A stretch of DNA of 64,000 bases from Pseudovirgaria hyperparasitica (lineage: Eukaryota; Ascomycota; Dothideomycetes; Acrospermales; Acrospermaceae), in NCBI RefSeq assembly GCF_010093815.1, contig NW_022985553.1, positions 1,336,133-1,400,132 of the forward strand. Direction: 5' to 3'. The stretch's first letter is position 1. Every line of letters begins with the position of its first letter. A program made the translations under genes and the position numbers. Positions 1-64,000 of this stretch are shown in pieces. The notes beneath the pieces were generated by a model, which saw nothing but the letters and a program-made list of their open reading frames with translations, was not told the DNA's origin and did no database searches.

Positions 1-949
1 TGGCTGTGGCAGTCAACTTCGGAGTTGCGGGGAGGAATGGCTTTGTGACGGGAGAGTAGGTAGATATCGGGTCTCCGTGATTGGTAGTCTCGTGCAGATA
101 TGCTTTCACACGCAAATACCATTCAATCATACTGCCAATTCAATGTGCATACACGTCATTATCACATAAGTTGTTCCCCACCAACCCTGGACTGATACTT
201 CTACCACTTTCCGAACCTCTATGACCTGCAAATCTATTGGAGCTGTTCTACGTCGGACACATCCTCCTCTCCTTATTGCCCATGCGCTCGCACCACCACA
301 GTCCTCTCGTTCCGTGTATCTCCAAACCACCCGCTGACCTTCCAGCTAAATACAAATGACCGCATCGACGCACAGCATACCACACACAGCCATCGCAACG
401 TCTCCTCGAGGCCCAGGCTGAAAGTTTGCTCCGGTCAGGTCAGGCCAGGCCAGGCCAGGCCAGCACCTCTCGACTCACGAGTCGCGATTCGCGACTTACA
501 AATCGCGCCTGCACTCTCGCTTCGACTTGGGTACCACCGACCTCCGAGGGAAACGCTACGCGCGCCTCACATTGCTCACTCGTCTCACATACATATGAGA
601 GATCTGTTTGCTCGCTGCCTGCTGCCTGTTGCTCAGGATGCTGTGAGAGCGCACCGAGTCCAATAGACATGTCGTTGGCGCTGCCTTTCGTGGCTACAGC
701 TGCAGTTGTGGGGCGCGGTGGTGGGACGGCGGGGTGCTGATTGGGCGTTGAGGGGTGCATCGTGCTGCATGGTGGTGTGCTGTAGTGTAGCGAGAGACGT
801 TGCATGGGGATATGAGGCGGTGCATTGGGCGTGCGAGTGAGGAGGGGTTGTGCTGGGGGTGTCTAGAGCCTCGTCTTGTAGTTTTTGCATTGAAGTGTAC
901 GGTTCGAGTAAGCTGTTGTGAGTTTCTGAGCGAATCTTTGTCTGGCGAT
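1..949. other. Upstream region, no supported gene
   Basis: I see no convincing coding gene here. Open frames on both strands in 430-1000 are low-complexity and overlap each other. A short CCAGG/GGCCA pentanucleotide run lies at about 433-463, followed by short inverted words around 470-510. The region is probably the 5' flank of the DUF6594 gene that begins near 950. Confidence 0.5.
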
Positions 950-2197
950 ATGATGGTCGATATTGAGAAGCAGCAGGATGTGAGTTTGGAATTGGGTCTG
1001 TGTGTGTTTTGGTGCTGATATCACGATACAGACACACGCAGAGAATGCTGTTGTCGAGCAGATACCGGCTGGGACGCCGTCGAGTCCGGCTGGTCCTGCG
1101 GCGAATACGAAGAAGACTGCTACGAAGAAACTCACAAGGCTATTTCGAAACATGGTTCCAAAATCGGTGCTTCCGGAGAACGATATTCTAGTCAAAGAAC
1201 TGAAGGCGAGGAGGGATTGTATGTCTGCCATTCCGCAGGAAAGTCTGCTCAAGGGATATCCAAGCGTTGCCGGTCATATGGGGCAAAAGCATACGTCCGC
1301 CATCTTTCGCCGATTCAGTACTCTCAACGCTCAGAATCTGTTGTATATGCAGGCCGAGCTAGTCGCTTTGGAGGGAGAGCTTCGTGATGTAGAGAAGGAG
1401 GATCATTCAAGCGATACATCGCCTAGTTTCGAGTACGTCAGAGACTGGCATTCGCTCAGTAAGTCAAAGAAAAATGGGGATGACATACAACTCAGACTTG
1501 TGATGCGAATAAGGAAGGCTTTAAAAAAATACAGTTAGATGCTCCAACGCAAGCGCCTCGAATGTCGACTAACACTAAAGTCCAGATAAGGCTATGTTAC
1601 AGACGTCAGCTATGCTAGCATTGAGTCCACCAGCTCCCTACGATATAAGCGTGGTTCAAGATTTTCTGTTCACTCAAGGAAACGACGCTTTGATGGGCCA
1701 CGACTCAGGAGTTTGGGGTAGCGTTCACACACCTTTCACTCATGCTCCAGACTTGGTCGCCTTGAAGCCTCGTCAGACGGAGGATAGTTTCTCAGTTTGG
1801 GTAGCTGAGAAGGCATCCGGATACTGGCTACAACTCCGTAGTCGCTGGCATCGCATGACTACCAAGGACACATCTGAAACGCCACAATTTCGAGTGACAG
1901 ATGCAAGTCTTTTGAGAGCGACATACTGGATCACAAGCATTGTTGCAGCGCTTCTACCAGTTCTATCAATAGTTATATTGATATATGTTGACAAGCTTCC
2001 CCAAAAGCTCGCTGTAATCGGGTGCTTGAATTTGGTAGTCTCGTTATGTCTGACCATATTCACCAGCGCCAAACGCACGGAGGTATTTTCCGTCACTGCT
2101 GCGTGAGTATATCAAGTGCAATGTCGTTAACTGTTGAACTAACCTTGTCCTTAGGTTTGCGGCCGTCCAAGTCGTCTTCGTTGGTGTGAATCAATGA
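950..2197 (+). CDS. DUF6594 domain membrane protein (copy 1)
   Basis: Four exons: 950-979, 1032-1533, 1586-2102 and 2155-2197, separated by three introns of 52 nt each, giving 363 residues. The first exon is only ten codons and joins in phase 0; I chose the ATG at 950 because it lets the 52-nt intron restore the frame. Features of the fungal DUF6594 family are a GYPSVAGHM-like start of the domain, the LYMQAELVALEGEL helix at about residue 120, a long variable centre, and at the C-terminus two or three hydrophobic helices (ITSIVAALLPVLSIVILIY and following). Family function is unknown; it is probably an integral membrane protein. A paralogue with the same intron position after the KKY/KEY triad lies at 7504-8581. 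Family membership is seen; role is unknown. Confidence 0.8.
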
Positions 2198-2480
2198 TTG
2201 GGTCGAACGCGATCCCCTCGTGTCCTCCATATCGCTTTGACTATTCGAATGCTGGTTCCGACGGTCTTCCATTCTTCCCTGGGCATTCTCATCGTCTAAA
2301 GCTTTCTGTCGAGCGATTACTTCCTCATGGGTAGCTTTGAAATTCCTGGCCGCTATGCTTTGATTAAGCAGCCATATGCCCTCAGAAGCCCCTCTTACGG
2401 ACTCACCCTGGTCGATATCTTGAGTCTTCGTTGCCCGTACATCACCTTCGCTTGGACGTGTAGTATTTTTTCTAGCCATC
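2093..2480 (-). CDS. Hypothetical hydrophilic ORF
   Basis: An open frame of about 128 codons starts at an ATG at 2480 (MARKNTTRPSEGDV) and runs antisense into the last exon of the DUF6594 gene. The sequence is highly charged with ARQKALDDENAQ and EDRRNQ segments that resemble a coiled-coil or disordered tail, and is more protein-like than a random shadow frame. I do not recognise a domain. It could be a remnant of a larger gene or a chance frame. Confidence 0.25.
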
Positions 2481-2597
2481 ACTAGTTGGTAGAAAGCGAC
2501 TGAAGCTCGGCTGGTTATCGAACACATGGCTGCTCGATGGCATCCCAACTGCCATAATATACTAGAGCCATGGCCACTGCTGCGGTTCAAAGAGCAC

Positions 2598-3911
2598 CTG
2601 GGTCACAAGAAGGACAAAGAGCAGTGAATCAAGCAGGTTCGCTGGCATGGAAATTCATCATTTGGCTGGAATCGAGCGTGTTCATTGCACGAGAGCTTAC
2701 GGTTTTGCCCTCGGAATGCGGCAAAAAACCAGCCTTGAGCATGAGGAATGAAGGCAGTGTCTGAAAGAAACTTGGAAGGGACATTTAGATCCAGTGAGGT
2801 GAGATAGTTTGCCACCGCACTGTCTTGCCTGATTCATTGGGACTTGTGAATGTAGCGGTGTGAAGCGAGCTCAAACCCTCGTGAATAACCCTCTGTCATG
2901 TGGACATGGAATGTTCGGTGTTGTAAAGATCATTAACAGTAGATAGATATCAATATAAATGTACAGATCTCATAGAATGGGTTACTTCGAAGAGGAGGTA
3001 TTATAATAGAGGTAGTATGTGTGAAATTTTCGAACCAGGTTTTCTTTTCCTCTCTCCTTCATTAGATGCAAGTCTGTAATCAACGCTTGCATACGTCGAG
3101 TAAACTATCTTAAGTTATCATTACGTCGCTAATGCGTACGTCTAGTGTAGTATGTACTATGGTGTGTGGACGTAGAAGACCTCATGAACCATAAGAATAG
3201 AGAGAAATTACACGCGTAAGTACGAAAGCGCTGGGTAATCTATATATAACGCATTATGACAGTTACTAAGGAGCGCATCTCAGTATGAAATCAGGCAGAG
3301 ACAATAGTAAAAACAGGTTTGTGCCGGTGTAGGGCTTACTGGCCCCCGAGGCTCGGTGGTGAATCTTCAAGTAAGACAACATCCTTCTGCCTTGCCCCGT
3401 TGGCACATTCACGAAACAAGGCGGAGCATGGAAACCCGGTAAAACATAGATACAGAGTGACAGAGAACTGTCTTGACTGACCAGAGCCTGGATAGACGTC
3501 TTCCACGGATAGGCGAAAGATATATTATACCCGAGGAAATCGACTACTTAACGAAAGAAAGCAAGGAGAGTACACCCACGGCGCAGGGGCGGGACCAGCC
3601 GCTAAAACTCAGAACTAATACAAATTCGGTAATATTCTATATGCTTCTATCAACTTCAACTCTATTTGAACGATGATCAGCGGCAGGGGCAGATGCATAC
3701 TGCGTCTGACAGGGCTGTGATACTATCTTACTGGCCTCTGCATGCTTCACGGCTGCTATTATGTGTGTGGTCAGAGAACCACCCGACATTTCTCTGAACT
3801 TGCAAGTATTATACTTAGCTGGGATAGCAGAGGTCTTGATTAATTATGGTTGCCTTCATTATGTTATTCCCGGTCACGCACAATGAGCATTTCAGTTTTT
3901 GTGCTGTGCTT
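2598..3911. other. Intergenic, nothing recognised
   Basis: About 1.3 kb without a supportable gene, RNA or repeat. Composition is mildly AT-rich from 2940 to 3250. It lies between the 3' end of the DUF6594 gene and the 3' end of the DUF427 gene. Confidence 0.5.
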
Positions 3912-4838
3912 TTAAACAAACTTTGACTTTGCTCTCGGCAATCTTGCACCGTCAAGCCAAACGTCAACCTTCTCATTGTAGAAGCACGCATATCCAGCGA
4001 TAGAAGCTACTTCTTGCTCGGGATACCTGTACCACCATATAAGATCCTTGATCGTGTGCTGTTTACCTTCGTGGTTTACTACCACGTCGAAGTATTCTGC
4101 GTCGCCTTTGTATGGACATTTCGTGATAGTCTTGCTAGGTCGCAACATTGAAGGGTCAATACAGGTCATTGGTATGTAGAATCGTACAGGAAGATCGCCT
4201 TCAATGAGGCGATAGTACGAGGTTGATGTAGCGAGGACAAGACGGGTGTCTTGTAAGCAAAACGACAATGGTCGAGTGGAAGGGAGGACAAAGATACGTT
4301 TCGTAGGGTCTTTAGGGTGTACGAAGATTGGAGATTCTTCCTCGTACCAAGCATCTATTGGTGCCAATGTGAGCAGAAGTAAATTCGCGAGGAACGTAAG
4401 AAAGGTAATAAGCTCACCCATTTCACCAAAGGGCAGTCGGACGTATCCATTGAGAGAGCGACCTGCTCGCGAACAGTCCATCTCCCGGAAATGGATGACC
4501 TCAAACTTCTTCTTTCCAGTCTTCGAGGAGCTTACTTGCCATATGTCCGCGCTGTCAATCAAAACGTGAGTGCCTTCGTGCCAATGCTCGCCGGGGCGAT
4601 CGCAGTCAAGCGTTTCCACGAGCTGCGCGTGCAGGTTGTCCCATTTCATGTCTACTTTGGGCACATAGAAGTATGGGTAGTAGGGATGTTCCCAAACGTA
4701 TATCGCTTGGTTGGTGTCGCAAATGTAGTTTCCTTCGAAGACTACGCGTACACGTCGTTTCGCGTCCTGTGGGCGTGGCGTGACCGCATCTGGGCGCAGT
4801 AGAGCACGCACAACCTCTTTAGCATTGGAAGCTTGCAT
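3912..4838 (-). CDS. DUF427 (NTP_transf_9) two-domain protein
   Basis: Two exons on the minus strand, 4838-4418 and 4354-3912, with a 63-nt intron (GTGAGC...CCAATAG) that is a multiple of three and stop-free, so the unspliced frame also stays open. The spliced product is 287 residues. Two DUF427-type half-domains are visible: the first has YVWEHPYYPYFYVPKVDM near residue 46, the second has CPYKGDAEYFDVVVN near residue 218 and ends DLIWWYRYPEQEVASIAGYACFYNEKVDVWLDG as split in the family. DUF427 proteins are small beta-rich proteins of unknown activity, common in ascomycetes and actinobacteria. Family assignment is from motifs; no pathway is implied by neighbours. Confidence 0.82.
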   Translation of the reverse strand: MQASNAKEVVRALLRPDAVTPRPQDAKRRVRVVFEGNYICDTNQAIYVWEHPYYPYFYVPKVDMKWDNLHAQLVETLDCDRPGEHWHEGTHVLIDSADIWQVSSSKTGKKKFEVIHFREMDCSRAGRSLNGYVRLPFGEMGELITFLTFLANLLLLTLAPIDAWYEEESPIFVHPKDPTKRIFVLPSTRPLSFCLQDTRLVLATSTSYYRLIEGDLPVRFYIPMTCIDPSMLRPSKTITKCPYKGDAEYFDVVVNHEGKQHTIKDLIWWYRYPEQEVASIAGYACFYNEKVDVWLDGARLPRAKSKFV

Positions 4839-5229
4839 TTCACGAGGCGCGAATGCGAAGTATCAATCAATTGACCGCTCTAGAAGTTCAGAGACAGAGC
4901 GGGAGTTCCACGAGGAGAGCCAAGGAGGTGGGGAAGGACGCTGAGTAAGCGAAGACGCCGGCAGAGCTTAAAGCTGAAATATAAACTATTATAGATGGCT
5001 TGATGGTGTCAACTATGTCCTGACATGCCGTATAAATCGAGCACTTAATGAGTGCTTATCAATGGCAAAAGTCGTTCAATACACATCACATCGCATACAC
5101 GCACTCAATTGTGAACCCTGTTGAGCTGCGATATGAGAATTACATTTTCGCTCGTGCATATATGTCGTCTTTAACACCGCCAATTTTGAGTTTCGATATC
5201 GATGATTACGTTTTTCCTGGGGCACCAAC

Positions 5230-5646
5230 TCAGCCTTCCTGAGCAGCCGTACTCAACATGAAGTCCGGACCCAGGACGATATCAAAGGGAGGATTCTTCT
5301 CTTCCACGACATAGAACCGCGAGCTAGCCGACGACAACTTCTTCGACTCCCCGACGGCCCAATGCAGGTCGATATAGCCCGTGCAACTGCTCCCGTCAAT
5401 CTCGATCAGGCTACATGCCGCTCCATATTGCTCGCCAAAGGATGTGAACCCGACTTTCAAGGTCCTGGTCAGGAAATTGGGTGATATTAGGTTGTGCTGA
5501 CGGGCATGGCTATGTACAGCTCTTCCGATCCGTACCTTGCCTGCCAAGGGCTGTGCACAGAGTTTGATATTGTATTCTGTGAGCCTGTCGTCACAATGCT
5601 TCAGGTATGTGATATCTGCTGGCATCTTGAAACTCGAAATAAGCAT
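5230..5646 (-). CDS. Retropepsin-fold ORF, probably degenerate
   Basis: A 138-codon frame ends in FDIVLGPDFM, the hydrophobic-hydrophobic-LG pattern that closes a retropepsin domain, preceded by an HNLISPNFL segment where the flap-proximal strand of such domains lies. It resembles, weakly, the better preserved copy at 8962-9762. Fungal genomes carry many single-copy retropepsin-fold genes whose relation to LTR elements is old; no integrase, reverse transcriptase or terminal repeats are visible here. It looks like a decayed copy. Confidence 0.4.
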   Translation of the reverse strand: MLISSFKMPADITYLKHCDDRLTEYNIKLCAQPLAGKVRIGRAVHSHARQHNLISPNFLTRTLKVGFTSFGEQYGAACSLIEIDGSSCTGYIDLHWAVGESKKLSSASSRFYVVEEKNPPFDIVLGPDFMLSTAAQEG

Positions 5647-7503
5647 CTTTCCGTCACATATTCGTGGAACATTATCTTACTTTAGTAGACCCAAAGTCTT
5701 GATTACGATAGTTATAACCAATTGCTTGAGTCATGAGGATCTTCCGCAGCGGCTCGTATATGGTAGATCTTGTGATTATGATATGTTCTAACACGAAGAG
5801 GAATTACTCATTCGTGAAAGGGCCGATTGGGGCATTTAAAGGCGCCTGGATCGTCGTTTCGTGGTGCTTTTAGCATTTCTTAGACAATATTTGGGTGCTT
5901 TACTTGCTAGTTGCACTACAGCACGATATCGTTCGTCCATAGACTGCTTTCCTACAATAGTCGTCATGAACCCAGCGAAAAGGGCCCTGCTTATCGTGGA
6001 CTCATTCCCGCTTCCCCGGCCAATTGTCTACGACTCTCCATATGAAGATTGACTTGGAGTGGAGTCTGTGCTGCTGATACGCCAATTACAATCTGATTGC
6101 ATCTCATGGTGGGGAGCTCTGTGTCAGCAAAATATCAACCTTACGCACTACCCAAAGCGCCATAGCAATGTGGGAACAGATGAGTCTCATTGTGTGGCCT
6201 GTACCATCATGCGAGGTAAGGGCTCAAGGTGAAAGATCCTCTGCCATAGCCATGCTCATGTCTAACGCAATCCCAGAAATAGTGGTGAAATGCCCCACTC
6301 ATGGGCCATCTTCGCGTAACTGTGATGCAGGTAAACATGGACAAGGTAGCTGTGGTCTCTGCCGTGACAAGGTTTGAGATAATCCTAGAGATGGTCACTC
6401 AGTGGTAAAGCTCGCGTTTAAACGAGGTCCAGGATAAGGCCTTCGTCATACCTAATGAGTGGCATATGACAAGCTAGGGGAGAAATTGGAATTAGAATGG
6501 CAGGGAGCGAGAACGTTCCAAAGGTCGATGTACGACAACACCTCCTACCTGGTCACACGAGTTACTCCTTAGATTGTCACGTGAGTATCTATATCATTCA
6601 TTGCCAACAAGAAGTTAATTCAGCACAGATGATATTTCGGCAAAGCTCCAGATTGAGTTTGACATTACGAGGAGTTCTATACCGCAATTTTAGTTCTACT
6701 TCCCTCTTTATATCATCGTCAAACAAAGGACTATTACTCAAATTTGCCCTCAGAACATTGCTTCAGTACTATTTCCGTGTTTTGGTGCCACTGCTATCCC
6801 AAAGACTTGACATATCGGCCCTCCAGATGCGGTATTCCGGTAGGTCTCACATGTGTTCATGTAGCAGTGGTACCTTTCCCCGTCTATCGATGCGACCGCC
6901 CTCTTCTACGTCATTTTACGAGTAAATGCAAGTGGCCGACTCCATTGTGACTCGGTGTCTCTTGGCTACCCGTATATGCAGGCACAAGGACCAACAAGAA
7001 ATGAGATTTTGTAGTCCGTTCGAGCATACATATGAACGAAACGTTCCGTGCTATACTCAAACGTGCTCGAGACCCACCTTTCTGCTTCAGTGACCGACCC
7101 ACATGATCGGGCTTGAGAGAATCCGTGCAAAGTCATGCTTTCAACTATGCAAGTGTTTTGCCTCTTCTTGTGATAGTTTGACTTACCTGAACCAGGAAAT
7201 GCTAGTGAAGGATGGCGCTGCCCTTTACATATGCCACAGTTATTCGCCACTTGGGTCTGCCCTATGTGACGCACGAACGTCGGACAGATTGTTTGCTGTT
7301 ATCTAAACAAGAAGTTCGTGCAGATTCATGCACATACGAAGATAGCATGATATATCCTGTGCCATGACGGGTACTTGCGGAAACAACTGCGCCGTAGCAA
7401 GAGCCCTTGAATTGGAGACAGGTAATTGCGAATCTAGAGAGCTTCGTAGTACACTCTGAGAGATGTCATTGAAAAGAAGTCAGTATCCGCCCATATCAGC
7501 ACG
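5647..7503. other. Intergenic, no convincing gene
   Basis: About 1.85 kb with several short frames on both strands but none with codon structure, introns or motifs that I can defend. A short open segment from 6497 (MAGSENVPKVDV) with a possible 5' splice site near 6581 could be part of a decayed gene. Confidence 0.4.
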
Positions 7504-8581
7504 ATGTTCCACTCAGGAACCCTCTGCACCAATATGGAGATGTCTGAAATACCTGACCAACCTCCTCCGAGCTTGATTACGGACTTAGAAAGCGGCAGTA
7601 TAAAGAATGATTTGGCGGCTGGTTATCCACGCCTAGCACAAGAAATGAGTAACTTTCCTGAAACTACTATTATTCGAAGCTTCTCATGCTTGGCTACGCG
7701 GATACTCCTCTATATGCAAGCTGAGTTGACGGGTCTCCATACTAGACTGCTTACCGTGGAAGACTGCATCAGTAAGAATGAAGACCGACCATTGTATGCT
7801 GTTGATTGGGCATCAGCATTATCAGTAAGGATGGATCAGAGCACTGACGGAAGTTTTGAAGCTGAGCATAGCGGCTTGGTCACGAAAATACGGCATGTTA
7901 TGAAGGAATACTGTAAGTAAACAGAGCCATTATCGCCTAGAAGCTTCTAATGAGACTGTAGATAAGTTTGTCATTCTTACAAACAGTGTATATTCTCTCA
8001 AAGAGCCCAGCCAGTACGACCTTGCACACATACAGAGCTTACTTTCGAGCGACATGATGGGCCCCTGTGCGATGGTTGGAGACGATTTCAACACGTGGGG
8101 CTCCATAGAGCAACCAACAGCGGCCTCTCCGGATCTATTCGCTATGACTAGCCGAGAAACGATGGATCCTTTCTCAGAATTCTTCGTTGTTCGATTCGTT
8201 AGAACGCTTCTTCGATTTAACGGCTTTGGAATGTTCAAACCAAGCACCTTCGGAGGTTCGAAGGCCTACAGAATCAAGACGATATCTCACATAGCAAGAG
8301 CAATCACAACTATGATAATGGCCTTCTTCACGAGTTCGGCGATCATCAGTCTATATTTCGTACAACGTAAAGACTTGAAGGTCGCTATGGCGGTTGTGTA
8401 TATCTTCTTGGGCGCTACGTCCCTGAACTTCCTGGGACTACCAACCCACATTGAGATATTCATATTCATTGCCACGTAAGACACCTAGCCTGATGCATAT
8501 CAACATCACTAATTACGCAGACTTTCCGCTGTATTTGTCACGCTTATCTTAAATCAGGGTACTCTCGACAATATCTTATAG
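7504..8581 (+). CDS. DUF6594 domain membrane protein (copy 2)
   Basis: Three exons: 7504-7912, 7962-8475 and 8521-8581, with introns of 49 and 45 nt, encode 327 residues. It matches copy 1 at 950-2197 in order: a GYPRLAQEM segment, LLYMQAELTGLHTRL, an MGPCAMVGDD...WGSIEQP block (copy 1 has MGHDSGVWGSVHTP) and hydrophobic C-terminal helices. Both introns interrupt homologous codons in the two genes, so they are paralogues and not independent arrivals. The start at 7504 is the first in-frame ATG; a second ATG eleven codons later is possible. Function unknown. Confidence 0.78.
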
Positions 8582-8961
8582 ATGCAAGCCTGACACAAAG
8601 TCTCTACTCTGAGTCACTGAAGTCATCAATCCGTGGAGGCTTTTCAACGATGGTCAACTTTAAGCAATCTTTGTGTTTCGTTGCCTACTGTGGCTGAATG
8701 AGCATCGACCTCAAAGGAATATATTATGCATCAGTGCTCTTGATATCATTACGTTAGCCCTCCTTCATAGAAGATTTCATACTATTGTTTTTGACTTAAA
8801 ACCCTGAATGAAGATAAGTTACTCTTTATGGTAGTAAAGCATATGAAGATGTGATAAATTCTGCATCAATATCATCGATCGTCACTTGAATACAACATAC
8901 TGCTTAGCCAACAAATACAGATCGCTCAGAAAGCAGCGAGACGGGCTATCTTAAATCGATG
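8582..8961. other. Short convergent intergenic
   Basis: About 380 bases between the 3' ends of the DUF6594 gene and the retropepsin-like gene, mildly AT-rich, nothing recognised. Confidence 0.5.
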
Positions 8962-9762
8962 TCAGCTCTGCTGGCCTTGCGTGCTTTGTGTATTTTGAGT
9001 GCTCTGTCTGTTCGATGTGTTGGGCGTGTTTTGTGCGTTTTGCCCCAGTTGCGCCATTCGCGCGTTATGACGAGCGTTGTTCTGAGCTCTGCTCTGCTGT
9101 ACATTGCGTTCCTGCTCATTGCGAGCCTGCTCATAGTTCGGAGCTATTGTATCTAATCAGTCGCATTAGAGCCGATTGGATGAGAAGTACGTACATTTGG
9201 TGTAAGACTGCATGTAGTAACCTTGCGTCATCAACAGTTGAGGATGCGGCCTGTATAGATCATGCTCATTCATCGTATCCGACCCAATGATGACCTCAAT
9301 TGACCTTGATTGAGCTCGTCCATTTTGAATATTTTCGTCTCCGTCATACAAGACAAAAAAGTCTCCATACCAGAATTTAGAAAGTAAATGCAAGGCAGTC
9401 CCTTCCGAGTCCAATACTTCGCGCTGACTCGGTGACCGGCTGAAACGAACATCTTTGATCTCTCCAAGAGCGTATACTGGACAGCCTTGGATAGACTCTG
9501 CAACTACGCGCGGCCCATCTTCGTAGTTCATGTATGGAATATGGTTGTTGTGAAGCCATTCCAAGGTAACATAATTATATGTGCTCCCGGTGTCGAATAT
9601 TGCAACGCCATAGCGTAGCAGATCGTCATCCCCTTCGGTACTACAGATGAACTGGAGTGTCCTTTCGAAAGCATTGCTCTCTGGCAGTGAATAATTTGCG
9701 TTCTGCCCTTCCGTAGGAATCACAGAACTCTTTGTACATGGTTCCGGATATGGATCTGCCAA
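8962..9762 (-). CDS. Retropepsin-like protein with Q/N-rich tail
   Basis: Two exons on the minus strand: about 9762-9195 and 9152-8962, joined by a 42-nt intron (GTACGT...GATTAG). The first exon carries AIFDTGSTYNYVTLEWL, the D-T-G-S active-site loop of a retropepsin-fold aspartic protease, and closes with IEVIIGSDTM. The second exon, not evident as an open frame on its own, encodes about 60 residues rich in Gln, Asn, Arg and Ala (EQARNEQERNVQQSRAQNNA) ending in GQQS. Stand-alone fungal retropepsin-like proteins with charged or Q-rich tails are common in Dothideomycetes. The 5' end is unresolved: the frame opens after a stop without a good ATG, so an upstream exon is missing or the copy is partial. 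Confidence 0.55.
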
Positions 9763-10460
9763 AGTAGAAGTCTCGCTCTAAGACTTTGTCAGTTCCGCTG
9801 TGAACGCGAATTGAGCTTGCGAAAGTAGTGAGATTGAGGCGCTTCGAGGGGTAGGTTGTAATTGGACTCTATAGCTCCTACCTCACTCTGATGGCTCACT
9901 ACACCGCAACACAAAGTTCTCACGGCTCTCCGGAGATGATAACGGGTAAGAAGCTTCATTTCGTGCCGGTTATCTTCTTCTACTGTGGCTATTGGTCTAG
10001 TGTTTGTTTGAGGGATATATTATTTCACTCACTTGACTCAAGAGACTTCACGCTGTCGTACCGTATAATGTAGCAAGGCTGGCAAGTCTTGAATGCAGAT
10101 GAAGTGAGTTTGAGCTTTGCCCCTAGATTTCAGAGATTATCAAACGAGATGTAGAGAATATGGTTGCCTGGATCAATGGAAGATCAAGAACGTCAGTAAT
10201 CTTTTTGCTTTCATTAGAACTTGAGCATAGCAGCCCACGGTAGGATAGGTTTTAACCTGATTTATGATACAACAGAAACGAGTGGGGGTCTACACGTGCG
10301 GCGTTGAATAGTCTCTCCTGATTGGAGTACTTTGCCCCTGAGATCAGACGACATAGCGAACTGCACGAAAAGGCGACTCATGACGCCTTACGCCATTTTC
10401 CAGATCATATAAAGACGCGCAGTGATGCTTATGCCGAGGCGTCCTTCGCATTCAAGTCTC
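9763..10460. other. Intergenic, nothing recognised
   Basis: About 700 bases between the retropepsin-like ORF and the MITE. A short frame at 9891-10073 has no protein-like features. Confidence 0.45.
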
Positions 10461-10938
10461 ATCGTCACCAGACGTGAGCATATACAATCGGATACAATCC
10501 AAGGTCCTAGATTAGGATTGTATGATTAGTCACTCTAAAAGTACGGATTAAGCTTGGAATCTATACCAAGGGATTGAGATTGATTGTGTTAGATTGAATA
10601 AAGTAGGGTATATACCTATATATAGCCCGGGGCCCTATCTTAGGCCATATTCAGGCATCATTTCTGCCTAAGGCCTGTACTTTAGCCTTAGGCTCTAATA
10701 TAGTAGCCTTAGGCAGAAATGATGCCTGAATATGGCCCAAGATAGGGCCCGCGGCTATATATAGGTATATATCCCACTTTATTCAATCTAACACAATCAA
10801 TCTGACAAATCGGATTGAGATTGTACCGTCTTGGCAATCATTTTGAGGCGTGGATTGAGCTTGTATTCTCTATTAAAATTTTGGCCCAGATTGAGATTGC
10901 ACAGATTCGGATTGTATATGCCCATCTCTGATCGTCAC
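10461..10938. mobile_element. Non-autonomous hAT-type MITE with 8-bp TSD
   Basis: A 462-bp element occupies 10469-10930. It is flanked by a perfect 8-bp direct repeat ATCGTCAC at 10461-10468 and 10931-10938. Its ends are inverted repeats: left CAGACGTGAGCATATACAAT, right (reverse complement) CAGAGATGGGCATATACAAT, 16 of 20 identical or better in the core, beginning CAG as hAT ends do. The 8-bp duplication and CAG...CTG termini are both diagnostic of the hAT superfamily. Inside are many copies of a GATTGAGATTG-like word near both ends, as expected of subterminal transposase-binding repeats, and a long central palindrome. It has no coding capacity, so it needs a hAT transposase elsewhere. The perfect duplication suggests a fairly recent insertion. 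Confidence 0.9.
10577..10803. repeat. 98-bp inverted repeat inside the MITE
   Basis: Arms 10577-10674 and 10706-10803 are near-perfect reverse complements of 98 nt each, separated by a 31-nt loop. The transcript of either strand would form a very long hairpin. The arms contain TATATACCTATATATAG and the word CATTTCTGCCTAAGGC next to the loop. Confidence 0.9.
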
Positions 10939-12180
10939 GAAACTTAGCCTTTTTGGTTCAAGCGGACGTGATCTGGCATAGCATTCGGGCCTTTGTCGAC
11001 GACTATATCGGGATATCACGGAAAACAGCAAAGGCAAATCTAGGAAGCTGCCAGGAAGAGATCCGACTGTTGGCTGCGAAGCATGCTGTGTCGATTCCAG
11101 ATCAGTGAGCGATTCCTAGGACTACTCAACTACGTAGTCTCCTAGGGTCACAGTACGGTCGAGACTCTCAATGTAGACAGCCAGAGTCTTCGTCAGGAAG
11201 GGAGCGTCGAAGCCTAGCGTGGCACATACATGTTGTGAGCATGCGTTGGACGTATGAGTTGAGCGGCAAGCGCGTTATTCCAGGGCTGTCGGAGCCCCCA
11301 CGCTTTTGTACTGACCGCATCCACCGTACTAAACACTCATCAGCACTGGTCGGATAAATGAGGACTCAAGAAATTCCTCCCAGCAAACGTGGGGTATATT
11401 TCTCACCTTCCAGGGATTCGTTAGACTGTGCTTCTGATATATTAGATGCTTGAATGGAAGAAAGCCACAAAGACTCCCTCTCGATCGACCGGTGGCTACG
11501 TAAACCATCCTTTGGAGAGGATAACTTCTCCATGGGTAGGCAACTCGAAGGGCTGTATAAATTTTGATTCTATAGGTCGAACAGGTCAGTTCTTATAGAG
11601 AAGAGGTTCTAAATTTGTTATGTTGACTTGGATCTTTTGCGTAGCAACTGTAGGATCTCTGGGTCCCATGCAATTGCACATGCCATATAGAACCATTGGC
11701 GCCACGTCGGTATGCTGTGCAATGCCTCTCACATTAGCGATGCCAGAGCTAAGAGAGTATCGAAGCCTGACTATATGGCCATGGATGCATACATCCATGC
11801 TTATTTGCCGAACAAATGCGGGGAAATCTCGAAAGCGCCTGTAGCGCTTGAAGATACAACCAACCTTGGAAAAGTTCAAGTGACACAATGCTGGTAGAGA
11901 GCGAGAGGTTACGAGGTATCGTCAAAGCTAGAATAGGATGATGTATTCGGGTTCAAAGATCTGACATATCAAACTATGTGGACATGAATCACACTAGGCA
12001 CCTGCTGTTAACAAAGGTTATAGGGACCCTTCCCGACGCAAGCAGACAAACCCTTGTCTATATGAGTTCTGGAGCTAGTCCATCCGTGGAAACCAACATA
12101 TCGGATTGTTCTGCACCTCGAGTCATCTATATGTTTAGAGACAATTTTGTGCCATTATACATGACTAGCAACTAATGATA
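10939..12180. other. Intergenic, nothing recognised
   Basis: About 1.2 kb downstream of the MITE. Frames at 11586-11888 (minus) and 11978-12175 (plus) are short and lack recognisable motifs. I see no RNA gene or repeat. Confidence 0.4.
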
Positions 12181-12817
12181 GTGTTTTAAGGTGTAGAAAG
12201 TAGTAGACCCGTTAAAATTTTAATGAGATCTCTATCTGGGTCATATATATAAATCTGTAACATTATCTTTGGTCCTACATACTTCTTCGTATTAGTAAAT
12301 AAGCATCTACTATCTGTGTTATATAGATCTTTGTATATATATATATATATAGTTTTCTTAGCTAAAGTATCTTCTAATTCATGATTCTCTACTAACTTAT
12401 GAAATGAATCCAATGTATATACTAAAGTCAAGATGGGTTGACATATATTTCGATAAATAGTATCCTTTTATGTATAATTAGTAACTTCAGTGGATATCAC
12501 ATCCGACTATATCTTTACCTAGGGAGCCTAACCGCCTGTTTATCTAGAACCTTCTTCTGTTGATTGATGATTAATATAATACTCAAAGTATTGTAAGCTG
12601 GTATCGTTTGTATAATCATGATATAGGAGTAACGTTTCAAGTCTACCTTGGAAACCGCTAGCTAGTTTTGAATAACAACTCGTTGATAGTTCCTATTAGA
12701 GGTAAGTTCTCTATAATATTTCCTCTATTCTTTTATCGATAACATATTGTTTATAGACAGGATATACTATCTTGTCTGACTATCTCGAGGTATTACCTAT
12801 CAATTAACGAGTTCTAT
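12181..12817. other. AT-rich, RIP-like relic
   Basis: About 640 bases with strong TA enrichment and many stops in all frames, including a short TA run near 12338. A fragmentary minus-strand frame at 12186-12431 could descend from a transposon but no family can be named. The composition is what repeat-induced point mutation leaves behind. Confidence 0.5.
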
Positions 12818-12912
<95 letters not shown>

Positions 12913-12922
12913 NNNNNNNNNN

Positions 12923-13017
<95 letters not shown>

Positions 13018-13018
13018 T
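12818..13018. repeat. (CAGA)n tetranucleotide microsatellite with gap
   Basis: An uninterrupted CAGA array runs on both sides of ten N characters at 12913-12922, about 95 bases on each side. The Ns mark an assembly gap, so the true array length is unknown. The minus strand reads (TCTG)n, producing a spurious open frame of Ser-Val-Cys-Leu repeats. Confidence 0.95.
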
Positions 13019-14098
13019 AGAGTATACAGTCAAACTACCAAACACAAGACTCCCATAAAAGCCTAGAAGCGCCCAAGAAAAATGTCTATCGTGCTGCGAG
13101 GAAACAAAACTACATAATCTCCAGCTTGGTGCAAGCAAACTGAGAGGAGACAAAGGACGCGATACGACAAACTACACATCACATCACATCACATCACATA
13201 CGACACATTCCTAGCCGTGAGGCATGTCCAAATGCCTCTTATTTACCCCCATCCATTCATTCCAGAGAACTGCACCCATCATGAATCCATCCACGCACAT
13301 TCGCAATCATTCATCACCAGAAACACACAACACGCACACAATACAAAGACCAGTACTTTGGAATTTACATACGTACATAGTACAGAAAAGCCAGGCCCAA
13401 GACTAGAACGAATACTAATACGCGGATAAAACTAGAAAAAGACAAAAAAAACTCAAAACAGGTGAAAAAGTGTCCGAAGGTGAATGTCGCTCTCTCCACA
13501 TGCCGCCGGGGGACGTACGTACAAGACAACCAAAGAAAACAAAAACAGGACAGAAGACCCACGTATAAGACAACAAAAGAACACCGAACAAAAAGCAAAG
13601 CGAGAAGAACACAAAAAGATGCAAAACGCTGATGTTGTAGTTGTTGTATGCAATGATGTGCGGATCCAGATGCACTTATGCGGTTGAGCAACGCCATGTA
13701 TGCCATGCCAGATGACGGTTCGCTGGCCGGCCGGCTCAGATGCGCCACGCATCCGGTAAACAAGAACAAAGAGACATGGATGAACGCCGGACAGATGCGC
13801 CGATAAAGACGCCTATGCTATGCAGATAGCAGAACGAAACAATGAGATGTGCGCTGGTTGGGAGACATAGAAGCCGGTTGTATGTCCATGGAAATGCAAG
13901 AAAAGTGCGAGACGCCGGGTATCATTTGGGTGGTTTTGGTGGCGATACAATGAGATGCGAAGATGCGATTGAAGCAAAGAGCAGTGTTTTACGGTGGGTC
14001 ACTTGAACAAAGGACGGCTTGCGAGTGACAAGATGCGATGTTGTTGACGTTCCTGGTTAGACTGATGGATCGCCGTGTAAGCGTACCGAACCATGCTT
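13019..14098. other. 3' flank of patatin gene, no gene
   Basis: About 1 kb of A-rich plus-strand sequence that probably includes the 3' untranslated region of the minus-strand patatin gene. A short ACATC repeat of four to five units lies at about 13175-13200. Frames here are shadows with biased composition. Confidence 0.45.
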
Positions 14099-15772
14099 TC
14101 AGCTTCTTCTTCGCCGACGTGGTGGCTGGGCGTCTGGGAGTGGTGGCAGAACGGTGTCTTCCGGGCCCAGCTCACCCGTCAACCACTGGCCCATGAATGT
14201 CTGCCATCTCCTCAAGTCCTGATCTTTCGTACGCTCTCGCTCTCGTCGATGTCGCACGAGCTTTTCTGCTGTTTGTATCAGCATTGTCCGCGGAGGCGCG
14301 TACGTGTCATGGTCGTGGTCGAAATCTCGGTTCAGGTACTTTTCAGTCACCTCTTCCATTCTCCGCAGACTCGCGCCACCGGGAACAATGATCTCCATGT
14401 TCGTCTCTGGATCGATCCAAGGCCCTTTCTCCCAGTTGTCGAGCTTCATCGTTTCCAGACCGCTTGAGACGTTGAGTCTCTTGTACCACTTATGCTGTCC
14501 TCTGGCAGTGCTAAGCATAGTGCGGTGCGTTTGTTCACCTTCCGTGTACTTGACCATGAGGTTCTTGACGACAGCAAATTTCTCGGACGCAGTCTTCATG
14601 ACCTTCAATTGGCCCAAAGGTCCAGGCCATGCACTGGCAAACCCATCATGCGCCTCGTTTGGCTTTCCAGTGCCGACCGAAAGAAGCAGGCTTGGTTCTT
14701 GATCCTCGCCATACATGCTGAGGAACTCAGACCACGCTGCGGACGCGGGATTATTTTCACGGATTCCGCCATCCTTGAAGCTCTTGACCTCCCCTCTGAT
14801 GTCTGCCTCGAGAGCTTTGAAATAGAACGGCGCGGCTGAAGTGGCACGAGTAACTTGCCAGATTCGCAGTGGGTCAGCGCCCTCGTTGTATTTAATGAGC
14901 CAGTCGGCAAACTGGACTCGGGTGTTGTATCGGTGGTTGTAGGAGCGAAGAAGGTAGGCCTCGTCGATCTTGCCAGAGTGCGTTGCGGTCAAGCATATAC
15001 TACTAGAATGAGCATGATTCTCAGTGAATGGTATGCAAAACGTACCTTTGACAGATGCGCTCTTCAGAAATATCAGGTACCCAGGGGTCGTCTGGATTGC
15101 GACCTTTTGTCTCGAGATTCCAAGGATGCCAATCCTGGCCATCACATTGCCCTCGCGGATGTGTCTTGCAGTACGTTTTGACTATTCGCTGTACAGCAGT
15201 CTCTAGCGGCCGGTGGAAGTACTTCGTGGCTAGCGGCACGCGAGTCCTTCTGTGGCCAAACAGATCGTTTCCAACCTCTCGGTAAATCTTCAGGCATTGC
15301 GGGACGCTCATTCGCAGTCTTCCTAGCATAGTGGCGATGAGGCCACCTGTACTCGTTCCATACATGTAATCGAAGTAGTGGCACGGTAGAAGCTCGTTTA
15401 CCGCGTAGGACCGCGAAGTCGCGCCAGGAATTGGACCCTCTTCTCTTTCTAGTTTGCGTTCCCATGTTGATATCTCGCGCATGAGCTGGAGGAGTATGAG
15501 GAGAGTCGAATAACCACGGATACCTCCGCCATCTGCATGATTGTCAGCTTAGATCGCATGCATGACAGCGCACTAGTTAAAGCGTGCGCGAGGAGGATGC
15601 TGAGCTTACCAAGGGTGAGTATCAAGGGGTCCCACGCATCAACGACTCTGCGCGACCAAGCACGACCTGAAGTGACGTCCTCGTTCTCGGAGTTGTTTGT
15701 AATGACGCTTAGTGGACGACTCGAGGAGAGGTTCGGGGATAGTCCCTGGGAGAGTGAAGCTTGAAGCGACAT
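14099..15772 (-). CDS. Patatin-like phospholipase, catalytic motifs intact
   Basis: Three exons, 15772-15610, 15532-15046 and about 14999-14099, give 516 residues. The first intron splits the Asp codon of DGGGIRGYSTL, the oxyanion-loop motif at about residue 55. YMYGTSTGGLIATML at about residue 100 supplies the GxSxG nucleophile, and KDGGIRENNPA about 190 residues later supplies the DG[G/A] aspartate of the Ser-Asp dyad, so this copy should be an active lipid acyl hydrolase. The tail is basic and ends PRRRRRS. Fungal patatin-like proteins act on phospholipids or neutral lipids; some are fused to NLR domains, but this one is free-standing. The acceptor of intron 2 is a TAGTAG pair, so one codon may be alternatively included. 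A diverged paralogue lies at 19347-21279. Confidence 0.88.
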
Positions 15773-17399
15773 GTGGAGGAGCTATGAATGACGCGCAGTA
15801 GTAAAAGGTGTGTTTCGAGGTAAGGATTCGGATGAATGATGAGGGCCGCAGCGAGTTTTGTAGGCCGCAGGACAGCCTTGGAGTGTATTAGGTACAGGAG
15901 AGGCCTCTCCTCTGAATAGTTGACGTATGCCGGCTGTGGAAGTCGCAAATCGGTGAGAGAGAGCACGCTGCACACCTTTAACTACGCAGCAGACTCAAAA
16001 CGGTCAGTCTGAGATTGATAGAGGAAAGAGCGCACATCGCACACTTAAGCTTCACACGAGTCAAGCCTCATGATGAGGGTGGATACTGGACTACCTATTT
16101 CTGGGGTGGACCAGATGCTGTGATTAGCAGTCTATTGCGATCAGCCACCCCCGGTGCCTAAACCCAACACTGCCTCGCGCTGTCGATCAAAGCCTTGCGC
16201 GTATAAAAGCATTTCACCGCGGACCGACCCATGATTGCTGCAAGCATCGCTGCGATGGGACGAGAATTCTGCACTCTTTGTCCCCATGGCATGCGGTCAA
16301 AGAGGATGATAACCTTGTGGTGTCATGGCCCACCACTCTCTTGTGTACTCGTGTGTACTCGTGTTGCACAGATGTTAGTGATTGCTAGTATATATTCGTT
16401 AGTTCCAGGGACCGCGGGCTCTTCCATGCACACTATACGGCACAGCTGACAGCCTTGTAACGGTGACTTTCGACGGGACTTAGGAGGTAGTATTGTGGGT
16501 TTGCGAACAAAGACCCGATGACTGACTGACTGCTGCTCGCTACGACGTCTGTCCATATCCAAAACAGACTAATAACGAGCTCATCGGTCTATTTCACTGC
16601 TTGCTGAACTGCTCACCTCGTATCTCCGGATTCGACTAATTCGACTATGCGTGAGGTTGTCTCGGCACACAGCCGTTCAGCTGCCATGTCTCACCGGGGC
16701 GCGAGGCTTGCTATTGCTGCTGCCGCTCATGCGACCAATAGGCGGAGTAAGAGTGCGCCATGAGAGCAGCCGACCGCCTCTTGCATCATTCGAAAGACAT
16801 TGATCTCGTGTCTTGCGGATGTTGTTGCCCATATTCTCCTTGGGTATAGGCTGATGAATATAAAGCATTTCCAAAAAGTGCCTAAGGCGTCAAGGCTGAA
16901 GCTTGGGGCTGCAAACCTGTGCCAAGCACGCCCTCGTGGCTGAGCAACGTGGCGCGTAGCAAAACAAGCCAATGAGAACAGCCTGAGCCACAGTTTGTGG
17001 CTGTAGTGGCTGGGCACTTGTCATCATCATCGGCCCTTCCAGCTTCCGCCCGCGTGTTCACACTTGACTTGACCGATCCGTTCGCTGTCTCTCTCCCTCT
17101 CCGCAGAACACAACCACAACTACAACCAGCCAGCACCACCATCACGCCACTACCTCTTCCTTGGCCGAGTTGGTTTCTTGTTGCCTACAAAACCACTCTG
17201 ACTGTCCTGAAATATCCTCTTTCCCCGTACAACGCTATCGCCCAAGGTAACTGATTGCGATCGCTCAAACGCGCCCTTCACCTCTTCACCTCGCGCTCAC
17301 AGTCTCACACTCCCACTCCCACCACTCCTCTCACCGCCGTGCGAGTGGAGGTTACCTCATCTGTCGAACATACCTGTCGCTCACTTTCACAAACGCACC
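15773..17399. other. Divergent intergenic between patatin 1 and hypothetical gene
   Basis: About 1.6 kb holding the promoter of the minus-strand patatin gene and that of the plus-strand gene at 17400. CT-rich tracts at 17085-17350 look like a pyrimidine-rich fungal 5' untranslated leader. No gene recognised. Confidence 0.5.
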
Positions 17400-18030
17400 A
17401 TGACCGCTACGTGGAACAGCACAAAGACTGGCTCTTCGTCCAGCAGCGAAAAGTACAATCTGGACCCTAATGACAAGAGCGGTATCTTAGTGTACAAGTA
17501 TCGTGCCGGCTTGCCAGAGCCTGAGATAACTACACAGGCGAAACTATGCGAGGAACTGGACAAAGGTATGTTCTGCAGACTCCCTCATGCACAACCTTGA
17601 TACACACCAGCCTTACATCCCTTTCGCAGCATCCTACAACTTGTCCACCCTATCCTTCGGCTCGAAGGACTCCTCAAGCACCTCCAAGTCTGACGCGCTC
17701 TCCATTCTAGCCCCGCAGTGCCGTGTATCTCGCAAGAGCATACCTCGCGGCGACTCGCGCGTCGATATACGCATGGAAGATCTCTGGACGGAGGAAGAGC
17801 GTGCTCTCTACTGCGACAAGCCCACAGCAAAGAACTCTGTTGCGTCTGTCGGTCTTCCTCGCATCGCGTACTACAAAAGACTACTCCTCAACTCCTACCC
17901 TGAACTCTACATTGTGTCGCCGGCATCATCGCCAAACAGCAGCGCCAACACCTCGCCGGAAAGCAGTCAGCACGTCAGCCCGCAGAGCACATTCCCAAAG
18001 GAGCCTAGGGAAAGTCCGGCAGATCAGTGA
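17400..18030 (+). CDS. Ser/Pro-rich hypothetical protein
   Basis: Two exons, 17400-17565 and 17630-18030, separated by a 64-nt intron ending CTTTCGCAG, encode 188 residues. The protein begins MTATWNSTKTGSSSSSEKYN, has a moderately conserved-looking centre (SGILVYKYRAGLPEPEITTQ; IRMEDLWTEEERALYCDKPT; LPRIAYYKRLLLNSYPELYI) and a Ser/Pro-rich disordered tail. I recognise no named domain. The ATG lies in a CACCATGAC context after a long pyrimidine-rich leader, which supports the start. Its position between two paralogous patatin genes is notable but gives no function. Confidence 0.7.
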
Positions 18031-19346
18031 TGAAGATAATGGATCGTGGATCGTGGGGCGTGGATCAACTAATACGTCTGCGAGGAGGCCGCCTTCTTCT
18101 GCGCTAGCGGCTGTGCAGCTGATGACTCCTCACCAACACCGAGTCACTGAGCGCTCAGCAATCCTATGACTATACGCTTGCTCCTACTACTGTTCGCCGT
18201 CCTTGACGCACACCGTCTCCCTAGTCCCCTTTGCCCTGCCTGACACCCTCACGTCGGCAACACGACGGTCACTCATTCTTTCCCTTTCTTGTGTATTGTT
18301 TTGTCAGTAATTCAGCGGGTGGCGTTGTGAACAGGCGTTTTCCCCGGTGGCGGCCTCCTTGGAAAATACCCGGACAATGTCACTACTGTTCGTTTGTTTT
18401 GGGAGGGGCTTTTTCACAACAGAAACACACACAGCCACAACAACAACGACGGATAACAACGAATAACAGCAACAACACAACACGTCAGTATGTGTTGCGG
18501 TGATGCCGAAGGAGGTTTCTTTTTTTTGGTTTTGTTTTTGTTAATTTTTGGGAGATATCATGTACCCCCAAAGCAATGTCTCTGCAGTAGACGAGTTGCG
18601 GGGAATGTTAGCGATATTATTAGCAGCCCTCCCGTTTGGAGTGTATCTTTGCTGAGTTTGAAGAAAAGAAAATCATGGTGGCGGTGTTGTGGCGAAGATG
18701 CCATACCTAAGTCTCTTTTAACAACAGGCTGTCTGTCTCACAACTCGAAACTGCTAATGGTAAGTACCTTTTGACGTCCCGTGTTAGTCAATACGTGAAA
18801 CCATGTAATTAATGCTCTCACGACACCGATACGATCAAACAACGATAGTTCCTCGCTAGATATCACACATATCTTTACCTACGAATGGGTAGAATCCAAC
18901 GAAGCTATAATTATTATTGGAAAATAAACCGGTATATCATGGTCGTGCCTCTGTTATTTTGCAGTCTGTGCGAGAACATACAAACAGCCATGCACACATA
19001 CTACTACGTAAATGCTAGACGAATATTACCCGGGAATTCGTGACAATGCATTAAACTTCTGATGCATGCTTCTTGCTCTTGCTCTCGCTGATCTGAATAT
19101 TGTGTTTCCCCGCTTTTGCAAAACAAGATAGATCGACGCCACGCCAACGTGAGGGGATATCTCAAAAAAGATAAAAATAAAACAAATCACAGACTCATAA
19201 ACACGCACACGTACGCGCGCGCTCCAGGACACTCAATGGCCCCAATCTAAACGCCAATTACTCAATCGCCAAAAAAAGAACGCCCAATTCGCACATCTAC
19301 GTACGCAAAAACACACATACTCTCTCTCTCTCTCTCCCTCAATCCC
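18031..19346. other. Convergent intergenic, no gene
   Basis: About 1.3 kb between the 3' ends of the hypothetical gene and the second patatin gene. It contains a short CT microsatellite at about 19319-19338 and a T-rich tract near 18515-18550, probably 3' untranslated sequence. Nothing else recognised. Confidence 0.5.
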
Positions 19347-21279
19347 TCACCGCACGCCATACTCCGGCTTCCGAGCCATATTGACAGGCGGCGGACCATC
19401 GGTATCGGGATACGGCAAGGCAGCACCAGCACCAAGACCAGGAGGCACGAGCGGCACAGGACTGCCCGGATTGCGAATCGGGCTCTTAGGCGGCAACGGC
19501 GGTGGGGTACGCGGGACATCTGCGCTTCTGCGGGGGCTGGGATTGTAGCTCCGTTCGGAGCCGGAGGGGAACTGGTCGTGGGAGCGGCGGTAGGGGTTCA
19601 TTTGCGGGTAGTCTGCGCTGGGGCGAGACGGCGGGTGGTGGGAGACGTAGAGGGGTTGTGGGTATGAGGAGTCGTCGTGGGCGTCGTCAGCGGAAGAGAT
19701 GGCGATTTTGTCGTCTGGGTAGGAGGGGTAGGAGAAGGTGCTTGCGTTGGAAGGGGTGAGGTAGTCGGAGGGGTTGTATGGGATGTCGTCGGCTGGGAGC
19801 TCCACAGCCATTGGGTTTGAGGGAGAGGTGTATTGTGCGTTGGACGAGGACATTTGCATACGCATGGATGGGTCGCCGCCAGCTCGGAGTTGGCGCTCCC
19901 AGCGCAGCTTTGCGCGGTGGATGCGCGCGATCTTGCCAGCTGCGTCGAGGTTGATGTTCTGGACTTCGCTGCGGGCCAGGTACATGCGAGTATTCGTGCT
20001 GATTTCGGCGAGACGGTTCCATTCGTTCATGCCAAATTCACCGACGCCCACCTCGACGTTGAGACGATAGTAGTTCTCAGGATTGACGTTGCGCTTCGAG
20101 ATGTGCTCTTTCAGCATGTACTGGTGAGTTTCCTCGCAGCCTTCGATTTTGGCAATCAGACGGCGACGGGCCTCTGCAAAGTCACCCATACCACTCGACA
20201 CAAACCCTTCCCACCACAGGTGTTGTTGCTGGTTTGTGCCTTTCGGTCGTTTGCCTGTGCCGATACTTATGAATACGCCGACTTCGCGGCCAGGCCACTC
20301 GTTTTGGACGGCCTCGTCAAGAATTTGAGGAGCCGGGTTGTACTTTCCTGCCCCCTCGTCGATGAAAACATGTTGGCCAACTTGTATGGGCTTGAAGGCC
20401 AGACCAGTAGCTGCAGTAGCTCTTCCAGCTTGCCAGATTGTGCAGTTAAATTCCGGCGCCGGTTCTTTCCGGGAGTCGTAGGACCGCAGCATTGTGGAAG
20501 ATCCGCTTTTCGGAGTGCCCTTGTAGACCGCTGTGACTGCACTGGGACAAGGTCAGCATACTGAGACAAGCATTTATTCACGAGTTGACGTACGTCTTGG
20601 TCCTGTTTTCCCTCGAATCGTATAATAGTGCGTTTGGATTGCCAAAACGCATGGACCCATACGGGCCTCGCGGGTTGACAGGCGTTGATCCAATCTGGCT
20701 GTAGCGGCTTGAGCTGCTGGGACTCCTGTGCGGCGCTATGGAGGTTCCAGGAGTCAATGGAGACTTGAGGTCCATGGACGACTCCGCAGCATGTGAATCA
20801 TTTCCCTCATGTTCCGATATGGTATGCTCACGCACGCAGTCCCTTATAGCGTCTTCTAGCTTCGAGGCTTTGAACAGTGTGCTTCTATACGGTATGCCTG
20901 CAAATGTCTTGTCTGTCTCGAACACTCTCTTCGTCATGCGTACGTATACATCTTTTGACGTCTCGATATCAAGCCGTAAGCGTCCCAGCATAATGGCGAT
21001 CAAGCCGCCAGTACCGGTACCAGCGATGAGGTCGAAGTGGTCGCATGGCTTAGGAGTCTCGTGTCGCTTCGGTGCTCTGCCTTCAATCTCGACGAAGGTG
21101 CGGTGCATGAGTTCTTGTAAGAGGATAAGCATGGAGTAGCCTCTGACTCCTCCTCCATCTGTCGATCGTAGTTAGTCTTGTTCCACAAGAAAAGCCATGG
21201 AAGCTGGCGTACCAAGGGAGAGGATACGCAAGGGAGGACCCTTTGTGGTGTCCTTCCGTCTGAGTCCCTGACTATCCAT
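19347..21279 (-). CDS. Patatin-like protein, predicted pseudoenzyme
   Basis: Three exons, 21279-21213, 21158-20594 and 20541-19347, give 608 residues. DGGGVRGYSML is split by intron 1 at the same Asp codon as in the 14.1-kb paralogue, and intron 2 lies about 25 residues before an LRSY motif in both genes, so they share ancestry. The nucleophile elbow reads LIAGTGTGGLIAIML: Gly stands where the catalytic Ser of GxSxG should be. The second dyad region reads VFIDEGAGKYNP; Asp is retained. Hydrolytic activity is therefore doubtful. A Ser/Pro-rich insertion of about 60 residues precedes intron 2, and a disordered proline-rich tail of about 170 residues (RTPPPLPPKSP) suggests SH3-type or scaffold contacts. 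Role unknown; a regulatory or lipid-binding function is inference. Confidence 0.85.
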
Positions 21280-22663
21280 GGTGAAGTGTAGAGGAGAGGC
21301 GATGGGGGCTAGTGTGGTTGTGGGGTATATATGTTGGTGAGGCTAAGTGGCCTTGCTTGGCTGGCGAGTTCACCTGCTCTTACAGGAAACGTGCGAAAGG
21401 CCCGAGGAGCAGTATGGGACGTCCGACTATGTGATATGCCGCTGATCAAACAATCTGTGGGCTCGAGGCAGGCGCTTAGGTAGCAGTTCCGAGTGTGTGT
21501 ATATGCAGGCAGACTGGCGATGTGCGCCGTTTGACAAGAGTAGTAGGGCGGAGCAGACTGTGGCAGTGTAGCGGTAGGTAGGTGGGTAGGTGTAGGTATG
21601 GATGTCGTTGTCGCGCTGTGAAGGGATGAATGCTTCGTGAGAGAGAGAAGGAAGATGGTGAATGAATGTAGGAGAGACAGACGGCCTGCCACGAGACTGA
21701 CGAACTTTTTTCTTGGTGAGCGGCGGCAAGTTGCGGATTGAGGCTCGAGATGGCGGAGTGAGTGACCAGTTTCTGGTTCCAGTTACAGTTCCAGTGACCT
21801 CTCCACTGTGGAATGGATCGTGCTGGGTGCTGCGGGCCCAACGTACTCTGATTGGCGCTGGCCGTGATGACGTATGCGTATGCTTGGGCCCCCGAAATCG
21901 CCCAGTCCGACGCTTGAGGGGCTGCCCAGCGTGACTTTGCAGGGTTATGCCGGCCTCTACTGGGTTGTGTGGCCGTTTCGTGGCCGTTCTGTGGCTGCTG
22001 TGTGGCGCGCTAGATGCTATTCGATCGTGGCTGTGCATCTCCTCGTCTGCACCCTGTCAGCCAATCAGACCGTCTGGAGTCGCCTCCTTTAACACCTTCA
22101 GCTTGCTCGTCTTTTCTTCTTCGTCGTCCTATATGAAGAGAGAATAACAAATACCCCAGATCATCAGACGCCGTTTGATGGATCAACGTTCATCATGCAA
22201 CGGCTGTGGCGTTCCCGCATCACCGCTCCTCTGGTACCTGTACCTGAGAATCCTGCTGACCACTCTTCTCCGCTCTACTGACTCAACACTTGACTGTTGT
22301 CTCCGGCATTCAACACTCAACACCCAACCTCAACCTCTACCCTCAATTGAGCTGACAGTCATTGATGACACGTGATGGACGCTGAATGAAGAATATGATG
22401 ATTTCACATGTGCATGCTGATTGATGAATAACACAGATTATCGCAGTGCCCTGACGGCAGCATGGATATCTCCTTACCCTTCACATGTGTCATGCCCTAG
22501 AATAGCTCGACTTCGGCTTTTGTGCCATGCCGTCGGCCGACACCTTGGTCGTGTCTGACTCACTGATCCTTCCCTGTATCTAATGTACTTCTATAACACC
22601 GATATTTGTTCTTTCTTCTACATCCATGCATTATCGGCTGTGAATTGCCAAGCTTCAATCAAC
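21280..22663. other. Divergent promoter region, patatin 2 / MOSC
   Basis: About 1.4 kb between two divergently transcribed genes. It contains GC-rich and direct-repeat words but no open frame with protein character. CCAAT-like words (AGCCAATCAG near 22058) are present. No RNA gene recognised. Confidence 0.5.
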
Positions 22664-23838
22664 ATGAAGGTCAAGCAGGTGAGTTGCGGATGCATGGATT
22701 GGTGGGTCTCTGAATTCGCCGCTAATTAACGTGCGAGTATGAACGCAGATTCTAGCCTATCCCATCAAATCCCTACGCGGCGTATCACTGCCAGACGCTG
22801 TCGTCACCAAATATGGCCTATCCTGGGATCGCCGCTTCATGCTCGTCAAGATCGACGAGAATGCTCCGACACCAGCAGACTGGAAGGTCCAAAACATGGC
22901 CGTCTCCATCTTTTCTGCCATGTGCTTGTTCACTGTTGAGCTCAAAGTACCCAACAACGAGGATGAGCAGTCCGCGTACATTATAGTCACCTTTGACGCC
23001 GCTCGAAGCGAGAAGCCAAGAACTCTCAAGATACCCATGTTTCCAAACACTGCTGATCTCGACACAAAACCTGTCAACCTGCACGGGGCCAAGACCACAG
23101 GCTTCGTTATGGGTCAGAAGTACCGCGATTGGTTCTCGGACTGCTTTGGCTTTGATACTGCCCTGATCTATGTTGGTGACAACAGCAGACATGCGCTTTG
23201 CTCCAATCCGGCCAGGAATTCCTCCACCTGGCTGTCATCCTTTACTAGAAACCTCCCAGCCTTCATTGTAGGTGAGGATCAGATTAGATTCCAAGACTGT
23301 GTGCCATATCTCGTAGTTTCCGATACATCGTGCAATGAGATGTCCGACCGTCTACCCGAGGGCGTCGAGATGGACATCACCAAGCTAAGACCAAACATTG
23401 TAATTGAAGGTGCTGAGGAGCCGTGGGAAGAGGACTACTGGGCTGAACTGGCTGTTGGCAACGTCAAGATCATTACTGCGCACAACTGCGGACGGTGCCA
23501 AAGCATAAGTCGGACACGTCGCTCTCTGCTTGTACGCACTGCTGACTGGAATAGATGTCAACTATGAGGATGGCCGATTCAGGACCGGCCCGGCTGGAGC
23601 AGCCTTGAAGACGCTCATGAGGGACCGACGTATAGACAAGGGCCATGGATATGCACCCGTCTTCGGGCGATATAGCTATCTCGACAACAGAGATGACGGA
23701 AAGATGATCAGGGTTGGTGACGACGTCAAGGTTCTCAAGACTAACATTACCAACACTACTTTTGGTATGCCCTAGTATTCATCCCGGTGCTACAAACGTT
23801 GACGCTTCTTCCTAGACTTTACAGGTAGTTTCGCTTGA
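22664..23838 (+). CDS. MOSC-domain protein (mARC-like)
   Basis: Four exons, 22664-22678, 22749-23508, 23555-23764 and 23816-23838, give 335 residues. The first exon is only five codons (MKVKQ) and the last seven. The N-terminal beta-barrel (MOSC_N) begins ILAYPIKSLRGVSL and has WDRRFMLV; the MOSC domain has LRPNIVIEG near residue 235, the cofactor-binding cysteine region HNCGRCQSINVNYEDG spanning intron 2, and a C-terminal VLKTN block. MOSC_N plus MOSC proteins bind the sulfurated molybdenum cofactor; mARC members reduce N-hydroxylated compounds at the outer mitochondrial membrane. I see no N-terminal anchor, so a cytosolic location is possible. Intron 2 was placed by restoring the CQSINV reading across GTCGGA...AATAG. 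Confidence 0.87.
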
Positions 23839-24534
23839 GCACCTGTCTCCTGCAGATGGCGTTTAGGAGTCTTTGTTGCTTGACAGAAACATCTCATCTG
23901 TGTGCATCTCGGCGTTGGAGTTTGCCATATTTTACAAAAGTTTACAGAACAGTTCATTCCTCAGTATAGCTCAACCTCATTCAATCTTGCCGCGCTGCTT
24001 CTTCAACATGCACAATGACATGAAGTGCAAGGCGCACGACAAAGCCAACTCGTCACGACAATGCTATCCTTGTGATGCATCCAACCTATAACCATGGTCG
24101 GCACATGTTACTCCAGACGTCCCATACCAGGTCGCGGGACTCCACAGTCGTCTTCAATGTGATACTTATCAGATGATAGATGGATATTGCCGTTTATCAA
24201 AAGCACTACCATAATATCATTGCTTTGTCCCTAGGACCAAGAAGATTTCTATGCAATTCTAGTACCGTGGTACGTGAGCTCTTTGTCCAGTGAAGGAAGT
24301 GACGTTATACAGGATGAATACCACAACAGTGCTACAGCTACCCCGCCAGCTCTCTCTACAGCTCTAGCTCTATTGCGCTCTAAAAGCTCATACATTCTCC
24401 ACTTCAATCACCAAGTCTTCATATCCAACACCGATTCTGAGTCCACAACCTACTTTCATTGCACCAACATCCCAATTCCCATCCTCACCACTCACTCGCC
24501 CACATCCCCAAACACCATCCCCACCTCATCAACC
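23839..24534. other. Intergenic, promoter of CinA gene
   Basis: About 700 bases. A pyrimidine- and ACC-rich leader precedes the CinA start. A longer upstream frame from 24274 is in phase with the CinA start but lacks protein character. Confidence 0.5.
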
Positions 24535-25248
24535 ATGTCATCCTTCGTCCCGCACGAACTCCGCGAGCAAGTCACAGCAATATCAAAGCTCCTCAAAGAC
24601 AAAGGCGAGACAATCTCCGTCGCCGAAACCGTGCGTCAACACCTCCATCCCGCCTCCCTCATCCCTTAATCTCCAAACTAACACCCACCACCAAAGGCCG
24701 CCGGCGGCCTCATATCCGCCTCCCTCCTCTCCATCCCCGGCGCAAGCAAATTCTACAAAGGCGGTGTCACAGCACGTGTTCCCTCTCTATATCCACCCCC
24801 TTCAATCTAACACCACCAGCTCTACACCCTCCCTTCCCGCATCGCATACGCCGGCTGGACGGAATCCGATATCAAGACCTACAACGGGCCCACGCCTGCC
24901 CTCGTTGCCGGTCTGGCAGAGCACACGCGTGTGAAGCTCGGGAGCACGGTTTGTGTGGCTGAGAGTGGGACTGCGGGGCCGGAGGGGAGTGGGAGGGGGT
25001 CGAACAGGCAGCCGTGAGTTTTGACCTTTGTTTGTTTGTGTGTGGAGGGGGTGATGCTGATGATGTGGGTGGGTAGGGGATATGTGGCGGTTGCGGTTGC
25101 GGTGGTGGATGGTGAGACTGTGAGTAGGGAGGTGTGTACTGGGGTGGTGGATCGGGAGGGGAATATGGTGAGGTTTGCGGTCGAGGCGTTGGGGTTGGTG
25201 AGGGAGGTGCTTGAGGGGAGGAGTGGTGGTGGTGATGGGAGGCTCTGA
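24535..25248 (+). CDS. CinA C-terminal domain protein (NMN amidase-like)
   Basis: Four exons, 24535-24630, 24697-about 24771, 24820-25013 and 25077-25248, give 178 residues, the normal length of a stand-alone CinA_C domain. SVAETAAGGLISASLLSIPGAS is the family's N-terminal block (bacterial SxAESCTGGL), followed by RIAYAGWTE and GSTVCVAESGTAGP, then GYVAVAV and a C-terminal helix with ALGLVREVL. Bacterial relatives hydrolyse nicotinamide mononucleotide (PncC); fungal copies are usually annotated as CinA-like and their activity is untested as far as I know. The donor of intron 2 is uncertain: a GC-AG intron starting GCACGT keeps phase best. The last third is strongly GT-rich on the plus strand. 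Confidence 0.83.
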
Positions 25249-26302
25249 GGGGCTACTGGTGTGGACGTGGGCGTAAAGGTTATGGTGGATGTGGATGTAT
25301 CCAGTCGAGTAGAGGTATAATTTTGTATCAGAACTCTTCGGTTTACTGTGTATATATACCAATACCACATGCTACGCAAGACCAGATGGTCGCTGGTGTT
25401 CTTAGGCATGGCGATGTCACGTATTTCTGATGAAACTTTAGTATGTTCAATGACTCTCACCTGCGTCTCGCATTATACCCACATAATCCACCTAAGAACA
25501 CATGTCTCGATGAGTACGTCGTACTAGACGTATAACACATTCCCCCCTTACTATAGTGTAATATGGCTACGTATATCAAGATATACAACGTATCCTTCAA
25601 TAGCCCTACCATCCAACAGCCCTCTTCTTATACTCGTCCTATACGTAAGTATACCCATCGGTTCATATGAATCTAAACTAGAAATCAACATCTAGTTGGT
25701 TACTTACATACTCAACTCTCAGTCCTACTCGTCCAATGCCTCTGTAACTTCTACACTTGGTCTGACATAGGTTATATCCTAAGTATATTGCTTGTGTGTA
25801 TAGATGGATGTGTTGGATGGTAGGCGATAGGGTGGTGGAGCATATGCTAGCTTGGATATGCTGGGCTTGGTTTGCGTTGGTTGTTGGATATGATTCAGTC
25901 TGGTACGTTTATTAGGTCTGTTAGGTTTATTTGGTCTATTAGGTCTACTAGGTCTATTAGGTCTATTAGGTCTATTAGGCTTATTGGGTCTATTGGGTCT
26001 ATTAGGTCTACTACTTCTATCCGTAGCTCTCTTCCAAGGTCTCTTTTCAAGACTAGAATACTATATGCATATCTATTTAACCTAGAAGAGTGGGTATAAT
26101 ATCTTTAGTCTAGCAAAACATTTAGCCTAGAAACAGATGATATAATTGAGGTTTTAGGTAACTAATGAATAGATTTTATATAGAGTAAAAGAGAGAAGCA
26201 GGAAGCTTAAGCAGTTAGATAGAGCGTAGCACAACACATAATTAGCCATCTAATCCACCCACCCACATCCTCCCTACCAACCCTCCACACACATTCCACA
26301 CA
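25249..26302. other. AT-rich convergent intergenic
   Basis: About 1 kb between the CinA and EthD genes. It is AT-rich from about 25350 and contains the 9-bp minisatellite at 25910-26012. No gene recognised. Confidence 0.5.
25910..26012 (+). repeat. 9-bp TCTATTAGG minisatellite
   Basis: About eleven imperfect tandem copies of a nine-base unit (TCTATTAGG with variants TCTACTAGG, TTATTGGG). Because the unit is a multiple of three, the plus strand stays open and would read Ser-Ile-Arg repeats; I regard the frame as incidental. Confidence 0.85.
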
Positions 26303-26833
26303 TCAATCCCAATACCCCACTCTCATAACATCTCTCGACGTACTACTCATCTCTTTTCCCCCCTCCTCCCGTTTCTCACCATCCCCCCCAACCCCAAAAC
26401 TAACACCCACCCGCCCAATCAAAAACCCAACCTTCTCCCTCCCCGTATCCAGAAACACCTCCTCATCCCTCCTCATCTCCGCCTGCACCTCCTCCCGCAT
26501 GAACACGTCCATAAACCGCCTGAACGCACCCTCGTCCCGCCATTGCATCACCGTGTATGCGTCTGGATCGCTGGGATCACCTGTGCCGCGGAGGATTATG
26601 GGGGGGTATGCTTGTTCTGGGGATCCTGGCGGTGGGGATCCTGGCGGTGGGGAGGATTGGTTTGATGGGGAGGAGGGTTCACGGCGCGCGACGTAGTGGC
26701 GGGTGTGCGTGAGGGGGAATGTATCGCCCACTAGGCGTTGGAGGAGCGGGATGTGGACTGTGTCGTAGTGGGTTTGGAAGAAGGTGGGGGTTGTGCCGGG
26801 TTTGCGCCAGATTAGGGCCATGGCGGTGTACAT
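26303..26833 (-). CDS. EthD domain protein (copy 1)
   Basis: A single exon of 176 residues. ALIWRKPGTTPTFFQTHYDT at the start is the typical EthD opening (monomeric ferredoxin-like fold), followed by LVGDTFPLTHTRHYV and, after a Pro/Ser-rich insertion with a duplicated GSPPP unit (the underlying DNA GGATCCTGGCGGTGG is a perfect 15-bp direct repeat near 26620-26650), by DAYTVMQWRDEGAFRRFM. EthD proteins are small dimeric alpha-beta barrels; several in fungal polyketide clusters act as dehydratases or cyclases. It is paralogous to the EthD gene at 37029-37442 (shared VGDTFP.[ST]HTR.YV) and could mark the left edge of the metabolic cluster. Its specific reaction is unknown. Confidence 0.83.
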   Translation of the reverse strand: MYTAMALIWRKPGTTPTFFQTHYDTVHIPLLQRLVGDTFPLTHTRHYVARREPSSPSNQSSPPPGSPPPGSPEQAYPPIILRGTGDPSDPDAYTVMQWRDEGAFRRFMDVFMREEVQAEMRRDEEVFLDTGREKVGFLIGRVGVSFGVGGDGEKREEGGKEMSSTSRDVMRVGYWD

Positions 26834-27797
26834 TTTGTGATTTTTTTTTCTTTTTTTTTGGAGGGTTTCAGGTTAAGGTGGGAGGTGGTGGGGTGGTGAG
26901 ATTTGTGTTCAAGGTATAAGTAGTAAATTAAGGGTATGGCAGACGGTTGGAGGGGTGGATTGAGGGTTTATAGTGTCTGTATTTGAGGGTGAGGAGGATT
27001 GAGTGTGTGGTTTGGAGATGTGGGGTTGACTGTTGGGATACGGTGTATATGTAGTGTGTATGGGACGGGGCTAGCTGATGTGAGTTTATCTGCGTCACGT
27101 TACGGAAGGTGGGGATCCTTGCTCTTCTGGCCTTGTTGTGGGACTGCTAGTCTGGGAAGTGGATGGGAGTGGTAGTGAGCTGGCTATCATTTGCAAAACT
27201 ATGGATATAGGCTTCCGAAAGTCATTCTGCTCGGTCGTCTAAGTCATATAAGCTATTTCCTGCTCTGTTCTTGCTTAGTTTCGGGTGCGTCTAGTCATGT
27301 GTAATTCGTGCTCTAGTCTCTCGCGTTTCTGCTTGTATCTGTTAACCTTCCTTTTTATCGAGGCCGCTGTTCTATACATAGGTAATATGAACACTATCGT
27401 TTGTCGCTCGGAATTCCTCAGGTCAATGATCGTCGACCAGAGTCATACATACGTCTGGACCCAGATCTTGGTATAGAGAGTACCTTTTGACTCAGATGAC
27501 TGACAGCCTGTGAACAAGAGCCCTCTGCATAGGTCGTGAAACACAATGCATCTGAAATATACGCATTGTCCGGTCCATGGACTGGAGCAATACAGCTCTC
27601 CGCTGCCTGTTAGTCTTGATCATAGAAACATGGTAAATCTCCTTGCCCTGGAATACATTGCATTAGTGGACCTGAATTGTCAATAATGAGGTTAAATCCT
27701 GCTACGGAGACTTGCCCATATATTTCATTCAGGGACTGACGGTGATCTGTTAGGCTTCGTTAGATTTTATGTGTATATTCTATCAATGCCGCATCCA
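26834..27797. other. Intergenic, EthD promoter side
   Basis: About 960 bases of mixed composition with GT-rich stretches upstream of the EthD gene. A frame at 27285-27476 has no supportable features. Confidence 0.45.
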
Positions 27798-29633
27798 TCA
27801 AGCTCCAACGTCTAAACTCCGACAGAGTCTACCATCATTTGCCTCTGTCCATACCTCACTGCCAACAGCTGTCCGAGCATAAAATAGGCCAGTGGGATCA
27901 TACTTCTGCTTTACTTGAAGCAACTGCCCATAGTTTTCGCCGTAGAAGACGCTCTGCCACTCTGGCTCGAAAGGATCTCCCTCGTTGCCGTAAGCATACT
28001 TACTGTCAGGCATAAGAAGATCTATCTCAGGTATAATATCATTCGTCATCAGTGCGAGGTTTTGAGTATTAAGGACTCTGTTTGTTCGGTCGTGGAAGCT
28101 TTTCTTGCTGTTAGTAATTGCAACGATTTGTTGTTCATCTCGAGTCGACTTACGTTCCAACGACCAGACTCACGTACGATTCTCTCCACGCTTGATTCAC
28201 GGCATTTGGTGATTTTGAGGGCTTTGATACGTTGAACGACACGCCTGAGAAGACTATCCCGTATCTCTGAAGTGATTGCATAGTTTCCGCGATGCCGCTC
28301 GGATTATCCCTCAAGACCCTGCGAGGTATCAGTCGACTTCCAATGTCGAAAGATGAGGTCTCGGTGAGTGGATTCATGGCCTCATACATGTCCAAGAATG
28401 TAGGGAATTCTCGAGACAGGTATGCTGAAAATGATGAGCATCTGCTATACAAGACCATGGCACAGGCCACTTACTATAGTTGATTCCAACACCACTCAAG
28501 TCTTGCAGAAGCGTACTATGCAAAGCATCCATCCCGGCTTTGCCCATCCCATGCCCAACTGCAGGGGAAACGATAAAGGTCGAATTCGTGCTTAGCCAGT
28601 TGCACGAAATGCCAGCATCGAGAAGTGTCGGAAGGTGCTCAAGATAGATTTCCACCCCCTTGTAGAATGTTGCCTCATCGACGCCTACCATGCTCCAGGT
28701 CAGATTTGAGGCCGATGTTATGTCGTCCGGATGCACCTGGAGCGTCAATGACCAGACCGCGCCGTACGATGCAGCCCCTCCCCCTGACAGTGCCCAATAA
28801 AGATCTGCATTCTCTGCCGGCGAAGCAACGATGAAGTCACCAGATGCAGTGACAACCTCCCATTCCAGAGCCTGGTCGGCGCCTAGCCCAAATTTGGACG
28901 CAAGTAGTCCATGGCCGGTCCCTTGGACATAACCTCCAGCAAGACCAACGCTAGGACATGTCCCTCCGACAGTCACTAGCCCTTCGTCGTGCGTAACACG
29001 AAACGCGTCCATGAGCTGGACACCTGCGCCGACTTTAAGTGCTTTCCCCGTGTAGTAATCAGACTCGTAGTCGAGAATCTCGGTATACTTGAGATGGTGC
29101 GTCCAGAGACCCAATGCACCGGCACCCGTCGACTTTCCAAGCCAATCATGACCCGTGTTTCGAATCACAAGCCGGACATTATGTCTGTTTGCAAACCGAA
29201 TTGCCGCTTTATAGTCGAACATTTCACGAGCATCAATCGCATACTGGATGTACGTTCCAAGGATACATGACTGTTCTCGCGGCGTAAATGGATCGCAGCT
29301 TTGATTGGCAAAGGTCGGTGCCATGATCGACGAACTTGAGTTGATGTGCGTCTCTGGGAGTGTCCAGGCTTCCTGGATGGCCTGGCAGGCATCTTCATCG
29401 TAGGGACCAAACTCGCTGTCGTGGCAGGGGCTGGCCAGGGGTACTGTGGATATGAGACGACCGTTTACTGTGGTGTTGAGTTCGTGCCATTTATCTGATG
29501 TTGGCCAGCACGCATCACCGGGGAAACATCGACAGGTGTTCGTGGGTGCACTGTATGTGCCAGGCACTGAAGATGCTAAGTAAATGAATAACACAAAGTG
29601 TAGAGCCTCGGATATGAGCCCTAGAAAGTACAT
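27798..29633 (-). CDS. Secreted BBE-like FAD-linked oxidase (copy 1)
   Basis: Three exons, 29633-28475, 28424-28154 and 28107-27798, give 579 residues. A hydrophobic N-terminus (VLFIYLASSV) is a probable signal peptide. The FAD-binding type-4 (PCMH) domain contains RLVIRNTGHDWLGKSTG, with the His that is covalently linked to FAD in this family, and VGGTCPSVGLAGGYVQGTGHG, with the Cys used as the second covalent link in bicovalent members. The C-terminal berberine-bridge block is YGENYGQLLQVKQKYDPTGLF. Several N-glycosylation sequons are present. Such enzymes oxidise alcohols or form C-C or C-O bonds in secondary metabolism. It lies in the same orientation as the P450 and the second BBE-like gene. 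Confidence 0.9.
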
Positions 29634-30601
29634 TATTCTTGCTGGATATACGATAATATCGAGATCGAGGATCGCATTAAATGCACGGGATAGCCAGCAT
29701 ATTCGACAAGCATCCCATCTTGGTCATATTAACTTCAGTACTATTTCATCAGCATTCTGTTATTCTGTAAATATTGAAAAGTTACCGGACACGAGCATTC
29801 CGACTATCCTCTTGGCAAGGGACTTACATGGTAAGGGGCGCATGGGATTAGCCGTACCCTGCTGTGACAAGGATGTCGTTCTTGGCGAACTCACATTCCT
29901 TCGATCTGCCTGAGACATGAATATTTCGCTAATAGCATTGTCCTACATTATCATCCTCTGCAAGGCTATGAACGAAGATTCAGAGATGAATAAGCGAAGC
30001 TCGGAACAGAGATCTTTCGAACACTGCCTCCCCTGCAATCAGCAGGTTTGCCGGAGATAAATGTAACCCTTTCATGCAGTGCTGTGCCAAACGGTGGTGC
30101 TGCACCGAGTTTCCAAGGTCTTCATGCAATATGCTTGCCTGTCACTGACTTGAACGGTCGGAATAATGCAGGCTAGCATTACCCGTGAAAGGTGGGCCTG
30201 TCCGTAGTCATGGGCAGCCGTACGTGTCATGGGCATTGAGCCATAGCCAATCGCATAGATGCTATCCAAGCGGAGCACAAAAGAAAGCGCTTGAGGGAAC
30301 GGGCTGTTCCGGTCAGCCACAGATTAACAGAGCCGTTTCTGGGGCGTAAGATGGCCAGATTGCGTCTATGCATGTATGTCGAAGATCCATATCCCCCCTG
30401 AGACTCAATTCGCCATTTACAGATGCCAAGTGCTTAGACGGCTAGCAAGGTAAATCAGCCGGGCAATAATTGGGGCAAAGTATACAGTACAGTAATTAAC
30501 ACAGGGCAGGCAGCCAATGGAAAGAAGTCAGAAATATCAGTAACACTGTCGGAGGATCAGGTATGACTCTAGGGTATTATAGCTATAGAATACGCTATCG
30601 T
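29634..30601. other. Intergenic between BBE-like 1 and P450
   Basis: About 970 bases, the upstream region of the BBE-like gene and the 3' flank of the P450 gene. No gene recognised. Confidence 0.5.
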
Positions 30602-32548
30602 TCATATCCTTCTTTCGAATGTACAGAGGACCTGGCCCGGTTGGGCGGTAACTTGATCCTTCATATCACGCCACATGGTTTCCTCGTCGTATCCTGGAGA
30701 GAAAGAGACGTTGAAATTGCGGAGTACATTAGCAGTAACGAGGCGAAGTTCAGCGTATGCCAGAACCTTACCGACACACTGACGGCTGCCTATATGAACA
30801 TTAAGAAGACTGATCAGCAACGCAATTCGTAGAGCAAGAAACGAAGACCTACCAAAAGAAAACGGCCCAAACGCGCGTTTATCTTTCACCAAATCTGGGC
30901 GTGAATACCACCGCTCAGGGATAAACTCGTCTGGATGGACGAACGCATTTTCCACTAGATTTGCTGTGAGCAAAGTGCAATTAGCAATGTCAAGATAACT
31001 TACTTCTCTTGATGACATATTTTGGCGCTGTGACTTTGGTTCCCGCAGGTATGAAGACATTATCTACTGTAAGCCCCTGCGGGCCTGTGATGCGCCCTCC
31101 GCCAGTCATCGCAGGAGGTACGAGACGTAAGATCTCCTGAATAACCCCGTTCAGATGTGGAAGTCCAGCTAGCACATTAGCATCTCCTATATCTACTGTT
31201 TCGATTTCCTGACGGATCTTTTCGGCATGCTCAGGATATTTCGCCAGATACCACCAAGTTGCAATCAGCGAGGCACGTGTTGTGTCACTATACCCATTGC
31301 AGTCAGCCCTGGACTAGGTCTTTAGACAGGATATCGAATGATCATACCTTCCAGCTACGATGGCCGATACTGCTGTGCCTCCCAAGAGTCTTTGCCGGCT
31401 TTGAAGGTCTCGCACCTCGCTCAAGTTGTGGTATTCATCGATGAACCAGGATGCCATGTCAGCTTTCTCGTCCGTTTGTAGCTGTTTCTCAATTATTACC
31501 ATTCTCGGAGAATACGCAGCAACACTTGAACTCACTTCCATGCGTCTCGCCATGCGCTCCTCACAGTATGAAACCATACGCATCCACGACTTGACTTTAC
31601 CCAGAAAGGGTACAAATGAGAATGCCAATTGAGCGATCCAGACGGCGTCACTGATAGGACCAAGCAGTGCCAGGGCTCTCTTTTGGTGAATGATTGCGTC
31701 ATGCGTAACCTTTTCCTGCATCATTCCAAAGCTTTTGCCAAAGACGACGTCGCCCATTGCATCAAAGGAGAACCAAGACATGACATCATTAATGTTTACT
31801 GGTGCACTGCTCAACTCCTGAATGCATTGGACCAAGTTGAGAGCCTGTTGGTAGATGCGAGGACGGAACTCATCCATCGCTATTGGACGGTCAGCCAATG
31901 TTGCCTGCAAAACGAGATCATGACGAACCTTTCGTGGAGAGAGACTGCGTCCAGACCCGACGTCTGTCCCGATGATCTTGGGCATTTCTGGTAAATATCG
32001 CTGACGTTCTTGGCTGGAGAACATCATACCAAACATCTTTCGAATTGGTATTATGAGCTCCATCCAGAAGCTCTATCGCCGACGGGTGGAAAATGGTGAT
32101 TTCGTTAGGGCCTGAACGTGTCAGCAGCGCCCTATGTGCCGAGATATGTAAGCTTACCCGTTCTGACAACAGTTCCATACTTCTCGTACAGTCTCTGCAT
32201 TACCAGATAATTTGTTGAATTCCTGGCGTGGTATATATGCCAAAATTTGGAAACAGCGGCAAGTCTAGGTCCTGGGAAATTGACAAGTTTGTGGAACATT
32301 GTGCGATAGACAGCAATGCTAGCAAACAGCGATATCAGATACCAGGCTGATAAAGTGATTGTGTAAGTACATGCCGCCAGGATATCGTCGAGATATCGCT
32401 GTAATGTACCAAGGACAAGCGCAGCGATCGTAGCATGAGCGCCGATGATAGATCGAGAATGTAAGTGCCATTCTCCATGTATGAAGAAACCCAAGTGTGA
32501 GGTGACGCCAGCAACAATGCCACAAAGGGGGATAGCAAAGTTCATCAT
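30602..32548 (-). CDS. Cytochrome P450 monooxygenase
   Basis: Six exons, 32548-32158, 32111-31929, 31879-31348, 31287-31004, 30963-30853 and 30789-30602, give 562 residues. The start is the ATG pair at 32548; the frame is open further upstream but without an ATG. The N-terminus has three hydrophobic stretches before the proline hinge VNFPGPRLAAVSKFW, more membrane anchoring than a classical one-helix P450. The I-helix motif AGSDTTRAS spans intron 3, EILRLVPPAM contains the ExxR helix, DEFIPERW is the PERF-like element, and the heme loop FSFGSRQCVGK (FxxGxRxCxG) is restored across the last intron. It should be an ER-anchored monooxygenase needing a P450 reductase. Neighbours suggest it tailors the product of the cluster; the substrate is unknown. 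Confidence 0.92.
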
Positions 32549-32868
32549 GCTCAAGTAGACACTTGGCTCGATAGTGGCAAGCGGACCAGTTTGAATCAGG
32601 AGTCGAAGGTAAGCTGTGATCGTTGTTTGGAGATACACGACAAGAGAATCAATATGGAATGCTTGTGAAGGTGTACAAATGGTTGAGTGTATTGAAATAC
32701 ATGTAATAGAAGCTGTTTATTACAAATAATACCCATATAGACCATCATGGCCTGCCAGTCGAATCGCTTTTACTTAGCATATGCAAGTGACTTAGCCCCA
32801 GTGTCTTTCGAGCAGAACAAGCCAGATCCTGGTCGCCGGCGATGATCGTCTCCTTTAGTTTTGACGCC

Positions 32869-34569
32869 CTAGACCCTGCAAAGCCGACCGTCTGACTGCT
32901 CTGACCATCGCTCACTGCCGACCGCCGTTCTAGCCCAAAACAGGTCATCTTGGTCATAGCGCCTCTTGATAGCCAAGAGTCGCTTGTAGTTCTCGCCGAA
33001 GAAAAGCGTCTGGAAATCTGGCTGCTGAAAGTCTGCTTCGTTTAGATATGCACCTCCATTCGGGGTGATCTCAGCTATTCGCGGGAGCAAATCGTTAGTA
33101 ATCAGATCCTGGCCAGCTATTGTCTTGGAATAGTCTGTGTAATTGATAGGTGTGCCGACCACCATTCCAAACAAAGACTTGCGCCAGTAAGGATTTGCAG
33201 AAACATTATAAGGGCCGCTTTGATTCACATTGAACGTAACGCCTGTACTGATTGTCTGTTCGCTGATGTAACGAATGACTTCAACAAGGGCTGGCGTGTC
33301 TTCTTCAACAAGAGAGCGTGGTATCAAGCGACCTGCAACGTTATAGTCCGACACATTCCAAGTTGACGTGAGAGAGTCATATCCAGGGAGGAACGAAGAG
33401 TATTCTGTGGAAGAATACGAGAACTCCTGCTTGAGGTCGCTCATCTTGTCAAGTGTTGGTTTAATCAAGAGATCGAGTTCTTCTTTATGGATTCCAGGGC
33501 CCATTGCCGGCGACATGAGCAGACCGAAAGGTGCTGCGACCCACGCAACAAAAGCTCCGGCATCTGCAAGTGCGGGCAGGTTCTGTAAGAAAGTCCCAAG
33601 AACTTCGTATATTGCATCTGCATTCGTGCCATTGTTCATGAGAGAAAATGTGGCCATAGTGATATGAGTATTCGTAAATGCCTTAACAGTCATAGACACG
33701 ACTACTGCGTAAGTGCCTCCTCCGCCTCCACTCAGTGCCCAAAGCAGGTCGGCATTAGAAGTTGGTGTGGCCTTGACTAGGCGGCCATTAGCAGTGACCG
33801 CTTCAATTTCAAGAATCTGATCCGCTGCAAGACCGTGTCTGGAAGACAGAGGCCCATGACCTCCACCCTGGGAGTACCCCCCCGCGAGTGCAACTGTGGG
33901 ACAGTTACCACCGACGACCATGAGGCCATTCTGCTCAGCGAATGCATACGCTTCTTGTGACTCAATACCAGCACCGACGCGGATTGCAGGACCATCATAG
34001 CTAGTTCCATGATATTCAGATATCAATTCAAGAGACTTCAAGTGGCGTGTCCATATCGCGATCGCGTACGCTCCAGTGGATCTCCCGAGGTAGTCGTGCC
34101 CGGTATTCCGGACTACTAAACGAATGTTGTTCTTTCGGGCAAACTTGATGGTCGCCTGAACATGTTCCACTGAGGTCGCATTCACAGAGTATACGACATG
34201 ACCACCAAGCGTACAAGCAGTATCCGAGCCTACAAAAGGATTGCAGCTGTTGTTACTGAAGGGATAAGCCATCGGCGATGAGGAAGATTCGAGATGGGTC
34301 TCTGGAAAGAACCATACGTTACGCAAGGCATCACACTGAGCTTGATCGAAGTCAGGCTGGTGACAAACGGAGGCAATCGGAACCGTGGATATCAGGCGGC
34401 CGTTTACGGTCTTGTTGAAGTCGTCGAACGCTTTCGAGTCCGGCCATGAGGTATCTCCAGGGATCGTGCGGCATTGTGATGTACGGCTGGGCCAATTACC
34501 ATGTTTCCTTGCGATGGCAGCAACAAGGACAATGAACGATAGAAAGAACAAGGTGCGTCGGCGAACCAT
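32869..34569 (-). CDS. Secreted BBE-like FAD-linked oxidase (copy 2)
   Basis: One uninterrupted exon of 566 residues. A strong signal-anchor or signal peptide (LFFLSFIVLVAAIA) opens the protein. The FAD domain shows RLVVRNTGHDYLGRSTG (His link) and VGGNCPTVALAGGYSQGGGHG (Cys link); the BBE end is FGENYKRLLAIKRRYDQDDLF. It shares extended similarity with the oxidase at 27798-29633 (both have NGRLISTVP, PWPDS/CWPTS, PETH..SSS.MA), but lacks the two introns of that gene, so the copies diverged some time ago or this one lost introns. Expected to be secreted or in a secretory compartment and probably bicovalently flavinylated. Two such oxidases in one cluster suggest two oxidative steps. Confidence 0.92.
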   Translation of the reverse strand: MVRRRTLFFLSFIVLVAAIARKHGNWPSRTSQCRTIPGDTSWPDSKAFDDFNKTVNGRLISTVPIASVCHQPDFDQAQCDALRNVWFFPETHLESSSSPMAYPFSNNSCNPFVGSDTACTLGGHVVYSVNATSVEHVQATIKFARKNNIRLVVRNTGHDYLGRSTGAYAIAIWTRHLKSLELISEYHGTSYDGPAIRVGAGIESQEAYAFAEQNGLMVVGGNCPTVALAGGYSQGGGHGPLSSRHGLAADQILEIEAVTANGRLVKATPTSNADLLWALSGGGGGTYAVVVSMTVKAFTNTHITMATFSLMNNGTNADAIYEVLGTFLQNLPALADAGAFVAWVAAPFGLLMSPAMGPGIHKEELDLLIKPTLDKMSDLKQEFSYSSTEYSSFLPGYDSLTSTWNVSDYNVAGRLIPRSLVEEDTPALVEVIRYISEQTISTGVTFNVNQSGPYNVSANPYWRKSLFGMVVGTPINYTDYSKTIAGQDLITNDLLPRIAEITPNGGAYLNEADFQQPDFQTLFFGENYKRLLAIKRRYDQDDLFWARTAVGSERWSEQSDGRLCRV

Positions 34570-35602
34570 CTCTACCCAGGTCTATGGCCGCGAAAGGCTA
34601 GCGGCGTAGGGTAGTATGTGCAAGATGCTGGGAATGCTCAGGTCTTGTGTTGATGATGCCAGAACAATATGAGAGACAAGACTTGACTGGACAGAGATCG
34701 GGTCGGCAAGGTTTCCAAGGGAAAGAAGGCATATATGCACTTGATTGGCGTGGCGAAGGCGTTCGGGATTGGAGACGTTCCAGTCTCGATCAATGACACG
34801 TCCACACCATGATTAGGTTGCAATCTCACATCAGCTGGTAGGCATGACACGACCCTGGACATAGGTTTCACTCTACATGACAGGAGGTCGAACACGGGGA
34901 AGCTGAGATGAAGTCTTTGATGAGCGCTGTCAACAGTGAGTGTCAGTGTCGCACAGCATGCGCCTCCTGTGCCGCTTAGAGCGATTAACACGGATACCCG
35001 TTTCCGTAGACGCGGTAAATCTACAAAAGAGGTTAGCTGCTTACCAAGACCCCTGTCTGGTAGACTGCCAAGATAGGTAGTTAGCCCCGGATCGCGTAAC
35101 CCAAGTATCACCCCACCCTCGCGTGGACGAGCCCCACAGGCCGGTCCCCGTGTTTAGCGTCCTGTCGCTTCGCTTCGGCCCTTCCCATTCAACCGCAAAG
35201 GCATTGCTCGCCTCCATTCCTTCGCATGTACACATCATCAATCAGCGCTCCTTTGATCGAGTTTCTTCCCATGTGGCCCCTTAGGATCGTGAGACTCTTC
35301 ATCCCTGAACCTAGAAAATGCAAGTCCGTGCATAATCGGGTCGATCGCTCAGCTCGTTCATCTTCCAGACCCCTTTTGTGTTGGTTGCGCACCACTGGCA
35401 AGCTAAAAAAAAAGTAAAGGATGGAATGACATGACATCGATGTACATATATCAGAGGAATCAAAAAGCGGATGCTATTGAATTACAGTTCACCAATCATT
35501 CTTCGGCCTGCCAAGTAGGACTTCACCTTTGTGCGGATCCTTCCACCTCCATAATCTGGTAGGATTCTGAAGACAAGATTAGATACGAACATTCTATACG
35601 CC
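34570..35602. other. Divergent promoter region of BBE-like 2 / rhodopsin-like gene
   Basis: About 1 kb between two divergently transcribed cluster genes, so a likely shared control region. I cannot point to a specific operator with confidence. Frames on the minus strand at 34638-35111 and 35189-35437 are not protein-like. Confidence 0.5.
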
Positions 35603-36812
35603 ATGGTCAGCCCCCGTGGAGAGGCTTTGGCTGCTTGGTTGTCTGTTTTCACTGTACTCACCGTAGGTGTCCTGATCCTGCGCTTTTACGCAGTCAGGAT
35701 ACAACAACGAGCTCTTCGTTCCGATGACTATCTCGTCGCTGGCGCTACCATCGCAATGCTTGTTCTTGAAGGATGTACCTTTTGGGGTAAGCAGGCGCTT
35801 TTGGTACTCCGCTGAGTTGAGATTGACTGTTCTATGTTAGCGATTCACAATGGGCTCGGGGCTCGAGCAGCCACGCTGGATTGGCCACAGCAAGCTGTAC
35901 AGATCAAAGTAGGTCAATAGCACAGTCACCCAGTGGACTCATACTAACTGTTGATGACAGTTGATGGTTTCCGCATTCTGGACATGGACAATTGCCACGA
36001 CAGGATGCAAACTCGCTGTGCTTCGTCTTTACTTGGCCATATTCCACACCAAGACTTTCAGATACATTAACTTTGTGCTCATGGGACTGGTTGCATGCTA
36101 CCCGTTTGTATTCATTCCCGTATTCATGACACAATGTACTCCTGTATCTGCCGCTTGGGACCCCGTATTGTCCCTCACGCACTGCCGACCGAGGGAGCAG
36201 CACGAACTGGCGTCAGTCGCTGTCAACGTCGCATTCGACCTCTTGATTGTTCTTCTCCCTCTTCCCTGGATTTGGAGTTTGCAGATGGCGACAAGGAGGA
36301 AGGTTACCGTCACAGCTATGTTCAGTCTCGGGTTGTCGTAAGTCTCAGTGACTGAAGCAATATACCTTGCACTATTATCTGTAGCTAACATCTGTCATAG
36401 CATTGTTGGAGTAATGATCTGGCGACTTGTTACCACCGCGCTTCCAAACCCGAACCCGGATTTCACATATGACGTATACATTCTTGCTCTGCAGAGCCAT
36501 TTGGAACTGTGGCTAGGTCTTCTTGCTGCTTCTCTACCTACTCTAGCCCCATTGCTATCTCGAATGGTCCCTGAGAACGTCAAAAGTTATTTCAAAGGAT
36601 CCTCAGTACGGAGTCCGAAGCGCAACAATATGATCAGGTCGTTTGGCCAAGGTAGATTCCCGCGGACAAAGGCTAAGAGCGACCTTGACTCCATCGACGG
36701 ACTCGATATCCCTCTACATAGCATAGAGCGAAGACAGTATATACAGGTTTCGTATGGTAAGAACGACTCCAAAGCGTCCGAACAGGGTAAGCCTGTCGGT
36801 GTCGAGCTTTGA
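35603..36812 (+). CDS. Fungal rhodopsin-like integral membrane protein
   Basis: Four exons, 35603-35786, 35841-35908, 35961-36337 and 36401-36812, give 346 residues. Seven hydrophobic helices are visible, beginning AWLSVFTVLTVGVLILRFYAVR and followed by SDDYLVAGA, the DD motif of the Fung_rhodopsin (PF20684, formerly PTH11-like) family; W-rich KLAVLRLYLAIF, a Cys-rich extracellular loop and an ASL.TLAPLL segment follow. A cytoplasmic tail of about 80 residues is basic and Ser-rich. Family members often sit in secondary-metabolite clusters, where roles in sensing or transport are suggested but mostly untested. No microbial-rhodopsin retinal lysine is expected or seen. Confidence 0.85.
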
Positions 36813-37028
36813 GCTTCGCCATACTTGACACTAATTGTTTTTCTTGAGAGAAAATATGGTATCGAATCATGATCTGGATTATGGATCCGTGTAAGTATGT
36901 ATGTAAGAGACAACAAAATTCAAGTGATTGTAAGAGCTACTATCTGAACGACCCTGATGTGATGATGTCGATTGAAACTAACATATGATTTTCTGGGAAC
37001 ATCGCTCTCTAGTATATCTGAACTTGTC

Positions 37029-37442
37029 TCATCCGCGAACTGTCTTTTCATTCTCCACTCCAAACACTCTTAGCTCACTCCCTATCAAGAATTTTTCCTG
37101 CTCTGGTGCAAGCTTGTCCACATTGTCGCCCAGGCGGTTTCGAAAGAGAGTGAAATGTTCCTCATCACGGAACACGAGCACTACGACACAGTCAAAGTCA
37201 CACTCGGAAGGAGCGCCCATGAATGTCATTGGATTCCGGACGCTTGAAGTTTGATTGTCTTGTTGCTGATTCTGGCCAGTTGGGACGTCTTGCTTCACAT
37301 AGTAGCGTGTATGTGAGACTGGAAAAGTGTCGCCGACGATGCTTTTGAAGAAGGGCAGAAATTTCTCATCCCAATGGGTTTGAAATTCTTCGAACGATAT
37401 TGAGGGGTTTCGATTCTCAAGTGCGAGTACAGTGAATGTCAT
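37029..37442 (-). CDS. EthD domain protein (copy 2)
   Basis: A single exon of 137 residues, the typical EthD length. It opens MTFTVLALENRNPSISFEEF, has SIVGDTFPVSHTRYYV at about residue 35 and DCVVVLVFRDEEHFTLF near residue 90. It aligns along its whole length with the EthD protein at 26303-26833 but lacks the long Pro-rich insertion. Cluster-encoded EthD proteins in fungi (for example in anthraquinone clusters) catalyse dehydration or decarboxylation; that the present one does so is inference. Confidence 0.83.
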   Translation of the reverse strand: MTFTVLALENRNPSISFEEFQTHWDEKFLPFFKSIVGDTFPVSHTRYYVKQDVPTGQNQQQDNQTSSVRNPMTFMGAPSECDFDCVVVLVFRDEEHFTLFRNRLGDNVDKLAPEQEKFLIGSELRVFGVENEKTVRG

Positions 37443-37616
37443 GATTGTCTCTTTAACCGCGTTGAACAGATTGTCGTGATTTGGGCAGGTATGATTCCCT
37501 GATAGTAGTAATTTTGATGAGCTCTATGAGAGTTCGAACGAAAGATCAACAGAGAATAGCAGAGACAGAGCGAAGTGAACAGTCTAGGGTTACACAGGAC
37601 TTTCACCAGAGTTTAC

Positions 37617-38000
37617 TGACACTGCTTGAAGAATAAATACACCTGGGAGAAGTCCGAAAATTGAGCGAGCCGCAACAGTGGTATGCCGATTTTAGTCCGT
37701 CGCATGTTAACCCTACAGAAATCGACACTCCTCAAAGAACAAATACACTTAGCGAAGTCCGAAAAATGAGCGAGGCGCAACAGTGGTATACCGATTTTAG
37801 TCCATTGCATGTTGACCCTACAGATATTGACATTCCTCAAAGAATAAATACACATTAGCGAAGTCCGAAAAATGAGCGAGGTGCAACAGTGGTATGCCGA
37901 TTTTAGTCCGTTGCATATTAACCCTACAGAACTATCCACTAGATCAATCCGGATGCCGATTCTAGTCCGCTGCATGTTAACCCTGCAGAACTATCCCAGG
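37617..38000. repeat. About 105-bp tandem repeat array
   Basis: Three long units begin with AGTCCGAAAAA/T at 37651, 37756 and 37862 (periods 105 and 106 bases), preceded by a partial unit from 37617 and followed by a truncated unit at about 37953-38000. Units share GAGCGAGGCGCAACAGTGG and ATGCCGATTTTAGTCCG. Units differ by several substitutions. Both strands stay open for more than 100 codons, but the frame breaks outside the array. Confidence 0.9.
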
Positions 38001-38400
38001 TATAACACCTTGCTTGAAAAACTAGTGGTGAAGCAATTTTTGCGTCGTCTACTAGGGTACTGCGCTGATTGTTACCAAACTGGCTTGGGACGTAACCCTT
38101 GCTTCTTGGCTCTGGGCAGGGTCAGGGGTATCACCTCCAGACAAAGACGGCACAGCCTCGTACGCTCCCCTACTTCATCTGTATGCAGGTAGGTAGCATA
38201 TGGCCTTGATTCAAGCACCAAGGGGGTGTGAGAAGGTAACAGGTAACACAAGTATCATGCTGGCCTTGTGTGCTGCTATGGCATGTTAGTAGTAATCATA
38301 GCTACCCCAGCATAGATAAATCATGCCATATTCGTTGTGACTGACAGCCACTTCATCAAAGACACACAAAGTTCGAGCAGCAACATTTAAACATCTCACT

Positions 38401-39427
38401 ATGGATCCGCCATTTCCAAGCCCTGTAAAACAATGGCACAATGACATATATCCTGCAATCGAGCCTTCTAACCCCAAACTGAGCCACAAAGGCCACACAG
38501 TCGTAATCACAGGCGCCGTAAGTTATATTTACTCTCCGTTAACAGGATCATTCACTGATACAGATGACAGGGTAGTGGTATCGGCCGAGCTAATGCCCTC
38601 GCTTTTGCTATTGCAGGTGCAGCCCGACTGGTACTCATTGGCCGAACTGAGGCCAAAATCAAGGAGACTGAGGCTGCTATCGCATCAGAGGCAGGAAACT
38701 GCGATGTTATCACGTTTATTACTGATGCGAGCAATCTTGATGGAATGCAAGAAGTTGCCAGAGCTGTTGGTACTTGGCACGTTCTTCTTCTGAATGCAGG
38801 GTATATGAACAGTCCAGCTCCCGTCGCGACGGCCGACCTTGGAGACTACTGGAAAGCTTTCGAGGTATGAATGTCCAGTAGCCTGACGATTACAGTTTGC
38901 CTCATCCACAGTTACTACCAGGTTAATGTCAAATCTACTATCGTTGGTGTGCAGTCATTTGCACCGACTGCCGCCAAGGACCATGCTGCCATCGTAGCCC
39001 CAGTCGGAGGGTCTATGCAACTACCGACGAAGTTATTAGCAGGGCTATCGGGCTATCTTACTGCGAAGCTTGCAGTGGTGAGGATCATGGAGTTCCTCTC
39101 TGTAGAGAATCCATCTATCTTCTTTGCTACGTACCATCCAGGAATGGTGGATACCGAAGTCTTTCGGCGTTCCGGGGCAACACCTGATATGCTTCCAATG
39201 GACTCTCGTAAGAATGTTCCTGCTCTCCCATATACAGACTAACAGCTTTAGCTCAATTATCGGCCGGCTTTGTGCTGTGGTTGACACTCCCAGCAGCGCT
39301 TTTCTTGAATGGAAGATTTGTCTGGGCCAACTGGGACGTCGAAGAATTGATGGCAAGCTCGGACAAGATAACTTCACAGGATTTGTTCAAGACGTCATTC
39401 ACAGGATGGCCCTACGCCAGCACATAG
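38401..39427 (+). CDS. Short-chain dehydrogenase/reductase
   Basis: Four exons, 38401-38517, 38571-38864, 38922-39207 and 39252-39427, give 290 residues. The Rossmann motif TGAGSGIGR spans intron 1, LLLNAGY is the NAG motif, and SGYLTAKLAVVRIMEF holds the catalytic YxxxK. PGMVDTEVF follows the active site. The C-terminus GRFVWANWDVEELM is typical of a fungal SDR group found in secondary-metabolite clusters. The protein should be a soluble NAD(P)-dependent oxidoreductase. The catalytic Ser region reads APVGGSM, which is atypical but keeps a Ser. It is transcribed towards the UbiA gene in the same direction. Confidence 0.88.
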
Positions 39428-40165
39428 TGCCTATCATACCAGGACAGTCATATTCTTAGGGTCGGAGCAATCTTTCACTTTCAAAATGTATGGCGGGCTA
39501 AAAGTACAGCAAAAGGGGGCAAAAACAAGGCCAGGGCCGTTTACATTCTTTATTCAGCCATTAACTGAGTAATGCGCTCCTATGAAACTGAGTGGCTTTT
39601 TACGAGCCGTTTTAGCCTTTACGAGATCACTTCTCTAAACTCCACGCACTCCTCAGAGACACTCCAACAGAGACACTCCTCATTTGGGGTATGCCATTGG
39701 TCATATCATCGCATTGAGACATTGGACCTGGTCATATAGGTCATAACCTAGTCAGCAAATCAATTAATCCTTACCGCGACATACATAGCGACATACCAAG
39801 GATGAAGCCCGGCCAACCTGCAGATTGTGATAGTACTAGAGACTTCTAGACTCTACTCCAGTAGTTCATGCAGACCGAGTGAGACTACTATATCAATCTC
39901 GGAGCAATGTCCATTCTAGTCTATTCGCACTAATGCTGACCTTAGGGGTGATGTCCGAAAGCGATGCGTAAACTTCGTTGAAACAAAACCAGATTGATTA
40001 CTGGGTCGTATTAAAATACAACGTTAGATATGCCAGTTATGCATTCACTCATATATCAGACGCCGTCGATTGTAACGGTACATATCTCGGCATTCATCTG
40101 CACGCTAAATGCGACGTTGTCTTATCAGTGACTATTGAGTCTTCCACAAGTACCTCCTATATTCT
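39428..40165. other. Intergenic before UbiA gene
   Basis: About 740 bases between two co-directional genes; nothing recognised beyond promoter-like sequence. Confidence 0.5.
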
Positions 40166-41104
40166 ATGAAGCATCCACAAAGTGAGATTATCTACTGGTC
40201 TGCCGCCACCTATAAGATGGTACACAAACTACGAGACCTTGTCCAGAACTTTTGGCTCTTTACGAAAGACGATGCATGGACCTTCGTAGCCCCCAATACC
40301 ATCTTCGGCCTCAGCAGTGCTCTCGCTGGCCGTGTATTTTGCAATCACAGTCAATCTTGGCAGGATACCCTCTTGCGCGCCCCACTTGTCGTTCTCTTCA
40401 ACTGGGCCACACTACTCATCTTCGATCTCGCAAATCAGCGTCTCCCCGAGTCTGTACGAGAGGATGCACTCAACAAGCCGTGGCGACCGGTGCCTAGTGG
40501 TCGAATGTCAAGTGAGGCTGTCCGAATGACTATGCTGGCTTGCATACCCTTGGTTCTAATCCTGGGGAACATGCTCGGAGCAGGCCCACAGTGTAATGGG
40601 ATCATTATTCTGACATGGCTTTATAACGATTTGGGTGGCGGTGACCAGAACTGGGCTCTTCGAAATCTTATTATCGCTGTCGCATTTGGGTTGTTCAATG
40701 TGGGATCGTTGCGGGTGGCGGTAGGGGCAGGGAGTGAAGAGTTAGAATTAAGTTACCATGGGAAAATGTGGACTGTCATGATCAGTGCGGTGATCTTCAC
40801 TACCATGCATGTACAGGACTTGAAAGATCAGCTAGGGGATAAAAGTCGAGGCCGACACACAGCGCCGCTGATATTGGGAGATCACTATGCAAGGTATACC
40901 ATCGCAATTCCAGTGGCTGTTTGGTCCGTGATCATGTCAGTTTATTGGAACATGCGGCAGTGGAGTCTTGTACTCATTCTGTTAGGATCATATATCTCCT
41001 GGCGTTGTTTAATGTTGAGAAACAAGGAGGAAGATCGAAAGACCTGGCAATTCTGGGCTGCGTGGACCGCTGTCCTCTATATACTCCCAACTATTTTCAG
41101 TTAA
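40166..41104 (+). CDS. UbiA-superfamily prenyltransferase or terpene cyclase
   Basis: An intronless gene of 312 residues with seven to nine membrane helices. The first Asp-rich region reads FDLANQRLPESVREDALNKPWRPVPSG (about residues 84-110, quoted in part): the N-Q...ED..NKP.RP pattern replaces the NDxxDxxxD of classical UbiA enzymes. The second motif DLKDQLGDKSRGRHTAPL is a standard UbiA DxxxD region. Fungal proteins with this altered first motif include the UbiA-type membrane sesquiterpene cyclase of the fumagillin pathway and relatives in meroterpenoid clusters (established knowledge). It is the only plausible scaffold enzyme in this cluster: either it cyclises farnesyl diphosphate or prenylates an acceptor made elsewhere. 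It acts in the ER membrane and needs Mg2+ and a prenyl diphosphate. Confidence 0.86.
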   Translation: MKHPQSEIIYWSAATYKMVHKLRDLVQNFWLFTKDDAWTFVAPNTIFGLSSALAGRVFCNHSQSWQDTLLRAPLVVLFNWATLLIFDLANQRLPESVREDALNKPWRPVPSGRMSSEAVRMTMLACIPLVLILGNMLGAGPQCNGIIILTWLYNDLGGGDQNWALRNLIIAVAFGLFNVGSLRVAVGAGSEELELSYHGKMWTVMISAVIFTTMHVQDLKDQLGDKSRGRHTAPLILGDHYARYTIAIPVAVWSVIMSVYWNMRQWSLVLILLGSYISWRCLMLRNKEEDRKTWQFWAAWTAVLYILPTIFS

Positions 41105-42798
41105 CTATCAGACCTAATATGAGCCTGGGCTGTAGGAGGTTGTGGGTAGAGATCTATGACTATAGGTATCAGTCGATAGTACAAAGGATACAAAGCCGAT
41201 TAGCAGTGTGATCCAGGGAAATATCGTGATGCTGTGCTTGCATGTGCTCAATTCTAGTTGTCACGATCATCAAGATGTGATAGGTCGTACTCCAAGTTAA
41301 ACTACAGTCGGCTAGAGATCGAGATCTTCTACAACGATTTAAATGATATGAAGATATTGAAATTAAGATTTATTGCCATGTATATTACCAATGAGGACCT
41401 AAGGTATACAATAGTACGAGCAATGAAGGTCATATATATTTATCTATAACAATCGTAGATAGATGCAGGGAAGTTATTTCCTACATGGACGCCGGTTGCG
41501 TAACATTGAATACAGAAGAAGAAAGAATTCTAATTAATGAACAGAAGCTCTTGAAGCGTCAAAGCTACTAACATACTACCCTTGAGGTAGAAGGTAGTTA
41601 TCCAAGTAAGAGTGAGAGTACCATGGTCAAGACTTAGGTAGAACGTGCTATTTATTATCATGTGAACCCAGTGAAATGGCCCGGTATGTAATATGTATGA
41701 ATCATAGCTAGGACTGATAGTAATATTATCTACGATATCGATATTGTCTAACTAAGTATTATAAGGCTAATACTATCGACAATTCTCCAATATAATACTA
41801 GACTTTGTTACTTGCATCTAAATAGAGAATAAGAGAAGAGATATCTCTTAAAGAGATCTACTATCTTCTCTACGATGGAGTTAGAGAAGATTTATATTAA
41901 CTTTTCACTTTCTTTAAGATAGATATATTTCTATAGAGGACTTCTCTATAGGCGATTCCTTTAATCTCAATCTAATCTGTGGGAATCATATTATAGATAC
42001 TCGAGAAAGGGGAATCTTCTAAGCTAATAGCTTCCTAGAGTATAAGATAAGATATCTATAAAGCTATAAAGCTATATTAACTACAGAAGTAGTAGTAGGT
42101 AGTTTCTCTAATACTATCATAAAGCCTATGCTAGAGACACGTTACATCTTTAACGGACTATAAGGTCTATTGATAACTAATTAGGCTTCTACATATAAAT
42201 AGATTATTATACTTATTAGGCTCTTTCTCGTAGTATACCTTATATAGGGATAGACTTATGATTATACTATGACAGAAGGCATCTAGGTTGAGTATATACT
42301 ACGCCTGTCTTATTTATTAAATGGACGCTGGTACCGAAAAGTGGATTCCATACACTGCTATGTTTATTTTCACGATTATAAGAGGTACCTTGCTTGTGCA
42401 CCGCATTATCAACAAAGAATGCTTGAAAATTTGTTCAAGCACCCTTGAAAGTAACTAGGTACCCAATAATGCTCGTTGTTTTGTTGGGCATTATGTTATG
42501 CTTTCATATACAGCTAAGCGTGCTTCAGCTTTCATAGATCCCAGAATGCAGACTAAGACATCCTGATGCCCAATAGGCCTATCCAAGGGATGACTTCATG
42601 AATACCGAGCCAAATACGTACGAATACCGAATTGCTTTGCACCACTTGATTCTCTCTGAGAGTGATCTCACCTTGCTTATAGCGCTTAAAGAGCCTGAGA
42701 CAAATAATTAAGAGCATAAAAATCCAGTATCTATGTAGACTCTCGATGTGGCGCCATTCATATGTCGAGCAAGGATTCTGTGTTTTGACCAAGTACCA
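41105..42798. other. AT-rich gene-poor block
   Basis: About 1.7 kb, strongly AT- and TpA-rich from 41240 to 42300, with stops in every frame. It looks like an old repeat after repeat-induced point mutation; no family can be named. A small perfect hairpin TGCTTGAA-N6-TTCAAGCA lies at about 42418-42439. Confidence 0.55.
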
Positions 42799-43859
42799 TC
42801 AGTCTTCCTTGCTAATGATAATTGAACGGGTCTCGACACTTCGTCGCTTGCAAGCCGTAGGGCTTGCTCGTGGGTTGGGGAAAGGTACGTGAGGACAAAC
42901 TGTTGGGGTTAGCGTTAGAGTCTATATGTGAGATAGATAGAAATACACCGTGCTTGATCACCAGGCGCGGAGTCATAGCTGACGAATAGTACGGGCTCCT
43001 CGGGCGTCATATGCTCAAGCCAATACCTACAGAGTGGTTGTCAGTCTATCGTCGGAGGCTAGTAGTGATTTCTGGCTTGTACCATTGTTGGGCAGGGTTA
43101 TATCGAAGATAATAATTTTCGCCGACACGAGTTGGTATCACCCTGTCACACGCAATGAGATCGTTCTTATCAACGGTACGGTAGTCGCAGTAAGCTAGCG
43201 GCATGTCCTCCAAGATAGGGAGTAATGAACGCCACGTGCTAAGTAGAGTGTTATTAGCCAGGCATCGTTCCTTGAGAAATTTCCATACTTCATGATCCTA
43301 AACCGATATCCACGCTTTGCATATTTCGCCATGAGCTCCCGAGGCAGGTGATGTCCGATGATTCTTGGTCCAGCTGCGCGTGATACATCAACATGAGCAC
43401 CCTTTGCCGGCCGATCCGGGACTGTATCATCCCTAAGGTTGATAACACGACCAAGGTCAGCTCCATTATCTCGAAGCTGTAAACATCTCAGCAGAATGGA
43501 AGCAGTTCTGATTGCTCACATACCTTTACGTCAAATGTGTAGACACATTCCACGTCAAGGAGCTTTTTGAGATACGTTTGGGTCTCAGATCTGTACTCTG
43601 CAACCTCTTCGTTTGTCTTTATCTCGGAAACGGATGTCTGATGGTTCAAGATTGTGAAGCCTACTTCGTTCAAGTCAAAAGGCTCTTTTTGTTCTCTGAC
43701 ATCACGTATCAGTACGGAGTCACGTTTTTCGAATTTCAAATTGTTAGTAGTGACAGAACTGTCGTATTCTGCTGCAGACACAAGAACCTGGTATGGTTTC
43801 TCATTTTTGTAAAGGGGCAAATCTGCAATGAATTCGATCGACGTTACAATGTCTGGCAT
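42799..43859 (-). CDS. AsaB/CTB9/CmcJ-like hydroxylase/desaturase
   Basis: Five exons, 43859-43524, 43476-43289, 43238-43083, 43026-42947 and 42899-42799, give 286 residues; only the first is obvious as an open frame and the rest was recovered by splicing. Family landmarks are SIEFIADLPLYKNEKPY at the start, DLNEVGFTILNHQTS near residue 65, a GAHVDVSRAAGPRI block, RFRIMNTWRSL across intron 2, ALIACD-like DLIACDRV, and YLRYNPAQQWYWLEHMTPEE across intron 3, ending FCPHVPFPNPRA. This is the 2-oxoglutarate-dioxygenase-like group of AsaB (aspergillic acid), CTB9 (cercosporin) and CmcJ. The H-x-D of AHVD is a candidate iron ligand pair. It probably oxidises or desaturates a cluster intermediate. 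The start is the first ATG; exon lengths sum to an exact codon number. Confidence 0.87.
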
Positions 43860-43974
43860 TGCTAACGTGCCTCAAATTTCGATGTGGTCAGCTAGATGAT
43901 AGCAGGAGAACTACTTAGACCCAAAAGAAAATCAGGTCATAGCAGATGGGGCTCTGCATACCACTAAGCTTGTC

Positions 43975-44512
43975 TCACCGATCGGTCCATGCATAGGATA
44001 GTGCACAACGGCATGCTTCATATTCCATACTGTCCCAGGTGGCAAACTGTGTGCATACCAGTAACTGATCTCTCAGCTTGTCCTTTCCGCTCACCGGCCG
44101 CATTAGAATACACCGTTTCTGGATGTACGTATTGCTTACAGAATCGGCGTACGACTCTGCGGGACGGCCTATCATGAATGCGTATATGATTGTCTGGCCC
44201 CCCTTGTAAACACAACCATTCATGCAAGACGCAGTTGACATGATAGGCCAGACTAAACTTCTAGACATGGTCCACCACAACATGTGGCTCGGGACTTACG
44301 ATGGCTTCTGCATGTGCTGGCAAAAGATAGTCACAGCTGAGTCTATTGGCCCTGGCTACACTTTCTAGATCGGCACATAACAAATCATCAAGGAAAAGTG
44401 TGATCTCAGGAGCGGTGATCCTGGGCATTGATGTGTGCATAAAGCTCGACCAGCTCCAGCTCAACAGCACTCGTTGTGCATCCTGTCGATTCAACCTACC
44501 AATCTTCAACAT
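43975..44512 (-). CDS. Hypothetical, two possible exons
   Basis: A frame from the ATG at 44512 (MLKIGRLNRQDAQRVLLSW) runs to about 44297, where a GTAAGT donor follows the codons for AEAI. Downstream, two overlapping frames, 44018-44227 and 43975-44283, both look protein-like; the second ends FATWDSMEYEACRCALSYAW. I cannot decide the acceptor. No domain is recognised. It is intergenic space between the AsaB-like gene and a small plus-strand ORF, so a decayed cluster gene is possible. Confidence 0.3.
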
Positions 44513-44609
44513 ACCAGCGTCTCAATTTTGTAGCTCCATAGCAATATCACGTAGGTCTTTTGTGCGTGCTTTCTTTTCTTGACGCTTGCTGAACTCCCTA
44601 GTCTCCACC

Positions 44610-44834
44610 ATGCAAGCTCAAATCGAATTTCTCAAGACAATCACGACTGGCCCTGAGCCGGACGAGGTCATCGATACTATGGCAGCCCCTGTAGAGCTTT
44701 ACCCGAGCGAGAGCGAGAAGGAACAGCCGTGGAAGGCATGGATGAAGTTCCAGGAAGCAACTCCTTCTGGAGATGAGCTGGTATTCATGATCAACGACCT
44801 CGATTGTGGTGCAGGTGGACTGGGTGGATACTGA
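44610..44834 (+). CDS. Small acidic protein, 74 residues
   Basis: An intronless frame starts at an ATG in a CACCATGCA context preceded by a pyrimidine-rich leader (TTTCTTTTCTTGACG), as in real fungal genes. It encodes an acidic peptide with EVIDTMAAPVELYPSESEKE and WKAWMKFQEATPSGDELVFM and ends GAGGLGGY. No signal peptide or known domain. It could be a cluster-linked small protein, a precursor peptide or a chance ORF; transcript evidence would decide. Confidence 0.35.
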   Translation: MQAQIEFLKTITTGPEPDEVIDTMAAPVELYPSESEKEQPWKAWMKFQEATPSGDELVFMINDLDCGAGGLGGY

Positions 44835-45007
44835 TTCTGGTGCGGAAGAATCGTCATGAGTTGAGCATACTGTAGCTGCTGTTTGACAATTCGACCACCA
44901 TGCCATGGATGTAAAGCCTCTGTCTGGCCTACTTCGTAGGGAAATCCACTGACGGTCTATATTATTTCTATAATAACATCTATCCATGTTTGAGTGCGTG
45001 ATTCGAC

Positions 45008-46491
45008 CTATGCTACTTGCGAAACTTGGATCGCTTGAAGCACAAATTGACCAAGCGCAAATAATAGTCCAACTCCACCGAATATAGTAACGATCCAGAA
45101 TGTGTACCTACAGAATCAGTCTCGACCATATTTGAGGAAGTCGATACAGAAACTCACCAGCGAAGCAAGTCTCTCCGATCCTGCCAAAGCATTTTAATTG
45201 TGCCAGGATCCTGTCGAGAGATATACTCTTGCAAAAGTAGCAGTCGGGGCCCAAGAATGGGAAAGTTAGTATGAATACTGTATGCTGTCGTTCGGCTCGA
45301 AGTATCTGCTGACTGTTTAACCAGATCGCGGAGGCATATATCAATGTTGCCGGAGACTATAGCCCGTTTCGCTACCACACGTCGGAAGTGCTCACGGGCT
45401 CTTCTGTCATCTCCAAAAACCAGGCTATACGACAGCCGAATTTCTTCCAGTAAGGCTTTAGTGGAAAATCCATCGGGCTTTGAGTATGCATCGTAGTAGC
45501 TGGAGAGCAGGCTGTCATCTGGAATCAGTTCTGCACATCTTATATAGAGTCTAAAGCTAGACAACTCACCTATCCAGCAGTGTCTTCTCGAACCTATTGA
45601 TCACACAATATGACGGTAGTTGAAACATTAGCAATCGCCGTTTCTCGATATCAAATGAGAGATGAGAGCTTATGTTAGAAACCCACTGAATCTCAATCCT
45701 TCCAATGCGCCATAGAGTGGAGGCATTGAGCAAAGAGACTTGCAGTGTATCCGATGGTCTGTACGCGGGATCCCAATTTGTTTGATTAGTGGATTGGTTT
45801 TGAATTGGGAGAAGTTGTCCAAATTGGCGTAGCATTTCGCACAGTGGTTTCTTCCCTTGCTCAAGACCTATAGCAGCTAGATTGAGCCCAACGAATTGCT
45901 GCTCGTCAAGCGACAATGTCGTTGAGACAGGCATGGTAGGTGAGGGTGAGTACAACATGCTAATCCATGACATCGATACGAAAACCAAAGTACATGCTCT
46001 GGCATACGTATCTGGACTTCTTGATACGTCCGCAAGTATCTGACGCTGCACCAGATAGCTGACAGCTGTATCAATGCTACAATACTTATTGGCCTTGGCA
46101 TGCTCTGCAAGTCTAGCCAGCATACACATCATCTTATCCAGATCAGTCAAGCTTGCGTTAGACTCTGAGTTGACAAGCAATCCCTGGAGGGTGGCAGCTG
46201 GGAGAGCCTGGATATTGTGTTCGAGGTAGTCAAGGAAGACCTGCTGGCCCGGAGTTGCAACAGCCGAGTCTCCGAAATCGGTACCAGTGACTGCAGATAG
46301 CAGAAGCTTTGCTGTAGTCTCCAATGGTTTCTTAATCGATCTTGCTGCAGTTTCAGGTTACCATTCTGCACATGTCATTCCAATTGTCCCTTGCACTCAC
46401 AATCTCGCTGCCCTTCTTGATTGGCCTTTTCTAGATCATGGATTGACTCTCTGTTATGATACCACCACAAACACCATGGCGGGACTCTCAT
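45008..46491 (-). CDS. Unknown fungal protein with C-terminal membrane helix
   Basis: Four exons, 46491-46401, 46344-45570, 45511-45158 and 45107-45008, give 439 residues. The start MRVPPWCLWWYHNRESIHDL was recovered upstream of a TTG-initiated frame by splicing GTGAGT...CTGCAG. The centre is alpha-helical (DKMMCMLARLAEHAKANKY, LSLDEQQFVGLNLAAIGLEQG). Near the end come LLLLQEYISRQDPGTIKMLW and QDRRDLLRWYTFWIVTIFGGV, then a single hydrophobic segment FGGVGLLLFALGQFVLQAIQ. I know similar proteins only as uncharacterised ascomycete proteins; the D-RRDLLRW juxtamembrane motif seems to be their signature. A C-terminal anchor facing the cytosol is inferred. Confidence 0.68.
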
Positions 46492-47568
46492 CTTTGTTGT
46501 GTAAATAAGATATGATATGTTTGTTACACAGGCGATTTCACAAGAACAAACTTTCATGTAAGCTCCGCTAACGTGTTTCTGAACTTGAGTATTGTGGTCC
46601 GTGGATCAACTCTAGTTCGATACTGGCAAGACATTACTATGAAATGATGCGCTCATTGCTGTGTACACGGCTGTAGTTGACCACCGTGAGGCGGCCTAAT
46701 GGGTCTGCCAGCCACCAATATCTGGTCCCTGAGCTGAACCCGCGGTATAGAGTCGTTGTAACTTGTGATGGTGGCTGCACGAGACTATACCTTATTGCCC
46801 TCGATCTTCTTTCCTTTCGTAATGTGATGTATGGACCGGCCAATGATGAAGCTAGTCATGATGTTGGAATGGCTTTATGTAGCAAAGATTGAATGATTTG
46901 CCAGTGCTGGATGGATGAGTTGTACGCCAATCAGTCCTTACCAGGAGCGGTTTAGGCGCTTGTGGACACCCACTTGTACACAACTACAGCTGTCACCTTG
47001 TCTTCCGGGGTTCTCGATCCCTTTGTCGCCAATTATACTTGGGCTCAGTTGCATCAGAAATATTAGCGCCGTAACCATCTTGACGGCTGACGGCTGCCTA
47101 CTTGCCAAGCATTAGCAGCCCTTGTCATAGCCTTACGGGTCTGCGACGCCAAACCTACTCACCGGTCGATATTCCGGCGTCGAATAGCGATGGGGAGTCA
47201 CCCTCCTAATTACCAGCAGCTGTTCCCACATCCAAGTTCCCTTGCCGTACCGCTGGGAAGCGAAAATGCTGTCGCTTTGGATGACCTGACCACGTTGACA
47301 AGGCAGAGTTCCTAGAGTCGTCTTAGCTTGTTCTGTCAACGTCAAACGCAGCTTCAAAGGACATGCCACATCCTGTCTACTTCTTCCTATTGACCACTAT
47401 AAGAAGCGTCTATGACCTGTGTTCATACATCCAATAGTCAAGAGATTACCACCGACGCCGTTATCTTACTTCACCGCCAATATAGGGACAAGACTGTCGT
47501 TTGGCGGGCTCATCAAGATTGCATCTTGCTTCGCCGCCATTGTCGCATTCCTGAAGTGTAACTTCAGG
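46492..47568. other. Divergent intergenic, unknown membrane protein / amidase
   Basis: About 1.1 kb with no supported gene. Short frames at 46677-46892 and 46915-47115 are unconvincing. It holds the promoters of two divergently transcribed genes. Confidence 0.45.
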
Positions 47569-49620
47569 ATGGCGCAACCCAGCTTTCGCCATGCGTGGAA
47601 ATCAGGCAGTCCGCCACCGGGCTTTGAATTCCATCGTCGTTCCATAACCAAAATCGATCCGTTGACTGCATCAGCTCATGTACTCCAAGATATGCTTACA
47701 GCTGGTGAAGTCAAAAGCGCGGATCTTGCAGAGCACTATATCTCGCGGATCGAACAGTACAACGGCTATCTCAACGCAGTATTTCAATATGCGCCAGGAG
47801 TGATGCAACGAGCCAAAGACATGGATGAGAAACGCAGTCAAGGCACTGTCCTTGGACCTCTGCATGGAATACCAATTCTACTCAAAGTATATTGTGCCCC
47901 TGTTGAAGCATTCTACGTCTGACGAATACAGGACAACATGTGTACAACGCCAGACTTGGGCATGCATACAACTGGAGGAGCAGTCGCACTGATAGGCGCA
48001 GAATGTTCGTCAAATGCGGAAGTTGTTCAAAAGGTAGAAATATACACTGAGAATGTGTCAAAAACCACTAACATTCCTAGCTTCTTGATGCCGGCGCAGT
48101 GATTTTAGGAAAGACAACATTATCAGTAAGTTTAGATGCGAAGTGATGGATGAGGCTAATGACGATACCATTAGGAGCTTAATTTCAACAGGTAAGCGCA
48201 ACGCCAAAAAAAATAATGCTTATGATTTCTAACTATCAGCCAAGGGATTCCCATCTTCCGTGTTCTTGGTCAGCAGTCGCAGGAATGGGCCAGTCGCCGT
48301 ATGTCAAAGGAGGTGTCGATCCAAATGACAATGCCGGAGGTCACAGCGTAAGTGTTTTTTTTTTGCGACGTGCGTTTCATCATCTTACTATCATACAGAA
48401 TCCAGGTGGGTCATCCTCTGGGTCTGCCATCGCTGTCGCAGCCGGACTTGCACCCATTGCCGTAGGCAGTGATACAGATGCATCGTTGACGGCACCTGGT
48501 GTAAGAGCGGCATTATATACTCTTAGACCCACGCTCAACTTGGTGCCCGTCCGTGGTGTTCTGCCTATGGCTCATTCGTTTGATACGGCCGGTCCGATGG
48601 CCAAGAATCCGAGGGATTTGGCCAATCTTCTCGATGTTCTAGTTGATCCATCTACGACGAAGGTTCCCTCAGGTGGGTACGTCTCGGTCTTGGATCAGAG
48701 CTGGACCGGTATACGCATTGGAGCTCTTGACCCCGAGATTTGGCAGTATCCAGATTGGCTGTGCAAGCCTGAGGAAGCCGCGACTCAACAGATCGTGAGA
48801 CGCTTCGACGACAAACTCTCAAATTAAGCTAATGCTACTAGATCCGCGACACAAGAAACGCGTATGCTCGGGTTCGGTCTCTTGCCGATTCTTTCCATGA
48901 AAATGTGGAGCTTCTAGAGGCTACCGAGTTTATGCTCAATGGGGATCACTCTATCTATACCATCGTTGGTACGGAAGTGTAAATCAATACCAAAGCAAGA
49001 TCACGTCTAACAACAATGCAGCTGATGACTTCGAAGAAGACATGAACGGCTTTCTTTCAGAGCTCACGAAGAAGAAATTCGATGATCTGAGAGGAATGGT
49101 CAAATGGAATGCTGAAAACGTAGAAGAAGCACTAACAAAAGGTGCGTACATATTGGTGAAGCCGTAGATAACATCGCACTCATCAATTTGACAGAATATC
49201 CTGGCCAGGACAAATTGACTGGTGCTCTAGAGACTAATCTGTCTGTGGATGCTCGAAACGAAACTGTTTCACACTACAAGCGAATCGGGGCAAGCTTTGA
49301 TGAGATTCTCAAAAAGTATGATATCAACATCATCATTGCTCCTGGGGATTGCTTCTTTTGCCAGTATGGTCCCGCAAACGGTATGCACAGAAAGGAATGG
49401 CCCTATGCATAAACAGCTGATTGGAATTCTAGGTTACCCCGTTGCAGCTCTGCCATTGACCACATTGGACTTCAACGGACGACCCATTGGTATTCAAGCT
49501 ATCGCAGCCGCTCATCAAGAGCCATTGTTGCTGAAGTTTATGAGCGCGTGGGAGGCAACGTTCCCTCGGCCCGTACCACATGGTTACGGTGATGTTTCAC
49601 CAAATGATCACAGTCTCTAA
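47569..49620 (+). CDS. Amidase-signature protein, probably frame-disrupted
   Basis: About nine or ten exons starting 47569-47886, 47932-48033, 48081-48125 and 48175-48191. The amidase-signature family is clear: GPLHGIPILLKDNM carries the catalytic Lys, PGGSSSGSAIAVAAGLAPIA the cis-Ser region, and GSDTDASLTAPGVRAALYTL the catalytic Ser loop, followed by PMAHSFDTAGPMAKNPRDLA; the end GYPVAALPLTTLDFNGRPIG is typical. Between 48241 and 48267 the frame for SELNFNSQGIPIF and that for WSAVAGMGQSPYVKGG differ and no splice site reconciles them, so this is either a recent pseudogene or a sequence error. The usual TDGS of fungal relatives is TDAS here. Function if intact: hydrolysis of an amide bond, possibly in the cluster pathway. 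Confidence 0.75.
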
Positions 49621-50770
49621 GAGTACTAGCCTTAGCAAGATTTCATGACAGGCCTGTAGCAATGTAGCAACGTGTATTGCCAGCAGAGGACAAATCCGTC
49701 GCTGCCCAAGCGAAGTCTAGATCAAGGTTTCTCGTAAATGAAGCTTTGGGACAGCCACGTGTAACGGCAGAGATGCCATTAATCCATGTGCTTCTTGTTT
49801 CGCAGTACAACCCAAATCAAAGTTGTAGCTAGGACACATAATGGTGAAGGGACTGAACGAGCCAGCGAATGACAGTATCCAGCCCTTCTATCCACATTGT
49901 GTATAGATCGACCGGGTATCTGTAGGAATCTCTTTTATTTCCTTTGGGCTGAGATCTACGGCCCATTCGTACTCATGTAATCCGTCAGGAGTACATCACG
50001 CGACACTATAGGACGCCTCTGCGAGACTTTCAATGTCGTATAATCCCTACCAGACGAGTTATTGCAGCCACGGAAGCCGACTACAATGTTCATATTGAGC
50101 GAGCAGACGTCAGCCAATCACAGTACACCCTACAACGATCCCGGTCTCGTATATCAGATTCTCACCGATCAGGCTCTCGCCAATCAGTCCCTCACCGATC
50201 AGACTTCCCGCACGATACTTTCTTTATAGGAATGCAGAACGATGGCCCCTGTCTACACGTATGTACGTACTCAGATGCTTCGGACATTGCTCCGGTACCG
50301 CTGGTTGCAATATCACTGCGCCTTTGGTGCTAGCCTATGGATTGACACCATGTCTCAAGACTCGTTCATGCTCACCCTGTGGTCATTGTTTGTTTTTGCT
50401 AGTTGTACATGGTGGTGTGGCTCAGAGTTTATGCATGTCGTTTCATGAGCGGTCGACACGAGATTGACTTTAGTCATATTACGGCTATAATGCTGTAGTG
50501 TTCACTTATGTTACAATACACAGCGATCCAAGTGTTAGGAAGGTAGGAGGCACTCGGGAAGCATCACATTCACATAGGATGCACGAGGCTGAATCACTTG
50601 GCATTCTTCAGGGTCACTCTTGTCCCCTGAACTCTTGGATTTTATGGTAAATTGTATGCGACAAGAAGATTCCAGAGAGCGCCGCAGTGGCAGGAGCCTC
50701 CGACTCATCAAACAATGTAGAACCTATGTGATTAAGTCAGCAGAATCAGACCTTGCTAACAGTTCTTCAG
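49621..50770. other. Intergenic before NLR
   Basis: About 1.15 kb. It contains three imperfect 15-bp tandem units with CACCGATCAG/CGCCAATCAG at about 50160-50205, just upstream of the NLR. The first exon of the NLR probably lies in 50500-50760, but I could not fix it. Confidence 0.45.
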
Positions 50771-53700
50771 GTCTAATTCCAATTACATCGCGCAGCGCTG
50801 GGAAGACGCCCGGCAGATATGTCGAGAAAGCTTTTCAGACGACGAGAACCGATATCTCGACGAGATTAAAGATTGCGATGAGTTCCAGATCAGCTTGACT
50901 GCCGTTTCGGCGCATCTGGACAGGGACGAGCAGTCAAAACTCTTGTATCAGCTGAAGAATACTTTGCGATCCTTGGAGAACTTTGTTGCTCTTCTTGCAG
51001 TCACTATTGGCAGGACTCCACTCGATGCCTGCCTAATCTGGGGCTTGCTGAGCTTGTTGATACAGGTATGTGCACTGCAATCACAACTAGGCCCGTTAGC
51101 AAATTGACCTGACATTCCCTCATCGCATAGGCTGCGGCAAGAATGCCAACTGTGCTGACGGAAACGATCGATATGCTGAACAATCTCGGGCATGACCTCG
51201 AAGTGCTGCAGATTCTGGAACGGTCCTTTGCCGACAATCCCACAATGAGAGACGACCTCATCGCGATATTTGTCGATATAATCACGTTCTGGGTGAAGAT
51301 CATCCACTTTCTACGTCGGAATCAACAAGGTTGGATGTATTGACGATAGATTCAGGGCTAAGCTGACAAAAGCACTAGAAACGTCTATCAAGCTTTATTG
51401 GTCTGCAGTGCAGAAGGACTGGGAGGCCACGAGCAAGAAAATCCGGACCCGATCATCACAGATAAAGGAGAAAGCGGATGCTCTAGCAGCTACTTCGATG
51501 CAGCCTGCCGCTCTACTAGAGAAGATTGAGCGCCTCAACGAGTTACTGATCAGCCAAAGACCTGGTACCGAAGACACACAGCAGAGCATCTTCCCCTGCC
51601 ATAACATACCGTATCTGCAGAACTCTCACTTCAAACAGCGAGATGCAGAGATCCGTGAGATTAGTCTTCATCTTGCCCACGACGAGACGGCCCCTTCGTT
51701 CAAGAGTTTCGCCATTTGGGGGCCTGGAGGCGTCGGAAAGACCCAAGTGGCCCTTGAATACTGCTATCAGGAGCTCGGGCGACAAATCGACCTGATCATG
51801 TGGATTGACTGTGAGACCGGCCTCTCAACATCCAAAAGCTTCTCGTCTCTCGCTAAGATGTTGCAACTCAACGGGGCCGAAAACGACACCGATCCGGACA
51901 ATGCACGCCATTTGATACTCGACTGGCTCCGCAAAACCAGTACGGCAGTTGGTTGAATCCACACTGTTCGGAACCGGCGCTGACTTTCATTTCTAGACAT
52001 ATCCTGGCTCATGGTTCTCGATAACATAGAAGATACGAAGCTAGCTTGGGATTGCTGGCCTCACGCGCCCCACGGTTCGATACTCGTAACCTCCAGGACC
52101 GTCATCAACGTAAACGACCCAACCGCCGCCGGCATGGAGATCAAAACCTTCAATACCGCAAAGGGCGGCTCGATTCTCCTACACCTCGTCAATCGATACC
52201 CGTACTCTGACGACGAGAAGCACGCCGCAGAAGAACTCTCGCACGAGCTTGGTGGTCTGGGGCTTGCGCTGACCGTCATGGCAGCGCAGATAATCAGCCG
52301 ACAGAAGAGCATCCGCGCCTTTCTCAAGTTCTACCAACAACATGCTTTACAGCTCCATCGAGAGACGCGAGGGCTCGGGATGTCTTACAAGGCCTCGCTT
52401 CGGACTTGCTGGATCAGTACGTTCGAAAGCTTAGGCCCTGAATCGACGACTCTGCTGAGCATCATTGCTTTTATTGCCCCTATTGAGACCTCAGAAGAGC
52501 TCTTTCAGCCCTCGGATACATCGGATATGGAAGAGCGGCTATTACTGTGCGCAGATGAATTCACGTGAGTACCTATGTCCGATGTCGAACTTTGCAAAAC
52601 ACCAAGGTAAAAACGCTAACTCTGCGCCGCGAGTTATGATAATGCCATGCAAGAGCTGCTTTCCGCATCCCTCGTCCATCGCGCAGCAGGTGCCAACTCC
52701 ATCAGTATCCACCGCCTCATCCAGCGTGAATTCCGAAACTTCATGTCCATAGATCAACTCTACTCCTCGTTTCTGGACAGTGCAACACTGCTCCACAAAG
52801 CGTTCCCGAAGCAAATCAACGGGAACAGCCTCAGGAATGAGTCTGTTCAATGTAAGAAGTACATCGAACACGCCCTCTTCCTGTGTCGTCAGTGGCAGAC
52901 ATACAAGTTCAAGCCACGTACACCAGGCGATTTTCTCACTTTCACACGACTCATGACAAACTGCGGCTGGTAAGTGGGCACGAACAAGAACCCGCCAACC
53001 CCAATGCCTTCTTTGTGCAATGCTAAGAGAGACCCAAGGCACCTCCTAGAAGAAGGCATGTGGAGCGAGGAAATCGAACTAATGCAAACCGCCCTGCACG
53101 TCTGCGAAGACAAATCCGGGCTCGAATACGCACACCTCTGCAACACGTACGGCCACCTCGAAGTCGAGCGCGCAAACGCCTCCAAAGGCCTCGAGTATCT
53201 CGAGACATCCCGCAAGATCCGTGAGACCTTGCTCGACCCCATGCACCCAGAGCTCGCGAACACGTACAACAACATCGGCAACGCCGTGCTGCAGGAGTAC
53301 GAGACGCCCGAGGCCGTGCCCAGGGCCATCGAGCTGTACTCGCGGTCTGTCAAGATCAACGATGCGCCGTCGTCGGCGTTCATATGGCATCTTAATCTGA
53401 GCAGGGCGACGAGGTTAGCGGGGGATTATGCTCGGGCGAGGTTCCATGCTGCGAAGTCGAGGGAGTGTGTGGATGAGATGTTTGAGCCGGATACACACTG
53501 GGATGCGACGTGAGTTTTCAGGCTTCTATGGATGTCAACCAAGGGTATCATAATACTAACACCGTAACCACAGAACCAAAGTCCACCTAGCCAACATCCT
53601 CTTCGACGAAGGCCTCATCCCCGAAGCCGAAGCCCTCTGGACCTCCGCCTTCAAAGCCTTCCAAAAGACAAGCGAGACCCGCGCCGCCACAGTCGCCGTC

Positions 53701-54083
53701 CAGCTCAAACTAGCCCACGTCACAATGCTAAAAGGCGACCACAAACAAGCCGTGTACGTACCCGTACCCGTACCTCCCCCTCCCTTCCCACTTTTTCTAC
53801 AACTCCCCCCCCAATTAAACTCACACACGAAAACAGCATCATGCTCGAGCGCCTCCTCACAATCGCCCAACTTCGCCTCCCCCTACTCGGCAACAACGGC
53901 GAGATCGCCCGGGTGACGCGCCGGCTCGCACAGGCGGTCAGGCTGTGCGGCGACACGGTCAAGGCGGAGCAACTCCGTGAGCGGGCCGAGCGTATGAGGC
54001 TGGAGATTCAGAAGGGGAGGAAGTATCAGCTGCCGGATGAGGATCAGTCGTACAACATTCTTGTTTTTAGCGAGTTTTGGTGA
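50771..54083 (+). CDS. NB-ARC/TPR STAND protein (NLR-like), DUF7708-type N-terminus
   Basis: Eight exons are traced: 50771-51065, 51131-51329, 51379-51939, 51997-52564, 52634-52969, 53039-53509, 53574-53753 and 53837-54083, about 952 residues, plus an unresolved first exon. The N-terminal helical region (TPLDACLIWGLLSLLIQ; DDLIAIFVDIITFW; SAVQKDWEATSKKI) resembles the DUF7708 domain found in fungal NLRs. The NB-ARC follows: P-loop IWGPGGVGKTQ, Walker B LMVLDNIED, RNBS-B-like GSILVTSR, GLGLALTVMA, and ISIHRLIQREF at the MHD position. The C-terminal half has TPR-like helices (ELANTYNNIGNAVLQEY; LNLSRATRLAGDY; QLKLAHVTMLKGDHKQAV). Such proteins act in non-self recognition and regulated cell death in fungi. 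Adjacent metabolic cluster genes may be coincidental. Confidence 0.88.
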
Positions 54084-55005
54084 GCTGGAAAGGTGGTGTT
54101 GTTGGGGGCTGTGTTTTGGGGGAGCAGCGGGGGAGAGGGGTTGCGAGAGGGTTTGTTTATATGTATATGGTGTTTGGTGAATATTCGTGTTGATAGCGAA
54201 ATCCTGCATGTGAGGATTGAAGATTGTGGGCAGGGGCGTTAGAGCTTGCTTTAGATCTGATATTCTTTCCCATCCAATCATAGGCTGTGTGTGCTATTGT
54301 TACTCATGTCAGTCCAGAAGTTAGACTTTCTACTAACAAAAGAGATCAGTATGAGACCTGTATCGAGCAAGATCTTACCTATGGAAAAGAACAAGACTGT
54401 GTAACACCCAATTCTTGGATTATAACTCCTTTGATATACATAGTCATTTACCTTTCTTATTTCTAGACTTATCCTACCATCTACCATAAGCTTGGCAATA
54501 GAAGGATAGGTCTAGAATTATCGTAATACAAATCACATACCACTACTTTCTATATATATATATATATACCTCAAAGATGAAACAACTAGAAGAGAGATTA
54601 TAAGTAAGAAAGACAACAATTCATAGTAACACATTTCATTTTCATTTCACTCACCTAGTCTTCTATATAACCCCCAATGTAGGTAGGTGTAACGCCCGAG
54701 GCAAAGCTAACTAACAACACAACCTTCCAATATCAAGACTGAGAGGCCCAGTCGAAATTCTCCCATCTAAACTGGCAACCAGATGCAGTTTTGAGTAGCA
54801 GTAGTAGGTACTTCAACGAGGCGAAGATTGCCACCGCCGTCGCCGCCGTCGCAGCAGCAGCAGCAGTCAGACATATATCCAGGTGTCTCCAGCCATATAG
54901 ACTTGTCCCAAAAAAACTCCGTTGATATCAACAGATGCGTGCAAACATATCGCCGTGCCATGCCATGCCATTACCATAAACCACATGTACCAAGTTCAGG
55001 CCCCT
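54084..55005. other. Convergent intergenic, AT-rich
   Basis: About 900 bases of 3' flanks. A TA microsatellite lies at about 54554-54568 and a GCC/GCA triplet run at about 54832-54865. No gene recognised. Confidence 0.5.
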
Positions 55006-57312
55006 TTACGAGTCAATCAAATCCTCAACCCAGCCATCCAAATCAACAACTCTAAACCTATCGCCCCACTGAGCCCTCCATGCCGAATCCAGATACGCGC
55101 GATTAATTCCGTCGCGCCAACTCATCAGCTCAACGCTCCACCCTTTCTTCAGCGCGCGCTCCACCATCTTCAAGAAGCCTTGGGAATACTCTGCGACCGC
55201 CGCGTCGCCGGTGGCAAGCACCATGGTGCCTGGCTCGTCTGCATCGACAACTGATTCGAGCATCTTCAGGTGCAAGATCTCGTCGACGCCCTGCTCGACC
55301 CATTTCTGAGTCGGCGGTGTCTCGACGGAGGTGGCGGCGTGCCGAGCAGGTGTGCTAGGACCAGTAGCTGCAAAGGCCGTTTCAGACGCTTTCGTGCTGC
55401 TGCCCGGCACACTTGTGCATGCGTATCCGCCACCGTACAGGGTGCCTCCGTTTCCGAAGCCAGAGTCGCGTTGGGAATAGAACTGCGACTTCTGTTTCTT
55501 GGAGAGGTCTTTGTCCTTGTACACCTGTTCAAGAATGTTCGTTTCATAGCCGACCGCCTTGGCCATGTCAAAAGCTGGGAGGTTGGGATATGAACCGGCG
55601 AGCACACGTTTGGCGACTGGGCGGCGGCGCTCCATGAGTAAAACGAGGCTATCAAAGGAGATTTCAAGCCCTTTGACCTGTCTGCCGTACGGAAGACCGA
55701 AGGAGCGGCGGATGTATTCCTTGAAGCCAATAAAGATATTGGAGGCATCGACAAAGACATGAATGCCTTTGACGGTGCTGGTATGGGTAGAGAGTTGAGC
55801 TGGTGAGACTAACCACTTCTTATCCATGGGAAATTGCTTGATAAGTTCGAGAAAGAAGTGCATGTGGCGATCTTCGCCATGTCGCATGGTAATCGAGGGT
55901 CCTACCACTGCCCTTTCGGGGGAAGGCTGGATCTTTCGGGGTAGGGATACCGGAGGGGCAAGTTTCGTAACACGAGGTCCGTTTGGAGTTCGGTATTGTG
56001 GTTGAGGTGGTGGTGTCATCTGCGGATTTGTCTGAACAGAATACTGTAGCGCCTGACCAGGGCCATTTTGCTGATACACATTCGCGTATGAAGGGAACGC
56101 CGGGTTTGCTGTCTGAGATAACAAAGGAGAATCGTCATATTGGGCAATCGTAAAAGGAGGAAACTTCGGCTTAGGCGTCACATTCTTGGTGTTCAAAATT
56201 TGTGACCTAGACACCGGTTGTGACTGTGGTACTGCAACATCTCCTATAATCATATCCTGCTCTCTCTTCGCAGGCGTGTATCCGTTTGCAGCTGCTACGT
56301 CTTCAGGTGTCATAGAATCAGTAAGCTTCAACTGCGTGTCTTTCTTCTTCAGTTTTTGTGAATTCGTTGCTGCGACCTCTCCGGGAGTCATATGCTCCGT
56401 AAGGTTTAGCACCTTCAAAGCAGGGCCCTTACTCTCTGGATTGACAAACTTAGATCGCAAAGGATACCGATTCGTAGGCGTCGGAGTGACAGGCTCTTGC
56501 ACAATCGGATGCACACTCGCCTTTCCCGCCGGCGTTTTCTTCTTCTTGCCTTTCGCAGTGTCAGGCTCCGCATCACTCACAGCTTTCGCATGAGCTTGCT
56601 TAGCTTGAGCTTCAGCCCGACTTTTCTTCTGAATTCTCTTGAGAGCCTTACGGGCTCGCTTAGCTGCTTTTCTCTGCTCTTTCGTCGCTTTCTTGCCTTT
56701 ACTAGTCGGGGTGGTCGAGTCTTTGACGTCATCTGCGCTCTCGCCAGTGTCTTCGGGAGCCTCAGACTCGGTCGTATCTCCAGTGTGATAATCAAAGACA
56801 TCATCCGTATCCGTCCAGGTGACGTGGTCCGCCTTGTGCCGGGGTTCGTGATACACCGCTCCGTCAGACGTATAATCCTTGCTGCGTTCAATCGTAACGA
56901 CCCGCTCGTCAGACGAACTATCCTGTACGAGCTTCGGTCTCTTAGGTACCTTAGCTGCGAAGTCTTTCTGTTCAACTTCAGTATCAGGTGCATCAATCCG
57001 CACTCCACGTCGCGGCTGAGGAGAAGGAGAGGGCGACAGCGACGGCGGCCGTACCCGAGGCGGAGGCGCTGCAGGATCTACGCCGAGATACTCCCAAAGC
57101 TTCGTGAAGTCACCCAAGCCCTGGGATTGTGCTCTGGTAGCTCTAGATCTGTTCGTGTCTGCATCCACGATGCCATTGTGAGCTTCCTTCAGCGCTTCGT
57201 CGCTTGGTACAGGTACGTCATTATTCGGTGGCGGCGAGGAAAGGTTGTGGAGGAGGTCGTAGACAGGACCAAAGTCCCACGCCCTGGCGTTTTCAGAGAC
57301 TAGCGAGGGCAT
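55006..57312 (-). CDS. NYN-domain (PIN-like nuclease) protein
   Basis: One intronless exon of 768 residues. The first 450 residues are largely disordered: acidic and Ser/Thr-rich, then a basic Lys/Arg/Ala helix (KEQRKAAKRARKALKRIQKK) likely to be a nuclear or nucleolar localisation and RNA-binding segment, then a pair of repeats LTEHMTPGEVAATN and LTDSMTPEDVAAAN. The catalytic NYN domain starts HVFVDASNIFIGF at about residue 515 and continues through DEILHLKMLESV, MVLATGDAAVAEYSQGF and KKGWSVELMSWRDGINRAY, retaining the Asp residues of the PIN-like metal site. The domain is interrupted by a Gly/Ser-rich loop of about 60 residues. It is probably an RNA-processing or decay nuclease; the substrate is unknown. 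Confidence 0.88.
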   Translation of the reverse strand: MPSLVSENARAWDFGPVYDLLHNLSSPPPNNDVPVPSDEALKEAHNGIVDADTNRSRATRAQSQGLGDFTKLWEYLGVDPAAPPPRVRPPSLSPSPSPQPRRGVRIDAPDTEVEQKDFAAKVPKRPKLVQDSSSDERVVTIERSKDYTSDGAVYHEPRHKADHVTWTDTDDVFDYHTGDTTESEAPEDTGESADDVKDSTTPTSKGKKATKEQRKAAKRARKALKRIQKKSRAEAQAKQAHAKAVSDAEPDTAKGKKKKTPAGKASVHPIVQEPVTPTPTNRYPLRSKFVNPESKGPALKVLNLTEHMTPGEVAATNSQKLKKKDTQLKLTDSMTPEDVAAANGYTPAKREQDMIIGDVAVPQSQPVSRSQILNTKNVTPKPKFPPFTIAQYDDSPLLSQTANPAFPSYANVYQQNGPGQALQYSVQTNPQMTPPPQPQYRTPNGPRVTKLAPPVSLPRKIQPSPERAVVGPSITMRHGEDRHMHFFLELIKQFPMDKKWLVSPAQLSTHTSTVKGIHVFVDASNIFIGFKEYIRRSFGLPYGRQVKGLEISFDSLVLLMERRRPVAKRVLAGSYPNLPAFDMAKAVGYETNILEQVYKDKDLSKKQKSQFYSQRDSGFGNGGTLYGGGYACTSVPGSSTKASETAFAATGPSTPARHAATSVETPPTQKWVEQGVDEILHLKMLESVVDADEPGTMVLATGDAAVAEYSQGFLKMVERALKKGWSVELMSWRDGINRAYLDSAWRAQWGDRFRVVDLDGWVEDLIDS

Positions 57313-57951
57313 GTAATTGTTTCGCGGGGTGGTAAGTATATATGTGTATTTTTGAAAGGTTCAATTCAGTGATTTGAGCGGTTCGTCTGTAATACTTGAA
57401 ACTGGGACGGATTAGCATTGTCATGATGAGAAGGAAGGCTGGTAACACTACGAGCGAACCTAAAGAGAGTCATAAGTGGGCTGCAGCTTTCAGTCGTATT
57501 TTCATCCTCAGTCTTGTGAAGTGAAAGAAGAGGCTGGTGGGAAGTCAAGGTAAGGCACAGAGACAGAGCGCACAGTCAACGGTAGGTAGTGGTGTCATAC
57601 AACCAAGGGCCCAGCTTGAGGCGGTGGCAGTACCCAAGCTAGCTGTTTATAGTTTAGCTTAAACGGTCCACACGCCACATGAGTACCAACAGCATCTGAT
57701 TGAAGCAGAAGCATAACCACACTGCATAATAGCCAGTAAACACACCGCTGCAAACATCAACCAGCCAGCCAAACCAACCCAGGCCATCTGACTCTCTCCC
57801 CTTGCACATCCCCTATTCACCCATACATTCACAATGCCTAAACCATAATCATCTGTCCCATTACCCCACATCTACCCCACCATATGCCAGATTTTGCAGT
57901 CATCAGGGAGTGTATTTGAGCGGGTGGTCTATCACTACTATTCACAACATA
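57313..57951. other. Bidirectional promoter region
   Basis: About 640 bases between the divergent NYN and SLC25 genes. No specific element can be defended. Confidence 0.5.
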
Positions 57952-59030
57952 ATGTCTGCAGATTTTTGGGCCGGCTACATAAGCGGGGCCATAGGCATTC
58001 TCATCGGCAACCCTCTCGACCTCATAAAGACCCGTTTGCAAGCAGGCCAGCCGACGCCTGTATCGCCGCCATCAGGTCCATCAGGACCTGTGTCAGGACA
58101 AGTCACATGGCGGACGCAATTCGACAGAGCAGGGACATTAGTACGAGGTACGAGCATGTATATTGCCGACTCCCTTGATATTCCATCAACAAGCGTAGAT
58201 TGTGTTCTTATATTTCTCGTTCTGTGTACACAGGAGCATCAGCACCAATCATTGGCTACGGCGCCCTCAACGCGCTTCTATTTGTGTCCTACAACCGCAC
58301 ACTATCCGTCCTGACATCGACACCATACCCACCAGTAGCAGCACCGTCCGCGGAACCAGCCCAGCTACCAGCGCTATGGAAGATCTACACTGCCGGCTGC
58401 GTCGCCGGATTCGCAACCTTCGTCGTCTCTGCGCCAACCGAGCTGATCAAATGCCGTGCCCAGGTGCTCTCCTCGCCCAACACAGGGGGCAACAGCACCG
58501 GCATCTCAACAACGACTCCACCCAGCAGCTACGCCATAACCCGCGCCATCCTCCGCACACACGGAATCCGCGGCCTCTACCACGGCGGTCAAATCACCTC
58601 CCTCCGTGACGCTATCGGATACGGCTTCTACTTCCTGTCCTACGAGTACACCCGCTCTGCTCTATCCTCGCCTACTACTGACACCCCCCGGATGGAAGGC
58701 TTGAAAGTGCTGCTTTGCGGTGGGTTTGCTGGGATAGTGACGTGGGCGAGCATTTTCCCGTTGGATGTGATCAAGACGAGAGTGCAGACGCAGGTGATGA
58801 TGGCGGGGGCGGCTACGGGTCCAGTGGATGGCGGCGAGAGAGGGCCGCTGCTTGCTAGGGCGAATCGAAGGAGGATGTCGACGCTGGCGGTGGCCCGGCA
58901 TGCCTATGAGACGGAAGGCGTGAGGGTGTTTTTCCGCGGTCTGGGAGTCTGTAGTGTTAGGGCTTTTGTTGTCAATGCTGTGCAATGGGCCATGTATGAA
59001 TGGGTCATGAAGTTGATGAAACAGGACTGA
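57952..59030 (+). CDS. SLC25 mitochondrial carrier
   Basis: Two exons, 57952-58147 and 58234-59030, give 330 residues. The three carrier repeats each have the Px[D/E]xx[K/R] signature: NPLDLIKTRLQ near residue 20, APTELIKCRAQ near residue 145 and FPLDVIKTRVQ near residue 250; RGLYHGG and RVFFRGLGV are the matching glycine segments. Intron 1 splits the codon before ASAPIIGYGALNALLF. The R-G-A-x-x-P-I-x-G helix and overall look suggest the amino-acid/carnitine-carrier group, but the transported substrate cannot be fixed from motifs alone. It should lie in the inner mitochondrial membrane. Confidence 0.92.
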
Positions 59031-59811
59031 GACTGGACGGACCAGGAACAAGAAATAGAGAAAACAACGATAGAGCGGACACTCGCCAGTCCATCGCACA
59101 TATACAGTGGAATAATAGCACCTCCTGTACACATCAGTTTCGCTGTCAAGTCATACTTGACAGCCAAAGGTGATCGCGCAACGTATAACGAGCGTAAAGG
59201 GATCAGACCAAAAAGAGTGGTATCTGCACACGCAACGTAATGCACACTGACTCACCTTGCAAATACCTCACATCACATAACGGCCCCTACGCTCCTGTAG
59301 AATAAATCACCCGACCCGTGCCATTTGGTCCACGCACCAGACGTCGTCCGTATATCCATCATTCCATTTTCTCAATCTGTCCCTAGCGTCCTATTACAAA
59401 GCAAAGAAATTTTGCAGTCCAACCAACGATCCCGCCTGCGACATGCAAGAGCATTTCGTTCGATCTCCCGTACTTTAGCCAGATGCTTACAATCCATTTC
59501 GTGTCTAGTTCCACCGTGCACTACGCGAAAGCGATAGCTTTTGGGTGATGATAGCGCCATTGAGACCACCCATTCATGCCAGAGGCCCAAAGGAGATCCA
59601 CTCTTTACGACTTTGCAGTCGGATACGCTAAGCGATTCTTGAGATGAAAACAGGTTTTAGGAAAGGAAATAAAGAAAATCCAACAAAGCGCTTTTGAAAT
59701 CAGACATTGTGGACGACAAGGTCCAGTCAATAATTGGCGGCCTGGGTGGCTCTGAAGCATTCGGAAAATGCCCAGAATCTCGACCGAGCGAGCTAGCACA
59801 GAACGTGGGTC
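59031..59811. other. Convergent 3' flanks
   Basis: About 780 bases between the SLC25 and RRM genes. No gene recognised. Confidence 0.5.
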
Positions 59812-61732
59812 TCACATAATCTGATCCTGAGTAAGGCCAGCGGTTGACTCGGTGCCTTCCATGGCGTCACCGTTACCAGCAACATTGCTGTAGCGAACGA
59901 ACGAAAGACCAAGAGGGCGACCACCGTACTGGTATCCGGTGAATTTGGCTATTGTGACGAATTAGCCTCGCAACATCTCTTTCTGACAGGGGGATTTTCT
60001 TACAGATGGCGGTTTCAGCATTCTCCGTGGAATCGAACTCCACTACACCGGTGCCACGTGAGCGACCACTGCCCTCGTACTGGATTTCAGCGCGCTCGAC
60101 TTTGCCGATCGTAGTGAATAGTTCAACCAGGTCCTCGTTGCTGGTAGACCAAGGAAGCTGCAAGAAATTAGTCTGTATCAAATAAAAGAGCCATGATGAT
60201 GCCTCTTACATTTCGGACGAAGATAAGCGGGCCAGGCTCTCCGTTGGGGCCAGCGAAGTCAGTGAAAGGGTTCGGTGGGTTGGAAGGTCCTGCACCGTAG
60301 CTAGAACCACCAGGAGCACCCCCGTAGCCACCAGCACCACCTCCGTAGCCGCCACGGCCTCCACCAAAGCCCGACCCACCGTCGTAACCTCCACGGCCTC
60401 CTCCGAAGCCTCCACGGCCGCCAAAGCCACCGCGGCCCCCTCCGAAACCTCCGCCGAAACCTCCACGGGCACCAAAGCCTCCGCGGCCGCCAAAGCCACC
60501 GCCAGAGCCGGCAAATCGATCTTCTCGAACCTCGAGTTGTCTACCTTGCCAATCGTAGCCATTGAACTGAGCAATCGCTGCTTGGGCGTCCTCGACAGTC
60601 TCAAATGCGACGATACCAGTTCCCTTTGGACGGCCGTCGGGCGTCATATGGACGTCGGCTCGAATAACGCCTCCGGTGTTTGCTAAAAGAAAACATGGTC
60701 AGACATGATCAGAGAGCCTGGATAGGCCACAATACACTCACCTGCCTGGCGAAACAGGTCTTTCAGGTCTTGCCACCCAGCATTGTAGGGAAGCTAGGCA
60801 ATGTTAGTTCGTGTTCAAAGCTATGAGTTCAACTGTGATGGCAATGTGTCCTACGTTGGAGATGTAGATCTGGCGAGCGCCACCAGGTGGGCCACCGCTA
60901 GGAGGGCCTCCATAGCCACCGCCTCCACCTCCGTAGCCGCCACGGCCCATTCCACCGTCCATACCACCGCGGCTAGGTGCAGAAAAGCGAGGCTCTGGCT
61001 CGCGGTCCTAATTCAACAATGTCAATACGTGATATGAACTACAAGTCGATTGAAATGTGGGCTGACCTCGCGAACGTAGACTAGACGCCCCATCAAGTTC
61101 TGGTTCGACAAAGTGTTGACCGCCTGTTGCGCTTGGTCACGAGTAGCATACTCGACAATACTGAGCAATATTCATTAGCAAAGGCATTACGCAAGGACGA
61201 TTGTCATAAACTTACCCACATCCCTATAACACCCACGGACAGAGTCCAATCCGTCAACCAATATTCTCAAATGTACGCAAACCAAGGAACCAATTGCATC
61301 AGCAGCCCACCTTAGACATTCCATTCGGAAGAAGTAGCACATCGGCGTAGATGACTTCGCCAGCTACATACTACAATCAGCAGATATTACGGTCCACTTA
61401 ACAATCGACTGACCTTGGCGCATGAAGTCTTTGAGATGATGCCATTTGACATCATAACTCAAGTTTCCGACATAGACACGACGGTCCTGTTGAGAGTTCT
61501 CTTTGACGTTGGCCATCATATTGTCCTTGCTGGCTGGTCCACTAGCACCACTAGACCCAGCCCGGTATGAGTTCGAATTGTGGCCTCCACCTGCACCTCC
61601 AGGGGAACGACGGCGAGTCTCACGGGATCTGTCGCGAGGAGAGTAGGAGCGGCGTTCGCGACGTGGGGAACGAGATCGGCCTCGTGGAGATCGGTTACGC
61701 TGTGAGTAATTAACGTCGTGGTCTTCCTGCAT
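59812..61732 (-). CDS. Three-RRM Gbp2/Hrb1-like mRNA-binding protein
   Basis: Nine exons, 61732-61414, 61363-61311, 61216-61223 (8 nt), 61160-61067, 61007-60855, 60793-60742, 60682-60210, 60157-60004 and 59948-59812, sum to 1443 nt, 480 residues. An N-terminal Arg/Ser-rich segment (RSPRGRSRSPRRERRS) precedes RRM1 (RRVYVGNLSYDV; KGCGIVEYAT), RRM2 (RQIYISNLPYNA; KGTGIVAFET), a long Gly-Arg-Phe-rich RGG-type linker and RRM3 (PLIFVRNLPWST; RGTGVVEFDS). This order matches yeast Gbp2/Hrb1, shuttling poly(A)-RNA-binding proteins linked to TREX and mRNA quality control. RRM1 is split by the 8-nt microexon. The start is the first ATG after stops; a 5' untranslated intron is likely. Confidence 0.88.
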
Positions 61733-62471
61733 GGTTGAGTTGAAATGGCGTGCGATTGCGGATGTGGAGGTGATGGAAATGAGTAGTCGTGGTTGACTGC
61801 AAAAGCTGCAGAGATGCAAGGCTGAAGTTCTGCGTGCAAAGGTTCGCTAGACCAAGGATAGATTGATGCCTGAGGCAACAGGAACTCCGCTTGAGACAAA
61901 CAGCTCGCGCCACCAGTATCGCAGGGCATAGCCGGGTGAAAGTGGGGCATGGAACAGGGAGGAGTAATTGTACTTACTTCGCGTGGGCGATAAGAGTCTC
62001 CGGAGGAATCTATTGTGAAAAGCTCGGTGAGTATAATAAAGCAAGATGCGTTGGGAAGAGTAATGGAGGGGAAGTCGGATGGGAAAAATCAAAAGTTGTC
62101 AGGGCTGAAAGACAGCGGGTGGACAAGACGGAGATCAAATCGGCTTGGGCACAGCAGGTTGTAGAGGAACTAGCCTAGCCGTAGCTGACTGGTGCGGTGG
62201 GGGGAGACAGGAAACAGACAGAAGGCAAAAAGGGCAGACAAAGGACGGGCGCGGCGGGTGCACGTCTGATCTGATGCAGAGGGAGGTGGGATGATGAGGT
62301 GGAAGTGGAGATTTGAACAGGAGGCGCTTACCCATTGCAGTGGAAGACGAGTGGTCGATTTCGGGGGGTGGAGGTAAGGGGTGTGTCTGTGTGTGTGTCT
62401 GTGTGTGTGTGTGTATGTGTGTATGTGGGCGTGTGTGTATGCGTGTGCGTATGCGTGCGCGTGGGTGGGTT

Positions 62472-62504
<33 letters not shown>

Positions 62505-63990
62505 GTAGGTAGGTTTCAGCAAGCCGTCTGGTCTGCAAAAAGTAGTAGTCGTCAGTAGTAGTCGCTTCAGCTTCTTTGTTGCGTAGGAGTAGTGACAGGC
62601 TGACTGGCTGGCTAGTACTCACCTCGACAGGGATGGATGCGCTCTTCAATCGTTGCTGTGAAGGCTCAGACCTGTCAGCGATCAAGTCGCGAAAAAAGAG
62701 GTCGCTACTGCGGAGACGCTGGCAGAGACACGAGGGACATACTAAAGCGAGGTAATTGATTGTGATCGCTGGTTACAAGTCCTCGCGTATCAGCAAGTCC
62801 GAAGTGCCCGTCAACTACGATAAGTTAGAAGCTTGTCTGACAATCAGGCATCCAGCTGTGGTCCTGTTAGGAAACGTCCGAGGAATCCTGATGCGAGCAT
62901 GAAGAAATCCCTGGTTCGCGAACGGTATCGAGGTAGGCGTATGCGGGTTACGCCAAGAGTGCGACTGCGTGTCACAACTGCAGGTGGTAAAGGATCGTGT
63001 TTGATGACAAAACGATATCCATGACAGCCCGCCGGCTGCACCAATGAAGATAGTCGCTATGCGGGCCGAGAAGGGCAACCGGCTCGGTGTGCGTGTATCA
63101 AGCAGCTTGTGTGAAAAGATACTGCAGCAAGCTACACTTGAAGAAGGTTGAAACAGGATTCAAATCGTCCAGGTCGAAGGGATTGGCCTTGAATCCCATG
63201 ATTGTGTCCGGGGTTGGATGTGGGGAAAAGAAAAATAACTTACGCGGAAGAGAGCGGTGCAAAATCTCGAATGCAGTCAGGCAAACGGAAAATAGCTTGA
63301 TGGCTTGCTTCTTGGGCGATTGAAACAAAGGTTCAACCAAGTGTGAGATTTGCGGGAAAAGAAGTGTGTGATTGATTGTGTGCAGCGGTGACGGAGGGTG
63401 GTGGTGGTGGTGGTGGTAGTGGTAGTGGTAGTAAGGCAAGGTAGGATTAGTAGCAGTGAGGTAGTAAGTAGGTAATTAGTGCAGCTGCCTAATACCTGTG
63501 AGTGGTGGTGGAGTTTGGTTTTTTTCTTTCGGGAAGGCGCGTCAACATGTCGCTGAACCCGTGAAGTTGTGAAGCGACAAAAAGACCCCGAGAGCGCGAG
63601 AAAGCCAAGCGCGGTCAGTGGTCCAAGCTTCTCTTCCGCCGGTTGATGCTTCCTTCTCAGGAGTGGTGCTTCATGCTTCCTTCCTCTTTGCCTTATCATC
63701 GTCTTGGGCCTCCTCGTGTTCTCTCTCACCTGTCAACATCACTCCAGAAGAAACAGTCACCATTATCATAATTACATCCATACTTCAAGAACTCTTTAGC
63801 GAACTTGAACACATTACCCCACCGAGCACGAGACGAGTATCTTACTGTCTTTGAGAGTTTAGTTGTAAATGCAAAAGTAAAAAAGTACTCTCAGCTCGGT
63901 CCAAGCCCCACCACTACTAGCATCCAACTTGTAAACTTGCCTGTAAGCTGCCGGCATGGTGTTGCGCCGGCGCATCCTCTCTGCAGCTGG
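61733..63990. other. Upstream flank, no supported gene
   Basis: About 2.2 kb rich in low-complexity sequence: purine/pyrimidine tracts, the GT array at 62380-62514, and a GGT/ACC run near 63403-63430. A minus-strand start MGFKANPFDLDDLNP at about 63200 and a plus-strand ATG at 63957 that runs off the window could each be the first exon of a gene, but I cannot extend either. Confidence 0.4.
62380..62514 (+). repeat. (GT)n dinucleotide microsatellite
   Basis: An imperfect GT array interrupted by GTAT and GGGT units, with a GTAG tail; the minus strand reads (CA)n and yields spurious Thr-His frames. Confidence 0.93.
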
Positions 63991-64000
63991 TGTGCATGTC

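What the first reader, a model, noticed from the sequence alone, without database searches (positions are those of the whole stretch)
26303..49620. Candidate undescribed biosynthetic cluster centred on a UbiA-type membrane enzyme
Within 23 kb lie two BBE-like FAD oxidases, a P450, an SDR, two EthD proteins, an AsaB/CTB9-like hydroxylase, a rhodopsin-like membrane protein, an unknown membrane protein, an amidase and a UbiA-superfamily protein, but no PKS, NRPS, DMATS or canonical terpene synthase. The UbiA protein has the altered first Asp motif (NQ...ED..NKP.RP) known from the fumagillin-pathway membrane sesquiterpene cyclase. Rule-based cluster finders that key on classical core enzymes could miss it. 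That it is one pathway and that the product is a terpenoid are inferences.
Basis: partly seen in the sequence, partly recalled or inferred. Interest (0 to 1): 0.78.

Follow-up and report, generated by a model that had tools for sequence, protein, structure and literature searches.

The report
Fungal cluster around membrane terpene cyclase
A fungal chromosome carries a compact group of modifying-enzyme genes around an unusual membrane-bound enzyme that, by its sequence, should fold a small isoprenoid into rings, which makes it a likely but untested gene cluster for a still unknown terpene-type natural product.

Summary
In detail: gene models and profile searches confirm every class named. The UbiA protein (40166-41104) is not COQ2/COX10-like: it groups with two of the six other UbiA proteins of this genome, apart from the other four. 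It lacks NDxxDxxxD and YxxxK and has the second motif of fungal UbiA-type sesquiterpene cyclases, with a first motif close to, but not identical with, theirs. Grouping looks non-random: both EthD matches of the 35 Mb genome lie here, with 2 of 13 BBE matches, 1 of 3 cyclase-like UbiA genes and 1 of about 9 CmcJ/NvfI loci. No PKS, NRPS or canonical terpene synthase match lies on this contig. Likely core: 26.3-43.9 kb. Best reading: the UbiA cyclase makes a sesquiterpene from FPP; a P450, SDR, CmcJ/NvfI oxygenase and two MtVAO615-type oxidases modify it; the EthD step is unknown. Clusters with such cyclases are known; this combination did not appear in my literature searches. One pathway, the product and conservation in other fungi are untested.

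The parts
26303..26833 (-). EthD1, EthD-domain protein, 176 aa, with a proline-rich insert
   Evidence: PF07110 5.3e-13; one of only 2 EthD matches found in the genome; 33% identical to EthD2 over 106 aa
27798..29633 (-). BBE1, VAO/BBE-type FAD oxidase with bicovalent-FAD residues, 576 aa, 3 exons
   Evidence: PF01565 3.7e-16, PF08031 4.1e-12; two-row profile with BBE2 finds MtVAO615 at 4.3e-155; His162 in RNTGH, Cys226 in CPSVG, Glu516
30602..32548 (-). Cytochrome P450, 527 aa, 8 exons (N-terminal start by judgement)
   Evidence: PF00067 6e-53; FSFGSRQCVG, EILR, AGSDTT
32869..34569 (-). BBE2, VAO/BBE-type FAD oxidase, 566 aa, one open frame
   Evidence: PF01565 5.4e-21, PF08031 1e-12; MtVAO615 5.2e-119, Glu511 aligned to MtVAO615 Glu519; His158 in RNTGH, Cys223 in CPTVA
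35603..36812 (+). Rhodopsin-like fungal integral membrane protein, 346 aa; membership uncertain
   Evidence: PF20684 5.5e-45
37029..37442 (-). EthD2, EthD-domain protein, 137 aa
   Evidence: PF07110 8.9e-10; second of 2 EthD matches found in the genome
38401..39427 (+). Short-chain dehydrogenase/reductase, 290 aa, 4 exons
   Evidence: PF00106 1.1e-20; TGAGSGIG, NAG, YLTAK
40166..41104 (+). UbiA-type terpene cyclase candidate, 312 aa, intronless
   Evidence: PF01040 1.1e-21; N90QRLPESVRED100, Y153, Q217DLKDQLGD225, no NDxxDxxxD, no YxxxK; apart from the four other-type paralogues
42799..43859 (-). CmcJ/NvfI-family oxygenase, 281 aa, 5 exons; last splice junction uncertain
   Evidence: NF041278 193.5 bits; NvfI variant 7emz 1.9e-12; H140xD142, H252, RRSVETR
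45008..46477 (-). Unknown protein, 415 aa, with a C-terminal hydrophobic stretch; start uncertain; doubtful member
   Evidence: models; no Pfam match
47569..49620 (+). Amidase-signature protein, 530 aa, 9 exons; doubtful member
   Evidence: PF01425 7.8e-52; LLKDN, GGSSSGSA
41110..42790 (+). AT-rich stretch with RIP-like dinucleotide ratios between the UbiA and CmcJ/NvfI genes
   Evidence: GC 0.33-0.40 in three 1 kb steps, TpA/ApT 1.03-1.26; one match, itself, in the genome

Best explanation
A small natural-product gene cluster of about 17.6 kb (26.3-43.9 kb, nine genes) whose scaffold enzyme is a UbiA-type (intramembrane, class I) terpene cyclase. Proposed working: the cyclase binds a prenyl diphosphate, most likely FPP from primary metabolism, through Mg2+ held by D100 and D218/D221/D225, ionises it, steers the cation with Y153, and releases a cyclic sesquiterpene. 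The P450, the SDR and the CmcJ/NvfI-type oxygenase then oxidise it; the two MtVAO615-type FAD oxidases dehydrogenate or isomerise the oxidised intermediate; the EthD pair acts at an unknown step, possibly decarboxylation. Shown: the genes, their motifs, the paralogue split and the grouping. Inferred: FPP as substrate, C15 product, order of steps, the EthD role, and that the nine genes are one pathway.
For: UbiA: 8 of 11 residues of motif I shared with Pb_BisA, exact QDxxDxxxD, and D100/Y153/D218/D221/D225 spaced much like residues essential in Tps1A (D100, Y155, D215, D218, D222), while 3 of the 4 other-type paralogues carry NDxxDxxxD and all 4 carry YxxxK; tree split 100/100. Grouping: both EthD matches found in the genome, 2 of 13 BBE matches, 1 of 3 cyclase-like UbiA genes, 1 of about 9 CmcJ/NvfI loci; with tandem pairs counted once, the chance of the three other families all falling within 17.6 kb of the EthD locus is about 3e-7 under uniform placement. 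No KS, condensation or PF19086 match on contig C5. NvfI, and AspoA as a relative of MtVAO615, are tailoring enzymes in print. No prenyl diphosphate synthase match on C5 (0 of 6), which fits use of housekeeping FPP.
Against: Motif I has Glu95 where Pb_BisA has Gly100, and the literal consensus printed in both papers, NXXX(G/A)XXXD, is not met; the printed Pb_BisA string does not meet it literally either. No shared promoter motif; no regulator or transporter domain in the models scanned. The two other cyclase-like UbiA genes have no BBE, EthD or CmcJ match in the 20 kb read around each. Fungal EthD proteins are described chiefly from pigment and aromatic polyketide clusters, which does not point to a terpene. 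The chance estimate assumes uniform placement, whereas such families tend to cluster. The tree program warned that long branches meet (L001 with L005 and two more).
Confidence: 0.66

Rival explanations
1. The UbiA protein is a true prenyltransferase that attaches a prenyl chain to a small aromatic acid, and the cluster makes a non-polyketide meroterpenoid, as in the mos cluster of Neoarthrinium moseri (4-hydroxybenzoate, UbiA MosC, Pyr4-type cyclase MosB). The EthD proteins would decarboxylate the aromatic ring.
For: PKS-free UbiA clusters are reported, one of them on 4-hydroxybenzoate; EthD proteins MdpH and ClaH are reported decarboxylases in xanthone and anthraquinone synthesis.
Against: The prenyltransferase signatures NDxxDxxxD and YxxxK are absent and QDxxDxxxD is present. 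No Pyr4-type cyclase was recognised, but such proteins lack a Pfam domain and were not searched for with a model of their own; the 45.0-46.5 kb protein has no domain match.
Confidence: 0.15
2. Two or more unrelated small gene groups happen to adjoin: an EthD/BBE/P450 group (26.3-37.4 kb) and a UbiA/SDR pair, with CmcJ/NvfI and amidase as neighbours.
For: The duplicated EthD and BBE genes all lie left of the SDR; no common promoter motif; an AT-rich stretch separates UbiA from CmcJ/NvfI; cyclase-like UbiA genes elsewhere in this genome do not have this company.
Against: No recognisable scaffold-making enzyme would then be left for the EthD/BBE/P450 group: no KS, condensation or PF19086 match on contig C5. 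Rare families coincide at about 3e-7, though uniform placement is a generous null.
Confidence: 0.15
3. A decaying or silent relic cluster without function.
For: AT-rich RIP-like spacer; an awkward last splice junction in the CmcJ/NvfI gene, where only a weak donor keeps the frame in my reading.
Against: All nine core genes can be read in open frames by my models, and the motifs looked for in six of them (UbiA, BBE1, BBE2, P450, SDR, CmcJ/NvfI) are there.
Confidence: 0.04

Closest known systems
Pb_bis cluster of Penicillium brasilianum (UbiA-type bisabolene synthase Pb_BisA; PMC11745945, passages and section 17 seen)
   Same: UbiA-type cyclase with motif I NQRHPGSVAED and motif II QDMYDQPGD, close to NQRLPESVRED and QDLKDQLGD here.
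   Different: Sixth residue of motif I is Glu here, Gly there. Its main text holds no BBE, berberine bridge or EthD term; its gene list was not seen.
tps1/tps2 clusters of Antrodia cinnamomea (Tps1A, Tps2A, (+)-(S,Z)-alpha-bisabolene; PMC9835599, passages and section 16 seen)
   Same: UbiA-type sesquiterpene cyclase with P450 tailoring; essential D100, Y155, D215, D218, D222 have likely counterparts D100, Y153, D218, D221, D225.
   Different: Basidiomycete; the characterised partners are a P450 and a methyltransferase.
Fumagillin cluster, Fma-TC (beta-trans-bergamotene; original paper not held, seen only through citing papers)
   Same: Intramembrane UbiA-type cyclase acting on FPP.
   Different: Fumagillin joins a polyketide chain to the terpene; no KS match lies on this contig.
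mos cluster of Neoarthrinium moseri (PMC11109268, passages and section 9 seen)
   Same: UbiA protein plus FAD enzymes without PKS.
   Different: MosC is a prenyltransferase working with a Pyr4-type cyclase; here the motifs are of the cyclase type.
MtVAO615 (PDB 6f72; PMC6017366, passages seen) and AspoA (PMC8752850, passages seen)
   Same: Same oxidase subclass as BBE1/BBE2: FAD-anchoring His and Cys and the Glu at the catalytic place.
   Different: MtVAO615 has no known substrate; AspoA lacks the Cys and works in cytochalasin synthesis.

Membership tests
Fungal UbiA-type terpene cyclase | UbiA superfamily protein | tested here: met
   PF01040 77.7 bits, cut-off 34.2
Fungal UbiA-type terpene cyclase | Altered motif I (printed consensus NXXX(G/A)XXXD; printed example Pb_BisA NQRHPGSVAED) instead of NDxxDxxxD | tested here: inconclusive
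   NQRLPESVRED: 8 of 11 identical to Pb_BisA and NDxxDxxxD absent, but Glu at the Gly place and the literal consensus not met (nor by the Pb_BisA string as printed)
Fungal UbiA-type terpene cyclase | Motif II QDxxDxxxD | tested here: met
   Q217DLKDQLGD225; also in L007, absent from L001-L004 and from L006
Fungal UbiA-type terpene cyclase | Essential Tyr (Tps1A Y155) | tested here: inconclusive
   Y153 is invariant among the three own-genome members; equivalence to Y155 is by spacing only
Fungal UbiA-type terpene cyclase | Groups with characterised cyclases in a tree | not tested
   their sequences were not on hand; only own-genome paralogues were used
Fungal UbiA-type terpene cyclase | Cyclises a prenyl diphosphate | not testable with these tools
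   needs expression and GC-MS
UbiA prenyltransferase (COQ2-type) | NDxxDxxxD and YxxxK | tested here: not met
   both absent in the window protein, both present in L002, L003, L004; L001 has YxxxK only
MtVAO615-type FAD oxidase subclass | FAD-anchoring His and Cys, Glu in place of the usual catalytic Tyr | tested here: met
   BBE1 His162/Cys226/Glu516, BBE2 His158/Cys223/Glu511; covalent binding itself not tested
CmcJ/NvfI oxygenase family | NF041278 above its cut-off and HxD...H triad | tested here: met
   193.5 bits over 80 for the spliced model; H140xD142, H252
Biosynthetic gene cluster | Co-located genes that are co-regulated and conserved together | not tested
   co-location shown; expression data and other fungal genomes not available; promoter k-mers gave nothing significant

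The most novel reading that the evidence does not exclude
A pathway type not seen in my searches: a UbiA-cyclised sesquiterpene is oxidised to an acid by the P450, then decarboxylated and dehydrogenated or rearranged by an EthD/MtVAO615-type oxidase couple that is present twice, giving a nor- or aromatised sesquiterpenoid. It would give the orphan MtVAO615 oxidase subclass a terpenoid role and EthD proteins a role outside polyketides.
Probability: 0.2. Interest if true: 0.62.

Novelty: new variant of a known kind. Interest (0 to 1): 0.45.

Why it matters
UbiA-type cyclases may be missed by cluster finders keyed to PKS, NRPS, DMATS and soluble terpene synthases; one paper reports that antiSMASH overlooks the membrane cyclase NvfL (another family) and the oxygenase NvfI. 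I did not run such a finder here. In this locus the cyclase would sit with two oxidase/EthD sets of unsettled chemistry. MtVAO615 has a solved structure but no known substrate, so a defined pathway would make the function of that subclass directly testable.

Tried and rejected
Rejected: that the UbiA gene is of the COQ2 or COX10 type. Not found: a PKS, NRPS or canonical terpene synthase match on contig C5 (counts are lower bounds). Rejected: a multi-copy repeat behind the AT-rich stretch; the only match in the genome is itself, with the tool's warning that simple repeats are skipped. No result: a shared CGG-N-CCG or other promoter motif (best 8-mer p 8e-5 among 4224 k-mers, best 7-mer 1.5e-4 among 3383). 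The 21-nt inverted match between a P450 intron and the UbiA promoter I judge within chance for a 28 kb self-search; no shuffle was run. No result: relatives of the cyclase in bacterial and archaeal genomes; 1 of 33 candidate stretches passed, a 45-residue partial match. No solved structure matched the EthD pair at E 0.1 or the P450 at the strict limit of 1e-30. Papers: of 5 papers with at least 4 of the terms EthD, UbiA, berberine bridge, gene cluster and fung, none holds EthD. That is no proof of absence: the library lacks most subscription papers, and I saw listings and passages, not whole texts; the 2013 Fma-TC paper is not held and the 2022 BibS paper was seen only as a reference in another paper. 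The DMATS search is uninformative. Gene prediction: the first prediction script failed and the second over-merged genes; the models used are. One weak 74-aa model at 44610-44834 was dropped without a domain search.
Full report
What was checked. I trained a small spliced-gene predictor on 264 kb of window and own-genome sequence and built models for 22-54 kb. Models are computed, without transcripts; the starts of the P450 and of the 45.0-46.5 kb gene and the last junction of the CmcJ/NvfI gene are uncertain, and one weak 74-aa model (44610-44834) was dropped.

Gene content. From left to right: EthD1 (-), BBE1 (-), P450 (-), BBE2 (-), rhodopsin-like (+), EthD2 (-), SDR (+), UbiA (+), CmcJ/NvfI oxygenase (-), unknown protein with a C-terminal hydrophobic stretch (-), amidase (+). 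Pfam or NCBIfam support each except the unknown one. Left neighbours are a MOSC protein and a CinA-domain protein; right neighbours a DUF7708 protein and an NB-ARC/TPR protein. Motifs looked for in seven of the eleven proteins are there, with BBE2 reading CPTVA instead of CxxV/L/IG.

The UbiA protein. The genome search gave 7 UbiA matches. Three (window, L006, L007) resemble each other at 34-40% identity and show no BLAST match at E 0.01 to the other four; a maximum-likelihood tree of the 7 separates the two groups with 100/100 support, with the program's warning that long branches meet. Of the other four, L002, L003 and L004 have NDxxDxxxD and YxxxK, and L001 has YxxxK only; the window protein has neither. 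It has QDxxDxxxD, which the Tps1A paper names as the cyclase form, and residues spaced much like D100, Y155, D215, D218 and D222 of Tps1A, each of which abolishes product when mutated to Ala (PMC9835599 section 16). Motif I reads NQRLPESVRED against NQRHPGSVAED in Pb_BisA (PMC11745945 section 17): 8 of 11 identical, but Glu instead of Gly at the sixth place. The literal consensus in both papers, NXXX(G/A)XXXD, fits neither string. L007 has Ala at the sixth place (NQRLPASVVED). Solved relatives are distant: archaeal DGGGP synthase 6m31 and two chlorophyll synthases, E about 1e-4.

The oxidases. BBE1 and BBE2 are 41% identical; for BBE2 the best other match in the genome is BBE1 (342 bits), ahead of a C24 gene (302 bits, 35%). 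Their closest solved relative is MtVAO615, a bicovalent flavoprotein whose substrate was not found and whose active site has Glu519 where most relatives have Tyr (PMC6017366 passages). Both proteins keep the His, the Cys and this Glu. AspoA, 35% identical to MtVAO615, uses a Glu (538) for a double-bond isomerisation (PMC8752850 passages). The CmcJ/NvfI protein aligns with NvfI over 230 residues.

EthD. Only 2 EthD matches were found in the genome at this sensitivity, both here. Fungal EthD proteins are described mainly from pigment, anthraquinone and xanthone clusters, and two of them (MdpH, ClaH) as decarboxylases (PMC10890192 passages; PMC4591646 passages).

Is the grouping chance? The second EthD gene would fall within 17.6 kb of the first with probability about 0.001. 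With tandem pairs counted once, a BBE (12 loci from 13 matches), a cyclase-like UbiA (3) and a CmcJ/NvfI locus (9, my grouping of 15 matches) would all fall within that distance of the EthD locus at about 3e-7. The null is uniform placement, which favours the claim, because secondary-metabolism genes cluster in general. The test says that this is a grouping of such genes, not that they are one pathway. The genome search reads six frames without introns, so counts are lower bounds.

Core enzymes. 37 KS, 40 condensation and 6 PF19086 matches in the genome, none on C5; no prenyl diphosphate synthase match on C5 (0 of 6). Within the cluster the UbiA protein is thus the only recognisable scaffold enzyme; a domainless one cannot be excluded.

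Evidence against one pathway. No promoter k-mer or CGG-N-CCG pair stands out. No regulator or transporter domain is in the models scanned. No BBE, EthD or CmcJ match of the genome lies in the 20 kb read around L006 or L007; 4 of the 14 models there were scanned with Pfam: a P450 fragment near L006, and Fungal_trans, NmrA-like and SDR genes near L007. So this company is not a fixed habit of cyclase-like UbiA genes in this genome.

Placement. UbiA-type cyclases in natural-product pathways are known (Fma-TC, Tps1A/Tps2A, EriG, Pb_BisA, BibS). In the listings and passages of my ten paper searches I saw none that pairs such a cyclase with EthD and MtVAO615-type oxidase genes and a CmcJ/NvfI oxygenase. 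I therefore call it a new variant of a known kind.

Noticed in passing
L007 / G000:C11:1010378-1011271: A second UbiA-type cyclase candidate with motif I NQRLPASVVED and motif II QDMPDIPGD, within about 6 kb of a Fungal_trans regulator, an NmrA-like reductase and an SDR: possibly a second small terpenoid cluster.
   Followed up: partly
L006 / G000:C1:2851262-2852227: A third member whose motif II reads ADMYDQEGD (Gln lost); its neighbours look like housekeeping genes by my reading, with a P450 fragment about 9 kb away.
   Followed up: partly
41110-42790: AT-rich stretch with RIP-like dinucleotide ratios, no second copy found in the genome.
   Followed up: yes
37614-37940: Three tandem copies of a unit of about 106 bp in the spacer shared by EthD2 and the SDR.
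   Followed up: no
25875-26027: Minisatellite of 9 bp units (ATTAGGTCT) just left of EthD1; the 25.0-26.5 kb steps also have RIP-like ratios, so that index is not specific.
   Followed up: no
24180-25248: A CinA-domain protein (PF02464, 6.3e-16) in a fungal genome, beside a MOSC-domain gene.
   Followed up: no
50726-54083: A DUF7708 protein beside an NB-ARC/TPR (STAND-type) gene.
   Followed up: no
12001-13000: Another low-GC stretch (0.36), not examined.
   Followed up: no
G000:C24:265254-296329: A BBE gene related to BBE2, a PF19086 terpene synthase match and a KS match within about 31 kb: perhaps another cluster.
   Followed up: no
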